DNA from: Hyphomicrobiales bacterium
Lineage (GTDB): Bacteria > Pseudomonadota > Alphaproteobacteria > Rhizobiales > Rhizobiaceae
Assembly (NCBI GenBank): GCA_900469445.1
Contig: UBXM01000004.1
Coordinates: 62,001 to 126,000 of the forward strand
DNA: 64,000 nt
Direction of reading: 5' to 3'
Shown here: positions 1 through 64,000 of the stretch, in pieces
How positions within the stretch are numbered: position 1 is the stretch's first letter
Layout of the letters: every line of letters begins with the position of its first letter
Position numbers and translations under genes: made by a program
Notes under the pieces: model-generated
The model's input: only the letters and a program-made list of their open reading frames with translations
Told to the model about the DNA's origin: nothing
Database searches by the model: none

Positions 1-1266
1 GACGATTTCGACAAGCGCAAGACGCCTGAACTTTCGGGCGGTGCCATCGCGATGGCGCTGAACCAGAAATATGCCGGCATCCAGGATGCGTTCATCGCCA
101 TGTTCCCGCCGCCGCCGGTCAACGGTCTCGGCACGACGGGCGGCTTCAAGCTGCAGATCGAGGATCGGGCCGGCTACGGTTACGAGGCTCTCGACGAGGC
201 AACCAAGGCTGTTATGGCAAAGGCTATGGCTGCACCGGAACTGACGGGCGTGTTCTCGAGCTTCCAGATCAACGTGCCGCAGCTTTATGCAGACCTCGAT
301 CGTGCTCGTGCCGAACAGCTCGGTGTCTCGGTGCAGGATGTGTTCGAAACGCTGCAGATCTATCTCGGTTCGCTCTATGTGAACGACTTCAACGCCTTCG
401 GCCGCACCTACAGCGTCCGGGTTCAGGCGGATGCGCAGTATCGCGCCAAGGCCGAGGATATCGGCCAGCTGAAGGTCCGTTCGCAATCGGGCGAGATGAT
501 CCCGCTCTCGGCACTGTTGAAGGTCGATGCATCGGCAGGTCCGGAACGGACGACCCGTTACAACGGCTTCCTGTCGTCGGATATCAACGGCGCTCCGGCA
601 CCGGGCTATTCGTCCGGTCAGGCGGAAGCGGCGATCACCAAGATCCTGGCGGAAACGCTGCCCTCGGGTATCGATTTCGAATGGACGGACCTGACCTACC
701 AGCAGATCCTTGCCGGCAATTCGAGCCTCATCGTCTTTCCGCTCGCCCTGCTGCTCGTCTATCTCGTGCTGGCTGCCCAGTATGAGAGCCTGACACTGCC
801 GATCGCGATCATCATGATCGTGCCGATGGGTGTCTTGGCAGCGCTGACGGGCGTGTGGCTGACCGGCGGCGACAACAACATCTTCACCCAGATAGGATTG
901 GTGGTGTTGGTGGGACTATCGGCAAAGAACGCGATCCTGATCGTGGAATTTGCCCGCGAACTCGAACTTGCCGGAAGGAAGCCCTTCGAGGCTGCGGTCG
1001 AGGCAAGCCGGTTGCGCCTTCGCCCGATCCTGATGACGTCGATGGCGTTCATCATGGGCGTGGTGCCGCTGGTGATCTCGACCGGTGCGGGTGCGGAAAT
1101 GCGTGCCGCCATGGGGGTTGCCGTCTTCTCCGGCATGATCGGCGTCACCTTCTTCGGCATCTTCATGACGCCGGTCTTCTACATGCTGGCGCGAGCCATG
1201 ACGGGCAACCGTCCGCTGCGCCACCATAATACCGAGGTTGCGCCTGCTCTTTCCCCGGCAGAGTAG
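1..1266 (+). CDS. RND multidrug efflux transporter, inner-membrane subunit (C-terminal 421 residues)
   Basis: Partial gene, open at the left window edge. The reading frame continues upstream of the first ATG (position 52), so this is the 3' part of an AcrB/MexB (HAE1) type proton-driven drug exporter, normally about 1040 residues. Visible are the porter/docking region with the SGGAIAMALNQK stretch, then the TM8-TM12 block. The block begins at SSLIVFPLALLLVYLVLAAQ and carries the signature GLSAKNAILIVEFA, ending in the TM11-12 segment before a short hydrophilic tail. Such proteins work in the inner membrane with a periplasmic adaptor and an outer-membrane channel. The adaptor gene, and any TetR regulator, would lie outside the window. 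The family assignment is secure; the substrate is unknown. Confidence 0.95.
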   Translation, partial: DDFDKRKTPELSGGAIAMALNQKYAGIQDAFIAMFPPPPVNGLGTTGGFKLQIEDRAGYGYEALDEATKAVMAKAMAAPELTGVFSSFQINVPQLYADLDRARAEQLGVSVQDVFETLQIYLGSLYVNDFNAFGRTYSVRVQADAQYRAKAEDIGQLKVRSQSGEMIPLSALLKVDASAGPERTTRYNGFLSSDINGAPAPGYSSGQAEAAITKILAETLPSGIDFEWTDLTYQQILAGNSSLIVFPLALLLVYLVLAAQYESLTLPIAIIMIVPMGVLAALTGVWLTGGDNNIFTQIGLVVLVGLSAKNAILIVEFARELELAGRKPFEAAVEASRLRLRPILMTSMAFIMGVVPLVISTGAGAEMRAAMGVAVFSGMIGVTFFGIFMTPVFYMLARAMTGNRPLRHHNTEVAPALSPAE

Positions 1267-1274
1267 GCAGCATG

Positions 1275-1306
1275 GCCGCGCGGACCGCTCTCTCCGTCCG
1301 CGCGGC
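1275..1306. terminator. Hairpin between convergent RND and SDR genes
   Basis: A perfect 11-bp inverted repeat, GCCGCGCGGAC at 1275-1285 and GTCCGCGCGGC at 1296-1306, separated by a 10-nt loop. It lies between the converging stop codons of the RND pump and the SDR gene. Flanking T runs are short (ATTT), so it may be a weak bidirectional terminator. Confidence 0.55.
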
Positions 1307-1314
1307 ATTTCATC

Positions 1315-2085
1315 TCAGAGCATTCCGCCGTCGATGACCAGCGTTTGCGCGGTCATGGCGGCGGAGGCGTCTGAAGCCAGGAAAAGGCAGGGACCGACCA
1401 GGTCTGTGCCGTCGAGGGTTCGTTTCAGGCATTGCCGGGAAAGCATCGCGGCGATGCTTTCCTTCGTCAGCCACAGGCGTTTCTGTCTTTCGGTGATGAT
1501 CATTCCGGGCAGGATTGCGTTGACGCGGATCCCTTCGGGGCCGAGCTTTCCGGCAAGGCTTTTCGTCAGTCCGATGATGGCGGCCTTGGCGGTCGTATAG
1601 GCCGGCATGTTGCCGGTGTTGAGCAGGTAGGAGATCGACGAGAAATTGACGATCGCGCCGCTGCCGGCCTCTCGGATGAACGGCACGGCCGCCTGCGAAA
1701 CGAAGAACATCTGCTTCAGGTTGATCGCCTGGCTTTTGTCCCAATAGTCTTCGGTAATATCCTCCAGACTGCGCCTGTCATCCCATCCGGCATTGTTGAC
1801 CAGAACCGACAACGAACCGAGACGCTCTGCTGCGTCGCGGACTGCCGCCTGGGCTTCCTCCACGCTTGATAGATCTGCCCGGATGAACAGAGGCTTGTGG
1901 CTTGCGTCCTTTGCCAATTGTTCGACCAGCGCGAGGCTCGGTTCTACCGCGATGTCGATAAAGGCGACCTTGGCGCCCTGTTTGGCAAAAGCTTCGACCA
2001 GTGCGGCGCCGATCCCCGAACCGCCGCCAGTGATCAGGACGCCGCGGTCTTTCAGGTCGGCATGGATTGCGGATGGGTATGGCAA
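1315..2085 (-). CDS. SDR family NAD(P)-dependent oxidoreductase
   Basis: A classical short-chain dehydrogenase/reductase of 256 residues, the usual family length. The cofactor-binding TGGGSGIG is at residues 19-26, and Asp44 at the end of beta-2 suggests NAD preference. NNAG is at 97-100, and the catalytic Ser150, Tyr163 and Lys167 (YTTAK) are all present. The start is a TTG with a strong AGGGAGG Shine-Dalgarno sequence about 5 nt upstream; there is no ATG nearby. The gene is monocistronic, divergent from the HAD phosphatase gene and convergent with the RND gene. The substrate cannot be read from the sequence; sugar or polyol dehydrogenases and FabG-like reductases share this architecture. 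Confidence 0.93.
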   Translation of the reverse strand: MPYPSAIHADLKDRGVLITGGGSGIGAALVEAFAKQGAKVAFIDIAVEPSLALVEQLAKDASHKPLFIRADLSSVEEAQAAVRDAAERLGSLSVLVNNAGWDDRRSLEDITEDYWDKSQAINLKQMFFVSQAAVPFIREAGSGAIVNFSSISYLLNTGNMPAYTTAKAAIIGLTKSLAGKLGPEGIRVNAILPGMIITERQKRLWLTKESIAAMLSRQCLKRTLDGTDLVGPCLFLASDASAAMTAQTLVIDGGML

Positions 2086-2220
2086 ATGATCCTCCCTTTG
2101 ATATCCCGCGGCAAACTTACCCGGATGGGTGAAAAATTCACGGGAATATTTGCGCCTGCGGCACTTGCGGGATAGTCATGGAATTCCCGCCATTTGCCAC
2201 TCATTTCGAGAGGAATTCCC

Positions 2221-2901
2221 TTGTCTTCTGCCGCTTCCGCCAAGCCCGTCCTGCCGTCGCGCGACTATGCCGCCTTCCTGTTCGATATGGATGGCACGAT
2301 CCTGAGTTCGACGGCCGCCGCAGAGCGGGTCTGGGGCAAATGGGCGGAGGGAATGGGGCTGGATGTGGAAAAATTCCTGCCGACCATGCATGGCCGTCGC
2401 GGCATCGACACGATCACCGATCTGAACCTTCCGGGCGTCGATCCGATCGTCGAAGCGGGAAAGATTTTGCAAGGAGAGATCGATGACGTCGAAGGCGTCG
2501 TTCCGCTTGGCGGCGCGGCCGAGTTCCTGAAGCAGTTGCCGGTCGAGCGTTGGGCGATCGTCACGTCGTCGCCGCTGGAACTGGCCAAGGCTAGGCTCGC
2601 TGCTGCGGGTATTCCGGTGCCGAAATATCTCGTCACGGCTGAGGATGTCACCATCGGCAAGCCCAATCCGCAGGGCTATCGTCTCGGCGCCGAGCGTCTC
2701 GGTTTCAACCCGAGCGACGTGCTTGTGTTCGAGGACGTGCCGGCAGGCATTCAGGCGGGCGAGGCGGCAGGCGCCGAGGTCATGGTTATCACGGCAACGC
2801 ACAGCCATCCGGTCGAAGGTGGTCAGTATCGTATGACCGACTACACAGCCGTCGCCCCGCATGTGGCGGACGACGGCCGTCTGTCATTCCGGCTGAAATA
2901 A
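2221..2901 (+). CDS. HAD-IA family hydrolase (small-molecule phosphatase)
   Basis: A haloacid-dehalogenase phosphatase resembling the sugar-phosphate/glycerol-phosphate phosphatases (Gph, DOG, beta-phosphoglucomutase group). Motif I is DMDGT with nucleophile Asp22 and acid Asp24, followed by a helical cap. Motif II is the VTSSP region, motif III is the Lys of IGKPNP, and motif IV is FEDVPAGIQAG, which binds Mg2+. I chose the TTG at 2221 because GAGAGGAA sits 5-6 nt before it; an in-frame TTG at 2194 would add nine residues but lacks a ribosome site. The gene ends 5 nt before the stop of the convergent permease gene. The cytosolic substrate is unknown. Confidence 0.88.
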   Translation: MSSAASAKPVLPSRDYAAFLFDMDGTILSSTAAAERVWGKWAEGMGLDVEKFLPTMHGRRGIDTITDLNLPGVDPIVEAGKILQGEIDDVEGVVPLGGAAEFLKQLPVERWAIVTSSPLELAKARLAAAGIPVPKYLVTAEDVTIGKPNPQGYRLGAERLGFNPSDVLVFEDVPAGIQAGEAAGAEVMVITATHSHPVEGGQYRMTDYTAVAPHVADDGRLSFRLK

Positions 2902-2906
2902 CAGGC

Positions 2907-4268
2907 TCAGTTTGACTGGTTCGCCGTGCGCATGACCTGCACCGTGGCGAACCAGAGCACCGTTCCCAGAACGAGAAGGCAGCCGGCGATCACGTATTGG
3001 ATCGGATCGCGGCCGGTCCAGGGACCTGCCAGAAAGGCGCAGGTGATGGCGCCGAGTACCGGCAGTATGGTCGGCGTGCGAAAATGCTTGTGGCTGACCG
3101 TGTCCTTCCTCAAGACGAGGACTGCAACGTTGACGATGGTGAAGACGCAGAGCAGCAGCAGCGCCGTCGTGCCGCCAAGTTCCTTCACGCCGCCGGCAAA
3201 CAGGATGAGTGCCACCGCCAGAAGCGATGTGAAGATGATCGCGACATAAGGGGTACGGCGTGTCGGATGAACCTTTCCGAGAGACACGGGCAGAACACCC
3301 TCGCGGCTCATGCCGTAGAGCAGGCGGCTTGCCATCAGCATGTTGATGAGTGCCGAATTGGCGACGGCAAACATGGTGATGATGGCGAATATGCTGATCG
3401 GGAAGTTGGGGGCTCCGGCCTGGATGACCTTCAGCAGGGGCGTATCGCCTTCGCCGAGTTCCGCGGCAGGCACGAGCGTAATGGCCGAGATCGCGACGAG
3501 AACGTAGATCGTGCCGGTGATGGCAAGTCCGCCGAGGAGGACCCTGGGAAAGATCTTGCTCGGCTTCTTGCATTCCTCCGCCATGTTGACGGAGTCCTCG
3601 AAGCCTACCATCGCGAAGAAGGCGAGGGTCGTGGCGGCCACGACCGGCCAGAAAGCTCCACCGCCTTCCGGCGCTTCGAACGTCCAGGCGCGCGAGACGT
3701 CGCCCTGGCCGCCTGCAATGGCCCAGAAGCCGATACCGATGATAATCAGCAGGCCTGTCAGTTCCACGACCGTCAGGAGCACGTTCAGCTTGACGCTTTC
3801 ACCGACGCCGCGGAAATTGATCGCGGCAACGAGTGCGATAAAGCCGACAGCGATCAGCGGTACGCCCATTGCGCCGAACTCCAGACCGAGCGATGTGGAG
3901 AAATTGGCGGCGAATGCGCGTGATGCCGTGGCGGCCGAGGTGATGCCCGAGGACATGACCGCGAAAGCGACGAGGAATGTCACGAAGTGGATGCCGAAGG
4001 CCTTGTGGGTATAGAGCGCCGCACCGGCAGCTTTCGGATATTTGGTGACCAGTTCGAGATAGCTGCATGCCGTCAGCAGCGCGACGATGAAGGCGATGAG
4101 GAACGGCAGCCAGACGACGCCTCCTACTTCCGCCGCCACCTGTCCGGTCAGCGCGTAGATGCCGGTACCCAGAATGTCGCCGACAATGAAAAGCAGCAGC
4201 AGGCCCGGCCCCATGACCCGCTTCAGCTCATGGCGCTCCTCGCCACCCTCCTTGGTGATATTCTCCAT
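2907..4268 (-). CDS. APC family amino-acid permease
   Basis: A 453-residue polytopic membrane protein of the amino acid-polyamine-organocation superfamily, closest in look to the cationic amino-acid transporter (CAT/YfnA) branch. A short cytosolic N-terminus leads into TM1 with the unwound-helix motif GDILGTGIYAL, which binds substrate backbone in this fold. About twelve hydrophobic segments follow, with the conserved loop PTRRTPYVAI before TM9. It is predicted to be a proton- or sodium-coupled importer in the inner membrane. It stands alone. A 15-bp palindrome 86 bp upstream could be its operator. The amino-acid specificity is not deducible. Confidence 0.92.
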   Translation of the reverse strand: MENITKEGGEERHELKRVMGPGLLLLFIVGDILGTGIYALTGQVAAEVGGVVWLPFLIAFIVALLTACSYLELVTKYPKAAGAALYTHKAFGIHFVTFLVAFAVMSSGITSAATASRAFAANFSTSLGLEFGAMGVPLIAVGFIALVAAINFRGVGESVKLNVLLTVVELTGLLIIIGIGFWAIAGGQGDVSRAWTFEAPEGGGAFWPVVAATTLAFFAMVGFEDSVNMAEECKKPSKIFPRVLLGGLAITGTIYVLVAISAITLVPAAELGEGDTPLLKVIQAGAPNFPISIFAIITMFAVANSALINMLMASRLLYGMSREGVLPVSLGKVHPTRRTPYVAIIFTSLLAVALILFAGGVKELGGTTALLLLCVFTIVNVAVLVLRKDTVSHKHFRTPTILPVLGAITCAFLAGPWTGRDPIQYVIAGCLLVLGTVLWFATVQVMRTANQSN

Positions 4269-4353
4269 GCCATGATCCTCCCAGCAGCGAATTTATCGCG
4301 GATAATGGATGTCGAGGTATCAAGGTTCCATCGCAGGATAAGTGTCCTCATAC

Positions 4354-4368
4354 ATGACCGTTGGTCAT
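4354..4368. promoter_or_regulatory. Perfect palindrome, candidate repressor operator upstream of the permease gene
   Basis: ATGACC-GTT-GGTCAT, a perfect 6-bp inverted repeat with a 3-bp spacer. It lies in the 96-bp interval before the permease start and touches the stop codon of the downstream-facing yqaA-like gene. The shape resembles TetR or GntR operators; the regulator is unknown. Confidence 0.4.
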
Positions 4369-4823
4369 ATATTCAGGAATCCCAGTGTGATAGCCGTGAG
4401 CACCGCGTAACGTGCGGCCTTGCCGATGAAGACGAGCAGCAGGAATGTCGGCAAAGGTTCCTTCAATATTCCAGCCACGACCGTCAGCGCGTCGCCGCCG
4501 ATCGGCAGCCAGCTGAACAGAAGCGACCACCGGCCATAGCGCTGATACCAGCGTTGGGCCTTTTCGAGCTGTGCGGGTTTGACCGGGAACCAGCGTTTGT
4601 CCTTGAAACGCTCGATCCCACGGCCGAGCAGCCAGTTCACGGCGCCGCCAAGCGTATTGCCGACGGATGCGGTCAGCAGCAGCGCCGTGACGGAATGATC
4701 GCCGGTCAAAAGAAGGCCGACAAGGATTGCCTCCGACTGCAGGGGAAGGATCGTCGCTGCGATAAAGGCCGCAAAAAACAGTCCCGCATAGGCGGCAAGG
4801 CCAAGAAACATGAAATCAAGCAT
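4365..4823 (-). CDS. YqaA family inner-membrane protein (DedA-related)
   Basis: About 152 residues with four hydrophobic segments, matching the small YqaA branch of the VTT/SNARE-associated (DedA-like) membrane family. It contains the re-entrant-loop type stretch SVGNTLGGAVNWLLGRG and the downstream motif RYGRWSLLFSWLPIGGDALT, both typical of YqaA. The function is unsettled; relatives act in lipid scrambling or envelope homeostasis. The longest frame opens at a TTG (4847), but that codon lies inside the secDF terminator hairpin, so I take the ATG at 4823; the ATG at 4811 is also possible. The gene follows secDF on the same strand behind that terminator and probably has its own promoter. Confidence 0.82.
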   Translation of the reverse strand: MLDFMFLGLAAYAGLFFAAFIAATILPLQSEAILVGLLLTGDHSVTALLLTASVGNTLGGAVNWLLGRGIERFKDKRWFPVKPAQLEKAQRWYQRYGRWSLLFSWLPIGGDALTVVAGILKEPLPTFLLLVFIGKAARYAVLTAITLGFLNI

Positions 4824-4845
4824 CCTTGCGGCAAGAGTGGATAGC

Positions 4846-4873
4846 AAAAGGGGCGGAATTCGATCCGCCCCTT
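4846..4873 (-). terminator. Rho-independent terminator of secDF
   Basis: Stem AAGGGGCGGA (4848-4857) with TCCGCCCCTT (4864-4873), a 10-bp perfect pairing with a 6-nt loop. On the minus strand it is followed by TTTTGC. It lies 22 bp after the secDF stop. Confidence 0.8.
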
Positions 4874-4895
4874 CGCATGTCTGAATTGGTGCCGA

Positions 4896-7424
4896 TCAGG
4901 CCTTGCTGATGCCCGTGGTATCTTCGGCAACCTCTTCTGCGGGCTTCTGCGCGCGGTGACGGGTGCGCCAGTCGCCGAGGAAGAGCAGGATCGGGGCTGC
5001 GATGAAGACGGACGACAGCGCTGCGACCGCAATACCGAAGACCATCGGGATGGCGAAGCTCGACACGGCGCTGCCGCCCCAGATTGCCATCGGCAACATG
5101 CAGAGGAAGGCGGTGGCAGAGGTGTAGAGGCTTCGTGCCAGCGTTTCGTTGATCGACAGGTCGATCAGGTCGCGCAGCGGCATCTTCTTGTAGATACGCA
5201 TGTTTTCGCGCATGCGGTCATAGACCACGACCTTGTCGTTGACCGAGTAACCGACAAGCGTCAGCACGGCGGCGATGGCGGTCAGGTTGAAGTCGAGTCC
5301 GGTGATGGCGAAGAAGCCGACGGTCTTGGTGATGTCGAGGACCAAGGTGATGATCGCGCCGACCGCGAACGGCCATTCGAAGCGCACCCAGATATAGATC
5401 ATCATCGCGATGGAGGCGAGGAAGAGCGACAGGAAGCCTGCGACGGCAAGCTCGCCAGAGACCTTCGGACCGACGACTTCGGTGCGTTCCACCTTGGCGG
5501 TCGGATCGATCTTGGTGACTTCCGCCTTGAGCGCCTCGACGGCGACGGTCTGTGCCTGTTCGCCGCCGTCCTGACGTTCGACGCGAACCAGAACACGGTT
5601 ATGGGCACCGAATTCCTGCAGGCCGACTTCACCGAAACCGAGTTCGCTCAACCCCGAACGGAAGGCTGCGAGATCGGCTTCGTTCTGGGTGACGACTTCC
5701 ATCTGGATACCGCCGCGGAAGTCGACGCCGTAATTCAGGCCGGGCTTGAAGAACAGGAAGACGGAGGCGATCGACAGGACGATCGAGATGCCGATGCCGA
5801 TATAACGGCCGCGCATGAAGCGGATCTGCGTGCCATCCGGAACCAGATTGATCGGCAGAAGCGGCTTGATTTCGATCTTCTTCAGCTTGCGGCGGGCGGT
5901 AATGGCGATCATGGCAACGCGCACGACCGAAACGGCGGTGAACATCGAGATCATGATGCCGAGGCCCATGGTGACGGCAAAGCCGCGGACCGGGCCGGAA
6001 CCGAACCAGAAGAGAAGCACGGTGGCGATAAGGGCGGTGACGTTGGAGTCGACGATGGTCGAATACGCGCGGGCAAAGCCTGCATCGATCGCGGCAAAGG
6101 CGCTCTTGCCCTTGCGGGTTTCTTCCTTGATGCGCTCGTTGATGAGAACGTTGGCGTCAACGGCGAGACCGATACCGAGCACGACACCGGCGATGCCGGG
6201 CAAAGTCAGGGTCGATCCGATCAGCGTCAGGCCCGCGAAGGTGAGGATGACGTTGATGAGCAGCGCAGTGTTGGCGAGAATGCCCCAGAAACCATAGAGG
6301 AAGAACATAAAGCCGACGACCAGCACGAAGCCGATGAAGCCGGTGAAAATGCCCATCTCGATCGCGTCGGCGCCGAGGTCGGCACCGACGGTGCGTTCTT
6401 CGATGACGGTCAGTTTGGCCGGAAGCGAGCCGGCACGCAGAAGGGCTGCAAGCGTGGTGGTTTCCTGCGGCGTGAAGCTGCCGGAAATCTGACCGGAACC
6501 GCCGGTGATCGGCGTCTGGATGGTCGGGGCGCTCAGAACCTTGTTGTCGAGAACGATGGCGAACGGACGGCCGACATTGGCTTGGGTGATCTGGGCAAAA
6601 CGGGTCGCACCGGCCGAATCGAAACGGAAGGTGACGATCGGCTGTTGGGTCTGCTGCTCGAATGCGGCGCGCGCATCCGTCAGACGGTCACCGGAGAGCT
6701 CGACACGATCGAGAACCGGATATTGCTGGCCACGCTCGTCCGACAGCATGGTGACGCCGGGTTCGCCGGGGTTGCCGAGCAGATGGAAGCTCATCTTGGC
6801 GGTCGAGCCGAGAAGCTGGCGCAGGCGCGACGGATCCTGTTCGCCGGGAAGCTGGACGAGAACACGATCAGCGCCGACACGCTGGATCGTCGGTTCGGCA
6901 ACGCCGACCTGGTCGACACGCTGGCGGATGATTTCAAGGCTCTGCTCGACGGCACCGGCGATATGGGCGTTGATGCCCGCTTCGGTCTGCGAGATCGAGA
7001 TCGAGTTTTCGCTCGGCGTGGTGATCGAAAGATCGGAACTGCCGACCGAACCGATGCCGACCGGGTTGGACAGCGTCTGCAATTCGGTCACGGCCTGATC
7101 ACGCTGGGCGGGATCGCGCAGCGTCACGAGGATCGCGTCGCCCGCACGGCGGATGGCCGAGGTGTTGATATTCTTGTCGCGCAGGACACGACGCGTATCC
7201 TGCGTCAGGCTCTGAATGCGCTCGTTGATCAGATCGGCACGATCGACTTCGAGCACGAGGTGCGAGCCGCCGCGAAGGTCGAGACCAAGCGATACGCGGC
7301 TATGGGGAAGCCAGGACGGCATGCGGTCCAGCGTGGACTGCGGGATGACATTCGGCAGCGCCACCAGAATGCCGATGAAGATGATGAAAGCATAGCTTGC
7401 CACCAACCACGGAGAATTTCTCAT
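4896..7424 (-). CDS. secDF: Protein translocase subunit SecDF (fused SecD-SecF)
   Basis: An 842-residue fusion of SecD and SecF, the RND-superfamily proton-driven module that pulls preproteins through SecYEG on the periplasmic side. The SecD half has an N-terminal TM helix, the GLDLRGG motif near residue 50, the large P1 periplasmic domain and a five-TM bundle containing GIGLAVDANVLINERI. The SecF half begins near residue 530 with a TM helix, GVDFRGG, the P4 periplasmic domain and a second TM bundle containing GYSVNDKVVVYDRMREN. E. coli carries these as two genes; a single fused gene is common in rhizobia. yajC is not adjacent here. The C-terminal tail is hydrophilic. Confidence 0.97.
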   Translation of the reverse strand: MRNSPWLVASYAFIIFIGILVALPNVIPQSTLDRMPSWLPHSRVSLGLDLRGGSHLVLEVDRADLINERIQSLTQDTRRVLRDKNINTSAIRRAGDAILVTLRDPAQRDQAVTELQTLSNPVGIGSVGSSDLSITTPSENSISISQTEAGINAHIAGAVEQSLEIIRQRVDQVGVAEPTIQRVGADRVLVQLPGEQDPSRLRQLLGSTAKMSFHLLGNPGEPGVTMLSDERGQQYPVLDRVELSGDRLTDARAAFEQQTQQPIVTFRFDSAGATRFAQITQANVGRPFAIVLDNKVLSAPTIQTPITGGSGQISGSFTPQETTTLAALLRAGSLPAKLTVIEERTVGADLGADAIEMGIFTGFIGFVLVVGFMFFLYGFWGILANTALLINVILTFAGLTLIGSTLTLPGIAGVVLGIGLAVDANVLINERIKEETRKGKSAFAAIDAGFARAYSTIVDSNVTALIATVLLFWFGSGPVRGFAVTMGLGIMISMFTAVSVVRVAMIAITARRKLKKIEIKPLLPINLVPDGTQIRFMRGRYIGIGISIVLSIASVFLFFKPGLNYGVDFRGGIQMEVVTQNEADLAAFRSGLSELGFGEVGLQEFGAHNRVLVRVERQDGGEQAQTVAVEALKAEVTKIDPTAKVERTEVVGPKVSGELAVAGFLSLFLASIAMMIYIWVRFEWPFAVGAIITLVLDITKTVGFFAITGLDFNLTAIAAVLTLVGYSVNDKVVVYDRMRENMRIYKKMPLRDLIDLSINETLARSLYTSATAFLCMLPMAIWGGSAVSSFAIPMVFGIAVAALSSVFIAAPILLFLGDWRTRHRAQKPAEEVAEDTTGISKA

Positions 7425-7503
7425 TGTTCAGATCCTGTTTGGCCCGGACCGGTCAGCGGTCAGCATGGCCGTCAATTTTCATGCCGTGAGGCGAATATAT
7501 CGA

Positions 7504-7908
7504 TCAGACCGCGACCGGCGGTGCGCGGGGCAGGGCACCCGGCCAATCATCCGCGGAAAACAGAGCATTCTTATGGCTCGGAGCCTTAGCCGAAGCATAG
7601 GCGTTTGCCGGAAGGGCAAAAAAACGCGGGGCGGGCAGCCCGTTGTCGATGGAGGCCTGGTTGCCTGTGCTGTCCTTGCGCTCGGCAATCGAGACGGCGC
7701 GCAGAGGGTCGCGTTTGGTCAGCGCCGGAGACCTGTCCGAGCGGTCATCCACCGGACGTGCCGATGTTGCGATGTCAGCGTTGCGCGGTGAGCCGGCGAG
7801 AAGTCCGAAGAGAGCAATCAGGAATGCGGCGGCGAGAACCGGCAGGCGCGCAAGATCGGCTTGCACGCGTCCACCCGTCTTCCGATTTCGCAGCGGGAAA
7901 ACCGCCAT
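7504..7908 (-). CDS. Hypothetical protein with N-terminal membrane anchor or signal
   Basis: About 134 residues with no recognised domain. A basic N-terminus (RNRKTGGR) is followed by one hydrophobic helix, LPVLAAAFLIALFGLLAG. The rest is a polar, Pro/Ala-rich region that would lie in the periplasm and ends in Pro-rich sequence. The ATG at 7908 has GGAGCAGG upstream; a GTG at 7914 is also in frame. It sits 79 bp upstream of secDF on the same strand and could be cotranscribed. Overlapping open frames on the other strand look like noise. Support is the start signals, a plausible anchor and its position, not homology. Confidence 0.5.
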   Translation of the reverse strand: MAVFPLRNRKTGGRVQADLARLPVLAAAFLIALFGLLAGSPRNADIATSARPVDDRSDRSPALTKRDPLRAVSIAERKDSTGNQASIDNGLPAPRFFALPANAYASAKAPSHKNALFSADDWPGALPRAPPVAV

Positions 7909-7983
7909 CCGCACCTGCTCCGGATATTAAGGCGTGTCGCGATCCTTCCGGATTCGCTCCCGACGCTTTAATCTTATTTTGCA

Positions 7984-8037
7984 GCATGTCGTTGCCGAAA
8001 ACCGGTTCACAGTTTTTCGCGACATGCTTTAGAGATT
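7984..8037. repeat. Rhizobial palindromic intergenic repeat (copy A)
   Basis: Outer stem GCATGTCG (7984-7991) with CGACATGC (8030-8037), an inner CGAAAA/TTTTCG stem and the internal ACCGGTTCAC stretch. This matches a palindrome family I know to be common between rhizobial genes. Related copies are at 30604-30648 and 47914-48013. Confidence 0.7.
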
Positions 8038-8092
8038 CGAAATTCGTTCCGAACGAGGCCGCCTTCTAAAGGAAGGGGGCTTTTCGGTCAAC

Positions 8093-8115
8093 AAAAGGGC
8101 CTCCGAAGAGGCCCT
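8093..8115 (-). terminator. Rho-independent terminator of the alpha/beta hydrolase gene
   Basis: AGGGCCTC (8096-8103), tetraloop CGAA (TTCG on the transcribed strand), GAGGCCCT (8108-8115), then a short T run on the minus strand. It starts 7 bp past the hydrolase stop. Confidence 0.85.
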
Positions 8116-8121
8116 GTCTAT

Positions 8122-8799
8122 TCAGCGGATGCGCTTGGCGGCCGGTTCCGGCACCAGTTCGCCCTGCAGGCGACGATCGAGGTAATCCTCGCATTCGCCC
8201 ATCAGCGTATCGACCTGGCCGTTGAAGAAGTGATTGGCGCCCTCGACGACCTTGTGGGTGATGAGGATGCCCTTTTGGGTCTTCAGCTTCTCGACGAGGC
8301 CGTTGACGTCCTTCTCCGGCGCGACCTTGTCGGAATCACCATTGATGATGAGGCCGGAAGACGGGCAGGGCGCGAGGAACGAAAAATCATAGATGTTCGG
8401 CTGCGGTGCAATCGACATGAAACCTTCGATTTCCGGGCGGCGCATCAGGAGCTGCATGCCGATCCAGGCGCCAAAGGAATAACCGGCGACCCAGCAGCTT
8501 TTCGAATCAGGATGCAGACCCTGGACCCAGTCGAGCGCGGAGGCGGCATCCGACAGTTCGCCGGCGCCGTGGTCGAATTCACCCTGGCTGCGGCCGATCG
8601 AACGGAAGTTGAAGCGCAGCGTCGTGAAACCGCGCTTCTGGAACATGTAGAAGAGCTGGTAGACGATCTGATTGTTCATCGTGCCACCGAACTGGGGGTG
8701 CGGATGCAGGATGATCGCGATCGGCGCACTCTTTTCCTTGGAGGGCTGGTAACGTCCTTCCAGGCGGCCGGCAGGGCCGTTGAAAATCACTTCGGGCAT
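8122..8799 (-). CDS. Alpha/beta hydrolase (CocE/NonD-like, DUF-type esterase)
   Basis: A 225-residue cytosolic alpha/beta-fold hydrolase of the short group often annotated as alpha/beta hydrolase in rhizobia. HPHPQFGGTMNN near residue 33 forms the oxyanion region. The nucleophile elbow is GYSFGA (Ser). The acid is in NGDSDKVAP (Asp) and the catalytic His is in EGANHFF. The ATG at 8799 is preferred over the ATG at 8814, since homologues normally begin MPEVIFNGPAGRLEGRY. It is divergent from the suf operon and shares that 237-bp intergenic region. The substrate is unknown; an ester or amide is likely. Confidence 0.85.
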   Translation of the reverse strand: MPEVIFNGPAGRLEGRYQPSKEKSAPIAIILHPHPQFGGTMNNQIVYQLFYMFQKRGFTTLRFNFRSIGRSQGEFDHGAGELSDAASALDWVQGLHPDSKSCWVAGYSFGAWIGMQLLMRRPEIEGFMSIAPQPNIYDFSFLAPCPSSGLIINGDSDKVAPEKDVNGLVEKLKTQKGILITHKVVEGANHFFNGQVDTLMGECEDYLDRRLQGELVPEPAAKRIR

Positions 8800-8854
8800 C
8801 GGTACTCCGGTCAATCGTTTCTGGTTCCAACTTGCGCTTGTCGTCGAGTTTGAC

Positions 8855-8883
8855 TTGACGAACGCGCTCAGCTTTTTTAGAAC
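8855..8883 (+). promoter_or_regulatory. Candidate sigma-70 type promoter of the suf operon
   Basis: TTGACG (8855-8860), 17-bp spacer, TAGAAC (8878-8883). The predicted start is near 8890, inside the Irr-like palindrome, which suits repression. An overlapping TTGACT is at 8850-8855. Confidence 0.55.
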
Positions 8884-8887
8884 TCAG

Positions 8888-8904
8888 TTTAGAACCATTC
8901 GAAA
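8888..8904. promoter_or_regulatory. Irr box (iron control element)-like palindrome
   Basis: TTTAGAA-CCA-TTCGAAA, an inverted repeat with one mismatch from the TTTAGAA-N3-TTCTAAA pattern I associate with Irr binding in Rhizobiales. A second TTTAGAAC half-site lies 12 bp upstream. A separate perfect palindrome, AGTTGA-N4-TCAACT, is at 8955-8970. Confidence 0.5.
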
Positions 8905-9036
8905 TTTGGGCATGCGACAGCAATGCCCGTTGCGAAGTCTCATAAGGCAAGCGCAGTTGAGATTTCAACTAAAATGAGGATTCTACGCCGCGCGTGGGGT
9001 TCAAATCTATCTAACGGCAAGGAAGCGCAAGCGCCA

Positions 9037-10203
9037 ATGGCTCTGCAGAGGACATATCTCGACTGGAATGCGACCGCTCCACTGTCGGAAGCGGCGCGTC
9101 TTGCGATGATCGATGCTCTCTCCTTGCCTGGAAATGCGTCCTCCGTCCATGCCGAGGGCCGGGCTGCCCGTGCCGCAGTCGAGAAAGCGCGGCGCCAGGT
9201 GGCGGTGCTTGCCGGTGCGGAGCCTGCGCATGTGACCTTTACCAGCGGCGCGACCGAGGCTTCCAGCCACGTCCTTACGCCGGATTATCGGATGGGCAGG
9301 GCTCCGGTCACGATTTCCAGGCTTTATGTCTCCGCCATCGAGCATCCGGCAATTCGAGAAGGTGGTCGCTTCGCCACAGAACAGGTTACGGAAGTGCCGG
9401 TGACGTCGGCGGGCGTCGTGGACCTTGAGGCTCTGGAGGCGCTTCTTTCGAACCATGACCAGGCATCCGGCCTGCCGATGGTGGCGGTGATGCTGGTGAA
9501 CAACGAAACGGGCATCGTCCAGCCGGTCGCGGAAGCCGCGGCTCTCGCTCATAAATATCGCGGGCTGATGGTGGTCGATGCGGTTCAGGCGGCCGGGCGG
9601 ATCGCACTCGATATCAACGCGCTGGATGCAGATTTCCTGATCCTCTCCTCGCACAAGATCGGCGGCCCGAAAGGCGTCGGCGCACTGATTTCCCGTGGCG
9701 AAGTGCTGATGCCGAAGCCGCTGATCCGCGGCGGCGGGCAGGAGAAAGGTCACCGGTCGGGGACGGAGAATTTTCACGCGATCATAGGCTTCGGCGCGGC
9801 GGCTGAAGTGATGTCTGAGGATCTGGAAAATCGCAACGGCCGAATCGGCGCGTTTCGCGATGCGCTTGAGCGGGCAATGGTACAGGCTGCTTCGGATATC
9901 GTCATCCATGGCGCGGGCGGGCCTCGGGTCGCCAATACGATCTTCTTCACATTGCCGGGACTGAAAGCCGAAACCGGGCAGATCGCCTTTGACCTTGAAG
10001 GCATTGCGCTGTCGGCGGGATCGGCCTGCTCTTCCGGCAAGGTCGGGCAAAGCCATGTTTTGACTGCCATGGGGTTGAATTCGGATATCGGCGGCCTGCG
10101 TATTTCGCTGGGGCCGGAAACGACTGAAACAGACATCGAAAGAGCCATTACGGCCTTCGGCAAAATCGCCGGTCGGCGCAAGCTGCCCGGGCAGGCCGCA
10201 TAA
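9037..10203 (+). CDS. Cysteine desulfurase, IscS/NifS-like (class V aminotransferase fold), first suf gene
   Basis: A PLP enzyme of 388 residues that removes sulfur from cysteine and passes it on as a persulfide for Fe-S assembly. The internal aldimine Lys is in SSHKIGGPKG. The catalytic Cys is in the long mobile loop SACSSGK, the group I (NifS/IscS) signature, unlike the second desulfurase at 14374. The start at 9037 has AAGGAAG about 11 nt upstream; the frame extends 38 codons further up but crosses the promoter region. It is the first gene of the suf operon. Having a group I enzyme here and a group II SufS later in the same operon is typical of rhizobia. Two enzymes may provide redundancy or different acceptors. 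Confidence 0.9.
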   Translation: MALQRTYLDWNATAPLSEAARLAMIDALSLPGNASSVHAEGRAARAAVEKARRQVAVLAGAEPAHVTFTSGATEASSHVLTPDYRMGRAPVTISRLYVSAIEHPAIREGGRFATEQVTEVPVTSAGVVDLEALEALLSNHDQASGLPMVAVMLVNNETGIVQPVAEAAALAHKYRGLMVVDAVQAAGRIALDINALDADFLILSSHKIGGPKGVGALISRGEVLMPKPLIRGGGQEKGHRSGTENFHAIIGFGAAAEVMSEDLENRNGRIGAFRDALERAMVQAASDIVIHGAGGPRVANTIFFTLPGLKAETGQIAFDLEGIALSAGSACSSGKVGQSHVLTAMGLNSDIGGLRISLGPETTETDIERAITAFGKIAGRRKLPGQAA

Positions 10204-10241
10204 GCGGCTTTTAGAATTGGCGGAAAAGCAATTTTCTGCTT

Positions 10242-10336
10242 GCCAAAAGGTGTGAAAGTCGCCTTTTGGCGCCTACATGGGGGAGACATTGTTTTCCCCG
10301 CAAGACTGACGGAATTGCCGGAATTTGAACCGGCAA
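10242..10336 (+). other. Three successive hairpins between the first desulfurase gene and sufB
   Basis: Stem 1 is GCCAAAAGG/CCTTTTGGC (10242-10270), stem 2 is GGGGA/TCCCC (10280-10299) and stem 3 is TTGCCGG/CCGGCAA (10315-10336). The last ends 16 bp before the sufB ATG. None has a U tract, so RNA processing or mRNA stability is more likely than termination. Confidence 0.45.
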
Positions 10337-10352
10337 AATTTGGAGACTGAAG

Positions 10353-11822
10353 ATGCCTGCTGTCCAGGAAACGATCGATCAGGTCCGTGGGATCGATATC
10401 GATCAGTACAAATACGGCTTCGAGACTGTGATCGAAGTGGACAAGGCTCCGAAGGGGCTTTCTGAAGATATCATCCGCTTCATCTCGGCCAAGAAGCAGG
10501 AACCGGACTGGATGCTGGAATGGCGTCTGGACGCGTATAAGCGCTGGCTGACGATGGAAGAGCCCACATGGGCCCGTGTCGAGTATCCCAAGATCGACTT
10601 CAACGACATCTACTATTATGCCGCACCGAAGAACATCACGGGTCCGGTGTCGCTGGACGAAGTCGATCCGGAACTGCTGCGCACCTATGAAAAGCTCGGT
10701 ATTCCGCTGCGCGAGCAGGAAATCCTGGCCGGCGTGCAGACATCCAAGGTTGCTGTCGATGCCGTTTTCGATTCGGTTTCGGTCGTCACCACCTTCAAGA
10801 AGGAGTTGCAGAAGGCCGGCGTGATCTTCATGTCGATCTCCGAGGCCATCCGCGAGCATCCCGAACTGATCAAGAAATATCTCGGTTCGGTCGTGCCGAC
10901 CTCCGACAACTATTATGCGACGCTGAATGCTGCCGTCTTCACCGACGGATCGTTCGTCTTCGTGCCGAAGGGCGTTCGCTGCCCGATGGAACTGTCCACC
11001 TACTTCCGTATCAACGAGAAGAACACCGGCCAGTTCGAACGCACGCTGATCATCTGTGAGGAAGGCGCCTACGTTTCCTATCTGGAAGGCTGCACGGCGC
11101 CGCAGCGCGACGAAAACCAGCTTCATGCAGCGGTCGTCGAACTCGTGGCTCTCGACGATGCCGAGATCAAGTACTCGACCGTGCAGAACTGGTTCCCGGG
11201 CGACAAGGAAGGCAAGGGCGGCATCTACAACTTCGTCACCAAGCGTGGCGACTGCCGTGGTGCGCGTTCCAAAATCTCCTGGACCCAGGTCGAGACCGGT
11301 TCGGCGATCACCTGGAAATATCCGTCCTGCATCCTGCGCGGCGATGAAAGCCAGGGCGAGTTCTATTCGATCGCGGTTTCCAACGGTCACCAGCAGATCG
11401 ATAGCGGCACCAAGATGATCCATCTCGGCAAGAACACGTCGAGCCGCATCATCTCGAAGGGCATTTCCGCCGGCGTGTCGCAGAATACCTATCGCGGCCA
11501 GGTGTCGATCAATCGCCGGGCAGAAAATGCCCGCAACTTCACCAACTGCGATTCGCTTCTCATCGGCGACAAGTGCGGTGCCCATACCGTGCCTTACATC
11601 GAGGTGAAGAACCAGTCGGCGCAGATCGAACACGAGGCGACCACCTCGAAGATCTCCGACGACCAGAAGTTCTACGCCATGCAGCGCGGCATTCCCGAAG
11701 AAGAGGCGATCGCCCTGATCGTCAACGGCTTCGTCAAGGATGTCATCCAGCAGCTGCCGATGGAATTCGCCGTCGAAGCCCAGAAGCTGATCGGCATCTC
11801 GCTTGAGGGTAGTGTGGGGTAA
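10353..11822 (+). CDS. sufB: Fe-S cluster assembly scaffold SufB
   Basis: 489 residues, full length for SufB. It forms the SufB2C or SufBC2D scaffold on which clusters are built from sulfur delivered by SufS. The conserved C-terminal block is visible: [20 protein letters not shown] with the cysteine equivalent to E. coli Cys405, then the glutamate in [11 protein letters not shown]. The beta-helix core has the usual [19 protein letters not shown]. The Shine-Dalgarno is GGAGACTGA. The stop overlaps the start of a 74-residue ORF (TAATG), suggesting translational coupling. The protein is cytosolic. Confidence 0.98.
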
Positions 11823-12046
11823 TGAACGAAAAGGTCGAGAACCTCATTCTGGAGCATCTGCGCGTTATGCGTGCCGATATCGCGTCAATCAATGACGAGA
11901 TACGCGGGATACGCAATGAAATGCGATCGATGAAACAGCATATGGCGGGGTTCATGACCCATGAGATCACCCAGGACGGAGACATTGCGGAACTGAAGCT
12001 CCGCATGGATCGCATAGAGAAGCGGCTTGAGCTGAGCGACGATTGA
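11822..12046 (+). CDS. Small coiled-coil protein encoded between sufB and sufC
   Basis: 74 residues, acidic and basic heptads throughout (VENLILEHLRVMRADIASIN, then the RNEMRSMKQHM and LKLRMDRIEKRLE regions), predicted to be an almost continuous helical coiled coil with no signal or TM segment. The start overlaps the sufB stop by one base in TAATG, so translation is probably coupled. I recognise similar short VENLILEHL proteins from rhizobial genomes but no assigned function. Its place inside the suf operon suggests a SUF accessory or adaptor role; that is inference. It is not a SufE or SufU, since it has no cysteine. Confidence 0.85.
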   Translation: MNEKVENLILEHLRVMRADIASINDEIRGIRNEMRSMKQHMAGFMTHEITQDGDIAELKLRMDRIEKRLELSDD

Positions 12047-12085
12047 GCTTGCCCGCCGCACGACGGAACATCAGAGGAAAACGAA

Positions 12086-12841
12086 ATGCTTGAGATCAAG
12101 AACCTGCACGCCCGCATCGCCGAAGATGGCACCGAGATCATTCGCGGCCTGAACCTGACCGTGAAGCCGGGCGAGATCGCCGCCATCATGGGCCCGAACG
12201 GGTCGGGCAAGTCGACATTGTCCTACATCCTGTCGGGTCGCGAGGACTATGAAGTCACCGAGGGCGACATCACCTATAACGGCGAGAGCATTCTCGAACT
12301 CGATCCGGCCGAGCGCGCCTCCAAGGGCATCTTCCTCGCCTTCCAGTATCCGGTCGAAATCCCGGGCGTCGCCACGATGCAGTTCCTCAAGGTGGCGATG
12401 AACGAGCAGCGCAAGGCGCGTGGTGAAGAAGAGCTGACGACGCCGGACTTCATGCGCCGCGTCAAGGAAGCCGCCGAAGGCCTGAAGATCGATCCGGCCA
12501 TGCTGCGCCGTCCGCTCAATGTCGGTTTCTCCGGCGGTGAAAAGAAGCGTGCCGAGATCCTGCAGATGGCGCTGCTCGAGCCGACCCTTTGCGTTCTCGA
12601 CGAAACCGATTCGGGCCTCGACATCGACGCGCTGAAGATCGTTGCCGATGGCGTCAACGCGCTGCGTTCGCCGGACCGCGCCGTGATCGTCATCACCCAC
12701 TACCAGCGCCTGCTCGACTACATCGTGCCGGATACCGTCCACGTTCTCTACAAGGGCCAGATCATCCGTTCGGGTGACAAGGAACTGGCGCAGGAACTGG
12801 AAGCGAACGGCTATGCCGACGTGATCGGGACCGCGGCCTGA
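12086..12841 (+). CDS. sufC: Fe-S cluster assembly ATPase SufC
   Basis: An ABC-type ATPase of 251 residues that drives conformational change in the SufBCD scaffold. Walker A GPNGSGKST is at residues 36-44. The Q-loop region (LAFQYPVEIPG), the signature SGGEKKR, Walker B CVLDETDSGLD and the His of VITHYQ are all present. It is cytosolic and lacks membrane segments, as expected for SufC. It lies 39 bp after the 74-residue gene and 19 bp before sufD, within one operon. The Shine-Dalgarno is AGAGGAAA. Confidence 0.98.
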   Translation: MLEIKNLHARIAEDGTEIIRGLNLTVKPGEIAAIMGPNGSGKSTLSYILSGREDYEVTEGDITYNGESILELDPAERASKGIFLAFQYPVEIPGVATMQFLKVAMNEQRKARGEEELTTPDFMRRVKEAAEGLKIDPAMLRRPLNVGFSGGEKKRAEILQMALLEPTLCVLDETDSGLDIDALKIVADGVNALRSPDRAVIVITHYQRLLDYIVPDTVHVLYKGQIIRSGDKELAQELEANGYADVIGTAA

Positions 12842-12860
12842 TACCGGGAAGGATTTTGGC

Positions 12861-14144
12861 ATGAACATCCAGACAAATCAGCCCGCGGCCAAGCTGACGG
12901 TTGCCGAAACGGCGCTCGTCGAGGCTTTCGCAGCCCAGGTCGGTGAACTGCCCGGCAACGGCGCCGTCACCGGCACCCGCGACCGGCTTCTCGACGATCT
13001 GAAAAAGGCAGGGCTTCCGACCCGCCGGATCGAATCCTGGCACTATACCGACCTGAAGAACCTGCTGCGTGCGGTGCCCGAGCGTGTCGCCGGCGCGGCG
13101 ATCGATCCGATCGGCCCGCTGGTGAAGGGATCCACGGTTCTTTCCGTCCTGCAGGGCAACGCTGATGCGACGCCCTCGATTGATGGCGTGACGATTTCGG
13201 CGTTCCGCGATCAGCTGACAGACGGTTCCGCCGTTGCGGGTCTTACCGCGCTCGACAAGGACGATGCGATCGGCCGCCTGAACGGCAGTTTCGTGCGCGA
13301 CGGCCTTGTGCTTGCCATTCCGGCAAACGCGGAGATCGAAACCCCGATCGAGCTGCAAGCGCTTCACGGCGAAGGGCAGATCCACACGCGCTTCCCGGTT
13401 TCCTTCGGCGCAGGCTCCAAGGCAACGATCGTCGAACGTCACCGGTCGGCGACCGAGGCCGCAGCGCTCGTGTCCTCGATCAGCGACATCACGCTCGAAG
13501 ATGGCGCCGAGATCACCTGGATCATCCTGCAGCAGCAGGGCCCGGCCGATACGCATCTGGCGCAGATCCGCGCCAAGCTCGGTGCGGAGGCGAAGCTTCG
13601 CCTTTACGTCGTCAATGCCGGCGGCAAGCTGGTGCGTCAGGAACTTCGCATCGAGGTTCAGGGCGAGGGGGCCGAACTGACGCTGCGCGGCGTCAACCTG
13701 CTCGGTGGCGACAGCCACACCGACGTGACGCTGGTGCTCGGCCATAATGTGCCGCATACCAACTCGACGGAAACCTTCCGCAATGTCGTGTTCGACAAGG
13801 CAAGCGGCGTCTTCCAGGGCATGATCCGGGTTGCGCCGGATGCGCAGAAGACCGACGCGAAGATGGCGTGCAACACGCTGCTGATGTCCGACGACGGCGA
13901 TTTCTCCGTCAAGCCGGAACTCGAAATCTTCGCCGACGACGTCATCTGCGGACATGGCGCCACGGTTGCCGATATCGACCGCAACCATCTCTTCTACATG
14001 ATGGCGCGCGGCGTGACCGAGAGCAAGGCGCGCGCCATGCTGGTCAACGCCTTCGTCGCCGAAATCGTCGAAGAACTGGAAGAAGAGGCGCTGGTCGAGC
14101 CGCTGGAAGAGGTGATCTCGACCTGGCTCGAAAAGCACGCCTGA
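12861..14144 (+). CDS. sufD: Fe-S cluster assembly scaffold SufD
   Basis: 427 residues, partner of SufB and SufC. The N-terminal helical domain includes the RRIESWHYTDLKNLL element typical of SufD, followed by the beta-helix core. The conserved C-terminal stretch CGHGATVADIDRNHLFYMMA carries the His used in iron entry at the SufB-SufD interface. It has the expected length and the Shine-Dalgarno sequence GGAAGGA. Its stop is followed by a 229-bp gap holding a mosaic repeat before sufS. Confidence 0.97.
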   Translation: MNIQTNQPAAKLTVAETALVEAFAAQVGELPGNGAVTGTRDRLLDDLKKAGLPTRRIESWHYTDLKNLLRAVPERVAGAAIDPIGPLVKGSTVLSVLQGNADATPSIDGVTISAFRDQLTDGSAVAGLTALDKDDAIGRLNGSFVRDGLVLAIPANAEIETPIELQALHGEGQIHTRFPVSFGAGSKATIVERHRSATEAAALVSSISDITLEDGAEITWIILQQQGPADTHLAQIRAKLGAEAKLRLYVVNAGGKLVRQELRIEVQGEGAELTLRGVNLLGGDSHTDVTLVLGHNVPHTNSTETFRNVVFDKASGVFQGMIRVAPDAQKTDAKMACNTLLMSDDGDFSVKPELEIFADDVICGHGATVADIDRNHLFYMMARGVTESKARAMLVNAFVAEIVEELEEEALVEPLEEVISTWLEKHA

Positions 14145-14179
14145 TAAAAAGATTGACGGAGGGGACGTGCCTGTCTCCT

Positions 14180-14288
14180 TCGTCATGCTCGCCCTCGGTC
14201 GGGTCTGACATGAGGATGTTTCGAGCATCTGCGACCGTTGAACCGGTTGAAACGTGATTGGATCCTCGGCACAAGGCCGAGGATGACG
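14180..14288. repeat. RIME1-like rhizobial intergenic mosaic element
   Basis: A 109-bp unit bounded by CGTCAT and ATGACG. It contains a perfect 9-bp hairpin, ATCCTCGGC/GCCGAGGAT, at its right end, a degenerate hairpin at the left end, and the central ACCGTTGAACCGGTTGAAAC. Length and layout match the rhizobium-specific RIME1 repeat (about 108 bp, two palindromes). It sits inside the suf operon between sufD and sufS. Confidence 0.75.
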
Positions 14289-14373
14289 CAGTGGACGCGG
14301 TGATGTCTGCATCTGTCCGTGACTGCAATCTCTTCGGGACTTCGCCCAGAAGCGCGATATGAAAGGGTCTGCA

Positions 14374-15618
14374 ATGGACCAGACGACACCGCTAGCCGCT
14401 TACGACGTTGAGGCCATAAGGCGGGATTTCCCGATCCTGTCGACGATGGTGCATGGCAACAAACCGCTGGTGTACCTGGATAACGGCGCTTCGGCCCAGA
14501 AGCCGCAGCAGGTGATCGATGCGATCGGCCATGCCTATTCAAGCGAATATGCCAATGTGCATCGCGGCCTTCATTTCCTTTCCAATGCCGCGACAGATGC
14601 CTATGAGGCAGCGCGTGAAAAGGTCCGCCGTTTCCTCAATGCGGGTTCGGTGGACGAGATCATCTTCACCAGCAATTCGACCTCGGCGATCAACACGGTC
14701 GCCTATGGTTACGGCATGCCGCATATCGGTGAGGGCGATGAGATCGTCATCACCATCATGGAGCACCATTCCAACATCGTGCCGTGGCATTTCATCCGCG
14801 AGCGTCAGGGCGCCAAGATCACCTGGGTGCCGGTGGATGACGATGGTGCCTTCCATATCGAGGATTTCGAAAAGGCGCTGACGGACAAGACCAAGCTCGT
14901 CGCCGTCACGCATATGTCGAATGCGCTCGGCACGGTCGTGCCGGTCAAGGATATCTGCCGCATCGCCCATGAGCGCGGCATTCCCGTCCTCGTCGACGGC
15001 AGCCAGAGCGCCGTGCATATGCCGATCGACGTGAAGGACATCGATTGCGACTGGTTCGTGATGACCGGCCACAAGCTCTATGGCCCGTCGGGGATCGGCG
15101 TGCTTTACGGCAAGACGGATCGTCTGAAGGAGATGCGGCCCTTCCAGGGCGGCGGCGAGATGATCGTCGAGGTTGCCGAGGATTTCGTCACCTATAACGA
15201 TCCGCCACATCGTTTCGAGGCCGGCACGCCGCCGATCGTGCAGGCGATCGGACTGGGATATGCGCTGGACTATATGGACAAGGTCGGACGCGCTGCGATT
15301 GCAGCTCACGAGGCCGATCTGACGGCCTACGCGACCGAGCGGCTTTCGGCGATCAACTCGCTGAGGATCATCGGCAACGCGCCCGGCAAGGGGGCGATCT
15401 TCTCCTTCGAGCTTGCCGGTATCCATGCCCATGACGTATCGATGGTGATCGACCGCCGCGGCGTTGCCGTGCGTGCCGGCACCCATTGCGCCATGCCGCT
15501 CTTGAAACGCTTTGGCGTGACATCCACATGCCGTGCATCGTTCGGCATGTATAATACCCGTGCCGAAGTCGATGCGCTGGCTGATGCGCTCGATTATGCG
15601 CGCAATTTCTTTGCCTGA
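14374..15618 (+). CDS. sufS: Cysteine desulfurase SufS (group II)
   Basis: 414 residues, PLP-dependent. It takes sulfur from cysteine to feed SufBCD, normally with help from SufE or SufU, neither of which is visible in the window. The PLP Lys is in VMTGHKLYGPSGIGVLYG. The catalytic Cys is in RAGTHCAMPLL, the short-loop group II pattern that separates it from the group I enzyme at 9037. The substrate-binding NNGASAQKP-type region is near the N-terminus (YLDNGASAQKPQ). The start at 14374 is preferred over the ATG at 14359 because GAAAGGG lies just before it. A RIME-like repeat separates it from sufD. Confidence 0.95.
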   Translation: MDQTTPLAAYDVEAIRRDFPILSTMVHGNKPLVYLDNGASAQKPQQVIDAIGHAYSSEYANVHRGLHFLSNAATDAYEAAREKVRRFLNAGSVDEIIFTSNSTSAINTVAYGYGMPHIGEGDEIVITIMEHHSNIVPWHFIRERQGAKITWVPVDDDGAFHIEDFEKALTDKTKLVAVTHMSNALGTVVPVKDICRIAHERGIPVLVDGSQSAVHMPIDVKDIDCDWFVMTGHKLYGPSGIGVLYGKTDRLKEMRPFQGGGEMIVEVAEDFVTYNDPPHRFEAGTPPIVQAIGLGYALDYMDKVGRAAIAAHEADLTAYATERLSAINSLRIIGNAPGKGAIFSFELAGIHAHDVSMVIDRRGVAVRAGTHCAMPLLKRFGVTSTCRASFGMYNTRAEVDALADALDYARNFFA

Positions 15619-15633
15619 GGATTCTTATAGGCC

Positions 15634-16008
15634 ATGGACCAAGACATACCAAAGTGGGACGCCCGCGAAGGGATCATCGAATCCGCCATTCCCGCGGACG
15701 AGCTGGAGCGCCTGTCGGATGACATCATCGCGGCGCTGAAGACCGTGTACGACCCGGAAATCCCGGCGGATATTTTCGAGCTCGGGCTGATCTACAAGAT
15801 CGACATCGAGGACGACCGGATGGTGAAGATCGCCATGACGCTGACCGCGCCCGGTTGCCCGGTTGCCGGGGAAATGCCGGGCTGGGTGGAAAATGCGGTG
15901 AGCGCGGTTCAGGGCGTATCCGGCGTCGAAGTCGAAATGACCTTCGATCCGCCATGGACGCCGGAGCGCATGTCGGAAGAAGCGCAGGTCGCGGTCGGCT
16001 GGTACTGA
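15634..16008 (+). CDS. SUF-system MIP18/DUF59 family protein (SufT-like)
   Basis: 124 residues of the MIP18 (DUF59) family, implicated in maturation of Fe-S proteins and often called SufT or YitW. The diagnostic VYDPEIPADIFELGLIY is near residue 40, and the conserved Cys lies in TLTAPGCPVAGEMP. A short N-terminal extension precedes the domain. It starts 15 bp after the sufS stop and so belongs to the same transcript. It is cytosolic, with a likely role in cluster transfer or target maturation. Confidence 0.93.
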   Translation: MDQDIPKWDAREGIIESAIPADELERLSDDIIAALKTVYDPEIPADIFELGLIYKIDIEDDRMVKIAMTLTAPGCPVAGEMPGWVENAVSAVQGVSGVEVEMTFDPPWTPERMSEEAQVAVGWY

Positions 16009-16097
16009 CCGCGGTCTTGATTGCTTAGGCTACGAAGACTAAATTGAATGTCAGAAACGCCGGGCCTTGAACCCGGTTGTGGAAGAGGAATGAGCCG

Positions 16098-16487
16098 ATG
16101 GGCTTTGCAGTGATGACCATGACCGATGCGGCGGCAGACCGCGTGAACCAGATCGTTTCCAATTCCGGTGCGGATGCCAAGGGCATACGCGTCGGGATCA
16201 AGAAGGGCGGCTGCGCCGGCATGGAATACACGATCGACCTCGTCACCGAGGCGAATGCCAAGGACGACCTGATCGAACATGGCGGTGCAAAGGTATGGAT
16301 CGAACCTTCGGCCGTGCTTTATCTTCTCGGCACCCAGATGGATTTCGAAATCACCAAGATGCGCTCGGGCTTCATCTTCGTGAACCCGAACCAGACATCG
16401 GCCTGCGGCTGCGGTGAATCGGTCGAGCTGAAGCCCGCCGATCTTGCGGCGCTCGCCAAACAGCGCGAGGCTGGCGTCAGCGCCTGA
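16098..16487 (+). CDS. sufA: A-type Fe-S carrier SufA (HesB/IscA family)
   Basis: 129 residues with the three cysteines of A-type carriers: one in KKGGCAGMEY and two in the C-terminal CGCGES. It receives clusters from SufBCD and hands them to apoproteins. I take the start at MGFAVMTMTD; the ATG at 16077 lacks better support, while GAAGAGGAA lies 8 nt before 16098. It is the last gene of the suf operon. No strong terminator follows, only a weak GCCTCAGG/CCTGGC pairing at about 16503-16530. Confidence 0.95.
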   Translation: MGFAVMTMTDAAADRVNQIVSNSGADAKGIRVGIKKGGCAGMEYTIDLVTEANAKDDLIEHGGAKVWIEPSAVLYLLGTQMDFEITKMRSGFIFVNPNQTSACGCGESVELKPADLAALAKQREAGVSA

Positions 16488-16784
16488 CGGAAGACGATTA
16501 AGCCTCAGGTTTACTATGCCTGGCCTTTAAGCGCGCTCTACTTGTATGCTTTCGTCTTTTTATTCTGGCGAGACATGTTTGTCTGATGCCAATCAGGGCA
16601 GGCAACTCTTCACACCGCTTACTCAGTCCACCGCTTAACGATGCGCGGTCATGACTTTCTTGGCACTATCCGCGAACCCAGTAACTGGGAGGCGGTGAAG
16701 GCTGAACACGTAAAATTGGATCGATCACGGTCGGCGCTGCGGTGGAATTCGGAAAGGTTTTTGTCCTCGCCGGGGGCATGACGT
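16488..16784. other. Intergenic region after the suf operon, no gene recognised
   Basis: 297 bp between sufA and a convergent lipocalin-like gene. A 46-codon open frame from about 16640 (MRGHDFLG...) lacks a ribosome site and homology. I see no RNA gene or repeat. Confidence 0.5.
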
Positions 16785-17219
16785 TCAGCCGCTTTGCGGT
16801 GCCGGCTCTCGCCGCCAGGTCACGACCGCAAACGTCGCCTCGCCCTGGCGGGGTAGGTCCAAGGGTGCGCTCGTGAGAAAAAGGCTGTCACCCGACAACT
16901 CGCAATACCTGACCTGCTCGCTCCCAACCCATGGCTCGAACCAGGCGATGTCGACGCTGGTTACGAGCCGATTGGGGGGCTCGACGCGGTAATGGCCCGA
17001 ATAGGCCAGCATGGAACGGAAGGCGGCTGCCTCATCGGCTTCGTCCGCCGGGGCTGATCGACCACCGGCCGTTATCAGCGCGAACATGCGCCCGTCTGAA
17101 CCGAAGACAACAGTTCCGGACGGCTGCTCGCCCCAGGGCCGCGTCCGCCGGCCTGTGGCGCAGTCCTCCATAAGGAAGGATTGTATGATCCATGTGCCTA
17201 CCAGATCGTCAGCGCGCAT
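16785..17219 (-). CDS. Lipocalin-like domain protein
   Basis: 144 residues matching the small cytosolic lipocalin-like family (Lipocalin_5 type). It starts with the strand LVGTWIIQSF, contains GTVVFGSDGRMFALIT, and ends with a beta-rich region and WRR. No signal peptide is seen. The function in bacteria is unknown; members may bind small hydrophobic ligands. The ATG at 17219 is favoured over the one at 17225. No neighbour shares its strand closely, so it is likely monocistronic. Confidence 0.8.
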   Translation of the reverse strand: MRADDLVGTWIIQSFLMEDCATGRRTRPWGEQPSGTVVFGSDGRMFALITAGGRSAPADEADEAAAFRSMLAYSGHYRVEPPNRLVTSVDIAWFEPWVGSEQVRYCELSGDSLFLTSAPLDLPRQGEATFAVVTWRREPAPQSG

Positions 17220-17406
17220 CCACATTCATCCTGTTCCCCGGCGCGAACCTCGACCGCCGTTCGGTCGGGTACCGGGACGCTCCCCTCAGAATGCAGGAAC
17301 GAGAGGTTCTATGCCGCCGCAATCTGCGAGCAGATAATACGCTTCGCTATCGCTCTGCTGCGCTCCGTCACCAGATGACAGCCGGCACTCGTGCAACAAG
17401 CGGTCG

Positions 17407-17440
17407 CGGGATCGGCTTGCGCCGATCCCGTTTCTTTTCG
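17407..17440 (+). terminator. Orphan rho-independent terminator
   Basis: A perfect 10-bp stem, CGGGATCGGC/GCCGATCCCG, with a TTGC loop followed by TTTCTTTTCG on the + strand. There is no + strand gene within 900 bp upstream, and the adjacent minus-strand gene cannot use it because its T run is on the wrong side. It may end an unannotated transcript. Confidence 0.75.
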
Positions 17441-17479
17441 TGTAGGCAGTACCGCCTGTAGGCTGTTCTTCCAGCGTCT

Positions 17480-17920
17480 TCAGTTGAACGTATGGACCCG
17501 AAGTTTCAGCTTACCGTCTGCCTGTTTCTCGAAAATATGGGTCGCGATCCCGGCCCAGGGCTGGTCTGCCCCCTTGGCGTCCTTGCCGTTTGCCGACCAT
17601 TTGGCGGTGCCGAACAGCAACTTGTCATCGCCTTGCGCCTCTATGAGTTCGAGTTTATGCCCTGTCACCCCCATGCCGAAAAGGCCGCCGAAGAATTTCT
17701 CCACTCCTTCGGGTCCCTTGATCACGTCATGGGTGGCAGGCAGGAAAACGGCCTCCTCCCCATAGAATGCAGCAATCGCCTTGGCATCACCCGCATTGAA
17801 AGCTTTGTCCCATGCCGCGTAGGCGGCTGTGACCTCATCGGCGGGATCAGCATTCGCGGGACTGACTGCCATGAGGCAGACGCACAGTAGCGCAAATATC
17901 GACGTCAGAAACCTGATCAT
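17480..17920 (-). CDS. Secreted SnoaL/DUF4440-type (NTF2-fold) protein
   Basis: 146 residues. The N-terminal signal peptide (MIRFLTSIFALLCVCLMAVS, cleavage near ANA-DP) directs it to the periplasm. The mature part is a single NTF2-like domain of the SgcJ/EcaC or DUF4440 group: AAWDKAFNAGDAKAIAAFYG at the N-terminal helix, then FLPATHDVIKGPEG. The fold hosts both enzymes and binding proteins, so the role is undetermined. The start at 17920 gives a clean signal peptide; the ATG at 17932 is an alternative. It is monocistronic. Confidence 0.82.
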   Translation of the reverse strand: MIRFLTSIFALLCVCLMAVSPANADPADEVTAAYAAWDKAFNAGDAKAIAAFYGEEAVFLPATHDVIKGPEGVEKFFGGLFGMGVTGHKLELIEAQGDDKLLFGTAKWSANGKDAKGADQPWAGIATHIFEKQADGKLKLRVHTFN

Positions 17921-18087
17921 GATTCCCTCCATTTCAATCTAACCGGAATGCATTTCCCGGTGCGCAACCTATTATACGCCCATGTTTAGAGGCTGTGAAT
18001 GCAAATCCCGTCGAGCGGCGCGGCATAGAAAGGGCACGGTCGTGGAACCTTCCTTTGCGGATTGGATAAGTGACCTGGCGTGATGAA

Positions 18088-18112
18088 GGAACATCTGAAG
18101 ATCTGTCGCATT
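18088..18112 (+). promoter_or_regulatory. EcfG-like promoter of the 52-aa gene
   Basis: GGAAC (18088-18092), 16 bp, CATT (18109-18112): one mismatch to GGAAC-N16/17-CGTT. It lies 22 bp before the ATG at 18135. Confidence 0.45.
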
Positions 18113-18134
18113 CCATCTGCGTAAGGAGATGCCG

Positions 18135-18293
18135 ATGAACCTTGTTAAGCCAGCGCCGCGATACACTCTGGAAGAACTTCAGGAAGCTTATGAGCTGAGC
18201 ATTCCGCAAGCCGCTCAAATCATGGATAAATTCGGCGGCGAAAAAGCCAGTACCGACAGATTTATGCGCCGTTGCGTTCGAAGGCGCGCATAG
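18135..18293 (+). CDS. Small cytosolic protein, 52 aa, function unknown
   Basis: A short gene with a strong AAGGAGAT Shine-Dalgarno 4 nt before the ATG. The product begins MNLVKPAPRYTLEELQEAYE and continues with LSIPQAAQIMDKFGG, ending in a basic RRCVRRRA tail. The LEELQEAYELSIPQAAQIM part looks like a helix-turn-helix-like pair of helices. I know similar short rhizobial proteins but no function. An EcfG-like promoter upstream, and stress genes right after it on the same strand, suggest membership of the general stress regulon. Confidence 0.72.
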   Translation: MNLVKPAPRYTLEELQEAYELSIPQAAQIMDKFGGEKASTDRFMRRCVRRRA

Positions 18294-18294
18294 C

Positions 18295-18319
18295 GGAACA
18301 TTCCCGCAGTTCACCGGTT
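18295..18319 (+). promoter_or_regulatory. EcfG-like promoter of the CsbD gene
   Basis: GGAAC (18295-18299), 16 bp, GGTT (18316-18319), one mismatch to the consensus. It is 36 bp upstream of the CsbD start. Confidence 0.5.
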
Positions 18320-18354
18320 TGTTCTCCAAGCGTACAACAAAAGGAGAAAGCGCC

Positions 18355-18558
18355 ATGGACTGGAACCGTGTTGAAGGTAACTGGAAGCAGGTGAAGGGCA
18401 AGGTCAAGGAGCAGTGGGGCAAGCTCACTGACGACGATCTTGACGTCATCGCCGGCAAGCGCGATCAGCTTGAAGGCAAAATCCAGGAGCGCTACGGTTA
18501 CGAAAAGGACCGCGCCACCAAGGACATCGACGACTGGTACGGCCGTCAGACCTGGTGA
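18355..18558 (+). CDS. CsbD family stress-response protein
   Basis: 67 residues, a full-length CsbD-like protein: MDWNRVEGNWKQVKGKVKEQ, WGKLTDDDLDVIAGKRDQLEG, and a C-terminal YGYEKDRATKDIDDWY. CsbD proteins are small, highly hydrophilic and among the most strongly induced general-stress proteins; the biochemical role is unknown. The start at 18355 has AAAGGAGA 8 nt upstream; the frame extends 12 codons further but into the promoter. A textbook terminator follows immediately. Confidence 0.95.
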   Translation: MDWNRVEGNWKQVKGKVKEQWGKLTDDDLDVIAGKRDQLEGKIQERYGYEKDRATKDIDDWYGRQTW

Positions 18559-18564
18559 ATATTG

Positions 18565-18591
18565 ACCCCGCTTCGGCGGGGTTTTTATTTT
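18565..18591 (+). terminator. Rho-independent terminator of the CsbD gene
   Basis: ACCCCGC-TTCG-GCGGGGT followed by TTTTATTTTG, beginning 6 bp after the CsbD stop. Confidence 0.95.
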
Positions 18592-18613
18592 GTCATAACT
18601 CTCTCGTTCCGCG

Positions 18614-18638
18614 GGAACCAAAGCATGTGGCGTACGTT
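18614..18638 (+). promoter_or_regulatory. EcfG-type promoter of the PRC-barrel gene
   Basis: GGAAC (18614-18618), exactly 16 bp, CGTT (18635-18638), a perfect match to the alphaproteobacterial general-stress sigma consensus, 52 bp before the start codon. Confidence 0.65.
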
Positions 18639-18689
18639 TTTCACCGCCACGAAAAACTCGTGGGATCAATTGCATACGAGGAAATACTC

Positions 18690-19166
18690 ATGAAGACGAT
18701 TATCGCCGCCGCCCTTGCTCTTGGCACGATGAGCACCGCTGTTCTTGCTCAGCAGCCGGCTGCTCCCGCAGCGACCGCGCCTGCAGCAACGGCTGCTTCC
18801 GGCGCCGATGCGACGATTGTCGGTCCAGGCATCACCATGGGCACGGCAGCAACGATGCCGCTCAAGACGGTAGAGATCAAGGACACCGACCTCGTCACTT
18901 CGAAGCTGGTCGGTTTGAACATCTACAACAAGGAAAACGAAGAAGTCGGCGAGATTTCTGACGTCGTTATCGGTAATGGCAAGTCTGTCATCGGCGTCAT
19001 TGCGAGCGTCGGCGGATTCCTTGGCATGGGTGCAAGCTACGTCGTGATCGATCCGGCTTCTATGGCACTTGCCGACGATAACGGCACCTGGAAGGCCTAT
19101 GTCGACACCAACAAGGACGACCTGTCGAAGGCTCCGAAGTTCGATTACGACAAGCTGAAGAAGTAA
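18690..19166 (+). CDS. Exported PRC-barrel domain protein
   Basis: 158 residues. A signal peptide (MKTIIAAALALGTMSTAVLA, cleaved near AQQ) is followed by an Ala/Pro-rich linker. One PRC-barrel domain starts near TSKLVGLNIYNKENEEVGEI and runs through DVVIGNGKSVIGVIASVGGF. Exported PRC-barrel proteins are abundant in rhizobia and often stress induced; their molecular role is unclear. The ATG at 18690 has GAGGAAA 7 nt upstream. A perfect EcfG promoter precedes it and a terminator follows, so it is monocistronic. Confidence 0.92.
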   Translation: MKTIIAAALALGTMSTAVLAQQPAAPAATAPAATAASGADATIVGPGITMGTAATMPLKTVEIKDTDLVTSKLVGLNIYNKENEEVGEISDVVIGNGKSVIGVIASVGGFLGMGASYVVIDPASMALADDNGTWKAYVDTNKDDLSKAPKFDYDKLKK

Positions 19167-19224
19167 TCATCGCGCTCTGCCGGCGACCACGGATGTAATG
19201 GCGCTTGGTTAAGTTCGAGAAGAA

Positions 19225-19260
19225 GGTCGGTGCGAGCAATCGCTCCGGCCTTTTTGTTTT
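19225..19260 (+). terminator. Rho-independent terminator of the PRC-barrel gene
   Basis: GGTCGGTGCGA-GCAA-TCGCTCCGGCC, an 11-bp stem with one mismatch and one G-T pair, followed by TTTTTGTTTTT. Confidence 0.85.
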
Positions 19261-19427
19261 TGATCGTCGAAGTGAAATGGTTGCTAAAAACAACATGGTT
19301 GCATGCACCTGAAGTGACATGCGTCGCCGAGCGTGAAACCAGCGAGGCCGCGTTAGCATCACCGGCAACCTTGCCAGTTATGGCAATTGGCGAAAAATCC
19401 GCGTAATCGATTGATTATACTGGTATA

Positions 19428-19517
19428 TGGCGGAAGAGGTGGGATTCGAACCCACGGTACGGTTCCCCGCACGACGGTTTTCAAGACCGTTGCCTTAAAC
19501 CACTCGGCCACTCTTCC
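19428..19517 (-). tRNA. tRNA-Ser (anticodon UGA)
   Basis: 90 nt including an encoded CCA. On the minus strand the acceptor stem is GGAAGAG/CTCTTCC with discriminator G. The D arm is TGGCCGAGTGG, the anticodon loop is CTTGAAA giving UGA, the variable arm is long as expected for serine, and the T arm is GTGGGTTCGAATCCCAC. It reads UCA and UCG-type serine codons by wobble. It is isolated, between the PRC-barrel gene and rlpA. Confidence 0.97.
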
Positions 19518-19920
19518 GAACCGTTGCGCTTTATCGTCCCTTGCGCGTTCCGTCAACGGCGGTCGCAACGGGATCGGACCGGGAAGACCTGTTGCTGCAT
19601 CCTCTTCAAGGGGAGGTCGGGCTTTCCGGAGCTGATTCTTAATGTGCTCGACTGGGCGCTTAAGTTAAATATCAGTATAAATCCCGGCCTGTTCTGTATT
19701 GAAACAGAAGTAAATTTCACTAAATTTACCATTCATTAACCATAGGCATCTGAATTTTAACCATTCCACAGATTTTGTTCGCATTTCCGCCAAGAACAAA
19801 GCAAAACCTGTTCAATAATGGGCCTGAGTGATTTCGCCGGGCTGGGGTGATGGTTGCGAATGGGACGGGGCAATTGGCTTCGCATCATATCCGCACAGTA
19901 CGATATAGGACGGACGAGTT
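19518..19920. other. AT-rich upstream region of rlpA, no gene
   Basis: 403 bp without a convincing ORF. The middle (about 19660-19800) is clearly more AT-rich than its surroundings and holds two direct TTAACCAT motifs. No RNA gene was recognised. Confidence 0.6.
19736..19764 (+). promoter_or_regulatory. Two CtrA-like TTAACCAT half-sites upstream of rlpA
   Basis: TTAACCAT at 19736-19743 and again at 19757-19764, in the same orientation and 21 bp apart (two helical turns). The octamer is the CtrA half-site of alphaproteobacteria. The rlpA start is about 157 bp downstream. Confidence 0.4.
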
Positions 19921-21036
19921 TTGAGTTTGAGTGGCGGCAAACTTTCCCTCTGGTCGAAATGGCTGGGGATCAGCGTAATGTGCGCGACGATGGCATCCTG
20001 TGCCTCGACCAAAGTGGCTGAAGCCCCGAAGAAGAAGAGCCAAAGCAAGGAATATTTCGCTGAGTCGGAATATGGTGTGAAGGCCAGTCCGCGGGTTGTC
20101 GGCGATGGCAAGCGGGTTCCGAAGGGTGGTGGCCGGTTCATGGTCGGTCAGCCTTACGAGATCAAAGGCAAGACCTATGTGCCCAAGGAAGACCCGGACT
20201 ATAACAAGTCGGGCCTCGCATCGTGGTACGGTTCGGCGTTCCACGGCCGTCTGACGGCCAATGGCGAAGTTTATGACAGCTCGCATCTCTCCGCCGCACA
20301 TCCGACTTTCCCGCTGCCGAGCTATGCACGCGTGACCAATCTCGATACCGGCTCTTCGGTCGTCGTTCGCGTCAACGATCGCGGCCCTTATCACGCCGGC
20401 CGCATTATCGACGTTTCGGACAAGACTGCCGAGATGATCGACATCAAGCAGTCCGGGACGGGCCGCGTGAACGTGCAGTATATGGGCCGTGCCCGCATGG
20501 ATGGAGAGGACATGCCGTTCCTGATGGCGTCCTACGTTCGCAAGGGCGATCGCCTGCCGTCGTTCAATCCTGGCGGCCAGATCGCCAGCGGCGTGATGGT
20601 TGCGTCTAACCAGCCGCTCGGCGATCAGCTGCAGAGCTATGGCTCGGCAGTGCCGGCGACCGCCTATGCCGGACGTACGCCAAGCGCATCCCAGGCAAAG
20701 CGCCCGGCCGCCCGTCAGTTCGAGCAGCAGACGGCGCAGATGGCTTCCGTCGCCCGTGCTGCTCCGGTTCCGGTCGAACGCAAGGTTGCTCCGGCCGCCC
20801 GGCCGGTCCAGCAGGAGCGCGTTGTCGCTTCCACCTATTCGCCGGCACCGCAGCCCAAGGCACAGCCTGTACAGCGTGTTCAGCAGGCACAGCAGATCAA
20901 GCCGCGCGCCCAGCAGCCGGTTCAGGTGCAGACGACCGAAACCGCCTATGCCGCCGAGCCGTCGCAGGGCAAGGTTACGCGCGTGATGTTCGGCAATATG
21001 CTGCTGGAACCGCCGAAGCCCGGCCAGAAATACTGA
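19921..21036 (+). CDS. rlpA: RlpA-like septal ring lipoprotein
   Basis: 371 residues. A lipoprotein signal ends in the lipobox MASC (Cys near 27). The double-psi beta-barrel domain spans about residues 95-185: GLASWYGSAFHGRLTANGE, LPSYARVTNLDTGSSVVVRV, then the NDRGPYHAGRIIDVS motif with the catalytic-type Asp/His pattern of RlpA lytic transglycosylases. The C-terminal half is Ala/Pro/Gln-rich and low in complexity; no SPOR domain is recognised, although many RlpA proteins have one. It probably acts on septal peptidoglycan from the outer membrane. The TTG start is the best available in frame. The gene has its own terminator. Confidence 0.9.
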   Translation: MSLSGGKLSLWSKWLGISVMCATMASCASTKVAEAPKKKSQSKEYFAESEYGVKASPRVVGDGKRVPKGGGRFMVGQPYEIKGKTYVPKEDPDYNKSGLASWYGSAFHGRLTANGEVYDSSHLSAAHPTFPLPSYARVTNLDTGSSVVVRVNDRGPYHAGRIIDVSDKTAEMIDIKQSGTGRVNVQYMGRARMDGEDMPFLMASYVRKGDRLPSFNPGGQIASGVMVASNQPLGDQLQSYGSAVPATAYAGRTPSASQAKRPAARQFEQQTAQMASVARAAPVPVERKVAPAARPVQQERVVASTYSPAPQPKAQPVQRVQQAQQIKPRAQQPVQVQTTETAYAAEPSQGKVTRVMFGNMLLEPPKPGQKY

Positions 21037-21074
21037 TACCGGTCGTGGCCGGGTTCTCGACAAGATACTGACTT

Positions 21075-21121
21075 CACATCACCCCGAAAGCCCGAAAAGG
21101 TTTTTGGGGTGATGTGTTTTT
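21075..21121 (+). terminator. Rho-independent terminator of rlpA
   Basis: CACATCACCCC (21075-21085) pairs with GGGGTGATGTG (21106-21116), followed by TTTTT. The loop can form a small inner CCC/GG pairing. Confidence 0.85.
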
Positions 21122-21170
21122 GTGACGTGCCATCGCGTTCTTTATCCAGCATAAACGGCTGCGTGGCACC

Positions 21171-22370
21171 ATGAGCATGAATCGGACTGACTGCGGGGGA
21201 ATGATGCGAGGTTTTCTGCTTTTAGGATTTGCGCTGGCTGCAACCTTGCTGCACCCGGCGGAGATTGTGTTCGCGCAGGAGGCCCAGCCGGCATTCTCGA
21301 CCAAGGCGAAGCAGGCCTATCTTGTCGAGGAAGCAACCGGCACGGTGCTTCTGGCGATCAACGAGAACCAGTCCTTCCCGGCCGCCTCGCTGGCCAAGCT
21401 GATGACGATGGAAGTCGTCTTCGATGCCTTGAAAAGCGGCGCGATTTCGCCCGAAACGCTTTATCCGGTGAGCGAATATGCCTGGCGCACGGGCGGCGCA
21501 CCTTCCGGTACGACGACGATGTTTGCCGCTTTGAAATCGCAGGTGCCGGTTGGCGACCTGATGCGTGGCGTGATCATCCAGAACGCCAATGATGCCTGCA
21601 TCATTCTGGCGGAAGGGGTTGCCCGTTCCGAGGGAGAATTTGCGGCGCGGATGACGGCGAGGGCCAAGGATATCGGCCTTGCGCGGTCCACATTCGGCAA
21701 TGCCACCGGTCTGCCCTATGCGGAAAGCTGGACCACGGCGCATGATCTCGTGACGCTTTCGCGGCATCTCTATCGCAGCTATCCGGACCATTATCCGCTT
21801 TACGCGCAGCCGGATTTCGAGTGGAACAAGATCTTTCAGCGCAACAAGAACCCGCTTCTGTCGCTCAATATGGGTGTCGACGGGCTGGGCGCCGGTTTTG
21901 CCGAAGGAACGGGGTATGCGCTCGCAGCGTCCGTCGCGCGGGACAATACGCGCCTCTTTCTTGCGCTCGGCGGCCTTGCCACCGACAAGGAGCGGTCCGA
22001 GGAAGCCAAGCGTATCCTCGAATGGGGACTGTCGTCCTTCGAGACCCGCGTCGTTCTGAAGGCCGGGGAGGTGATCGGGCAGGCGAGTGTCTACGGTGGC
22101 GTGGAAAGCCGGGTCGATCTCGTCACCCGCGAGCCCGTCGATATTTTCGTGCCGAAGAGCAATCCGGAACGGCTGTCCGGCCGGATCGTCTATAACTGGC
22201 CGCTCCGCGCGCCGGTTGCCGAAGGCCGAGAGATCGCAACGTTGAGGATTTCATCGGGCGACAGGGTGATCCGTGAAATCCCGCTTCAGGCTGCAGCCTC
22301 GGTCGAAGTCGGGGGCTTGAGGGCGCAGGCGAGCGATGCTCTCATGGAGCTGATGTTCTTCTGGCTTTGA
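21171..22370 (+). CDS. DacA-like D-alanyl-D-alanine carboxypeptidase family protein with altered active-site motifs
   Basis: 399 residues with an N-terminal signal peptide (hydrophobic core [14 protein letters not shown], cleavage near AQA). Peptidase S11 domain: the SxxK motif is SLAK (73-76), but the SxN position reads NAN (138-140) and the KTG position reads GAG (240-242). A C-terminal beta-sandwich domain of the PBP5 C type follows (residues about 280-380). Canonical DacA/DacC/DacF enzymes trim the terminal D-Ala from peptidoglycan pentapeptides. Loss of two of three motifs suggests altered or lost activity. The start is ambiguous (ATG at 21171, 21201 or 21204). It lies 10 nt before the longest tmk frame. 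Confidence 0.85.
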
Positions 22371-22458
22371 GCCACCGCTCATGCATGGCGAAATTCGTTC
22401 CGAATTTGCGGCCGATGCGTTATATGCCGATCAGACAGAGGCAGGTTCAAAGACACGC

Positions 22459-23124
22459 GTGACAGATCGTTCGGGCATATTCATCACCTTCGAAGGCGGC
22501 GAGGGGGTCGGTAAATCGACCCAGATTCGCCGGTTGGCCGACCTTCTGCGCCGTGCCGGTCATGATGTGCTGGTGACGCGCGAACCGGGCGGATCGCCGG
22601 GCGCGGAAGCCGTTCGCCATGTTCTTCTGAGCGGTGCTGCCGAGACATTCGGCGTGCGCATGGAAGCGATCCTGTTTGCCGCCGCGCGCAACGATCATGT
22701 CGAAGAGGTCATTCGTCCGGCACTCGAAACGGGTGCCGTCGTGCTTTGCGATCGATTCGTCGATTCGTCGCGCGTCTATCAGGGCGTCACCGGAAATCTC
22801 GAGCCGGGCTTCATCGAGGCTCTGCAGCGCATCGCCACCAATGGGGTCATGCCCGATCTGACCTTCATTCTCGATCTTCCCGCAGAGACAGGTCTTGCCC
22901 GTGCACGCCACCGCGGCGGCGACGATGCGCCGGATCGTTTCGAGAAGGAAGAGGTCGATACACACGAAAAGCGGCGTCAGGCCTATCTCGATATCGCTGT
23001 GGCAGAACCGCGGCGCTGCAGGGTGGTCGATGCCGGCCGGCCGGAAGACGAGATAGCCGACGAGATCTTCATGCTGGTGGAGACAACGACCGAGGATGCC
23101 GTCGCCACGGAGCAGGTCTCGTGA
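22459..23124 (+). CDS. tmk: Thymidylate kinase
   Basis: 221 residues from the GTG at 22459. It phosphorylates dTMP to dTDP. The P-loop is [11 protein letters not shown] near residues 11-21. The DR(Y/F) motif is [13 protein letters not shown], and the TREPGG substrate motif is present ([10 protein letters not shown]). The frame stays open upstream to an ATG at 22381, but the extra 26 residues are atypical and would overlap the normal N-terminus. The stop overlaps the holB start (GTGA), so tmk and holB are translationally coupled, the usual alphaproteobacterial order dac-tmk-holB. Confidence 0.95.
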
Positions 23125-24152
23125 GCGATACGGCAGCCAATGTACTGGATGGAGCCGTTCACCCGGCTGCGAATACGCAGCTTTTCGGGCATGTCGACGC
23201 GCAGGAGTTTCTGGCGCGCAGCTATCGCACCGGCAAATCGCATCATGCGATCCTGATCGAGGGACCGGAAGGGATCGGCAAGGCGACGCTTGCGTTTCGC
23301 TTCGCCAACTACGTGCTTTCCAATCAGGAGCCGGGTCTCGCACCGGTGACAATTCCTGATCCCGATCCCTCGACGCCGATCAGCCGACAGATCCTGTCAG
23401 GCGCTTCCCACAACCTTCTGCACCTGGCGCGGCCGGTGGACGACAAGACCGGCAAGGTCAAAAGCGCCATCACCGTCGACGAGGTGAGGCGGGCAGGGCG
23501 CTTCTTTTCCCAGACCTCGGGTACGGGCAACCGGCGCATCGTCATCATCGATCCCGCCGACGACCTGAACCGGAACGCCGCCAATGCGATCCTGAAAATC
23601 CTCGAGGAGCCGCCGCGCGGCGCGATGTTCCTCGTTCTGTCGCATGCGCCGGGCAAACTTCTGCCGACCATCCGTTCCCGCTGCCAGACGCTCAGACTGT
23701 CACCGCTTGGCGACGATGAGCTGACGCAGGCGCTGGCGGCGCTCGGGCAATCGCTCGATGGCGGCAAGACGGAGGAAGCGGTGCGGTCGCTTGCCAAGGG
23801 CAGCGTCTCGCGCGCGTTGAAGCTGAAGAACTATGGCGGGCTGGATATCATCGCCGCCTTCGACGAGATCGTCACCGGGGAGGGACCTTCCGCACGCAAG
23901 GCCATGCACCGGCTGGCGGATGTGCTGTCCGGCAAGGATAGCGAGGTGATCTTCACCTTCTTTCTTGAACACCTGAGCGAATATCTGGTGGAGCAGGCCC
24001 GCAGCGCCGCCTTGCAGGGGCAGTTGGCGATTGCCGACAGACGGGCAAAGCTGGTCAGCGAGATCGTCGAGAAGATCACGGTGTCGACTGCTTACAACCT
24101 CGATAAAAAGCAGACGCTGCTGTCGATCCTTGAAGCGGCCAAGGCTGCCTAG
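23121..24152 (+). CDS. holB: DNA polymerase III subunit delta'
   Basis: 343 residues from the GTG that overlaps the tmk stop. It is an AAA+ clamp-loader subunit. The P-loop-like [20 protein letters not shown] is near residue 45, and the sensor/arginine-finger region [20 protein letters not shown] leads into TIRSRCQTL, the SRC motif of clamp loaders. The zinc-binding cysteines of E. coli delta' are not evident between the P-loop and the Walker B-like [10 protein letters not shown]. The longer frame running back into tmk is spurious. It works with HolA and DnaX in loading the beta clamp. Confidence 0.95.
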
Positions 24153-24268
24153 CTATTGGCCTTAAAGGACTTCCATCAGGAAGTTTGGGTTTCGCATCAG
24201 CGCAACATGCGCTAAGAGCGGCATGAACCGCGCCGCAGTGCCGCGAAAACCAAGTTTCCGAGTGTTCC

Positions 24269-25825
24269 ATGTCCGACAAGACGCCTTTTTACATCACCAC
24301 CGCGATTTCCTATCCGAACGGCAAGCCGCATATCGGCCATGCCTACGAACTGATCGCGACCGATGCCATGGCGCGCTTCCAGCGCCTTGACGGTAAGGAT
24401 GTTTTCTTCCTGACCGGCACAGACGAACACGGCCAGAAGATGCAGCAGACGGCGCGCAACGAGGGCATCACGCCCGACGCGCTCGCCGAGCGCAATTCCG
24501 GTGAATTCCTCGCCATGGGCAAGCTGCTCAACGCGTCGAACGACGATTTCATCCGCACTACCGAACCGCGCCACCACGAGGCAAGCCAGGCGATCTGGAA
24601 CCGCATGGCGGATGCCGGCGATATCTACAAGGATACCTATGCCGGCTGGTATTCCGTGCGCGACGAGGCGTTTTATGCCGAAGACGAAACGGAAGTCCGC
24701 GACGGCGTGCGGTATGGCGGGCAGGGGACGCCGGTCGAGTGGGTCGAGGAATCGAGCTACTTCTTCAAGCTTTCGGCCTATCAGGACCGGTTGCTGAAGC
24801 TTTATGAAGAGAACCCGGACTTCATCGGCCCGGCCGAGCGCCGCAACGAGGTGATCTCCTTCGTCAAATCCGGCCTGAAGGATCTCTCCGTTTCGCGCAC
24901 GACCTTCGACTGGGGTATCAAGGTGCCGAACGATCCGGCGCATGTCATGTATGTCTGGGTCGACGCGCTGACCAATTACCTGACGGCGACCGGTTACCTT
25001 ACCGATCCGCAGGGTCCGCGGGCGAAATACTGGCCGGCCGACGTGCATATCATCGGCAAGGACATCATTCGTTTCCACGCCGTCTACTGGCCGGCCTTCC
25101 TGATGTCGGCCAACCTGCCGCTGCCCAAGCGCGTTTATGCGCATGGCTTCGTGCTGGCCAAGGGCGGCGAGAAAATGTCGAAGTCGCTCGGCAACGTGCT
25201 CGATCCGTTCGAGCTGATCGAGCATTTCGGCCTCGATGCGATCCGCTATTACCTGATGCGCGAAATCTCCTTCGGTCAGGACGGCCATTGCAGCGAAGAA
25301 GCGATCGGCATCCGTATCAATGCCGACCTTGCCAATGGTATCGGCAATCTCGCCAGCCGTTCGCTGTCGATGATCGTCAAGAATTGCGATGGCCAGGTTC
25401 CGACGCCGGGTGCGCTCAACGATGCCGACCGTGCGATGCTGGCCTCGGCCGATGCGATGATCGCCATCTGCCGCGAGGAAATGGGCAAGCAGATGATCCA
25501 TAAGGCGCTGGCGGCGATCATTGCCGTCGTTTCCGAAACGGATCGTTATTTCGCCGGCGAACAGCCCTGGGCACTGAAGAAGACCGATCCGGAACGGATG
25601 GGCACGGTTCTTTACGTCACGGCGGAAGTCGTGCGCCAGATCGCCATCCTGCTGCAGCCGTTCATGCCGGAATCCTCCACCAAGCTGCTTGATCTCGTTG
25701 CGGCTTCTGCTGACGCACGCGATTTCGCAGCTCTCGGCGAGGCAGGCCGCCTGAAGCCGGGCACGGTGCTGGAAGCCCCTACACCGGTCTTCCCGCGTTA
25801 TGTCGCGCCTGAGCCGACTGCCTGA
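24269..25825 (+). CDS. metG: Methionine-tRNA ligase
   Basis: 518 residues of the short MetRS type. The HIGH motif is [12 protein letters not shown] (residues about 15-26). TGTDEHGQK is near residue 50, and KMSKS is in [14 protein letters not shown] near residue 300. The connective peptide has no CxxC pair, so this is a zinc-free MetRS, and the C-terminal tRNA-binding (Trbp111-like) domain is absent. It charges initiator and elongator tRNA-Met. It lies 116 bp after holB and may have its own promoter. Confidence 0.97.
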
Positions 25826-25836
25826 GAAAGGTGAAA

Positions 25837-25862
25837 ACGGCCCGGACTATCTTCCGGGCCGT
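25837..25862 (+). terminator. GC-rich hairpin after metG
   Basis: ACGGCCCGGA/TCCGGGCCGT, a 10-bp perfect stem with a 6-nt loop, 12 bp past the metG stop. No T tract follows, so termination may be incomplete and allow read-through into tatD. Confidence 0.6.
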
Positions 25863-25899
25863 TGCGCATTATTGAAGTCAAGGTTTGAATAACGTGTCC

Positions 25900-26682
25900 A
25901 TGCTGATCGATACCCATTGCCATCTGGATTTTGCCGAGTTCGACGAGGAGCGCGACCAGCTCATCGAGCGGGCGCATCAGGCTGGTGTGAAGCAGATGGT
26001 GACGATTTCGACGCGGGTGCGGAAACTCGATACGCTGCTGGCGATCGTGGAGAAATATCCGTCGGTTTTCTGCTCGGTCGGCACGCATCCGAACAATGCC
26101 GGCGAAGAACTGGATATTCAGGCCGAAGACTTGATCCGGTTTGCCAATTCGCATGAGAAGATCGTTGCGATCGGTGAGGCTGGTCTCGATTATTTTTACG
26201 ACACGCAGACACCGACCGACCAGAAGACCGGCCTGATCCGGCATGTCGAGGCCGCGCGTGTGACCAAGCTCCCGCTGGTCATTCATAGCCGCAGCGCGGA
26301 TGAGGACATGATCGAGATCCTGAAGACGGAAAGCGGGAAGGGGGCCTTCCCTTTCATCCTGCATTGCTTTTCGGCCGGACCCGACCTCGCTCGCACTGGC
26401 GTCGAGCTTGGCGGTTATGTCTCGTTTTCCGGCATCCTGACCTTCCCGAAATCGCAGGATATCCGCGATATCGCAAAAACCGTGCCGCTGGACCGTCTGC
26501 TGGTGGAAACCGACGCGCCGTTCCTGGCGCCAAAACGCTGGCGCGGCAAGCGCAACGAGCCGTCTTATGTGGTCAACACGGCCGAGGTTCTGGCCGAGGT
26601 TCATGGCGTCAGTTATGCCGAGATCGCTGAGATCACGACGGAAAACGCGTTGCGCTGTTTCTCCAAAATGCCGAGGCTTTAA
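25900..26682 (+). CDS. TatD family metal-dependent deoxyribonuclease
   Basis: 260 residues of the TatD/YcfH amidohydrolase-fold family. Metal ligands: the two His of IDTHCHLDF at the N-terminus, Glu in GEAGLDYFYD, His in VIHSRSAD, His in LHCFSAG and Asp in ETDAPFLAP. YcfH-type proteins are 3'-5' DNases or D-aminoacyl-related hydrolases of the cytosol. The ATG at 25900 is chosen because homologues begin MLIDTHCH; a GTG at 25894 has a better-spaced AAGG. It follows metG and precedes the MBL gene by 3 bp, the common metG-tatD-MBL order. Confidence 0.93.
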   Translation: MLIDTHCHLDFAEFDEERDQLIERAHQAGVKQMVTISTRVRKLDTLLAIVEKYPSVFCSVGTHPNNAGEELDIQAEDLIRFANSHEKIVAIGEAGLDYFYDTQTPTDQKTGLIRHVEAARVTKLPLVIHSRSADEDMIEILKTESGKGAFPFILHCFSAGPDLARTGVELGGYVSFSGILTFPKSQDIRDIAKTVPLDRLLVETDAPFLAPKRWRGKRNEPSYVVNTAEVLAEVHGVSYAEIAEITTENALRCFSKMPRL

Positions 26683-26685
26683 GGC

Positions 26686-27528
26686 GTGCCAGAGGTCGCA
26701 ACCGGATACCGCAGACGTTTCACCATCCTCGGCTGCTCGTCATCTCCGGGCGTGCCGCGGCTGAACGGTGACTGGGGTGCTTGCGATCCCGACAATCCGA
26801 AGAACCGGCGGACACGTGCGGCGTTCCTGATCGAGCAGATCGCTCCCGATGGTGGCCGTACGGTGGTTGCAGTCGATACCGGCCCGGATTTTCGCGAGCA
26901 GATGATCGCGGCCAAGGTGCCGCGGATCGATGCCGTGCTTTATACCCATGCCCATGCCGACCATCTTCATGGCATCGACGACCTGCGTGGTTATGTTCTT
27001 CTGCAGAAAAAACGGATCCCGATTTACGCCGATCCTTTGACGATGGAGCGTATCCGCCAGGGTTTCGGTTACTGCCTGGAGACGCCACCGGGCGGACATT
27101 ATCCGCCGATCGTAACGCCCATTCTGATCGACAATCTGGACGATGAAATCGTCGTCGATGGCGCCGGCGGACCGATCCGCTTCCAGGCGCATATGCAGGC
27201 CCATGGCGAGGCTCACTCGCTCGGCTTCAGGATCGGCGATGTCGCTTATTGCACCGATGTCAGCGATTTCCCGGCAGAAAGCATCGAACGGCTTTCCGGG
27301 CTCGATGTCCTGATCATCGACGCACTTCAATATACGCGCCACCCAAGCCATCTGTCGCTCGAACAGGCGTTGGACTGGATTTCAGCTCTCGGAGCAAAGC
27401 GCGCCATTCTCACGCATATGCATACTCCGCTGGACTATCAGGCGGTGATGAATGAGACACCGGATCATGTGGTGCCGGCATATGACGGATTGAGTTTCGA
27501 AATCGATTTGTTGGATGGCGAGTTCTGA
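26686..27528 (+). CDS. MBL-fold metallo-hydrolase (PhnP-like)
   Basis: 280 residues. The metallo-beta-lactamase motif THAHADHLHGIDDLRG carries HxHxDH, the downstream ligand Asp lies in YCTDVSDFP, and the final His is in LTHMHTPLDY. The insertion RLNGDWGACDPDNPKNRRTR near the N-terminus is shared with PhnP-like cyclic phosphodiesterases. The start is GTG, 3 bp after the tatD stop, so the two are cotranscribed and probably coupled. It is cytosolic; the substrate is unproven, perhaps a cyclic phosphate or RNA end. Confidence 0.92.
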   Translation: MPEVATGYRRRFTILGCSSSPGVPRLNGDWGACDPDNPKNRRTRAAFLIEQIAPDGGRTVVAVDTGPDFREQMIAAKVPRIDAVLYTHAHADHLHGIDDLRGYVLLQKKRIPIYADPLTMERIRQGFGYCLETPPGGHYPPIVTPILIDNLDDEIVVDGAGGPIRFQAHMQAHGEAHSLGFRIGDVAYCTDVSDFPAESIERLSGLDVLIIDALQYTRHPSHLSLEQALDWISALGAKRAILTHMHTPLDYQAVMNETPDHVVPAYDGLSFEIDLLDGEF

Positions 27529-27578
27529 AGGCGCATTAGCAGGTTATGGCAAGTTATCGGCTGGTCTGATATATCCGT

Positions 27579-27606
27579 AAGTTCCATAATCTATCTTATG
27601 CGATCT
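27579..27606 (-). other. dif: dif-like XerCD recombination site (candidate)
   Basis: Read on the minus strand: left arm AGATCGCATAA, 6-bp centre GATAGA, right arm TTATGGAACTT. This is the 11-6-11 layout of dif, with CGCATAA and TTATG identical to the inner arms of E. coli dif. It stands in an intergenic gap where KOPS-like octamers reverse polarity. XerC/XerD would resolve chromosome dimers here. Confidence 0.6.
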
Positions 27607-27979
27607 TTGTGTGTGGCGCTAGGCAGCTTTGTTAGCCTGCCTCTTTCGTACCTCAGCTGCTAGCGCTTGGATCATAAGTTTGGTCCGCGAACTGAAATCT
27701 GATCGTCTGCGCCCGAAACTCTTACCACCTCGCCCGCAAGCCTCGATGGTTCGGTGGTTCGGTGGTACTTGGATGTCACCACGCGGTTCGCATCTCAATA
27801 TCTTCCTTCCGGATTCATCTCTGCGAGATAAAACAAAGATCGACTTCGTCGATGGAAATTATCCAAGAGCGTTCTAAATGAACGAACTGACATGGTTGCC
27901 GGCTGGTTCCGCAGCCTGATGTCGGGTTTGCGTAAACCGATGCTCGTTGAGTTTTTCAATTCCGTTTTCGTGTCTGGCC

Positions 27980-28004
27980 GGAACGCCGGCAATGGATGGT
28001 CGTT
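27980..28004 (+). promoter_or_regulatory. EcfG-type promoter of the YidB-like gene
   Basis: GGAAC (27980-27984), exactly 16 bp, CGTT (28001-28004), a perfect consensus match, 65 bp before the start codon. Confidence 0.6.
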
Positions 28005-28068
28005 CCTGCCTGCTGTTTGGGATCTGCCGATGCCTCATTGAGAGGCTCGCGGACTGGAGGAAGAAATC

Positions 28069-28602
28069 ATGGTGAGTGGTCAACTTAAAGCGCTTCTCGG
28101 TGTCCTTGCTGTCGCCGGATATCAGAACAGGGACAAGATCGCGGAGATGCTGCGGGGTATCCAAACTCCGCAGCCTTCGGGCACGGGCACGAACCCGGAT
28201 GGTACGCAGCAACAGCCACAGGCAGGCGGTCTCGACGACCTGCTGGGCAAGCTTGCAGGCGCCGGCGGCGCGGGTGCCGGCGGGCTCGGCGGTATTCTTG
28301 GCGGCCTCGCCTCCGGTGGGATCCTCAGCGGCGGCCTGGGTGATCTGCTGAAGACATTTCAGCAGAATGGACTTGGCGAGAAAGCGGAGTCCTGGGTCAG
28401 TCCGGGCTCGAATGAGGATATCAACGGCGATCAGCTCGAACAGGCAATCGGACCGGATGTGCTCGAAGAACTCGCAACGAAAACAGGGCTTTCACGTGAG
28501 GAAATTCTCGCTCGTCTGAGCAAGGACCTGCCCCGCGCGGTGGACGACCTGACGCCGGATGGCCTGTTGCCCCGTGACGATGGCGGTTTCAGAACGGTCT
28601 GA
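28069..28602 (+). CDS. YidB family protein (DUF937)
   Basis: 177 residues with three parts. An N-terminal helix (LKALLGVLAVAGYQNRDKIAE) comes first. A Gly/Ala/Leu-rich central region (about residues 60-95, GLGGILGGLASGGILSGGLG) follows. The C-terminal conserved domain contains NGLGEKAESWVSPGSNEDIN and LSREEILARLSKDLP, the YidB/DUF937 signature. The function is unknown; members are often stress induced. The Shine-Dalgarno GGAGG is 8 nt upstream. It is the first gene to the right of the dif-like site. Confidence 0.9.
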   Translation: MVSGQLKALLGVLAVAGYQNRDKIAEMLRGIQTPQPSGTGTNPDGTQQQPQAGGLDDLLGKLAGAGGAGAGGLGGILGGLASGGILSGGLGDLLKTFQQNGLGEKAESWVSPGSNEDINGDQLEQAIGPDVLEELATKTGLSREEILARLSKDLPRAVDDLTPDGLLPRDDGGFRTV

Positions 28603-28630
28603 GACGCGCTTTCGGGCACTATTTTCCGTC

Positions 28631-29329
28631 TCAGCCTCCGGATTCGAGGTCATTCAGCCATTGAGCGATGACTTCGACCAGGCGTTCGGGCGCCTCGAGC
28701 GGTATCATATGCCCCGTCCCTTCGATGATTTCGAAGTCCGAACCGGGTATCCCCTCATGAAGTTCGCGCGCTTCGGCGCGTGAACGCAGCTTGTCGTCGT
28801 CTCCGGCTATGACAAGTGTCGGGCAGGTGATGGTACCGAGCGAGGCGCGTTCATCCTGCCGATCAAGCAGTGACTGGCGGCGAAAGACCTCGCCTCCGAG
28901 ACGCTGGCCCATGGCCTGGATGCGTGAAATCAGATCCGCACGCGCAGCATTGTCTGGATGAAGTGACGTGGCGATGGCTGATGTGCTGAGCCCCCTGAAG
29001 CCGGAGGTATCGGGTTGCGCGGCAAGGGCCGCCTTCCGTTTTGCCTGCACCTCCGTGTCGCCCCGGGCCGAAGTTGCGATTAGGATCAAAGCCTTGACCC
29101 GCTCGGGAGCTTGCCGCACGATCTCGCGCGCGACGTAACCGCCCATGGAAAAGCCCAGGACGACGAAATCTCCAGAGATACGCTGAAGCGTCAGGCTGGC
29201 CATTTCCGTCACCGAAGCGCCTTGCGACAGGTCGGCAAGGATGGTCGGGCCGAACGGCTGAAGCCCCTCGCCCATATCCGTCCACAGATCGGCGTCCAGC
29301 ATGAAGCCCGGTATAAGAAGAATCGTCAT
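28631..29329 (-). CDS. Alpha/beta fold hydrolase
   Basis: 232 residues of the classical alpha/beta hydrolase fold. It begins MTILLIPGFMLDADLW with the oxyanion HG-like GF. The nucleophile elbow is GFSMGGY (Ser), the acid lies in VIAGDDDKL, and the terminal His is in GTGHMIPLEAPE. It resembles 3-oxoadipate enol-lactonase or proline iminopeptidase-like hydrolases, but the substrate is unknown. The start at 29329 is preferred to the upstream ATG at 29380, which would add a polar non-homologous 17 residues. Confidence 0.88.
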   Translation of the reverse strand: MTILLIPGFMLDADLWTDMGEGLQPFGPTILADLSQGASVTEMASLTLQRISGDFVVLGFSMGGYVAREIVRQAPERVKALILIATSARGDTEVQAKRKAALAAQPDTSGFRGLSTSAIATSLHPDNAARADLISRIQAMGQRLGGEVFRRQSLLDRQDERASLGTITCPTLVIAGDDDKLRSRAEARELHEGIPGSDFEIIEGTGHMIPLEAPERLVEVIAQWLNDLESGG

Positions 29330-29443
29330 TGAGCCTGCCTCATTGTTCCCCTGATCCTCCTTTTGGTCGGGCGGCGGCACCTTGTATCGACAACGTAGCC
29401 CGGGATTTCGTGGTCGGCTTTTAGCTGGATATGAAACGGCCGG

Positions 29444-29938
29444 TCAGTTCCCTGCCCGTTTTCCGGCGAAAACCTCCAGCGCGTCGCCTGCCAGCCGGTA
29501 ACGAATCCACTCGTTTTGCGGCTCGGCGCCGATCGCGTCATAGACCTTGATAGCCGGCTCATTCCAGTCGAGAACGCTCCATTCGAAACGGCCGCAGCCG
29601 TTCTCCAGCGCGATCTGCGCCAGCCGCTGCAACAGTGCCTTGCCGGCACCCAGTCCGCGGGCGCTGGGCGTCACATAAAGGTCTTCGAGGTAAAGCCCGT
29701 TGCGGGCCTGCCAGGTGGAGTAGTTGAAGAACCAGATCGCCATGCCGATTGCCTGCCCGTCCTTTTCGCAGACCAGCGCCTGCGTCACCGAGCGGGGACC
29801 GAAGATCGACTGCTCGATCGTCTCGACGGTTGCCGCAACCTCGTGCTCGGCCTTTTCATAGATCGCCAGTTCGCGGATGAAGCCGAGCAGCGTGGCGGCG
29901 TCGCCGCGCGTGGCGGGGCGAATGGTGAGTGACATCAA
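29444..29938 (-). CDS. GNAT family N-acetyltransferase (diamine acetyltransferase-like)
   Basis: 164 residues with a single GNAT domain: IRPATRGDAATLLGFIRELA at the start, the strand pair GMAIWFFNYSTWQARNGLYL, and the acetyl-CoA loop ARGLGAGKALLQRLA. The WxxRxGLYLEDLYV motif and C-terminal DWNEPAIKVYDAIGA are characteristic of the spermidine/spermine acetyltransferase-like group that acts on diamines or related amines. It is cytosolic. It could share a transcript with the downstream hydrolase gene 114 bp away. Confidence 0.9.
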   Translation of the reverse strand: MMSLTIRPATRGDAATLLGFIRELAIYEKAEHEVAATVETIEQSIFGPRSVTQALVCEKDGQAIGMAIWFFNYSTWQARNGLYLEDLYVTPSARGLGAGKALLQRLAQIALENGCGRFEWSVLDWNEPAIKVYDAIGAEPQNEWIRYRLAGDALEVFAGKRAGN

Positions 29939-29983
29939 CGATCTCCGGAATTTAGTTGAACTGCTGGGCGATGCCGGCCGGGA

Positions 29984-30568
29984 TTATTCGGCGGCGTCCT
30001 GCACTTCGGGGATTTCGAGTTCATAGGCATAACCGTCGAGCATGCCATAGGCCTGTTCGATCGTCTTGATCTCCGTCTCGGATTTGGAAATCGCCGCGCC
30101 GATCGTTTCGCAGCGGGCCTTCAGCATGCGGCCGAGAACATCGGTTCCGGGCTTGCGGCCCATGCGATCCATGTGATTGCGGATGCGGGCCCGGTGCCTT
30201 TCCATTTCCAGAATGTGGAAGCGTGCGCTGACGATCCGATCGGTCAGCTTGCGGCGCATGGAGGCGACGGGATCGAAGGAACCAGGCTCGCGCTCATCCA
30301 AGATCATCTCGTTGACGAGCGTTTCCAGGATGACGAGGCCCTGCAGGTCCTTGGTATCCGCAAGCTCCGGATCATAGCCGGTATCGTCGAAAACCTTGCG
30401 GCGCACCGGATCGATCAGGAGTTCGTAGGCGAGCTTCAGGTCGCCAAACATCTCCGGATCGCCGCCTGCGTCCGGATGGGCCGATTTCACGCGCTTCCTG
30501 TAGGCGGATTTTACGGCCGCGCTATCGGCCTCTCGGGAAAGGCCCAGAATATCATAGGGGTCGATCAA
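29984..30568 (-). CDS. J-domain protein (DnaJ-like)
   Basis: 194 residues. An N-terminal J domain (residues about 3-65) has DPYDILGLSREADSAAVKSA and the essential HPD in KSAHPDAGGD. The rest is a helical region with no Gly/Phe or zinc domain, making it a class III J-protein that would stimulate DnaK for a specific client. The start is TTG with AGGTGA 6 nt upstream; no nearby ATG fits. The client is unknown. Confidence 0.9.
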   Translation of the reverse strand: MIDPYDILGLSREADSAAVKSAYRKRVKSAHPDAGGDPEMFGDLKLAYELLIDPVRRKVFDDTGYDPELADTKDLQGLVILETLVNEMILDEREPGSFDPVASMRRKLTDRIVSARFHILEMERHRARIRNHMDRMGRKPGTDVLGRMLKARCETIGAAISKSETEIKTIEQAYGMLDGYAYELEIPEVQDAAE

Positions 30569-30603
30569 GGAGCGTCACCTGTCTTCGGCATTTCATGCTT
30601 CTA

Positions 30604-30648
30604 AGCAATTCCGGACACAAACCGGTTCCCGCTTTCGCCGGGATTGCT
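30604..30648. repeat. Rhizobial palindromic intergenic repeat (copy B)
   Basis: AGCAATTCCGG pairs with CCGGGATTGCT (one G-T wobble), with ACCGGTTCCC inside. It belongs to the same palindrome superfamily as 7984-8037. Confidence 0.65.
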
Positions 30649-30743
30649 CTAGTCGTAAGCGTTAAGCCACAACGGCTCAACCCCTTACCCATTCTTATGG
30701 CCAATTATGGGCGGGTGTCCGCCCTGCCCGGCTTTGCCCACAA

Positions 30744-31889
30744 TTATTGTTTTCGCAGGCGAAACGGGCGTTTACCTTCCGATACGGGCGCCATCAGGAA
30801 GCTGACGAAAACGCAGGGCAGAAGCACGAGGAACGTTGCCGTCAGGCTGACATGTTCGGCAACGAAGCCGAGCAGCGGCGGAATGCCGATCGTGGAAAGC
30901 ATCAGCGTCAGCGCCAGAGCCGCCAGGTTTTCCGAAGGCTGGCCCTTGCCGAGCGCGATCGTCGTGGCAACCGCAAGCGGGAAGGCCAGAGCAATGCCGC
31001 AGCCGATCAGGAACAGCGCCACGCCGGCGAATATATAGGAAGAGGACGATACCAAGAGCACGATGCCGATTGCCACCGTGACGGCAGACATGCGGATCAG
31101 TGCCACTGCGCCAAAACGATCACGCAGCATATCGCCCATCATCCGGGTTATGCCCATGCCTATGGTGAAGGCTGCATAGAGCGTGCCGGCAAGTGCGGGA
31201 TCGACGCGCAGCTCCTCGCGCAGGAAGAAGATGCCCCAGTCATAGATTGCGCCCTCGACAATGCAGAGGCCGAAAACCATGACACAGATCAAGAGGATGG
31301 TGCGGTCCGGCAGGACATAGGCAGAGCGCCGTTTTGCCGTCGGAACGGCCGGCGGATCGGCGGGCGTGAGCAGGAAGACGGTGAGGCAGGCGAGGATAGC
31401 AAGCCCGGCTGCCATGCTCTGTTGTATCGCTGGCGAAATCCCCTCCTCGGCCAGAAAACCGGAGGCGAGCGAGCCGACCAGAAGACCGACCGACCAGAAA
31501 CCGTGGCTGCGGGACAGGACTTTGACGCCGGTGCGCGCCTCGATTCCGGCCGATATCATATTGGCCGAGACGTCGAAAATGGTGCGGAAAAAACCGAACA
31601 GAAAGAAACAGAAAACAAAGCCCGGCAGCGAAAAGATCGTCAGCAGTGGGCTTAAAAGAGCGACGATCGGCAGCATGATGACGGCGGTCAGGCGCGGCGT
31701 CAGGCGATCGGTGATACGGCCGGCGATCGGCAGCGCAAGGAAGGTTCCGACCGGCGCACTGAGCAGCGCCAGTCCGAGCACCGCCTTGTCTACCCCAAGC
31801 GATTCCTGAATGGATGGCAGGCGTGTGAACAATGAAATGAAGAGGATGGCATTGCTGAAATACAGCAAGGCCGGAGGCAGAAGCGTCAT
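30744..31889 (-). CDS. MFS transporter
   Basis: 381 residues with about 12 hydrophobic helices. The major-facilitator loop 2-3 motif is recognisable as PIAGRITDRLTPR. It resembles the compact FucP/YbjJ-like MFS group of sugar or drug transporters. It is an inner-membrane protein; substrate and direction are not inferable. The upstream region is shared with the divergent DUF4864 gene. Its stop lies about 95 bp from palindromic copy B. Confidence 0.9.
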   Translation of the reverse strand: MTLLPPALLYFSNAILFISLFTRLPSIQESLGVDKAVLGLALLSAPVGTFLALPIAGRITDRLTPRLTAVIMLPIVALLSPLLTIFSLPGFVFCFFLFGFFRTIFDVSANMISAGIEARTGVKVLSRSHGFWSVGLLVGSLASGFLAEEGISPAIQQSMAAGLAILACLTVFLLTPADPPAVPTAKRRSAYVLPDRTILLICVMVFGLCIVEGAIYDWGIFFLREELRVDPALAGTLYAAFTIGMGITRMMGDMLRDRFGAVALIRMSAVTVAIGIVLLVSSSSYIFAGVALFLIGCGIALAFPLAVATTIALGKGQPSENLAALALTLMLSTIGIPPLLGFVAEHVSLTATFLVLLPCVFVSFLMAPVSEGKRPFRLRKQ

Positions 31890-32087
31890 AAAGGCTATCC
31901 GATCGAATCAGGCAGGGCATTCGTCGCAAAAGCTCATGGCAACAACAAGCGCGTATGACGGGACCCTGCCCTGCATCAAGAAAACATGCATCGACAACGT
32001 CATGCGATTTGCCGAAGAAATTCACACGCCCATCTTTTCAGCATGCGGAAACGCGCTACCATCAATCTCCTTGCTGGAGAACGTCTG

Positions 32088-32513
32088 ATGGTTGCTCGCT
32101 TCGCTTCTCTCGTTGCCGCCCTGGTGCTTGTCGCTCCACCGATCACTCATGCGGAAGACCCTGCCCTGCAGGCTCAGGTCGTGATCTCCGAACAGATCAA
32201 GGCACTGATGTCCGACGATGCGGAAAAGGCCTATTCCTACGCCTCACCCGATATCCGCATGATGTATCCCGACAAGAACACGTTTCTGACGATGGTGCAG
32301 AAAAACTACGAGCCGGTCTATCACGCTGGAAACTATGCCTTCGGCCGCTCGAAACTGATCGGCGGCGGCGAGATGGTGTTTCAGGAAGTGATGGTCACCG
32401 GCCCCGACGGCAAGGACTGGACCGCCATTTACGAAATGCGGCTGATGGACGATGGCAGCTACAAGGTGAACGGCGTCAGGATGATGATGAATTCGACGAG
32501 CAAGGGCATCTGA
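32088..32513 (+). CDS. Exported DUF4864 domain protein
   Basis: 141 residues. A signal peptide (MVARFASLVAALVLVAPPIT, cleavage near THA-ED) is followed by a DUF4864 domain: QAQVVISEQIKALMSDDAEK, YSYASPDIRMMYPDKNTFL, and a C-terminal strand pattern WTAIYEMRLMDDGSYKVNG. It has an NTF2-like look. The start at 32088 has GGAGA 6 nt upstream; the longer frame is noise. It converges with recX, 13 bp apart. The function is unknown. Confidence 0.88.
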   Translation: MVARFASLVAALVLVAPPITHAEDPALQAQVVISEQIKALMSDDAEKAYSYASPDIRMMYPDKNTFLTMVQKNYEPVYHAGNYAFGRSKLIGGGEMVFQEVMVTGPDGKDWTAIYEMRLMDDGSYKVNGVRMMMNSTSKGI

Positions 32514-32526
32514 CGAACTGCGACCG

Positions 32527-33084
32527 TCATAGCGGCGCGGCAGCCATCATCTCGTCCGCATCGTCCCGCGTCAGCCCGACAACCCGGCGGGCGATGTCGG
32601 AACTGAAGCCGTTGCGGGCGAATGAGGACAGTTCCTTGATGATCCGCTTGTCATCGGCATCGGCGCGCCGATAAGGCCCGAAACCACGGCGTCTGGCATA
32701 AGCGAGAGCGGCATGGAGGTCATCGACATCTTCGAGAGCAGCCGTCGCCGTCTCTGCATTGATGCCCTTTTCCTGCAGCTTCCGTTGCAGCATGCGCCGT
32801 GAGCGACCCGTCCTGACGCCGGAACGAACCTTGATCTCGGCATAGTTCGCATCATCGAGGCAGCCCAGCATACGGCCGCATTCGAGCGCGGCCGTCACCA
32901 GAACCTTCAGGTCGTCTTCGGAAATATCCTCGAACTTCTGCTTGGCCTTGCGCCTTATGGCATCGGCCAGTTCGCGTTCCGACATCATTCGGCGTGACAG
33001 GCGATAGACGGTTGAATTGCGCGCCCAGCTCAACATACGCGCTGTAACGCCACCGATCTGATCTTGTCCGCCCTCTCCACTCAC
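32527..33084 (-). CDS. recX: Regulatory protein RecX
   Basis: 185 residues, matching RecX (three-helix repeats): LSRRMMSERELADAIRRKA near residue 30, DDANYAEIKVRSGVRTGRSRRMLQRKL in the middle repeat, and a C-terminal GFGPYRR region. RecX binds RecA filaments and limits recombination. In many bacteria it is adjacent to recA; here recA is 25 kb away. It sits 14 bp after tgt on the same strand and so may end the coaD-tgt transcript. Confidence 0.88.
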   Translation of the reverse strand: MSGEGGQDQIGGVTARMLSWARNSTVYRLSRRMMSERELADAIRRKAKQKFEDISEDDLKVLVTAALECGRMLGCLDDANYAEIKVRSGVRTGRSRRMLQRKLQEKGINAETATAALEDVDDLHAALAYARRRGFGPYRRADADDKRIIKELSSFARNGFSSDIARRVVGLTRDDADEMMAAAPL

Positions 33085-33098
33085 GCCGTCAAAATCCC

Positions 33099-34232
33099 TC
33101 AGAGCGGATCGATATCGCCCTTGGCCCAGGCTTCCTGGGTTTCGGCATAAAAGTCGGCAAACCGGCCTTCCTCGATCGACTGGCGGATGCCCTTCATCAG
33201 GTCCTGGTAGTAGTTGAGATTATTCCAGGACAAGAGCATGCCGCCGAGCGCCTCATCGGAGCGAATGAGGTGATGCAGGTAGGCGCGGGAATAATCACGC
33301 GCTGCCGGGCAGTTGGACTCTTCATCCAGCGGGCGCATGTCTTCGGCATGGCGGGCGTTACGGATATTGACGCGGCCACGGCGGGTAAACGCCAGACCGT
33401 GACGGCCGGAGCGGGTCGGCATGACGCAGTCGAACATGTCGATTCCGCGGGCAGCCGACTTCAGCATATCGTCCGGCGTGCCGACGCCCATCAGGTAACG
33501 CGGCTTTTCGGTCGGCAGAACCGGCAGCGTCGTTTCCAGCATGGAAAGCATGACGGCCTGCGGTTCGCCGACGGCAAGGCCGCCGACCGCGTAGCCCTTG
33601 AGGTCAAGCTGCTTCAGGCCTTCGGCGGAGCGAATGCGCAGCGCCGGCTGGTCGCCGCCCTGCACGATGCCGAACATCGCCTTGCCGGGCTGTTCGCCGA
33701 AAGCGACGCGGCAGCGCTCGGCCCAACGCAGCGACAGTTCCATCGCGCGTTCGATTTCCTGCGGTTCAGCCGGCAGCGCCACGCATTCGTCGAGCTGCAT
33801 CTGGATATCCGAACCAAGAAGCCCCTGGATCTCGATCGAACGTTCCGGCGACATGTGGTGCAGCGATCCGTCGACATGGCTCTTGAAGGTGACACCCTTC
33901 TCGTCGAGCTTGCGCAGGCCGGAAAGCGACATGACCTGGAAACCGCCACTATCCGTCAGGATCGGGCCATCCCAGCGGATCAGCTTGTGCAGGCCGCCGA
34001 GGCGCGCGACGCGTTCGGCGCCCGGGCGCAGCATCAGGTGGTAGGTATTGCCGAGGATGATGTCGGCACCGGTATCCTTGACCTGATCAAGATACATGGC
34101 CTTGACAGTGCCGACAGTGCCGACCGGCATGAAGGCCGGGGTGCGGATGACGCCGCGCGGCATGGAGACTTCGCCAAGGCGGGCGCCGCCATCGGTCTTT
34201 TTCAGGGTGAACTGGAAATTCTCGGTGCTCAT
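33099..34232 (-). CDS. tgt: Queuine tRNA-ribosyltransferase (TGT)
   Basis: 377 residues. It exchanges guanine for preQ1 at the wobble base of GUN tRNAs. The nucleophile and general-acid aspartates are present in [12 protein letters not shown] and [15 protein letters not shown], as is [11 protein letters not shown]. The zinc site is degenerate: the CxCxxC motif reads SNCPAA (only Cys308 kept), before YSRAYLHHL. The start codon abuts the queA stop, and queA makes the substrate modified next in the same pathway, so the pair is one operon. Confidence 0.96.
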
Positions 34233-35315
34233 CTAGTCTTTCCGGAATAGCAGGCTGGAATCGCCGTAGGAATAAAAGCGATAACCTGTCTTGATGGCGT
34301 GGGCATAGGCGTTCTGCATCGTCTCGAGGCCACAAAAGGCCGAAACGAGCATGAACAGGGTGGATTTCGGCAGGTGGAAATTCGTCATCAGCATGTCCAC
34401 CGCCTTGAAGCGATAGCCGGGCGTGATGAAGATGCCGGTCGGGCCGCTCCAGGACTGGATCCTGCCTTCTTCGGCCGCAGCACTTTCTATCAGCCGCAGA
34501 GAGGTGGTGCCGACGCAGACAATGCGCCCGCCCCTCGCCTTCACGGCGTTCAGCCTCTCGGCCGTCTCGGCACTGACATAACCGATTTCCTGATGCATCT
34601 TGTGGTCGACGGTATCGTCGACCTTCATCGGCAGGAAGGTGCCGGCACCCACATGCAGCGTGACGAAGTGGCGCTCGATACCGGCGGCATCAAGCCTGGC
34701 GAAGAGTTCGGGGGTAAAATGAAGCCCGGCTGTCGGGGCAGCGACTGCACCTTCCTCGCGGGCATAGATGGTTTGGTAGTCCTTGCGGTCCTTTTCATCC
34801 TCGGCGCGCTTGGCCGCGATATAGGGCGGCAAGGGAATATGGCCGACGGACATGATCGCCTCGTCGAGCACGGGGCCGGACAGATCGAAGCGAAGCGTGA
34901 CCTCGCCGCCCTCGCCTTTTGCCTCCACCGTCGCCATCAGCGAACCGAGAAGGCAGGTTTCGGACCCGTGGCCGAATTCGATGCGGTCGCCGATCTTGAT
35001 GCGCTTGCCGGGCTTGGCGAAGGCCTTCCAGACATCCGGTTCGGTGCGCATATGCAGCGTTGCCGAAACCTGCTGGCCGCCGGCGCCTTCACGATGCCGC
35101 ACACCTTCGAGCTGCGCCGGGATGACCTTGGTGTCGTTGAACACCAACGCATCGCCGGGTTTGAGGAAATCCGCCAGTTCCGACACGCGATGATCGGTGA
35201 GAACCGGATCATTATCGGGACGCACCACGAGAAAACGGGCGCTATCGCGCGGATTTGCGGGCCGCAGCGCGATGTTTTCTTCCGGCAGATCGAAATCGAA
35301 AAGTTCGACACGCAT
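34233..35315 (-). CDS. queA: S-adenosylmethionine:tRNA ribosyltransferase-isomerase
   Basis: 360 residues. It converts preQ1 in tRNA to epoxyqueuosine using the ribosyl part of SAM. Signatures: [17 protein letters not shown] at the N-terminus, [24 protein letters not shown], and the C-terminal [20 protein letters not shown]. It is full length and cytosolic. It is immediately upstream of tgt with no spacer. The start [11 protein letters not shown] is unambiguous. It precedes TGT in gene order but follows it in the pathway. Confidence 0.97.
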
Positions 35316-35398
35316 GGCTTATTTGGGGCCTGTTCTTGAAATGCGTAAGCCCGCCCCGCCTTTTAAAAGACGGTGCGGGCCAAAAGCGAAAGCTCGAC

Positions 35399-35908
35399 TT
35401 AAACGTCTGCTGCGACGCGGACCGAGATGATCGAATCCGGATCCTGGACCGGCTCGCCCTTCTTGACCTGATCGATGACGTCCATGCCTTCGATGACCTG
35501 ACCCCAGACCGAATACTGCTTGTTCAGCCAAGGAGCGTCGGTGAAGCAGATGAAGAACTGCGAGTTGGCGGAGTTCGGGCTCTGCGAACGGGCCATCGAG
35601 CAGGTGCCACGGACGTGCGGAACGGCCGAGAATTCGGCCTGCAGGTCCGGCTTGTCGGAGCCGCCCATGCCGGCGCGCGACGGGTTGAAGCTCTCGCCAC
35701 CCTTCTTGCCGAACTTGACGTCGCCGGTCTGCGCCATGAAGTCAGGAATAACGCGGTGGAAAACAACGCCGTCATAGGCTTCTTCGCGGGCCAGTTCCTT
35801 GATGCGGGCAACGTGGCCCGGCGCCAAGTCCGGCAGAAGCGAGATCACGACCTTGCCCTTGGTGGTTTCCATGATGAGGGTGTTCTCGGGATCCTTGATC
35901 TCCGCCAT
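35399..35908 (-). CDS. Peptidyl-prolyl cis-trans isomerase, cyclophilin type (cytosolic)
   Basis: 169 residues, a minimal cyclophilin fold without a signal peptide. The catalytic Arg and Phe lie in VVFHRVIPDFMAQTGD, the conserved QFFI in NSANSQFFICF, and the active-site loop follows. It accelerates proline isomerisation in the cytosol. It is about 93 bp downstream of a second, exported cyclophilin gene on the same strand; the pair resembles E. coli PpiB and PpiA in location but arises from a local tandem arrangement. Confidence 0.94.
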   Translation of the reverse strand: MAEIKDPENTLIMETTKGKVVISLLPDLAPGHVARIKELAREEAYDGVVFHRVIPDFMAQTGDVKFGKKGGESFNPSRAGMGGSDKPDLQAEFSAVPHVRGTCSMARSQSPNSANSQFFICFTDAPWLNKQYSVWGQVIEGMDVIDQVKKGEPVQDPDSIISVRVAADV

Positions 35909-36001
35909 GTGCTTCTCCTTGTTTACCTTTTGGGCTTTGCCTTTAAGGCTCTTCTTCGAGTTGAAAAAATCGCGGCTGTGCGCCGTTATTTCCTGGTGTC
36001 G

Positions 36002-36568
<567 letters not shown>

Positions 36569-36593
36569 TTGAAACTCCGTGGTTCTGAACAAA

Positions 36594-37088
36594 TCAGCGC
36601 GAGAATTTTGATTTCAAGGCCGCCAGCACGGTTGGCGGCACAAAAGCGGCCACATCGCCTCCCATGGCGGCGATCTGACGAACCAATGTGGCCGTTATGG
36701 GCCGGGAAGCGGTTCCAGCCGGCAGGAACACCGTCTGAACGTCCGGCGCCATCTGGCGGTTCATGCCGGCCATCTGCATTTCATAGTCCAGATCCGTTCC
36801 GTCGCGCAGGCCGCGGATCAGCAACTTGGCGCCATTGGCGCGGGCTGCGTCGACAACGAGGCGGTCGAAGGAGACGACATCTATATTGGCGGCCTTTTCC
36901 GGCACGCTGTCCTTCAGCGATGCGCGGATCAGCTCTGCCCGCTCTTCGAAGGAAAACAGCGGCGTCTTGCCCGGATGGACGCCGATCGCGACGATCACAC
37001 GGTCGGCAACCTGCAGCGCCTGAACGAGAACATCGAGATGCCCGTTCGTCATCGGATCGAAAGATCCTGGGTAGAAAGCAGTCGTCAT
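36594..37088 (-). CDS. coaD: Phosphopantetheine adenylyltransferase
   Basis: 164 residues, full length. It transfers AMP from ATP to 4'-phosphopantetheine, the penultimate CoA step. The nucleotidyltransferase motif is [13 protein letters not shown], the triad-like [18 protein letters not shown] region follows, and [13 protein letters not shown] corresponds to the ISSTLVR motif. The start at 37088 ([10 protein letters not shown]) is standard; the longer frame is not. It heads a minus-strand series coaD, two cyclophilins, queA, tgt and recX. Confidence 0.97.
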
Positions 37089-37279
37089 GCCTGGAGCCAG
37101 CCCCTGACTTTGCCGGTTAAGATTCCCCGGCCTTTTGTCACGTCGCCCCCTCCTCCGCAAGGGTCGAGCGGCAGTCGACGCCGTGAATGCTGGATGAACG
37201 GGCCATTCAAGGTCGTTTCAGTCGCGGTTTGTTTTACTGCGGGCATTGGCAGGGCTCCTGTCAGGTCATGGAGAGATAA

Positions 37280-37366
37280 ATGCTGGTTCTGGTTGTCCTT
37301 GGTGCTGTTCTTGCAGCTTTCGTCCTCGAAAGCGTGCTCTTCGTACTGGAGCAAGACGAGGCCTAA
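37280..37366 (+). CDS. Small hydrophobic protein, 28 aa
   Basis: ATG with GGAGAG 4 nt upstream. The product is a single hydrophobic helix (MLVLVVLGAVLAAFVLESVL) with an acidic tail, EQDEA. It looks like a single-pass small membrane protein of the inner membrane. It lies between coaD (divergent) and two more small genes on the + strand. No homologue is recognised. Confidence 0.5.
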   Translation: MLVLVVLGAVLAAFVLESVLFVLEQDEA

Positions 37367-37501
37367 GGGATCAGAAACCTGAACGCCAGATGAACGACCC
37401 CTTCAGGGAGACTTCAGAAGCGTTCAGTTAAGTTTCTCTCAAAATGCGGTGGAACCCGTGTGCGCATGATGTGCCGGGGCCTAGTAAGAAGGAATGCGGA
37501 T

Positions 37502-37678
37502 ATGTTTAAGCGGAACCCGATGATGCTCGACAAGGTCACCATGATCAACGTTGTCTGGACGTCGATGATCGCCGTGATGCTGACGGCAACGGTTACCCTT
37601 TACCAGAACAAGTCCGATCCGTCGGAAATGAACTACTCGCAGATGACCGGTCGTTATCAGGACGTATCCTACTACTAA
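37502..37678 (+). CDS. Small single-pass membrane protein, 58 aa
   Basis: A short basic N-terminus (MFKRNPMMLDK) is followed by one TM helix (MINVVWTSMIAVMLTATVTLY) and a polar Tyr/Ser-rich tail ending in DVSYY. The ATG at 37502 has GAAGGA 8 nt upstream; the longer frame from 37460 is not supported. No domain is known. It is the second of three tiny membrane-protein genes in a row. Confidence 0.65.
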   Translation: MFKRNPMMLDKVTMINVVWTSMIAVMLTATVTLYQNKSDPSEMNYSQMTGRYQDVSYY

Positions 37679-37713
37679 TCGGGCCGAACAGGCCCAAGCC
37701 CGAGAGGCCGGCC

Positions 37714-37848
37714 ATGTTCGAAACCCTGGCAGTTCTTGCAATCCTGATCAGCAGTCTGTGTGTCGCGTCAGTGGCGTTTACGGTTTCCGCGCTTCACCGC
37801 GAGCGTGGAGACATTGAAGATTTCGTCCGCAGGCACAGCGCGTTCTGA
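37714..37848 (+). CDS. Small single-pass membrane protein, 44 aa
   Basis: An N-terminal TM helix (FETLAVLAILISSLCVASVA) is followed by a charged tail (HRERGDIEDFVRRH). GAGAGG lies 6 nt before the ATG. It starts 35 bp after the 58-aa gene, so the two probably share a transcript that ends at the palindromic terminator 37915-37946. No homologue is recognised. Confidence 0.65.
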   Translation: MFETLAVLAILISSLCVASVAFTVSALHRERGDIEDFVRRHSAF

Positions 37849-37914
37849 AGAAGCCTGCCCAGTTTGGCTTCACAAGGATCGAAGTCACCACAGAGTGTCA
37901 GACTTATCAAATTC

Positions 37915-37946
37915 AAAAGCCGGAGAACATGTTCTCCGGCTTTTTT
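37915..37946. terminator. Bidirectional terminator between the small membrane genes and gyrA
   Basis: A 30-bp perfect palindrome: AAAAGCCGGAGAAC, then the centre AT, then GTTCTCCGGCTTTT. T runs follow on both strands. It serves the + strand small genes and the minus-strand gyrA. Confidence 0.92.
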
Positions 37947-37985
37947 CGTATCTGACTTCAAGTGGATGAATGGAAGCGGCGCGCA

Positions 37986-40823
<2,838 letters not shown>

Positions 40824-41048
40824 ATCGGATCACGATCTCTGTACGGAATCAGTTGCATTTTTATATCGGAAAGAGGTAACGAGCGCCAATTTCCGCAAGG
40901 GTTTTGAACAGCTTTCAACGCCATTCACGGCAAGACTTTGTCCATACCGCGTGTGCGGCAAAGGTCCTGACTTCCCGTTAAGCCGGGAGTGTCCTAACAA
41001 TCATCCATTGCGTTCGCAAGGAACTCGAACCATCAAGGAATTATATAT

Positions 41049-41678
41049 ATGGCGACTGCCGATGCGCTGATCAACGCAATGACGACGATGCTGGTGACGC
41101 TGGACCCACCCGGCCTCGCTCCCGTCTTCCTTGGCCTGACCGTGGGTATGACTGCGGCACAGCGCAAGCAGGTGGCCCTGCGCGGCTCGATCATCGGCTT
41201 CGGCATCCTGACCGTCTTTGCCCTGTTCGGTGCCGGCGTGCTCGGGCTTCTGGGCATTTCGATGGGCGCATTCCGCATCGCCGGTGGCCTGTTGCTGTTC
41301 TGGATTTCGTTTGAAATGGTTTTCGAACGGCGTCAGGAACGCAAGGAAAAGACCTCGCAGGCGGCAATCACGATCGACCATATCCGGGATCTGGCGGTGT
41401 TTCCGCTGGCCATTCCGCTGATCGCCGGGCCGGGCGCGATTTCTGCAACCGTGCTGCTTGCCGGCACGTTTACCAGCCCATTCGATCGCGCGCTGCTGAT
41501 CTCTGTCATCGCCCTGATGATGGTCATTCTCTATTTCACGCTGCAGCTTGCCGAACGGCTGGACCGCATCCTGGGCGTCACCGGGCGCGCAATCCTGACC
41601 CGGCTTCTCGGCGTGCTTCTGGCTGCACTTTCGGTACAGTTCGTCGTGGACGGGGTTCGTTCCGCCTTCAGCCTTTGA
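41049..41678 (+). CDS. MarC family integral membrane protein
   Basis: 209 residues, about six TM helices. The MarC (UPF0056) pattern is visible: LVTLDPPGLAPVFLGLT near the start, LRGSIIGFGILTVFALFGAG, and the second-half motif FPLAIPLIAGPGAISATVLL. Despite the name, its role is unknown; it is not part of multiple antibiotic resistance in most species. The Shine-Dalgarno is AAGGAA. It is divergent from gyrA. Confidence 0.93.
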   Translation: MATADALINAMTTMLVTLDPPGLAPVFLGLTVGMTAAQRKQVALRGSIIGFGILTVFALFGAGVLGLLGISMGAFRIAGGLLLFWISFEMVFERRQERKEKTSQAAITIDHIRDLAVFPLAIPLIAGPGAISATVLLAGTFTSPFDRALLISVIALMMVILYFTLQLAERLDRILGVTGRAILTRLLGVLLAALSVQFVVDGVRSAFSL

Positions 41679-41783
41679 TTTTGCATCATCGGTATTTTTG
41701 ACAGACAACAAATCAGCTTCGTCTGATAGAAGCAGGCAGCCGCGGATTCGTGCGGCTGCATTTGTCTGACCAAAGGAATACCG

Positions 41784-42926
41784 ATGTTATCCATGCTGCG
41801 CCGGATGCTGCCCGACACTCAGTCCGTCAGCAAAAGGGAGCGGTTGCGCGCCTCCGCGGGCGCGCTCATGGGAGTTTTGCTCACCGGATTTCTCGGAAGC
41901 CTGGCCATCGGCCTCGATCCCGCCCTGCCCGCACTGATCGCGCCGATGGGTGCTTCCGCCGTATTGCTGTTTGCCGTTCCCGCCAGTCCGCTTGCCCAGC
42001 CATGGTCGATCCTCGGCGGAAATACCACGGCAGCGATTGTCGGCGTGACGGCGAGCCTGCTGGTCGCCGATCCGTTCGTCGCGGCGGCGCTAGCGATCAG
42101 CATCGCGATCGGATCGATGATGACGCTGCGCTGCCTTCACCCGCCGAGTGGGGCAATCGCGCTGACCGCCGTTCTCGGCGGCCCGACAATACACGATCTC
42201 GGTTATGCCTTTGTCATCTGGCCGGTCCTGGGAAATTCGCTCGCCCTGCTTGCACTGGCGCTGATATTCAATAATGTCACCGGCCGCAGATATCCGCACA
42301 GGGTGAAGCTTGCCCCCGTCGATCACGGGACCAAGGACCCCGCCCCCATCCAGCGCATCGGGTTCTCATCGGAGGATCTCGATGAGGTGCTGAAGGAATA
42401 TGACGAGTTTCTCGACATCGATCGGGACGATCTCGAAGCCATTCTGAGGCGCACCGAGCTGCGCTCCTATCGCCGCCGCGCCGGCGATCTCGACTGCGAC
42501 AGTTTCATGTCCCGCGACGTGATCGCCGTTTCGCCGGTGACATCCTTGAGAAAGGCGCAGAAGCTGATGCACTCGCATCACATCAAAGCGCTGCCGGTGA
42601 TCAATCACAGGAAGGAAGTCGTCGGCATCGTCACGCAGACCGATCTGTTCGGCAAGGTGGACTGGGCCGACAGGCCGGAAGGTTTCCTTGCCCGGGTGCG
42701 CATGGCGATCTCAGGCACGGTTGCACCGCGCGGCCTTGTCAGCCGCATCATGACCACGCCGGTCAAGACGGTACGCCCCGAAACGCCTCTGGCGGAGGCC
42801 ATCATCATGTTTGCCGAAAATGGCCTTCACTACCTGCCCGTGGTGACGGCGGACAACACGCTCACCGGCATTCTCTCCCAATCCGATGTTCTCGTGGCGA
42901 TGCTTACGGACGTGAACGAGATCTGA
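41784..42926 (+). CDS. HPP family membrane protein with CBS pair
   Basis: 380 residues in two parts. The N-terminal HPP domain (residues about 25-165) has four TM helices, with LIAPMGASAVLLFAVPASP and the name-giving CLHPPSGAIALT. The C-terminal half holds two CBS domains (about 230-285 and 320-375) with FMSRDVIAVSPVTS and IMTTPVKTVRPETPLAE. CBS pairs usually bind adenosine nucleotides and so sense energy state. HPP proteins have been linked to nitrite transport in plastids; here the substrate is unproven. It is separated from marC by 105 bp. Confidence 0.92.
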   Translation: MLSMLRRMLPDTQSVSKRERLRASAGALMGVLLTGFLGSLAIGLDPALPALIAPMGASAVLLFAVPASPLAQPWSILGGNTTAAIVGVTASLLVADPFVAAALAISIAIGSMMTLRCLHPPSGAIALTAVLGGPTIHDLGYAFVIWPVLGNSLALLALALIFNNVTGRRYPHRVKLAPVDHGTKDPAPIQRIGFSSEDLDEVLKEYDEFLDIDRDDLEAILRRTELRSYRRRAGDLDCDSFMSRDVIAVSPVTSLRKAQKLMHSHHIKALPVINHRKEVVGIVTQTDLFGKVDWADRPEGFLARVRMAISGTVAPRGLVSRIMTTPVKTVRPETPLAEAIIMFAENGLHYLPVVTADNTLTGILSQSDVLVAMLTDVNEI

Positions 42927-42947
42927 TCGACATCGGGCCGATCGCGA

Positions 42948-43214
42948 TCAGCGATCGGTGCGCTTTGCCTTCAATATCCGCTTCCAGATCGTTCCGCCGA
43001 GGAACTTGTTGAAGACAACGAAATAGGCGACGATCAGCGCGAAGCACAAAAGTGCCGGCCAGCCGTCGAGCGCAAAACCGTTTTCCGTTCGTCCGCCGAA
43101 GAGCGACGACACCAGAAAGCCGGCAACCCAGAAGATCGTGAAGAAGTCGAGGATGGCGGCCAGAACGATACGCCATGTCGAAGGCTGCCTGGGAATGTCG
43201 GTCGCGTCGCTCAT
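42948..43214 (-). CDS. Small RDD-like membrane protein
   Basis: 88 residues with two TM segments (about 18-38 and 53-73) and a C-terminal GGTIWKRILKAK, which resembles the end of an RDD domain. It is shorter than standard RDD proteins, which have three helices. The function is unknown. It lies 62 bp downstream of ssb behind ssb's terminator and converges with the HPP gene (21 bp apart). Confidence 0.8.
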   Translation of the reverse strand: MSDATDIPRQPSTWRIVLAAILDFFTIFWVAGFLVSSLFGGRTENGFALDGWPALLCFALIVAYFVVFNKFLGGTIWKRILKAKRTDR

Positions 43215-43250
43215 AAAAACTCTCCGGTTTCGGTAATTCTGGCATTCATG

Positions 43251-43274
43251 AAAAAGGCGCCTCGCGGCGCCTTT
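43251..43274 (-). terminator. Rho-independent terminator of ssb
   Basis: Stem GGCGCC with a 4-nt loop (TCGC on +) and flanking AAA/TTT pairs extending it to 9 bp. A five-T run follows on the minus strand, 2 bp after the ssb stop. Confidence 0.92.
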
Positions 43275-43276
43275 GA

Positions 43277-43855
43277 TCAGAACGGGATGTCATCATCCAG
43301 ATCGCGGGAAAAATTGCCGCCCGACGACTGACCGCCGCGGCCACCCTGACCACCGCCTTGATTGCCGCCCTGGCCGCCGGAGCGCGGACGATCGTAATCA
43401 TTGCCGCCGCCGTAACCGCCGCCGAAGTCGTCACCGCCGCCGCCGAAATCGCCCGAGCCGCCACGACCGCCACCGAAGCCGCCACGGTCACCGCCGCCTT
43501 CGCCACGGCCGTCGAGCATGGTCAGCGTCGAGTTGAAGCCCTGCAGCACCACTTCCGTCGAGTAACGGTCGTTACCGTTCTGGTCCTGCCACTTGCGGGT
43601 CTGCAGCGCGCCTTCGATATAGAGCTTGGCGCCCTTCTTCACATATTGCTCGATGACCTTGCAGAGACCTTCGTTGAAAACGACGACCGTATGCCACTCG
43701 GTCTTTTCCTTGCGCTCGCCTGAATTGCGGTCGCGCCAAGTTTCCGACGTGGCAATGCGAAGGTTGCCGATCGGACGGCCGTCCTGGGTCCGACGGATTT
43801 CCGGATCTGCACCGACGTTGCCGATCAGGATGACCTTGTTGACGCTACCTGCCAT
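43277..43855 (-). CDS. ssb: Single-stranded DNA-binding protein
   Basis: 192 residues. An OB-fold domain (about 1-115) has [40 protein letters not shown] and [19 protein letters not shown] Gly-rich flexible linker (about 118-180, many GG and GGN repeats) follows, then the acidic tip DDDIPF, which recruits repair and replication proteins. The tip and length are standard. It is divergent from uvrA across a 305-bp region with a LexA box, so it is probably SOS induced. Confidence 0.98.
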
Positions 43856-44009
43856 AATCTCTCACCTTACTCTGCCGCCACCGCGGCCTGAAACCAATCC
43901 ACCCACCATAGACCAAAGGCCGGGCAAGGCGCGACCTCCCCCGCATCCCTCATCCACAGTTTACGACATTGGCAGGCCTCAGCCTGCGGTCGGTAGCAGT
44001 TTAAATTTT

Positions 44010-44024
44010 GTTCTTTATTTGTTC
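44010..44024. promoter_or_regulatory. LexA (SOS) box between ssb and uvrA
   Basis: GTTC-TTTATTT-GTTC, an exact match to the alphaproteobacterial LexA operator GTTC-N7-GTTC. It lies 137 bp from uvrA and 155 bp from ssb in an AT-rich region and could serve both. Confidence 0.85.
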
Positions 44025-44160
44025 TATTTTATTCCTATACTCCTGTCAACGGAGTCGGAACCGCAGCCGATTGTGGCAGTTTCGCCTCGACAGGCGCGGA
44101 TCAATTACTACATAAGGGCCTTCAAATCCTCCCCAGATGGGCCTCCCAAAAGGCATAACG

Positions 44161-47082
<2,922 letters not shown>

Positions 47083-47109
47083 CTGGCGGCTCAACATTTG
47101 GAGGGGAAG

Positions 47110-47913
47110 ATGAGCAAGAGCGGTACGATCCGAACCGGCATCGGTGGCTGGACCTTCGAGCCCTGGGAAGGCACGTTTTACCCCGACAAGCTCACCAAGA
47201 AGCGGCAGCTCGAATACGCGTCGAGCAAGCTTTCGGTGATCGAGGTGAACGGCACCTATTACGGCTCGCAGAAGCCGGAAACCTTTGCGAAATGGGCGTC
47301 GGAAGTGCCGGACGGGTTCATCTTCTCACTCAAGGCCAGCCGTTTCACCACCAACCGCAAGGTTCTGGCCGATGCCGGTGAATCGATCGAAAAGTTCCTG
47401 ACGCAGGGGCTGGTGGAACTTGGGGATCATCTCGGTCCTCTCCTCTGGCAATTCGCGCCGACGAAGAAGTTCGAGCCGGAGGATTTCGAGGCTTTCCTGA
47501 AACTATTGCCGGAGAAACTCGAGGGCCTGCCGCTTCGCCATGTCGTCGAGGTTCGCCATGACAGTTTCAAAGTGCCGGAATTCGTCGCACTTCTCGAAAA
47601 ATACAATATCGCGCCTGTCTGCGCCGAACATTTCGATTATCCGATGGTCGCCGACGTCACGGCGGATTTCGTTTATGCGCGACTGCAAAAAGGGTCGGAT
47701 GACATCCCGACCTGTTACGCCGATGCCGACATGAAGGCCTGGGCAAAAAGATTGAAAACCTGGGCAGAAGGCGGTGTGCCGGAAAGCCTGCCCCTGGTCG
47801 ACGAAAAGCGGGTGGTGAAAAAACAGCCGCGCGACGTCTTCGCCTTCTTCATTCATGAGGGCAAGGTCAACGCCCCTCAGGGCGCGATGGCGATGCAGGA
47901 ACTGGTCGGCTAG
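47110..47913 (+). CDS. DUF72 domain protein
   Basis: 267 residues of the DUF72 (YecE-like) TIM-barrel family: TGIGGWTFEPWEGTFYP at the start, YASSKLSVIEVNGTYYGSQK, and WQFAPTKKF mid-way. The start at 47110 has GGAGGGG 6 nt upstream; the TTG at 47098 is less likely. It lies 27 bp after uvrA and is probably cotranscribed with it, a hint of a DNA-damage connection. The biochemical function is unknown. Confidence 0.9.
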   Translation: MSKSGTIRTGIGGWTFEPWEGTFYPDKLTKKRQLEYASSKLSVIEVNGTYYGSQKPETFAKWASEVPDGFIFSLKASRFTTNRKVLADAGESIEKFLTQGLVELGDHLGPLLWQFAPTKKFEPEDFEAFLKLLPEKLEGLPLRHVVEVRHDSFKVPEFVALLEKYNIAPVCAEHFDYPMVADVTADFVYARLQKGSDDIPTCYADADMKAWAKRLKTWAEGGVPESLPLVDEKRVVKKQPRDVFAFFIHEGKVNAPQGAMAMQELVG

Positions 47914-48013
47914 CGCATGTCTCCCGAAAGTGGCCACCGGTTTCGGGATAAAAAATGCGTAAGAACAAAGAGCTGAAGCGCGACAAGCTGATCTGAAGGA
48001 TCGCGACGCGCTT
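47914..48013. repeat. Rhizobial palindromic intergenic repeat (copy C, double hairpin)
   Basis: The first hairpin is GCGCAT...ATGCGT with inner CCCGAAA/TTTCGGG (47913-47960). The second is AAGCGCG/CGCGCTT (47976-48013). It fills the whole gap between the DUF72 stop and the nnr stop. Confidence 0.7.
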
Positions 48014-49509
48014 TAGGGCAACCCGGCAAGGTCGGCCATGGCGCGACCGGCATGGTCGGCAAGATCCTCCGCCGTCATGCCCGGCCCGGCAATCCTGGCG
48101 GTTTCGCCATGCAGGTAGACACCGGCGGCGGCCGCCTCAAAGGCCGGCATGCCCTGCGCCAGCAACGCCCCGATCATGCCGGCCAGAACATCGCCGGATC
48201 CGGCCGTGGCAAGCCAGGCCGGGCCGTTGGTATTGATCGCCACGCGGCCATCCGGTGCGGCAATCACCGTATCTGCCCCTTTGTAGACGATTGCCGCATG
48301 CGCGCGTTGTGCGGCCCTTAGCGCCTTTTCGGGCTTGCTCAACGTCTCGTCCGACGCGAGGTCGGGAAAAAGACGTCCGAATTCACCCTCATGCGGCGTC
48401 AGGACCAGCCGCGTCTCTCCCGGCGCAAAAGCGTCGAACAGAATTGCGGGTTCATCCTTGAACGAGGTGATGCCGTCCGCATCCAGCACCAGCGGCTTGT
48501 CTTTCAAGGCCAGAACGAAGTCGCGAGCGCGGCTTCCTATGCCGAAGCCGGGACCAAGCACGAAGGCCGAAAGCCTGGCGCTTTCCAGCCATTCGGCCAG
48601 TTCAGCGTCAGTGTCGACCCGCCGCAGCATGACGGCCGTCAGGTGAGCGGCATTCGCCGCCATCGCGTCTGCTGGAGACGCCATCGTCACGAGCCCGGCG
48701 CCGGTTTTCAGGCCGGCAAGCGCGCAAAGCCTCGCAGCGCCCGTCTTCGACGCCTCGCCCGAAAAGACGGCGAGATGCCCTCGCCTGTATTTGTGGCTTT
48801 CGGGACCGGCGAGCGGCAAGGACGATGCCCATATTGCAGGCCGGTTTTCGGAAAACGCGCCGGCCGTAGCCTCAACGATACGCTTCGGAATGCCGATATC
48901 GACAACCTCCATATCACCGGAGAGAGACTTTCCGGGAAGCAGAAGATGGCCCGGCTTTCTGGCCATGAAGGTTATGGTGCATTCGGCCTGAAAAGCCGAG
49001 CCCAGAGGCCTGCCGCTGCGCCCGCTGACGCCGGACGGCAGATCGACGGCCAGAACCGGCAATCGGGCCTCGGCAACCGCGGCAATCACGTTCGCGACCT
49101 GCGACGGAACATCGCGCGACAGGCCCGCGCCGAAAAGCGCGTCGATGACAATATCTCCGGCCAGCGGATCGAACTCCGGAAGCGGAGCCACGTCCGCACC
49201 CCAAGCCTCGAAAGCCAGTCTTGCATCACCTTTCAGGCTTCCGGTTTCACCAAGGGCAAAGACCGCCACGCAAGCCCCGGACGCGGCGAGCGCGCCTGCC
49301 GCAACATATCCATCTCCGCCGTTATTTCCCGGCCCGCAAAGAACGGCAAACCGAAGCGCTTGCGGAAAGCGGCGCAGCGCGGTGGCAGCCACGGCATGAC
49401 CGGCGCGAACCATGAGATCAAAGGAGGAAATTCCGGATTCAGCCGCCATGAGATCGGCATGCGCCATTTCATCCGGCGTCAGCAGAATATGAGATGGAAG
49501 GTGAGCCAT
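48013..49509 (-). CDS. nnr: Bifunctional NAD(P)HX epimerase/dehydratase
   Basis: 498 residues. The N-terminal YjeF_N (NAXE) domain (about 1-210) epimerises damaged NAD(P)HX, with FAVLCGPGNNGGDGYVAA. The C-terminal ribokinase-like NAXD domain (about 225-490) dehydrates it back to NAD(P)H using ADP: LVLTPHEGEFGRLFP and the GTGD-like NTNGPAWLATAGSGDVLAGM. This is the usual bacterial fusion of the two repair activities. It is cytosolic. The upstream region is shared divergently with glnB. Confidence 0.95.
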   Translation of the reverse strand: MAHLPSHILLTPDEMAHADLMAAESGISSFDLMVRAGHAVAATALRRFPQALRFAVLCGPGNNGGDGYVAAGALAASGACVAVFALGETGSLKGDARLAFEAWGADVAPLPEFDPLAGDIVIDALFGAGLSRDVPSQVANVIAAVAEARLPVLAVDLPSGVSGRSGRPLGSAFQAECTITFMARKPGHLLLPGKSLSGDMEVVDIGIPKRIVEATAGAFSENRPAIWASSLPLAGPESHKYRRGHLAVFSGEASKTGAARLCALAGLKTGAGLVTMASPADAMAANAAHLTAVMLRRVDTDAELAEWLESARLSAFVLGPGFGIGSRARDFVLALKDKPLVLDADGITSFKDEPAILFDAFAPGETRLVLTPHEGEFGRLFPDLASDETLSKPEKALRAAQRAHAAIVYKGADTVIAAPDGRVAINTNGPAWLATAGSGDVLAGMIGALLAQGMPAFEAAAAGVYLHGETARIAGPGMTAEDLADHAGRAMADLAGLP

Positions 49510-50192
<683 letters not shown>

Positions 50193-50241
50193 CCGGCCCG
50201 GCGTGACCGTTCATATCGTTACTGAAATCGAGGAACCTGTA

Positions 50242-51651
50242 ATGACGAGCGCAAGCGAAATCATGAAACAAATCAAGGAAAACGACGTCAAGTTCGTTGA
50301 CCTTCGCTTTACCGACCCGCGCGGCAAGCTGCAGCATGTGACGATGGATATTTCCGCCGTGGACGAGGATATGTTCGCCGATGGCGTCATGTTCGACGGC
50401 TCCTCGATCGGTGGATGGAAGGCAATCAACGAGTCCGACATGGTGCTCATGCCCGACCCGGCAACCGTGCATATGGACCCGTTCTTCGCCCAGTCGACGA
50501 TGGTCATCTTCTGCGACATTCTCGACCCGGTCTCCGGCGAATCCTATAACCGTGACCCGCGCGGCACGGCCAAGAAGGCGGAAGCCTATCTGAAGGCATC
50601 GGGTATCGGCGACACCATTTTTGTCGGCCCGGAACCGGAATTCTTCGTCTTCGACGACGTCAAGTACAAGGCCGACCCGTATAATACCGGCTTCAAGCTG
50701 GACTCATCCGAACTGCCGTCCAATGACGACACGGATTACGAGACCGGCAACCTCGGCCACCGTCCGCGCGTCAAGGGCGGCTATTTCCCGGTTCCGCCGG
50801 TCGACAGCCTGCAGGACATGCGCTCCGAAATGCTGACCGTGCTCACCGAGATGGGCGTCGTCGTCGAAAAGCATCACCACGAAGTGGCGGCCGCACAGCA
50901 CGAGCTGGGCGTCAAGTTCGACACGCTGGTGCGCAACGCCGACAAGATGCAGATCTACAAATATGTCGTGCATCAGGTCGCCAATGCCTATGGCAAGACG
51001 GCAACCTTCATGCCGAAGCCGATCTATGGCGACAACGGCTCGGGCATGCACGTCCACCAGTCGATCTGGAAGGACGGCAAGCCGACTTTCGCCGGCGACG
51101 AATATGCCGGCCTGTCGGAAAGCTGCCTCTATTACATCGGCGGCATCATCAAGCATGCCAAGGCGATCAACGCCTTCACCAACCCGACGACGAATTCCTA
51201 CAAGCGTCTGGTTCCCGGTTATGAAGCACCGGTTCTGCTCGCCTATTCGGCGCGTAACCGTTCCGCTTCCTGCCGCATCCCGTTCGGCACCAACCCGAAG
51301 GCCAAGCGCGTCGAGGTTCGTTTCCCGGATCCGATGCAGAACCCCTATCTCGGTTTTGCAGCCATGCTGATGGCCGGCCTCGATGGCATCAAGAACAAGA
51401 TCCATCCGGGCAAGGCCATGGACAAGGATCTTTACGACCTTCCGCCGAAGGAACTGAAGAAGATCCCGACCGTCTGCGGCTCGCTGCGTGAAGCGCTCGA
51501 AAGCCTCGACAAGGATCGCAAGTTCCTGACCGCCGGCGGCGTGTTCGACGACGACCAGATCGATGCCTATATCGAACTGAAGATGACCGAAGTGATGCGC
51601 TACGAAATGACGCCTCACCCGGTCGAATTCGACATGTATTATTCGGCTTGA
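50242..51651 (+). CDS. glnA: Glutamine synthetase, type I
   Basis: 469 residues, dodecameric GSI-beta type. It makes glutamine from glutamate, ammonia and ATP. Motifs: [19 protein letters not shown] (substrate domain), [10 protein letters not shown] (metal site), the [10 protein letters not shown] loop, and the adenylylation Tyr398 in [10 protein letters not shown], showing control by GlnE. The start at 50242 has GAGGAA 6 nt upstream; the longer GTG frame is not needed. It follows glnB on the same transcript and ends at a strong terminator. Confidence 0.98.
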
Positions 51652-51691
51652 TCGGCCCTATTGCATAGATTGCGGTTTTGGCCGCATCCTG

Positions 51692-51718
51692 AAAACGGCG
51701 GGCCTTCCCGCCGTTTTT
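51692..51718 (+). terminator. Rho-independent terminator of glnBA
   Basis: AAAACGGCGGG with a CCTT loop and CCCGCCGTTTTT, about 40 bp past the glnA stop. Confidence 0.92.
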
Positions 51719-51767
51719 CTTTTCACGGTTACAGCCGCATGCGGCGATATTTCATTTCCGGTGAAGC

Positions 51768-52694
51768 ATGACGTCTCAAACCACGTCCGGATCAGGCCGG
51801 CCCGTCGACTGGCTGATTTTTTCTCTCGTCCCGATCTTCTTCTCCAGCAACATGATCTTTGGCCGGGGCATCACCGGTGATGTCGCGCCCTACACGACGG
51901 CGTTCCTGCGATGGGCCGGATCGACCGCGATCATGCTGCCCTTCATCTATGCCGACCGCCGTGCCAGCTTAATGTTCGTTCGCAATCACTTCTGGCTCTG
52001 GCTGCTGCTTGGCGGCCTCGGCATGGGCATCTGCGGCGGCCTCGTCTACTGGTCGCTGACCTATACAAGCGCCGCCAATGGCACGCTCATCTACACGACC
52101 TCGCCGCTCTTCATCATCCTGTTCCAGTGGATGTTCAGCGGCCGCAAGATCAGCGGGCGGGAACTGGCCGGCATGGTGGTCGCCTTTGCCGGCGTGATCT
52201 CGATCGTCCTGCGGGGTGATCCGGCAGCATTGCGCAATCTCAGCTTCAATATCGGTGATCTGGGCATTCTCGTTGCCGCCATTTCCTTCGCCATCTATTC
52301 GATCCTGTTGAAAAACTCCGCGCTACAGCAGCTTTCGCCGCTGGCTCTTTTCGGCATGATCGCGCTTGCAGGTGCGCTCGTGCTGCTGCCGCCGAGCATA
52401 TTGGAGTTCATCGACGGCGGACCGCTTCCTGATTCGGCTTCGGACTGGTGGAAAATCGCCGGAATGGTCGTCTTCGCGTCACTTGCCGCTTTCTTCTGCT
52501 TCCAGCATGTGGTCCGCGTGTTCGGCCCCGCGACAGGAGGCATTACGCTCTACCTCATGCCTCCGGTTTCCATCATCATGGCAATGATCTTTCTTGGCGA
52601 ACCTTTCGAACCTTATCATGCGCTCGGCATTGTGCTTGTATTGGGTGGCGTCGTGCTCGCGTCGTTGAAAGGCAGGAGGCGTAATCGGGGCTAG
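51768..52694 (+). CDS. DMT superfamily transporter (EamA type)
   Basis: 308 residues, ten predicted TM helices as two EamA repeats. The first repeat contains PYTTAFLRWAGSTAIML and LVYWSLTYTSAANGTLIYTT. The second has FSLAAFFCFQHVVRV-like and ends GEPFEPYHALGIVLVLGGVV. These are usually exporters of amino acids or other metabolites in the inner membrane; the substrate is unknown. It is separated from glnA by a strong terminator, so it is independently expressed. Confidence 0.9.
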   Translation: MTSQTTSGSGRPVDWLIFSLVPIFFSSNMIFGRGITGDVAPYTTAFLRWAGSTAIMLPFIYADRRASLMFVRNHFWLWLLLGGLGMGICGGLVYWSLTYTSAANGTLIYTTSPLFIILFQWMFSGRKISGRELAGMVVAFAGVISIVLRGDPAALRNLSFNIGDLGILVAAISFAIYSILLKNSALQQLSPLALFGMIALAGALVLLPPSILEFIDGGPLPDSASDWWKIAGMVVFASLAAFFCFQHVVRVFGPATGGITLYLMPPVSIIMAMIFLGEPFEPYHALGIVLVLGGVVLASLKGRRRNRG

Positions 52695-52779
52695 AAAACG
52701 GCGAAAGACGCCCGGAAGCACCAAATCTTGATGTTTCCCTGTCGAGCCCCCACATTATGCTGTGAAAGGACATCGTACC

Positions 52780-53109
52780 ATGAAACAGAAAAACGCAAAG
52801 TTCATGATTGGGGAGGTCGTCCGTCACAAAGTATTCCCGTTCCGTGGCGTCGTATTCGATGTCGATCCGGAATTTGCGAATACTGAAGAGTGGTGGAATT
52901 CGATCCCATCCGAAATCCGGCCGGCCAAGGACCAGCCCTTTTATCATCTGCTCGCCGAAAACGACGACACGGAATATGTCGCCTATGTTTCCGAACAGAA
53001 CCTTGAGCATGATGAAAACGAGGAACCGCTTCGCAATCCGCAGGTCTATCAGATCTTCGAACCGCGCGATGGCGGCCAGTTCAAGCCGAAGATGATCCTG
53101 GCGCACTGA
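52780..53109 (+). CDS. hspQ: Heat shock protein HspQ
   Basis: 109 residues with a single HspQ/YccV-like domain: FMIGEVVRHKVFPFRGVVFD, then the acidic-Trp-rich EEWWNSIPSEIRPAKDQPFY, and EPRDGGQFKPKM at the end. HspQ is a Lon protease specificity enhancer and a DnaA-variant degradation factor in enterics; the alphaproteobacterial role is less known. The ATG at 52780 has AAAGGA 9 nt upstream. It shares a bidirectional terminator with the convergent IMPase gene. Confidence 0.93.
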   Translation: MKQKNAKFMIGEVVRHKVFPFRGVVFDVDPEFANTEEWWNSIPSEIRPAKDQPFYHLLAENDDTEYVAYVSEQNLEHDENEEPLRNPQVYQIFEPRDGGQFKPKMILAH

Positions 53110-53132
53110 ACCCGCGTCACATGGAGAAAACG

Positions 53133-53158
53133 AAAAGCCCGGCATTGCCGGGCTTTTT
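53133..53158. terminator. Bidirectional terminator between hspQ and the IMPase gene
   Basis: AAAAGCCCGGC-ATT-GCCGGGCTTTTT, a perfect stem with A/T runs on both sides, 24 bp past hspQ and 30 bp past the convergent stop. Confidence 0.9.
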
Positions 53159-53187
53159 AGTATGCGCCAATCTGGCTTCTCGACGTA

Positions 53188-54009
53188 TCAGCCGATGATT
53201 TCCCGGCGAAGGGTATTCCAGCTCTCTTCGTCGGTCGCCAGCAGCAGGCCGCCCTCGACATGGTGCGGCAGGTAGACGGAACCATCCAGCCTGCGGATGT
53301 AGCCGCCGGCTTCCGTGCCGATCAATGTCCCCGCAAGATGATCCCAAGGCATCAGCTTGTTATAAAGCGCGAACTGGACATGGCCGCTGGCGAAGGTGCG
53401 GTATTCGTGGGCCGCGCAGCGATAGCTGGCGAACAGGCGAACCTTGGCAAGATTGGCCAGGATCTGCTCCCGTTCATGGCCGTAAAAATAGCCCGCCGAC
53501 GCCATGCCGATCATGTCACCAAGCGGTTGCGGAGCAGCAACGGACAGTTTGATCGATTCGCCATCCGGACGACGCAGGAAGGCGCCTGCGCCTTTTTCGG
53601 CCATGACCCAGTCATCGCCCATCGGATCATAGATGATGCCGGCAACCGTTTCGCCCTTGTAGGTGACGGCGGCCATGACACCGAAAGCCGGAATGCCGGA
53701 GGCGAAGTTGAAGGTGCCATCGATCGGATCGACGATAACGGCCAGTTCCGCGTCAGCCAGCTTTCCAAGAAGCGACGGGTCCGCTGCGACAGATTCCTCG
53801 CCGATGAACAGGGCGCCCGGAACCACGCTGTCGATCTCCCGTCGGATCAGGCGCTCGGCTGCCTCGTCTGCCTCGGTGACCAGATCAGACGGTTCGCTCT
53901 TGGAGCGGATATCATCACCGCCAAGGCGGCGGAACCGCGGCAGTATCTCGGTCTTGGCGGCATGTTTAAGGAGTTCGGCAAGCCTGGAGACGTCGAGCGG
54001 CAAAGTCAT
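53188..54009 (-). CDS. Inositol monophosphatase family protein
   Basis: 273 residues of the IMPase/CysQ/FBPase fold. Metal and catalytic motifs: GEES near residue 70, DPIDGTFNF near 95, and PWDHLAGTLIGTEAGG near 220. It dephosphorylates inositol-1-phosphate or a related sugar phosphate (SuhB or HisN-type). The ATG at 54009 is preferred; the frame opens at 54081, which would overlap ttcA. It is 34 bp downstream of ttcA on the same strand and may be cotranscribed with it. Confidence 0.9.
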   Translation of the reverse strand: MTLPLDVSRLAELLKHAAKTEILPRFRRLGGDDIRSKSEPSDLVTEADEAAERLIRREIDSVVPGALFIGEESVAADPSLLGKLADAELAVIVDPIDGTFNFASGIPAFGVMAAVTYKGETVAGIIYDPMGDDWVMAEKGAGAFLRRPDGESIKLSVAAPQPLGDMIGMASAGYFYGHEREQILANLAKVRLFASYRCAAHEYRTFASGHVQFALYNKLMPWDHLAGTLIGTEAGGYIRRLDGSVYLPHHVEGGLLLATDEESWNTLRREIIG

Positions 54010-54043
54010 TTTGAAATCCAATCTGCGTTTGAAGATGGCAAGA

Positions 54044-54910
54044 TCAGTCGTCGGCCGAGGCCGACAGGCCGGAAAAATCAAAAAGTTTCGGGTCGAGAAG
54101 ATGAGACGGGTTCACATGGGCAAGCGCGCGCAGCATCGTATCCTTGCGGCCCGGCATGCGCGTCTCGATATCGGCAAGCATCTGCTTCATCGCGTTGCGC
54201 TGCAAACCGTCCTGCGAACCGCAGAGGTCGCAGGGGATGATCGGGAACTGCATCGCGGCTGAAAATTTGGCTAGATCGTCTTCGGCGCAATAGGCCAGAG
54301 GCCGCAGCACCATCAGGTCGCCTTCGTCATTCAGAAGCTTGGCCGGCATGCCGGCAAGGCGGCCGCCATGGAAGAAATTCATGAAGAAGGTTTCGAGAAT
54401 ATCCTCCCGGTGATGGCCGAGCACCAGCGCCTGACAGCCCTCCTCGCGTGCAACGCGGTAAAGATTGCCGCGGCGCAGCCGGGAACAGAGCGAGCAATAG
54501 GTTGCGCCCGAAGGCACCTTTTCCTTCACGATCGAATAGGTATCGCGATATTCGATACGATGTTTTACCCCGATCGAGGTCAGATAGTCCGGCAGAATAT
54601 GCTTGGGGAAATTCGGCTGACCCTGGTCGAGATTGCAGGCGATCAGTTCGACTGGCAGCAGACCGCGCCATTGCAGGTCGAGCAGGACGGCGAGCAGCGC
54701 GTAACTGTCCTTGCCACCGGAGAGGCCGACGAGCCAGCGCTGCTGGCCGTTGAGCATGCCGAAATCCTCGAAGGCTTGGCGCACCTGACGCAGCAGCCGC
54801 TTACGCAGCTTGTTGAACGAAACCGAGTTCGGCGCATCACGAAACAATGCGGGCGCAAGACCGGTCACGGCCTCGTCCATCTCATCCTCGATGACAGCGT
54901 TCAATCCCAT
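54044..54910 (-). CDS. ttcA: tRNA 2-thiocytidine(32) synthetase TtcA
   Basis: 288 residues. It thiolates C32 of certain tRNAs using a [4Fe-4S] cluster and ATP. The PP-loop is [10 protein letters not shown]. The cluster cysteines are in [12 protein letters not shown] and in [11 protein letters not shown]. Length and motifs match TtcA. It is cytosolic. It precedes the IMPase gene on the minus strand and follows alaS. It links to the suf system in the same window as a client. Confidence 0.95.
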
Positions 54911-54963
54911 GGAAAACCTCGTGCAGGACGGGCGGCCAGAAGCCGCCCGGTCATTTGTGTCAT

Positions 54964-57618
<2,655 letters not shown>

Positions 57619-57707
57619 GCTACGCCCTTTTCAACCGCCGATGCGGTACCAGTATTTGAAGTCAAAAGGCTTGTATCGTCCACATAAGCGACTGTCCAGC
57701 CGAACAG

Positions 57708-57740
57708 AAAACCGGCCGCACATCTTGCGATGGCGGCCGG
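57708..57740 (-). terminator. Rho-independent terminator of recA
   Basis: CCGGCCGC (57712-57719) pairs with GCGGCCGG (57733-57740) across a 13-nt loop, followed by TTTTCTG on the minus strand, 69 bp after the recA stop. Confidence 0.7.
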
Positions 57741-57808
57741 CGATAATAGGCAGTCACGAAATCCGAACGGGTTCCGCGAAAGCTGCGGAACCGTCCCATC
57801 CGATCACA

Positions 57809-58897
57809 TCAGCCGTCCGAGGCTTCGTCGCCGTCATTGGCGTCCGGGCCACCGTTCTGCAGGAAGCGGTCGGCGATCAGGCCGGCATTCTGGCGCAGCG
57901 ACAACTCGATTTCACGCGCGACCTCCGGGTTTTCCCGCAGGAAGGTTTTGGCGTTTTCACGACCCTGACCAAGGCGCTGGCTGTTATAGGAGAACCATGC
58001 ACCCGACTTTTCGACAATACCGGCCTTGACGCCGAGGTCGACGAGTTCGCCGGTCTTGGAGACGCCTTCACCATACATGATGTCGAATTCGACCTGCTTG
58101 AAGGGAGGCGCCATCTTGTTCTTGACGACCTTGACGCGGGTCTGGTTGCCGACGACTTCCTCGCGCTCCTTCACCTGGCCGATACGACGGATATCGAGGC
58201 GAACCGAGGCGTAAAATTTCAGCGCGTTACCGCCGGTCGTGGTTTCCGGCGAACCGAACATGACGCCGATCTTCATACGGATCTGGTTGATGAAGATGAC
58301 CATGCAGTTCGACTTGGAGATCGATGCGGTCAGCTTGCGCAGCGCCTGGCTCATCAGGCGGGCCTGGAGACCCGGCAGACTATCGCCCATCTCGCCTTCG
58401 ATTTCGGCGCGCGGCGTCAGCGCTGCAACCGAGTCGACGACCAGAACGTCGACTGCGCCGGAGCGAACCAGCGTATCGGTGATTTCCAGCGCCTGCTCAC
58501 CGGTATCCGGCTGCGAGATCAACAGGTTCTGCAGATCGACGCCGAGCTTGCGGGCATAGACCGGGTCGAGCGCATGTTCGGCGTCGACGAAGGCGCAGAT
58601 GCCACCCTTCTTCTGGGCTTCGGCGATCGTCTGCAGAGCAAGCGTCGTCTTACCCGAGCTTTCAGGACCGTAAATTTCGATGATGCGGCCCTTGGGGAGA
58701 CCGCCAATGCCGAGCGCAATATCAAGGCTGAGAGAGCCGGTCGAAACCGTCTCGATCTCAACGATATTTTCGTTCGAACCGAGCTTCATGATCGAGCCTT
58801 TGCCGAAGGATCGTTCAATCTGCGAGAGTGCCGCTTCCAGGGCCTTGCTCTTGTCCACGCCTTTTTCCTCTACGAGCCGCAATGTGTTCTGTGCCAT
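57809..58897 (-). CDS. recA: Recombinase A
   Basis: 362 residues, full length. It forms filaments on single-stranded DNA for homologous recombination and LexA cleavage. Walker [10 protein letters not shown], Walker [12 protein letters not shown], the L2-loop region and [17 protein letters not shown] are visible. The C-terminal tail is acidic. The start [13 protein letters not shown] is standard. It is induced through a LexA box 61 bp upstream. recX is not adjacent but about 25 kb away. Confidence 0.99.
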
Positions 58898-58957
58898 GAG
58901 ATCCCACCTTTAGGTTATTGCCGCCGCGCAAGCAATGAAGCAGCCGATGGGATATTC

Positions 58958-58972
58958 GTACTCATTTTGTTC
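58958..58972. promoter_or_regulatory. LexA (SOS) box upstream of recA
   Basis: GTAC-TCATTTT-GTTC, one mismatch to GTTC-N7-GTTC, 61 bp upstream of the recA start codon. Confidence 0.7.
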
Positions 58973-59135
58973 TCATTCTGCAAGAGGCATTCAACTCCTT
59001 GCATGAAAATAGCTATTTCCGATCCGTTCCACTAATGTTCACGGTCAGCGCAAGCTGTGGAAACAATAGCTGAATCGGTTCTTTTTGCCGGCAGTCAACG
59101 CTTGGCAATCAACGGGACCGGCGCAGTGCTTCCGC

Positions 59136-61748
59136 CTATTCCGAATCAAGCATTTCGCGCACAGAGACCGCCAGCTGCTTCAGCGAGAACGGCTTCGGCA
59201 GGAAGCCGAATTTGGCGTCGGCTGGCAGATTGCGGGCAAAGGCGTCCTCCGCATAACCCGAAACGAAGATGAATTTCAGGTCGGGATAGGATTTGCGCAA
59301 TTCGGTCAGAAGCGTCGGGCCGTCCATTTCGGGCATGACGACGTCGGACACGACGATGTCGACCTTGCCTTCGAGCTCGTCCATGATGTCGAGCGCCTCG
59401 GTGCCGGAACCTGCCTCATGGACGGTATAACCGCGGGTTTCAAGCATGCGCTTGCCACCGCGACGCACAGCCTCCTCGTCTTCCACCAGAAGAACGACGG
59501 CCGACTTTCCGGTGAGGTCGACCGGCTCGGCAGCGGGTGCTGCGGCGGTCGCCTCCACCTTCGGCGCGCCATTGACCGACCCTTCGATGGTAACGGGCAC
59601 CTGGGTGACAGGCTGAACTTCAGGAATATGGCGCGGCAGGAAGATGCGGAAGCTCGTGCCACTGCCGAGTTCCGATTCGGGATAGAGGTAACCGCCGGAC
59701 TGTTTTACGATGCCATAGACCATCGAGAGGCCGAGGCCGGTTCCCTTGCCTACTTCCTTGGTGGTGAAGAAAGGCTCGAAAATCTTGTCCATGATCTCCG
59801 GCGGGATGCCGGTACCGTTGTCGGACACCTCGATCATGACGAAGTCTTCTGTCGGCAGATCGGCCTGCGGGAAACCGGCCGTGTCGTCGGCCGTCACGTT
59901 GCGGGTCTTGATCAGGATCGTGCCACCGCCTGGCATCGCATCACGCGCGTTGACGCAGAGGTTGATCAGCACCTGTTCGAATTGCGACAGGTCGGTGCGG
60001 ACCGACCAGAGATCTCGGCCGTAATCCACCTCAAGCTTGACATTGGTGCCGGAAATCAGCCGGTCGACCAGCATGCGCAGGTCGCCGACAACGTCGGTCA
60101 AATTGAGAACCGCCGGACGCATCGTCTGCTTGCGCGAGAAGGCGAGCAGCTGGCGCACCAGAACGGCTGCGCGGTTGGCGTTGCGCTTGATTTCCATCAG
60201 ATCGGCGAAGCTTGCGTCCGAAGGGCGCGCCTGCAGCAGGAGGTGGTCGGAAGACAGCAGGATCGCCGTCAGCACGTTGTTGAAATCGTGGGCGATGCCG
60301 CCTGCCAGCGTGCCGACGGCATTCAGCTTCTGCGTCTGCGCCATCTGGGTTTCGAGCGCCTTCTGCTCGGTTGTCTCGACGGCATAGACGATCGCCACTT
60401 CCTCGGGCGCCTCGTCGCTCTCGTCGATCACCGCATTGACGTAGAAACGGACATAACGGTTCTCGTCACCCGGATGGCGGGTGTCGATCGGGGCGATGTC
60501 GCCCTGACGGTCCTTGGCGGCGGCAAGCGCTTCCGTCAGCGTCTCGCGGGCGCTGTCATGGACGATGCGCTCCAGCTCGGCACCACCGGCATCGACGTCG
60601 TCACGCGATACCACGCCGGCAAAGAGCCGCAGGAACGGCGCGTTGATGCGCAGGATCTTGCCTTTTCCATCCACCGAGGCGATCGCCATCGGCGTATTGT
60701 TGAAAAAGCGGGTGAAGCGCATGGCGGATGCCGACTGGTCCGCCTCGGCGCCCTTGGCGCGCATCAGCACGACGGTGCGGCTTTCGCCCGGCGCGCCATC
60801 GCGCATGGTGCTGACATTGTGCACCAGTTTTGCCGGCAGGCTCTGGCCGTTTGCCCGGCGAAGATCGAGTTCGAGCGTTTCGGTGCGCTTCAGGCCGGGT
60901 GCTGCCTGCACGGAATGAATAAGGGCCATGCCCTCGCCCGCCACCAGATCGGAAACCGTCATGGATTGCGGCGTGAATTTCGTCAGGTCGAGACCGAGCC
61001 ATTCGGCAAGCGTCGCATTGATATAGAAAATCTCGCCCTTCCTGCCAGCTGAGAAGAAGCCGACCGGGGCATGATCGAGATAATCGATGGCGTTCTGCAA
61101 TTCGCGGAAGAAACGCTCCTGGTCGTCACGTTCCGAGGTGATGTCGGTGATTTCCCAGATGTCGAGCGCATTGCGGCCGGCTGCACCAAGCAGACGGGCC
61201 TTGAGGCGATACCAATGCGCATCCGATCCGTTGCCGGTCAGGCGGCCGAGCGGCTGCAGCAGGCGGAATTCTTCGTGACCTTCCCGGCCTTCGCGCAGTG
61301 CTGCCGTCAGGCGGTAGAGAGCCTCGGTCGATTCGCGCGTCTTGGAAAGCAGCGTTTCGAGCGACTGGATATTGCGGCTGCTGGACGCGCCGGTCATGCG
61401 GCCATAGGCGGCATTGGCATAAACGATCCGGCCCTTGGCGTCGGTCACGACGATACCATCGGGATGGTTTGCGAGAAAACTGCGGGCAAGCTCGTCGGAA
61501 CGCGACTGCGGCATGACCTCGACAAGGCCGATCAGCGACGAGACGATGAAGAAAATCCCCACCATCGCCAGAATGCCGAGAAGGCCAAGAACGACCTCGT
61601 TATCCAGCGCCTGCTGGAAGACGATGAAGGCGATGGCAACGCCGAGCAGTACCATTGCCAGGAGCACGATGCGCACAACCGTGCCGCCGCGGCTGCCGCG
61701 ATCCACCAATGGCGCTTCGTCGTTGCCGGCTTTCGGCGAGCTGGTCAT
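59136..61748 (-). CDS. cckA: Hybrid histidine kinase CckA (cell-cycle phosphorelay)
   Basis: 870 residues. Two TM helices near the N-terminus ([19 protein letters not shown]; then the [17 protein letters not shown] segment), two or three PAS domains, then HisKA with the phospho-acceptor His487 in [11 protein letters not shown], an HATPase domain, and a C-terminal receiver with Asp802 in [12 protein letters not shown]. This is the CckA architecture that, through ChpT, controls CtrA in alphaproteobacteria. The start at 61748 (MTSSPKAGN) is preferred to 61799, which would prepend a Cys/Arg-rich stretch. It is inner-membrane anchored. Confidence 0.95.
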
Positions 61749-62014
61749 CAATACCTCTTGTTCCGGCGCATTGTTCCGGCGCACGCACCGGCATCGCAAA
61801 ACGCGCCCCGTAGCGTCTGCGATTCTCTCTTAGCAATTTGAAGATGAAGCAAAAAGCTCCGGAAAGCCACAAAAGGCGGGACAGTGCAGCACCCTGCCCT
61901 ATGTGAGATGCCAATGAGACACATTTTAACGTTGACGGACGACGGCAAGCCTTGCCTCCGGGGCGGAAAAATCGTCTGTGTCAGCAGGATAGATCGCATC
62001 AGGAGTTACAGAAT

Positions 62015-63010
62015 ATGGTCGGAGAACTGATGGGCGATTACGGTAGCCGCCTGCTTGTCGCGGTGATCGGCGTCGGTTTGGCCCTTGTCTGCCTTGTCGG
62101 AATCCTGTGGATAGTGCGCGGACGTCGCGGCCCTTCGCCCTTCGTGCGGGGTGGACGCAACCGCCAGCCGCGATTGCAGGTGCTGGATGCGGCCGCCGTC
62201 GATGCCCGCCGCCGCCTGGTTCTCGTCAGGCGTGACGATGTCGAGCATCTGATCATGATCGGCGGACCGACAGACGTCGTTATCGAAAGCCGGATCGCCA
62301 ATCCGGCCCACAGCACCGAGGTTCCCGTCCAGGAAAGCCATCCAGTGCAGCCGGCAGCGATCCCGGCTGCAGCAGCACCGGTTGCAGCAAGGCTTCCGGC
62401 AAGCGAGCCGTCACGGCGCCCGGCACCGGTGGCTGCGCCGCGGACGGAGGCGATCAAGGAGCCTGCGGCGGAGGTTTTCGCCCGTGAAACGCGCATCGCG
62501 GCACCACAGCCTGCCGCCGCCACTGCTGCATCCCCGGCCCCAGCGCCACGCATTGAGCCTGCCGTCGCTGCCGTGCATGCGGCCCCTGCCCGGCTGGAGC
62601 CCGTACAGCCTCAGCCGCGCGTGGAAACGCCGGCGGCGACGCAGCCGGCTCTCGACGATGCCGCACGCCTTCTCGAAAGCCAGCGTGACCGCGTCTTTGC
62701 CGAGCGCAATACGGCCGCTGCAGCGGCGCCCGTCGTGCGTCCGGCACCGCAGCCTAATCCGGTCGCGACCGAAAAGCCGACCGGTCTCGGAAGCGATTTC
62801 GAAAAGATCCTCGAGGAAGAAATGGCCAGCAACATGGCTGCGCGTGACGCCTCACTTGCCGGTCGCACCAATCGGCCGCTGCAGCAGGTTGGACCGGCGG
62901 TGGCTGTGCCTGTCGTGGCAGCGCCGGGCAGCGCCGCAAAGGACGAACCTTCCCTGCAAAGCGAGGTCGCCCGGATTTTTGGCGAGATGTCCGCAAGCCG
63001 CGACAAGTAA
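62015..63010 (+). CDS. FliO-domain membrane protein (flagellar biosynthesis FliO-like)
   Basis: 331 residues. One N-terminal TM helix (LLVAVIGVGLALVCLVGILW) is followed by a short basic stretch and a FliO/MopB-type domain: RLQVLDAAAVDARRRLVLVR then EHLIMIGGPTDVVIE. A long Ala/Pro-rich region (about 120-260) and a C-terminal segment FEKILEEEMASNMAARD follow. FliO is an export-gate chaperone for flagellar secretion; this protein is not near other flagellar genes, so the role is uncertain. The start at 62015 has AGGAG 9 nt upstream. Confidence 0.8.
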   Translation: MVGELMGDYGSRLLVAVIGVGLALVCLVGILWIVRGRRGPSPFVRGGRNRQPRLQVLDAAAVDARRRLVLVRRDDVEHLIMIGGPTDVVIESRIANPAHSTEVPVQESHPVQPAAIPAAAAPVAARLPASEPSRRPAPVAAPRTEAIKEPAAEVFARETRIAAPQPAAATAASPAPAPRIEPAVAAVHAAPARLEPVQPQPRVETPAATQPALDDAARLLESQRDRVFAERNTAAAAAPVVRPAPQPNPVATEKPTGLGSDFEKILEEEMASNMAARDASLAGRTNRPLQQVGPAVAVPVVAAPGSAAKDEPSLQSEVARIFGEMSASRDK

Positions 63011-63038
63011 CGCTTTTGCCAGGACTATCGATGCAAAC

Positions 63039-63068
63039 AAAAAAGGCACGTCGCGACGTGCCTTTTTT
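63039..63068. terminator. Bidirectional terminator between the FliO-like gene and dksA
   Basis: A 30-bp perfect palindrome with arms AAAAAAGGCACGTCG and CGACGTGCCTTTTTT, with six-base T runs in both directions, between convergent stops. Confidence 0.93.
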
Positions 63069-63092
63069 GATTTCTATTTTAGCTTGCGGCCA

Positions 63093-63512
63093 TTATTCGT
63101 CGCGATAGACTTTTTCACGTCGCTCGTGACGCTCCTGCGCTTCGATCGACAATGTCGCGATCGGACGTGCGTCCAGTCGCTTCAGGCCGATCGGCTCGCC
63201 GGTTTCCTCGCAATAGCCGTAGGTTCCATCGTCGATCCGCTGCATGGCAGCGTCGATCTTGGAAATCAGTTTGCGCTGACGGTCGCGGGCGCGCAATTCG
63301 ATTGCACGGTCCGTTTCCGATGATGCGCGGTCTGCCAGGTCTGGGTGGTTTGCACTTTCCTCAGCCAGGTGCCCGAGTGTCTCCCGCGCCTCCCTGAGGA
63401 TGTCATTCTTCCATGCGATCAGTTTGGCTCTGAAGTATGCCTTCTGATTTGCATTCATGAACTCGTCGTTTTCCGAGAGCACATAGTTACTAAGATCGAT
63501 CTTCTCACTCAA
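63093..63512 (-). CDS. dksA: RNA polymerase-binding transcription factor DksA, zinc-ligand-poor form
   Basis: 139 residues. A coiled-coil region (about 25-95) has the tip DRASSETDRAIELR, which inserts into the RNAP secondary channel. The C-terminal globular domain keeps only Cys101 (YGYCEETGEPIG); the other three zinc positions are Thr104, Ser122 and Ala125. DksA works with (p)ppGpp in the stringent response. The start is a TTG with AGGAGA 6 nt upstream, giving MSEKIDLSNYVLSEN as in rhizobial homologues; the ATG at 63533 is inferior. Confidence 0.92.
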   Translation of the reverse strand: MSEKIDLSNYVLSENDEFMNANQKAYFRAKLIAWKNDILREARETLGHLAEESANHPDLADRASSETDRAIELRARDRQRKLISKIDAAMQRIDDGTYGYCEETGEPIGLKRLDARPIATLSIEAQERHERREKVYRDE

Positions 63513-63768
63513 CGCGATTCTCCTGAAGAACATCTCATGGGGCCCCTATACTCCATTAACCAGTCCTCATTCAAGCCTTTCGCCCAGTTTTGCAGCAGTT
63601 TTAAATTTGTCACAAAAATCGGCTAAGTGACTAATTTTTATGCTTTTCCCATAATCGCATGGGTAGCCGGCTTCCAAGTGCCTCAACCGGCGGCACATGA
63701 TCCGGTTGACCAATCGGCCCAAGCAACGCTACGCCTTTTACTCAGCGTTTCATTTTGGCGAGCCGAAG
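63513..63768. other. Divergent promoter region of dksA and sixA-like gene
   Basis: 256 bp, AT-rich around 63580-63660, with no ORF of note. A CATTAACCAG sequence at 63554-63563 is one base off a CtrA-like half-site. No RNA gene is seen. Confidence 0.5.
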
Positions 63769-64000
63769 ATGATCGAACCTGAACCATCCCGTATTTATCT
63801 GATGCGTCACGCGCAGGCGGCTTCGGCAGCGCCGGGTGGACGCGACTTCGACCGTGTGCTCGACGACCGCGGTTACGCTCAGGCGGAAATGGTTGCCGAT
63901 CGCGCCGCAGACCTTGGATATGTGCCCGATTGCATCGTCAGTTCAACGGCCGCACGCTGCCGGCAGACGGCGGAGATCATGCGCAGGGCCCTACGTGAAA
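63769..64000 (+). CDS. SixA-like phosphohistidine phosphatase (5' part)
   Basis: The first 77 residues of a histidine phosphatase, cut by the window edge. The catalytic His is in YLMRHAQA (LxRHAxA). GGRDFDRVLDDRGYAQAEMV and CIVSSTAARCRQTAEIM are the SixA/GpmB-like continuation. SixA removes phosphate from phosphohistidine in phosphorelay proteins. The start at 63769 (MIEPEPSRIYLMRH) has only weak ribosome-site support. It is divergent from dksA. Confidence 0.85.
   Translation, partial: MIEPEPSRIYLMRHAQAASAAPGGRDFDRVLDDRGYAQAEMVADRAADLGYVPDCIVSSTAARCRQTAEIMRRALRE

Follow-up and report, generated by a model that had tools for sequence, protein, structure and literature searches.

The window analysed here is a stretch of 64,000 nucleotides from a Rhizobiaceae genome that is available as a draft in 79 contigs; it corresponds to C29:62001-126000, contig C29 being 389,873 bp long. 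At about 27.6 kb of the window, a 28-bp dif site composed of two arms and a 6-bp centre lies between a metallo-beta-lactamase-fold gene (MBL) and a YidB-like gene, at the point where octamers of the KOPS type, GGGNAGGG, switch from one strand to the other. The features discussed below are, in window coordinates:

7528..26342, plus strand: seven KOPS octamers, at 7528, 8363, 9294, 23491, 23877, 24719 and 26335
26686..27528, plus strand: metallo-beta-lactamase-fold gene (MBL), ending 50 bp before dif and used as the anchor gene for fetching relatives
27579..27606, minus strand: dif site, running from XerC arm to XerD arm on this strand, with the 22-bp core at 27581-27602
27607..28068, no strand: 462-bp spacer between dif and the YidB-like gene, partly without a match in 80 relatives
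28069..28602, plus strand: YidB-like gene, to the right of dif
29450..62591, minus strand: nine KOPS octamers, at 29450, 30722, 31964, 32159, 41923, 45433, 45554, 61892 and 62584

The 22-bp core is identical to the dif site given for chromosome I of Brucella melitensis in PMC2731167, and differs by one base from the A. tumefaciens C58 dif given there. Downstream of the same MBL gene, 66 of 80 relatives have a site that shares this XerD arm, with up to 10 kb inspected, and by this rule it was absent from that interval in the remaining 14. A search of the window with an E. coli-type dif pattern returned no match, while a looser palindrome pattern returned the dif site and three other weak matches, one of which is the same site read on the other strand.

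A sequence-only reading of this DNA had proposed a replication terminus near 27.6 kb on the grounds of 16 GGGNAGGG octamers that reverse polarity there without counterexamples. All 16 coordinates proved correct and the window holds no further copies; all seven plus-strand copies precede 27.6 kb and all nine minus-strand copies follow it, so that 16/16 converge on one spot, and the terminus itself is now supported by the 28-bp dif found at the switch. The chance of a perfect 7 + 9 sort is 1/11440. The octamer is also over-represented in the window, since dinucleotide shuffles average 7.2 matches (maximum 14 in 100 shuffles) against the 16 seen. On the whole of C29 there are 16 forward and 0 reverse copies to the left of dif, and 1 forward and 58 reverse copies to the right, i.e. 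74 of 75 point towards dif; the sole wrong-way copy, at C29:140162, is outside the window. Among the 20,184 one-N octamers listed with at least 40 occurrences, GGGNAGGG ranks first in polarity, and in the loci of the 66 relatives 332 copies point towards dif and 17 away. A second octamer, GGCGAGGG, is likewise polar (42 to 0 on C29 and 204 to 7 in the relatives).

The genes and the base composition follow this pattern less closely. The sequence-only reading had described a run of plus-strand genes leading up to the switch and mainly minus-strand genes after it. Among seven genes examined, holB, metG, tatD and MBL indeed run on the plus strand up to dif, and beyond it the alpha/beta hydrolase and MFS genes run on the minus strand, but the YidB-like gene right beside dif runs on the plus strand. 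It could be argued that the octamers merely track the direction of genes that happen to turn by chance near 27.6 kb, as mostly plus-strand genes up to dif and several minus-strand genes after it would suggest. However, when open frames of 300 aa or more, measured stop to stop, are taken from the three contigs, both strands hold the motif about equally often, 62 to 57; moreover, the polarity extends through 390 kb and recurs on two further replicons, and the switch is located at dif itself, which together make this explanation extremely improbable. The count of octamers and the cumulative GC skew, which had been suggested as a check over the whole chromosome, were computed on C29: the octamers agree (74/75), whereas the skew gives a weaker result, being small on this contig and peaking at C29:102883 (window 40883), 13.3 kb to the right of dif. 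If this maximum were the true point of convergence and dif were not the working site, the polarity would still be real, yet the minus-strand KOPS at 29450, 30722, 31964 and 32159, which fall in the interval from dif to 40.9 kb, would be directed away from that maximum, and the conservation of the dif core among relatives also speaks for dif; we regard this possibility as very improbable, if slightly less so than the preceding one.

The machinery that would act on such a site is encoded in the same genome. It comprises XerD, scoring above the family cut-off, a XerC-like protein, scoring just below it (316 vs 335 bits), and two FtsK-gamma proteins, both above the cut-off. Three residues, N1296, R1300 and E1303, have been reported for KOPS recognition by E. 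coli FtsK (PMC2533119). At the position equivalent to R1300, as inferred from spacing, both FtsK-gamma domains here have Ser in place of the Arg seen in E. coli and P. aeruginosa, a point against the terminus reading. The genome contains at least three dif sites, in the window and on contigs C61 and C48, and the latter two are also found at KOPS switches (19 to 1 on C61 and 12 to 1 on C48, where 3 of the 12 lie within inserted elements). Two repC genes are present on contigs C51 and C67, i.e. on contigs other than the dif-bearing C61 and C48; the genome therefore has two or more repABC replicons in addition to the chromosome, in keeping with three dif sites.

Taken as a whole, the window almost certainly covers, for this Rhizobiaceae species, the dif terminus of the main chromosome, served by FtsK and XerCD. 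A terminus of this type is of a well-known kind, an ordinary landmark at which, in this soil bacterium, the chromosome arms meet and the sister chromosomes part, and KOPS switching at dif in replicons of Agrobacterium and Sinorhizobium has already been published. Like the FtsK/KOPS-XerCD/dif systems of E. coli, Vibrio cholerae, Agrobacterium and Sinorhizobium, the present one possesses the octamer, the switch at dif, the 28-bp site and the recombinase and translocase genes; it differs in the XerD arm, which is of the alpha type, TTATGGAAC, and in the additional polar octamer. The motif polarity over 390 kb, dif and its presence in relatives, and the genes for FtsK-gamma, XerD and the XerC-like protein are direct observations of this work; going by what is established about such systems, FtsK located at the septum of the dividing cell would load on KOPS, would move the DNA of either arm towards dif because the octamers of both arms are directed at it, and at dif would activate XerD and XerC, which would resolve chromosome dimers by recombination. 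The terminus anchors the map of the draft genome, giving the identity of each arm and the place of dimer resolution.

In Rhizobiaceae, insertion sequences of two families additionally use dif as a place to land, on the side of its XerC arm. Among the 66 relatives, 46 have, on that side, a recognisable insertion-sequence end that keeps a fixed register, and the elements belong to two unrelated families: IS1202/ISNCY at 5 bp and a clade of the IS30 family at 13-14 bp. In the genome studied here, both IS30 copies and the only good IS1202 copy form a stack beside the dif of C48, and elsewhere copies stand next to dif-like sites on plasmids and, in one relative, on each of its three replicons. In the window, the spacer at 27607..28068 scores 6 against a threshold of 14 for an insertion-sequence end in register and so has no recognisable one, although TGT is present at +5. 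A 40-aa minus-strand frame beside the window dif was considered as the tail of an IS1202 transposase and rejected: the relatives, when searched, offered no match in its favour, and with a stop codon 9 bp from TGT it is inconsistent with an IS1202 right end. The contigs of 27 of the 66 relatives stop at most 500 bp past dif; insertion sequences landing beside dif would explain why draft assemblies in Rhizobiaceae often break at the terminus.

Elements of the IS1202/ISNCY type located 5 bp from dif-type sites are known from Acinetobacter. The rhizobial types A and B agree with the ISAjo2 subgroup as described by Harmer et al. 2023 (PMC10132070) in their distance of 5 bp from the XerC arm, in a transposase that reads away from dif, and in 5-bp duplications in copies with both ends resolved, an exact duplication being found in L076, L181, L185, L196 and the C48 copy. 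Scores of 489-500 bits with the transposase profile NF033594 (cut-off 250), a large ISNCY transposase, TGT/ACA ends, the duplication and the spacing from the XerC arm assign them to the family, and 18 of 26 usable copies have an upstream dif-like site matching in at least 16 of 22 positions. The text of PMC10132070 that deals with the sites of ISRel10, ISRel26, ISMex6 and ISBcen27 calls them only loosely pdif-like, whereas many of the rhizobial targets prove to be plain dif sites once an alpha consensus is applied, including the chromosomal dif at the KOPS switch.

The second family scores 271-283 bits with the IS30 transposase profile NF033563 (cut-off 80) for 2/2 tested transposases, and both copies from our genome are above this cut-off. 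What sets this clade apart is that, next to a dif-like site, its members start at a distance of 13-14 bp from the XerC arm and in one orientation (17/17 of those with a site); no such site lies upstream of any of 16 IS30 copies of the same host family that are <41% identical. In the phylogenetic tree a single group of 26 rows, whose support of 86/87 is short of the tool's star, takes in all dif-side copies, and none of the 12 rows outside it lies beside dif; here L182_359, which opens the C48 stack, and L188_1037, identical with the L126 copy, are counted as dif-bearing, and seven rows are unlabelled. The conserved part of the left end begins at +13 or +14. A left end at +5 is ruled out by L123, L203, L204, L210 and L211, which lack TGTAG there; where TGTAG precedes the IS30 end, it is probably what remains of an earlier IS1202. 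The right ends match poorly in an automatic search, and reading of L209 and L212 suggests a CC or CCG duplication. In the literature consulted we found no description of an IS30-family clade at 13-14 bp from dif, the mentions of IS30 in PMC12907356 being unrelated.

The insertion sequences beside dif might also be old inserts inherited with the chromosome rather than the result of repeated targeting. TGT occurs at +5 in 45 of 67 rows, the window included, and part of this may be an ancestral scar; on the other hand, type A ends are 96-100% identical among L037, L044, L057, L084 and L093, whose neighbouring gene is 72-79% identical, related genomes carry different element types at dif, and copies are also found on plasmids and on three replicons, so that inheritance seems an unlikely account. 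We prefer repeated targeting. In a fuller reading, somewhat more likely than not, the IS30 clade would home to dif by a 13-14 bp ruler measured from the XerC arm and read away from dif; it is unrelated to IS1202 with its 5-bp ruler. XerC bound to its arm may guide both families, and repeated insertion would pile up elements at each replicon's dif, next to the XerC arm. Because their orientation is fixed, the elements could have acquired dif-pointing KOPS, which would keep FtsK transport working and make the insertion harmless to the host. If so, transposons from two unrelated families can land safely at the dif complex, which offers two natural rulers for asking how a transposase finds XerC-bound DNA.

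In the transposase genes of the two families, KOPS is found in the permissive direction only, 51 to 0, a count that stems from few clustered positions and does not represent 51 events; the control IS30 set, a small one of 12 representatives, gives 0 to 0. In IS1202, KOPS occurs at one site in 17 of 22 representatives, and the Pro codon at this site is CCC in 91%, the strongest third-base bias among 13 Pro columns, so this codon test is suggestive of selection for KOPS within these elements. For IS30 the same test gives a weaker indication: KOPS is present at the site in 11 of 22 representatives, and most of the copies nearest to L095 are without it.

The octamers listed in the window by the sequence-only reading were recovered on recount at exactly the 16 positions given, and on C29, the contig that contains the window, they are strongly polar. 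That reading had taken the reversal of KOPS-like octamers at about 27.6 kb for the terminus. When the octamers were counted over the whole of C29 (the genome comprises 6.29 Mb in 79 contigs, and the window corresponds to C29:62001-126000), the polarity held, as 74 of 75 aim at a single place; the cumulative GC skew of C29 peaks 13.3 kb to the right of dif, which counts against the terminus reading. In a motif-free test on C29, GGGNAGGG came first in polarity among 20,184 one-N octamers, at 74 to 1, and GGGCAGGG by itself scored 59 to 0. For about 70 kb to the right of dif (C29:230000-300000) the skew is positive again and the KOPS direction unchanged, which perhaps reflects acquired DNA or a local inversion. 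The dif site itself was located by sequence search:

27579-27606, minus strand: dif, a near-palindrome composed of XerC arm, GATAGA and XerD arm

Its 22-bp core, CGCATAAGATAGATTATGGAAC, occurs exactly once in the genome. The core is identical to that of Brucella melitensis chromosome I and differs in one centre base from that of A. tumefaciens C58, according to PMC2731167. A gene for a metallo-beta-lactamase-fold protein ends 50 bp before dif, and a YidB-like gene starts 462 bp beyond it. Among relatives fetched via the former gene (the best 80 of 460 confirmed), 66 carry a site with the XerD arm TTATGGAAC downstream of it, and in these loci 332 KOPS point toward dif and 17 away. In the other 14 no dif was found by the applied rule near the anchor gene, within the DNA examined (L060, L063, L070, L075, L078, L083, L090, L091, L094, L096, L102, L103, L106 and L107, several of them from Agrobacterium or the R. 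leguminosarum group); DNA may have been inserted there, or dif may have moved.

The terminus in the window belongs to an already known kind. The genome has at least three dif sites: besides that of the window there is one on C61, with three core mismatches and a KOPS switch of 19 to 1, and one on C48, with a switch of 12 to 1; repC was detected twice, on C51 and on C67. The same pattern has been published for multipartite alphaproteobacteria (PMC13342612 and PMC12153318). XerD, above its profile cut-off, and a XerC-like protein, below it (316 versus 335 bits), are both encoded on C59. Two FtsK-gamma domains were found (C22 and C41), reading GYNRAASLIE and GYNRAASLVE; the corresponding stretch in E. 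coli and P. aeruginosa is GYNRAAR(I/M)IE. By spacing, Ser replaces in both the E. coli residue R1300, named for KOPS recognition in PMC2533119, and this was counted as contrary evidence.

In the relatives, the DNA past the XerC arm was aligned for all 66 sites and scored against five end types taken from these very loci. A score of at least 14 was obtained in 46 (maximum 11 at 3000 random places); 27 of these belong to IS1202/ISNCY (end types A and B) and 19 to IS30 (end types C, D and E). Among the remaining 20, three contigs stop too early to judge; the dif of the window, with a score of 6, lies outside the 46. Contigs stop within 500 bp past dif in 27 of the 66, as expected if a repeated element lies there. 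Over 119-300 bp, the type A ends of L037, L044, L057, L084 and L093 share 96-100% identity, against 72-79% for the neighbouring gene, which argues for recent and separate insertions; those of L066 and L079 are more diverged.

In both transposase families, distance, side and orientation to dif are fixed. Of 247 genomes of the bacterial family, 89 had an IS30 match, and 50 copies were examined (30 loci supplied and 20 hand-chosen), eight being unusable (5'-truncated or lacking upstream DNA). A dif-like site, defined as 16 or more matches among the 22 letters of the arms (maximum 15 in 3000 random 260-bp stretches), lies upstream in 17 of the 26 copies whose identity to the L095 transposase is 43% or more, and in 0 of 16 copies below 41% identity, five of these from one genome. 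Its distance to the transposase start is 78-82 bp in 15 of the 17 (182 in L142, 55 in L149), and the start of the element follows the XerC arm at 13 bp in 10 copies and at 14 bp in 7. Among the other nine, seven lie directly behind an IS1202 right end, one has an in-register site of low score (14) and one (L153) has none. On plasmids (10 of 551 matching records examined), seven of ten copies have the site at 78-79 bp; L211 retains the XerC arm only, L208 is behind IS1202 and L206 has no site. The open-access papers searched yielded no description of IS30 beside dif, which is not proof of its absence from print. IS1202 beside dif is already known; in that set of 247 genomes, 30 loci gave 26 usable copies, of which 18 are accompanied by a site scoring at least 16, the others being behind another element (L176, L182, L183, L188), at a contig edge (L198) or next to weaker in-register sites (L177, L187, L199). 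Exact 5-bp duplications were found at L076, L181, L185 and L196. No downstream site was found in 52 copies of either family.

Such elements also accumulate: on C48, another replicon, three stand in a row on the XerC side of dif, all reading away from it:

C48:107661-111.5 kb (L112, L114-L116 to L122): dif, ATATG, IS30 (type E), IS1202 (type B), ATATG, IS30 (type C)

The two copies of ATATG form the 5-bp duplication of IS1202, and the stack holds the only two IS30 matches of the genome and the sole above-cut-off one of its two IS1202-profile matches. In the three-contig relative G138, in the stretches fetched, all three replicons have dif where the KOPS change direction (33 to 5, 23 to 2 and 12 to 0) and IS30- or IS1202-family elements adjoining it.

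This geometry suggests that the transposase may be guided by arm-bound XerC or by the XerCD-dif complex; the model is that proposed for ISAjo2 by Harmer et al. (PMC10132070), here extended to both families. Among the targets in the chosen sets, the XerD-arm letters GTTCCATAA do not vary, unlike the outer XerC arm; this constancy is partly built in, since the sets were picked by similarity to dif. In 54 non-redundant transposase genes, 51 KOPS are permissive and none non-permissive (62 to 57 in background open frames); the 51 concentrate at few conserved positions, which supports upkeep rather than many origins.

A second octamer, GGCGAGGG, is strongly polar on C29 (42 to 0) and in relatives (204 to 7 in L032-L111), with 8 to 0 on C61, 12 to 3 on C48 and 10 to 1, 11 to 4 and 1 to 1 on the G138 replicons; as an FtsK signal it is a candidate only. 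In Neorhizobium tomejilense (L048:10886-17335), a 6.4-kb element is bracketed by dif and a further copy of its XerC arm and centre. Its genes include a match to phage replication initiation and weak matches to major head and endolysin families, and it looks like a small prophage, presumably of a single-stranded-DNA virus family, integrated at dif via XerCD.
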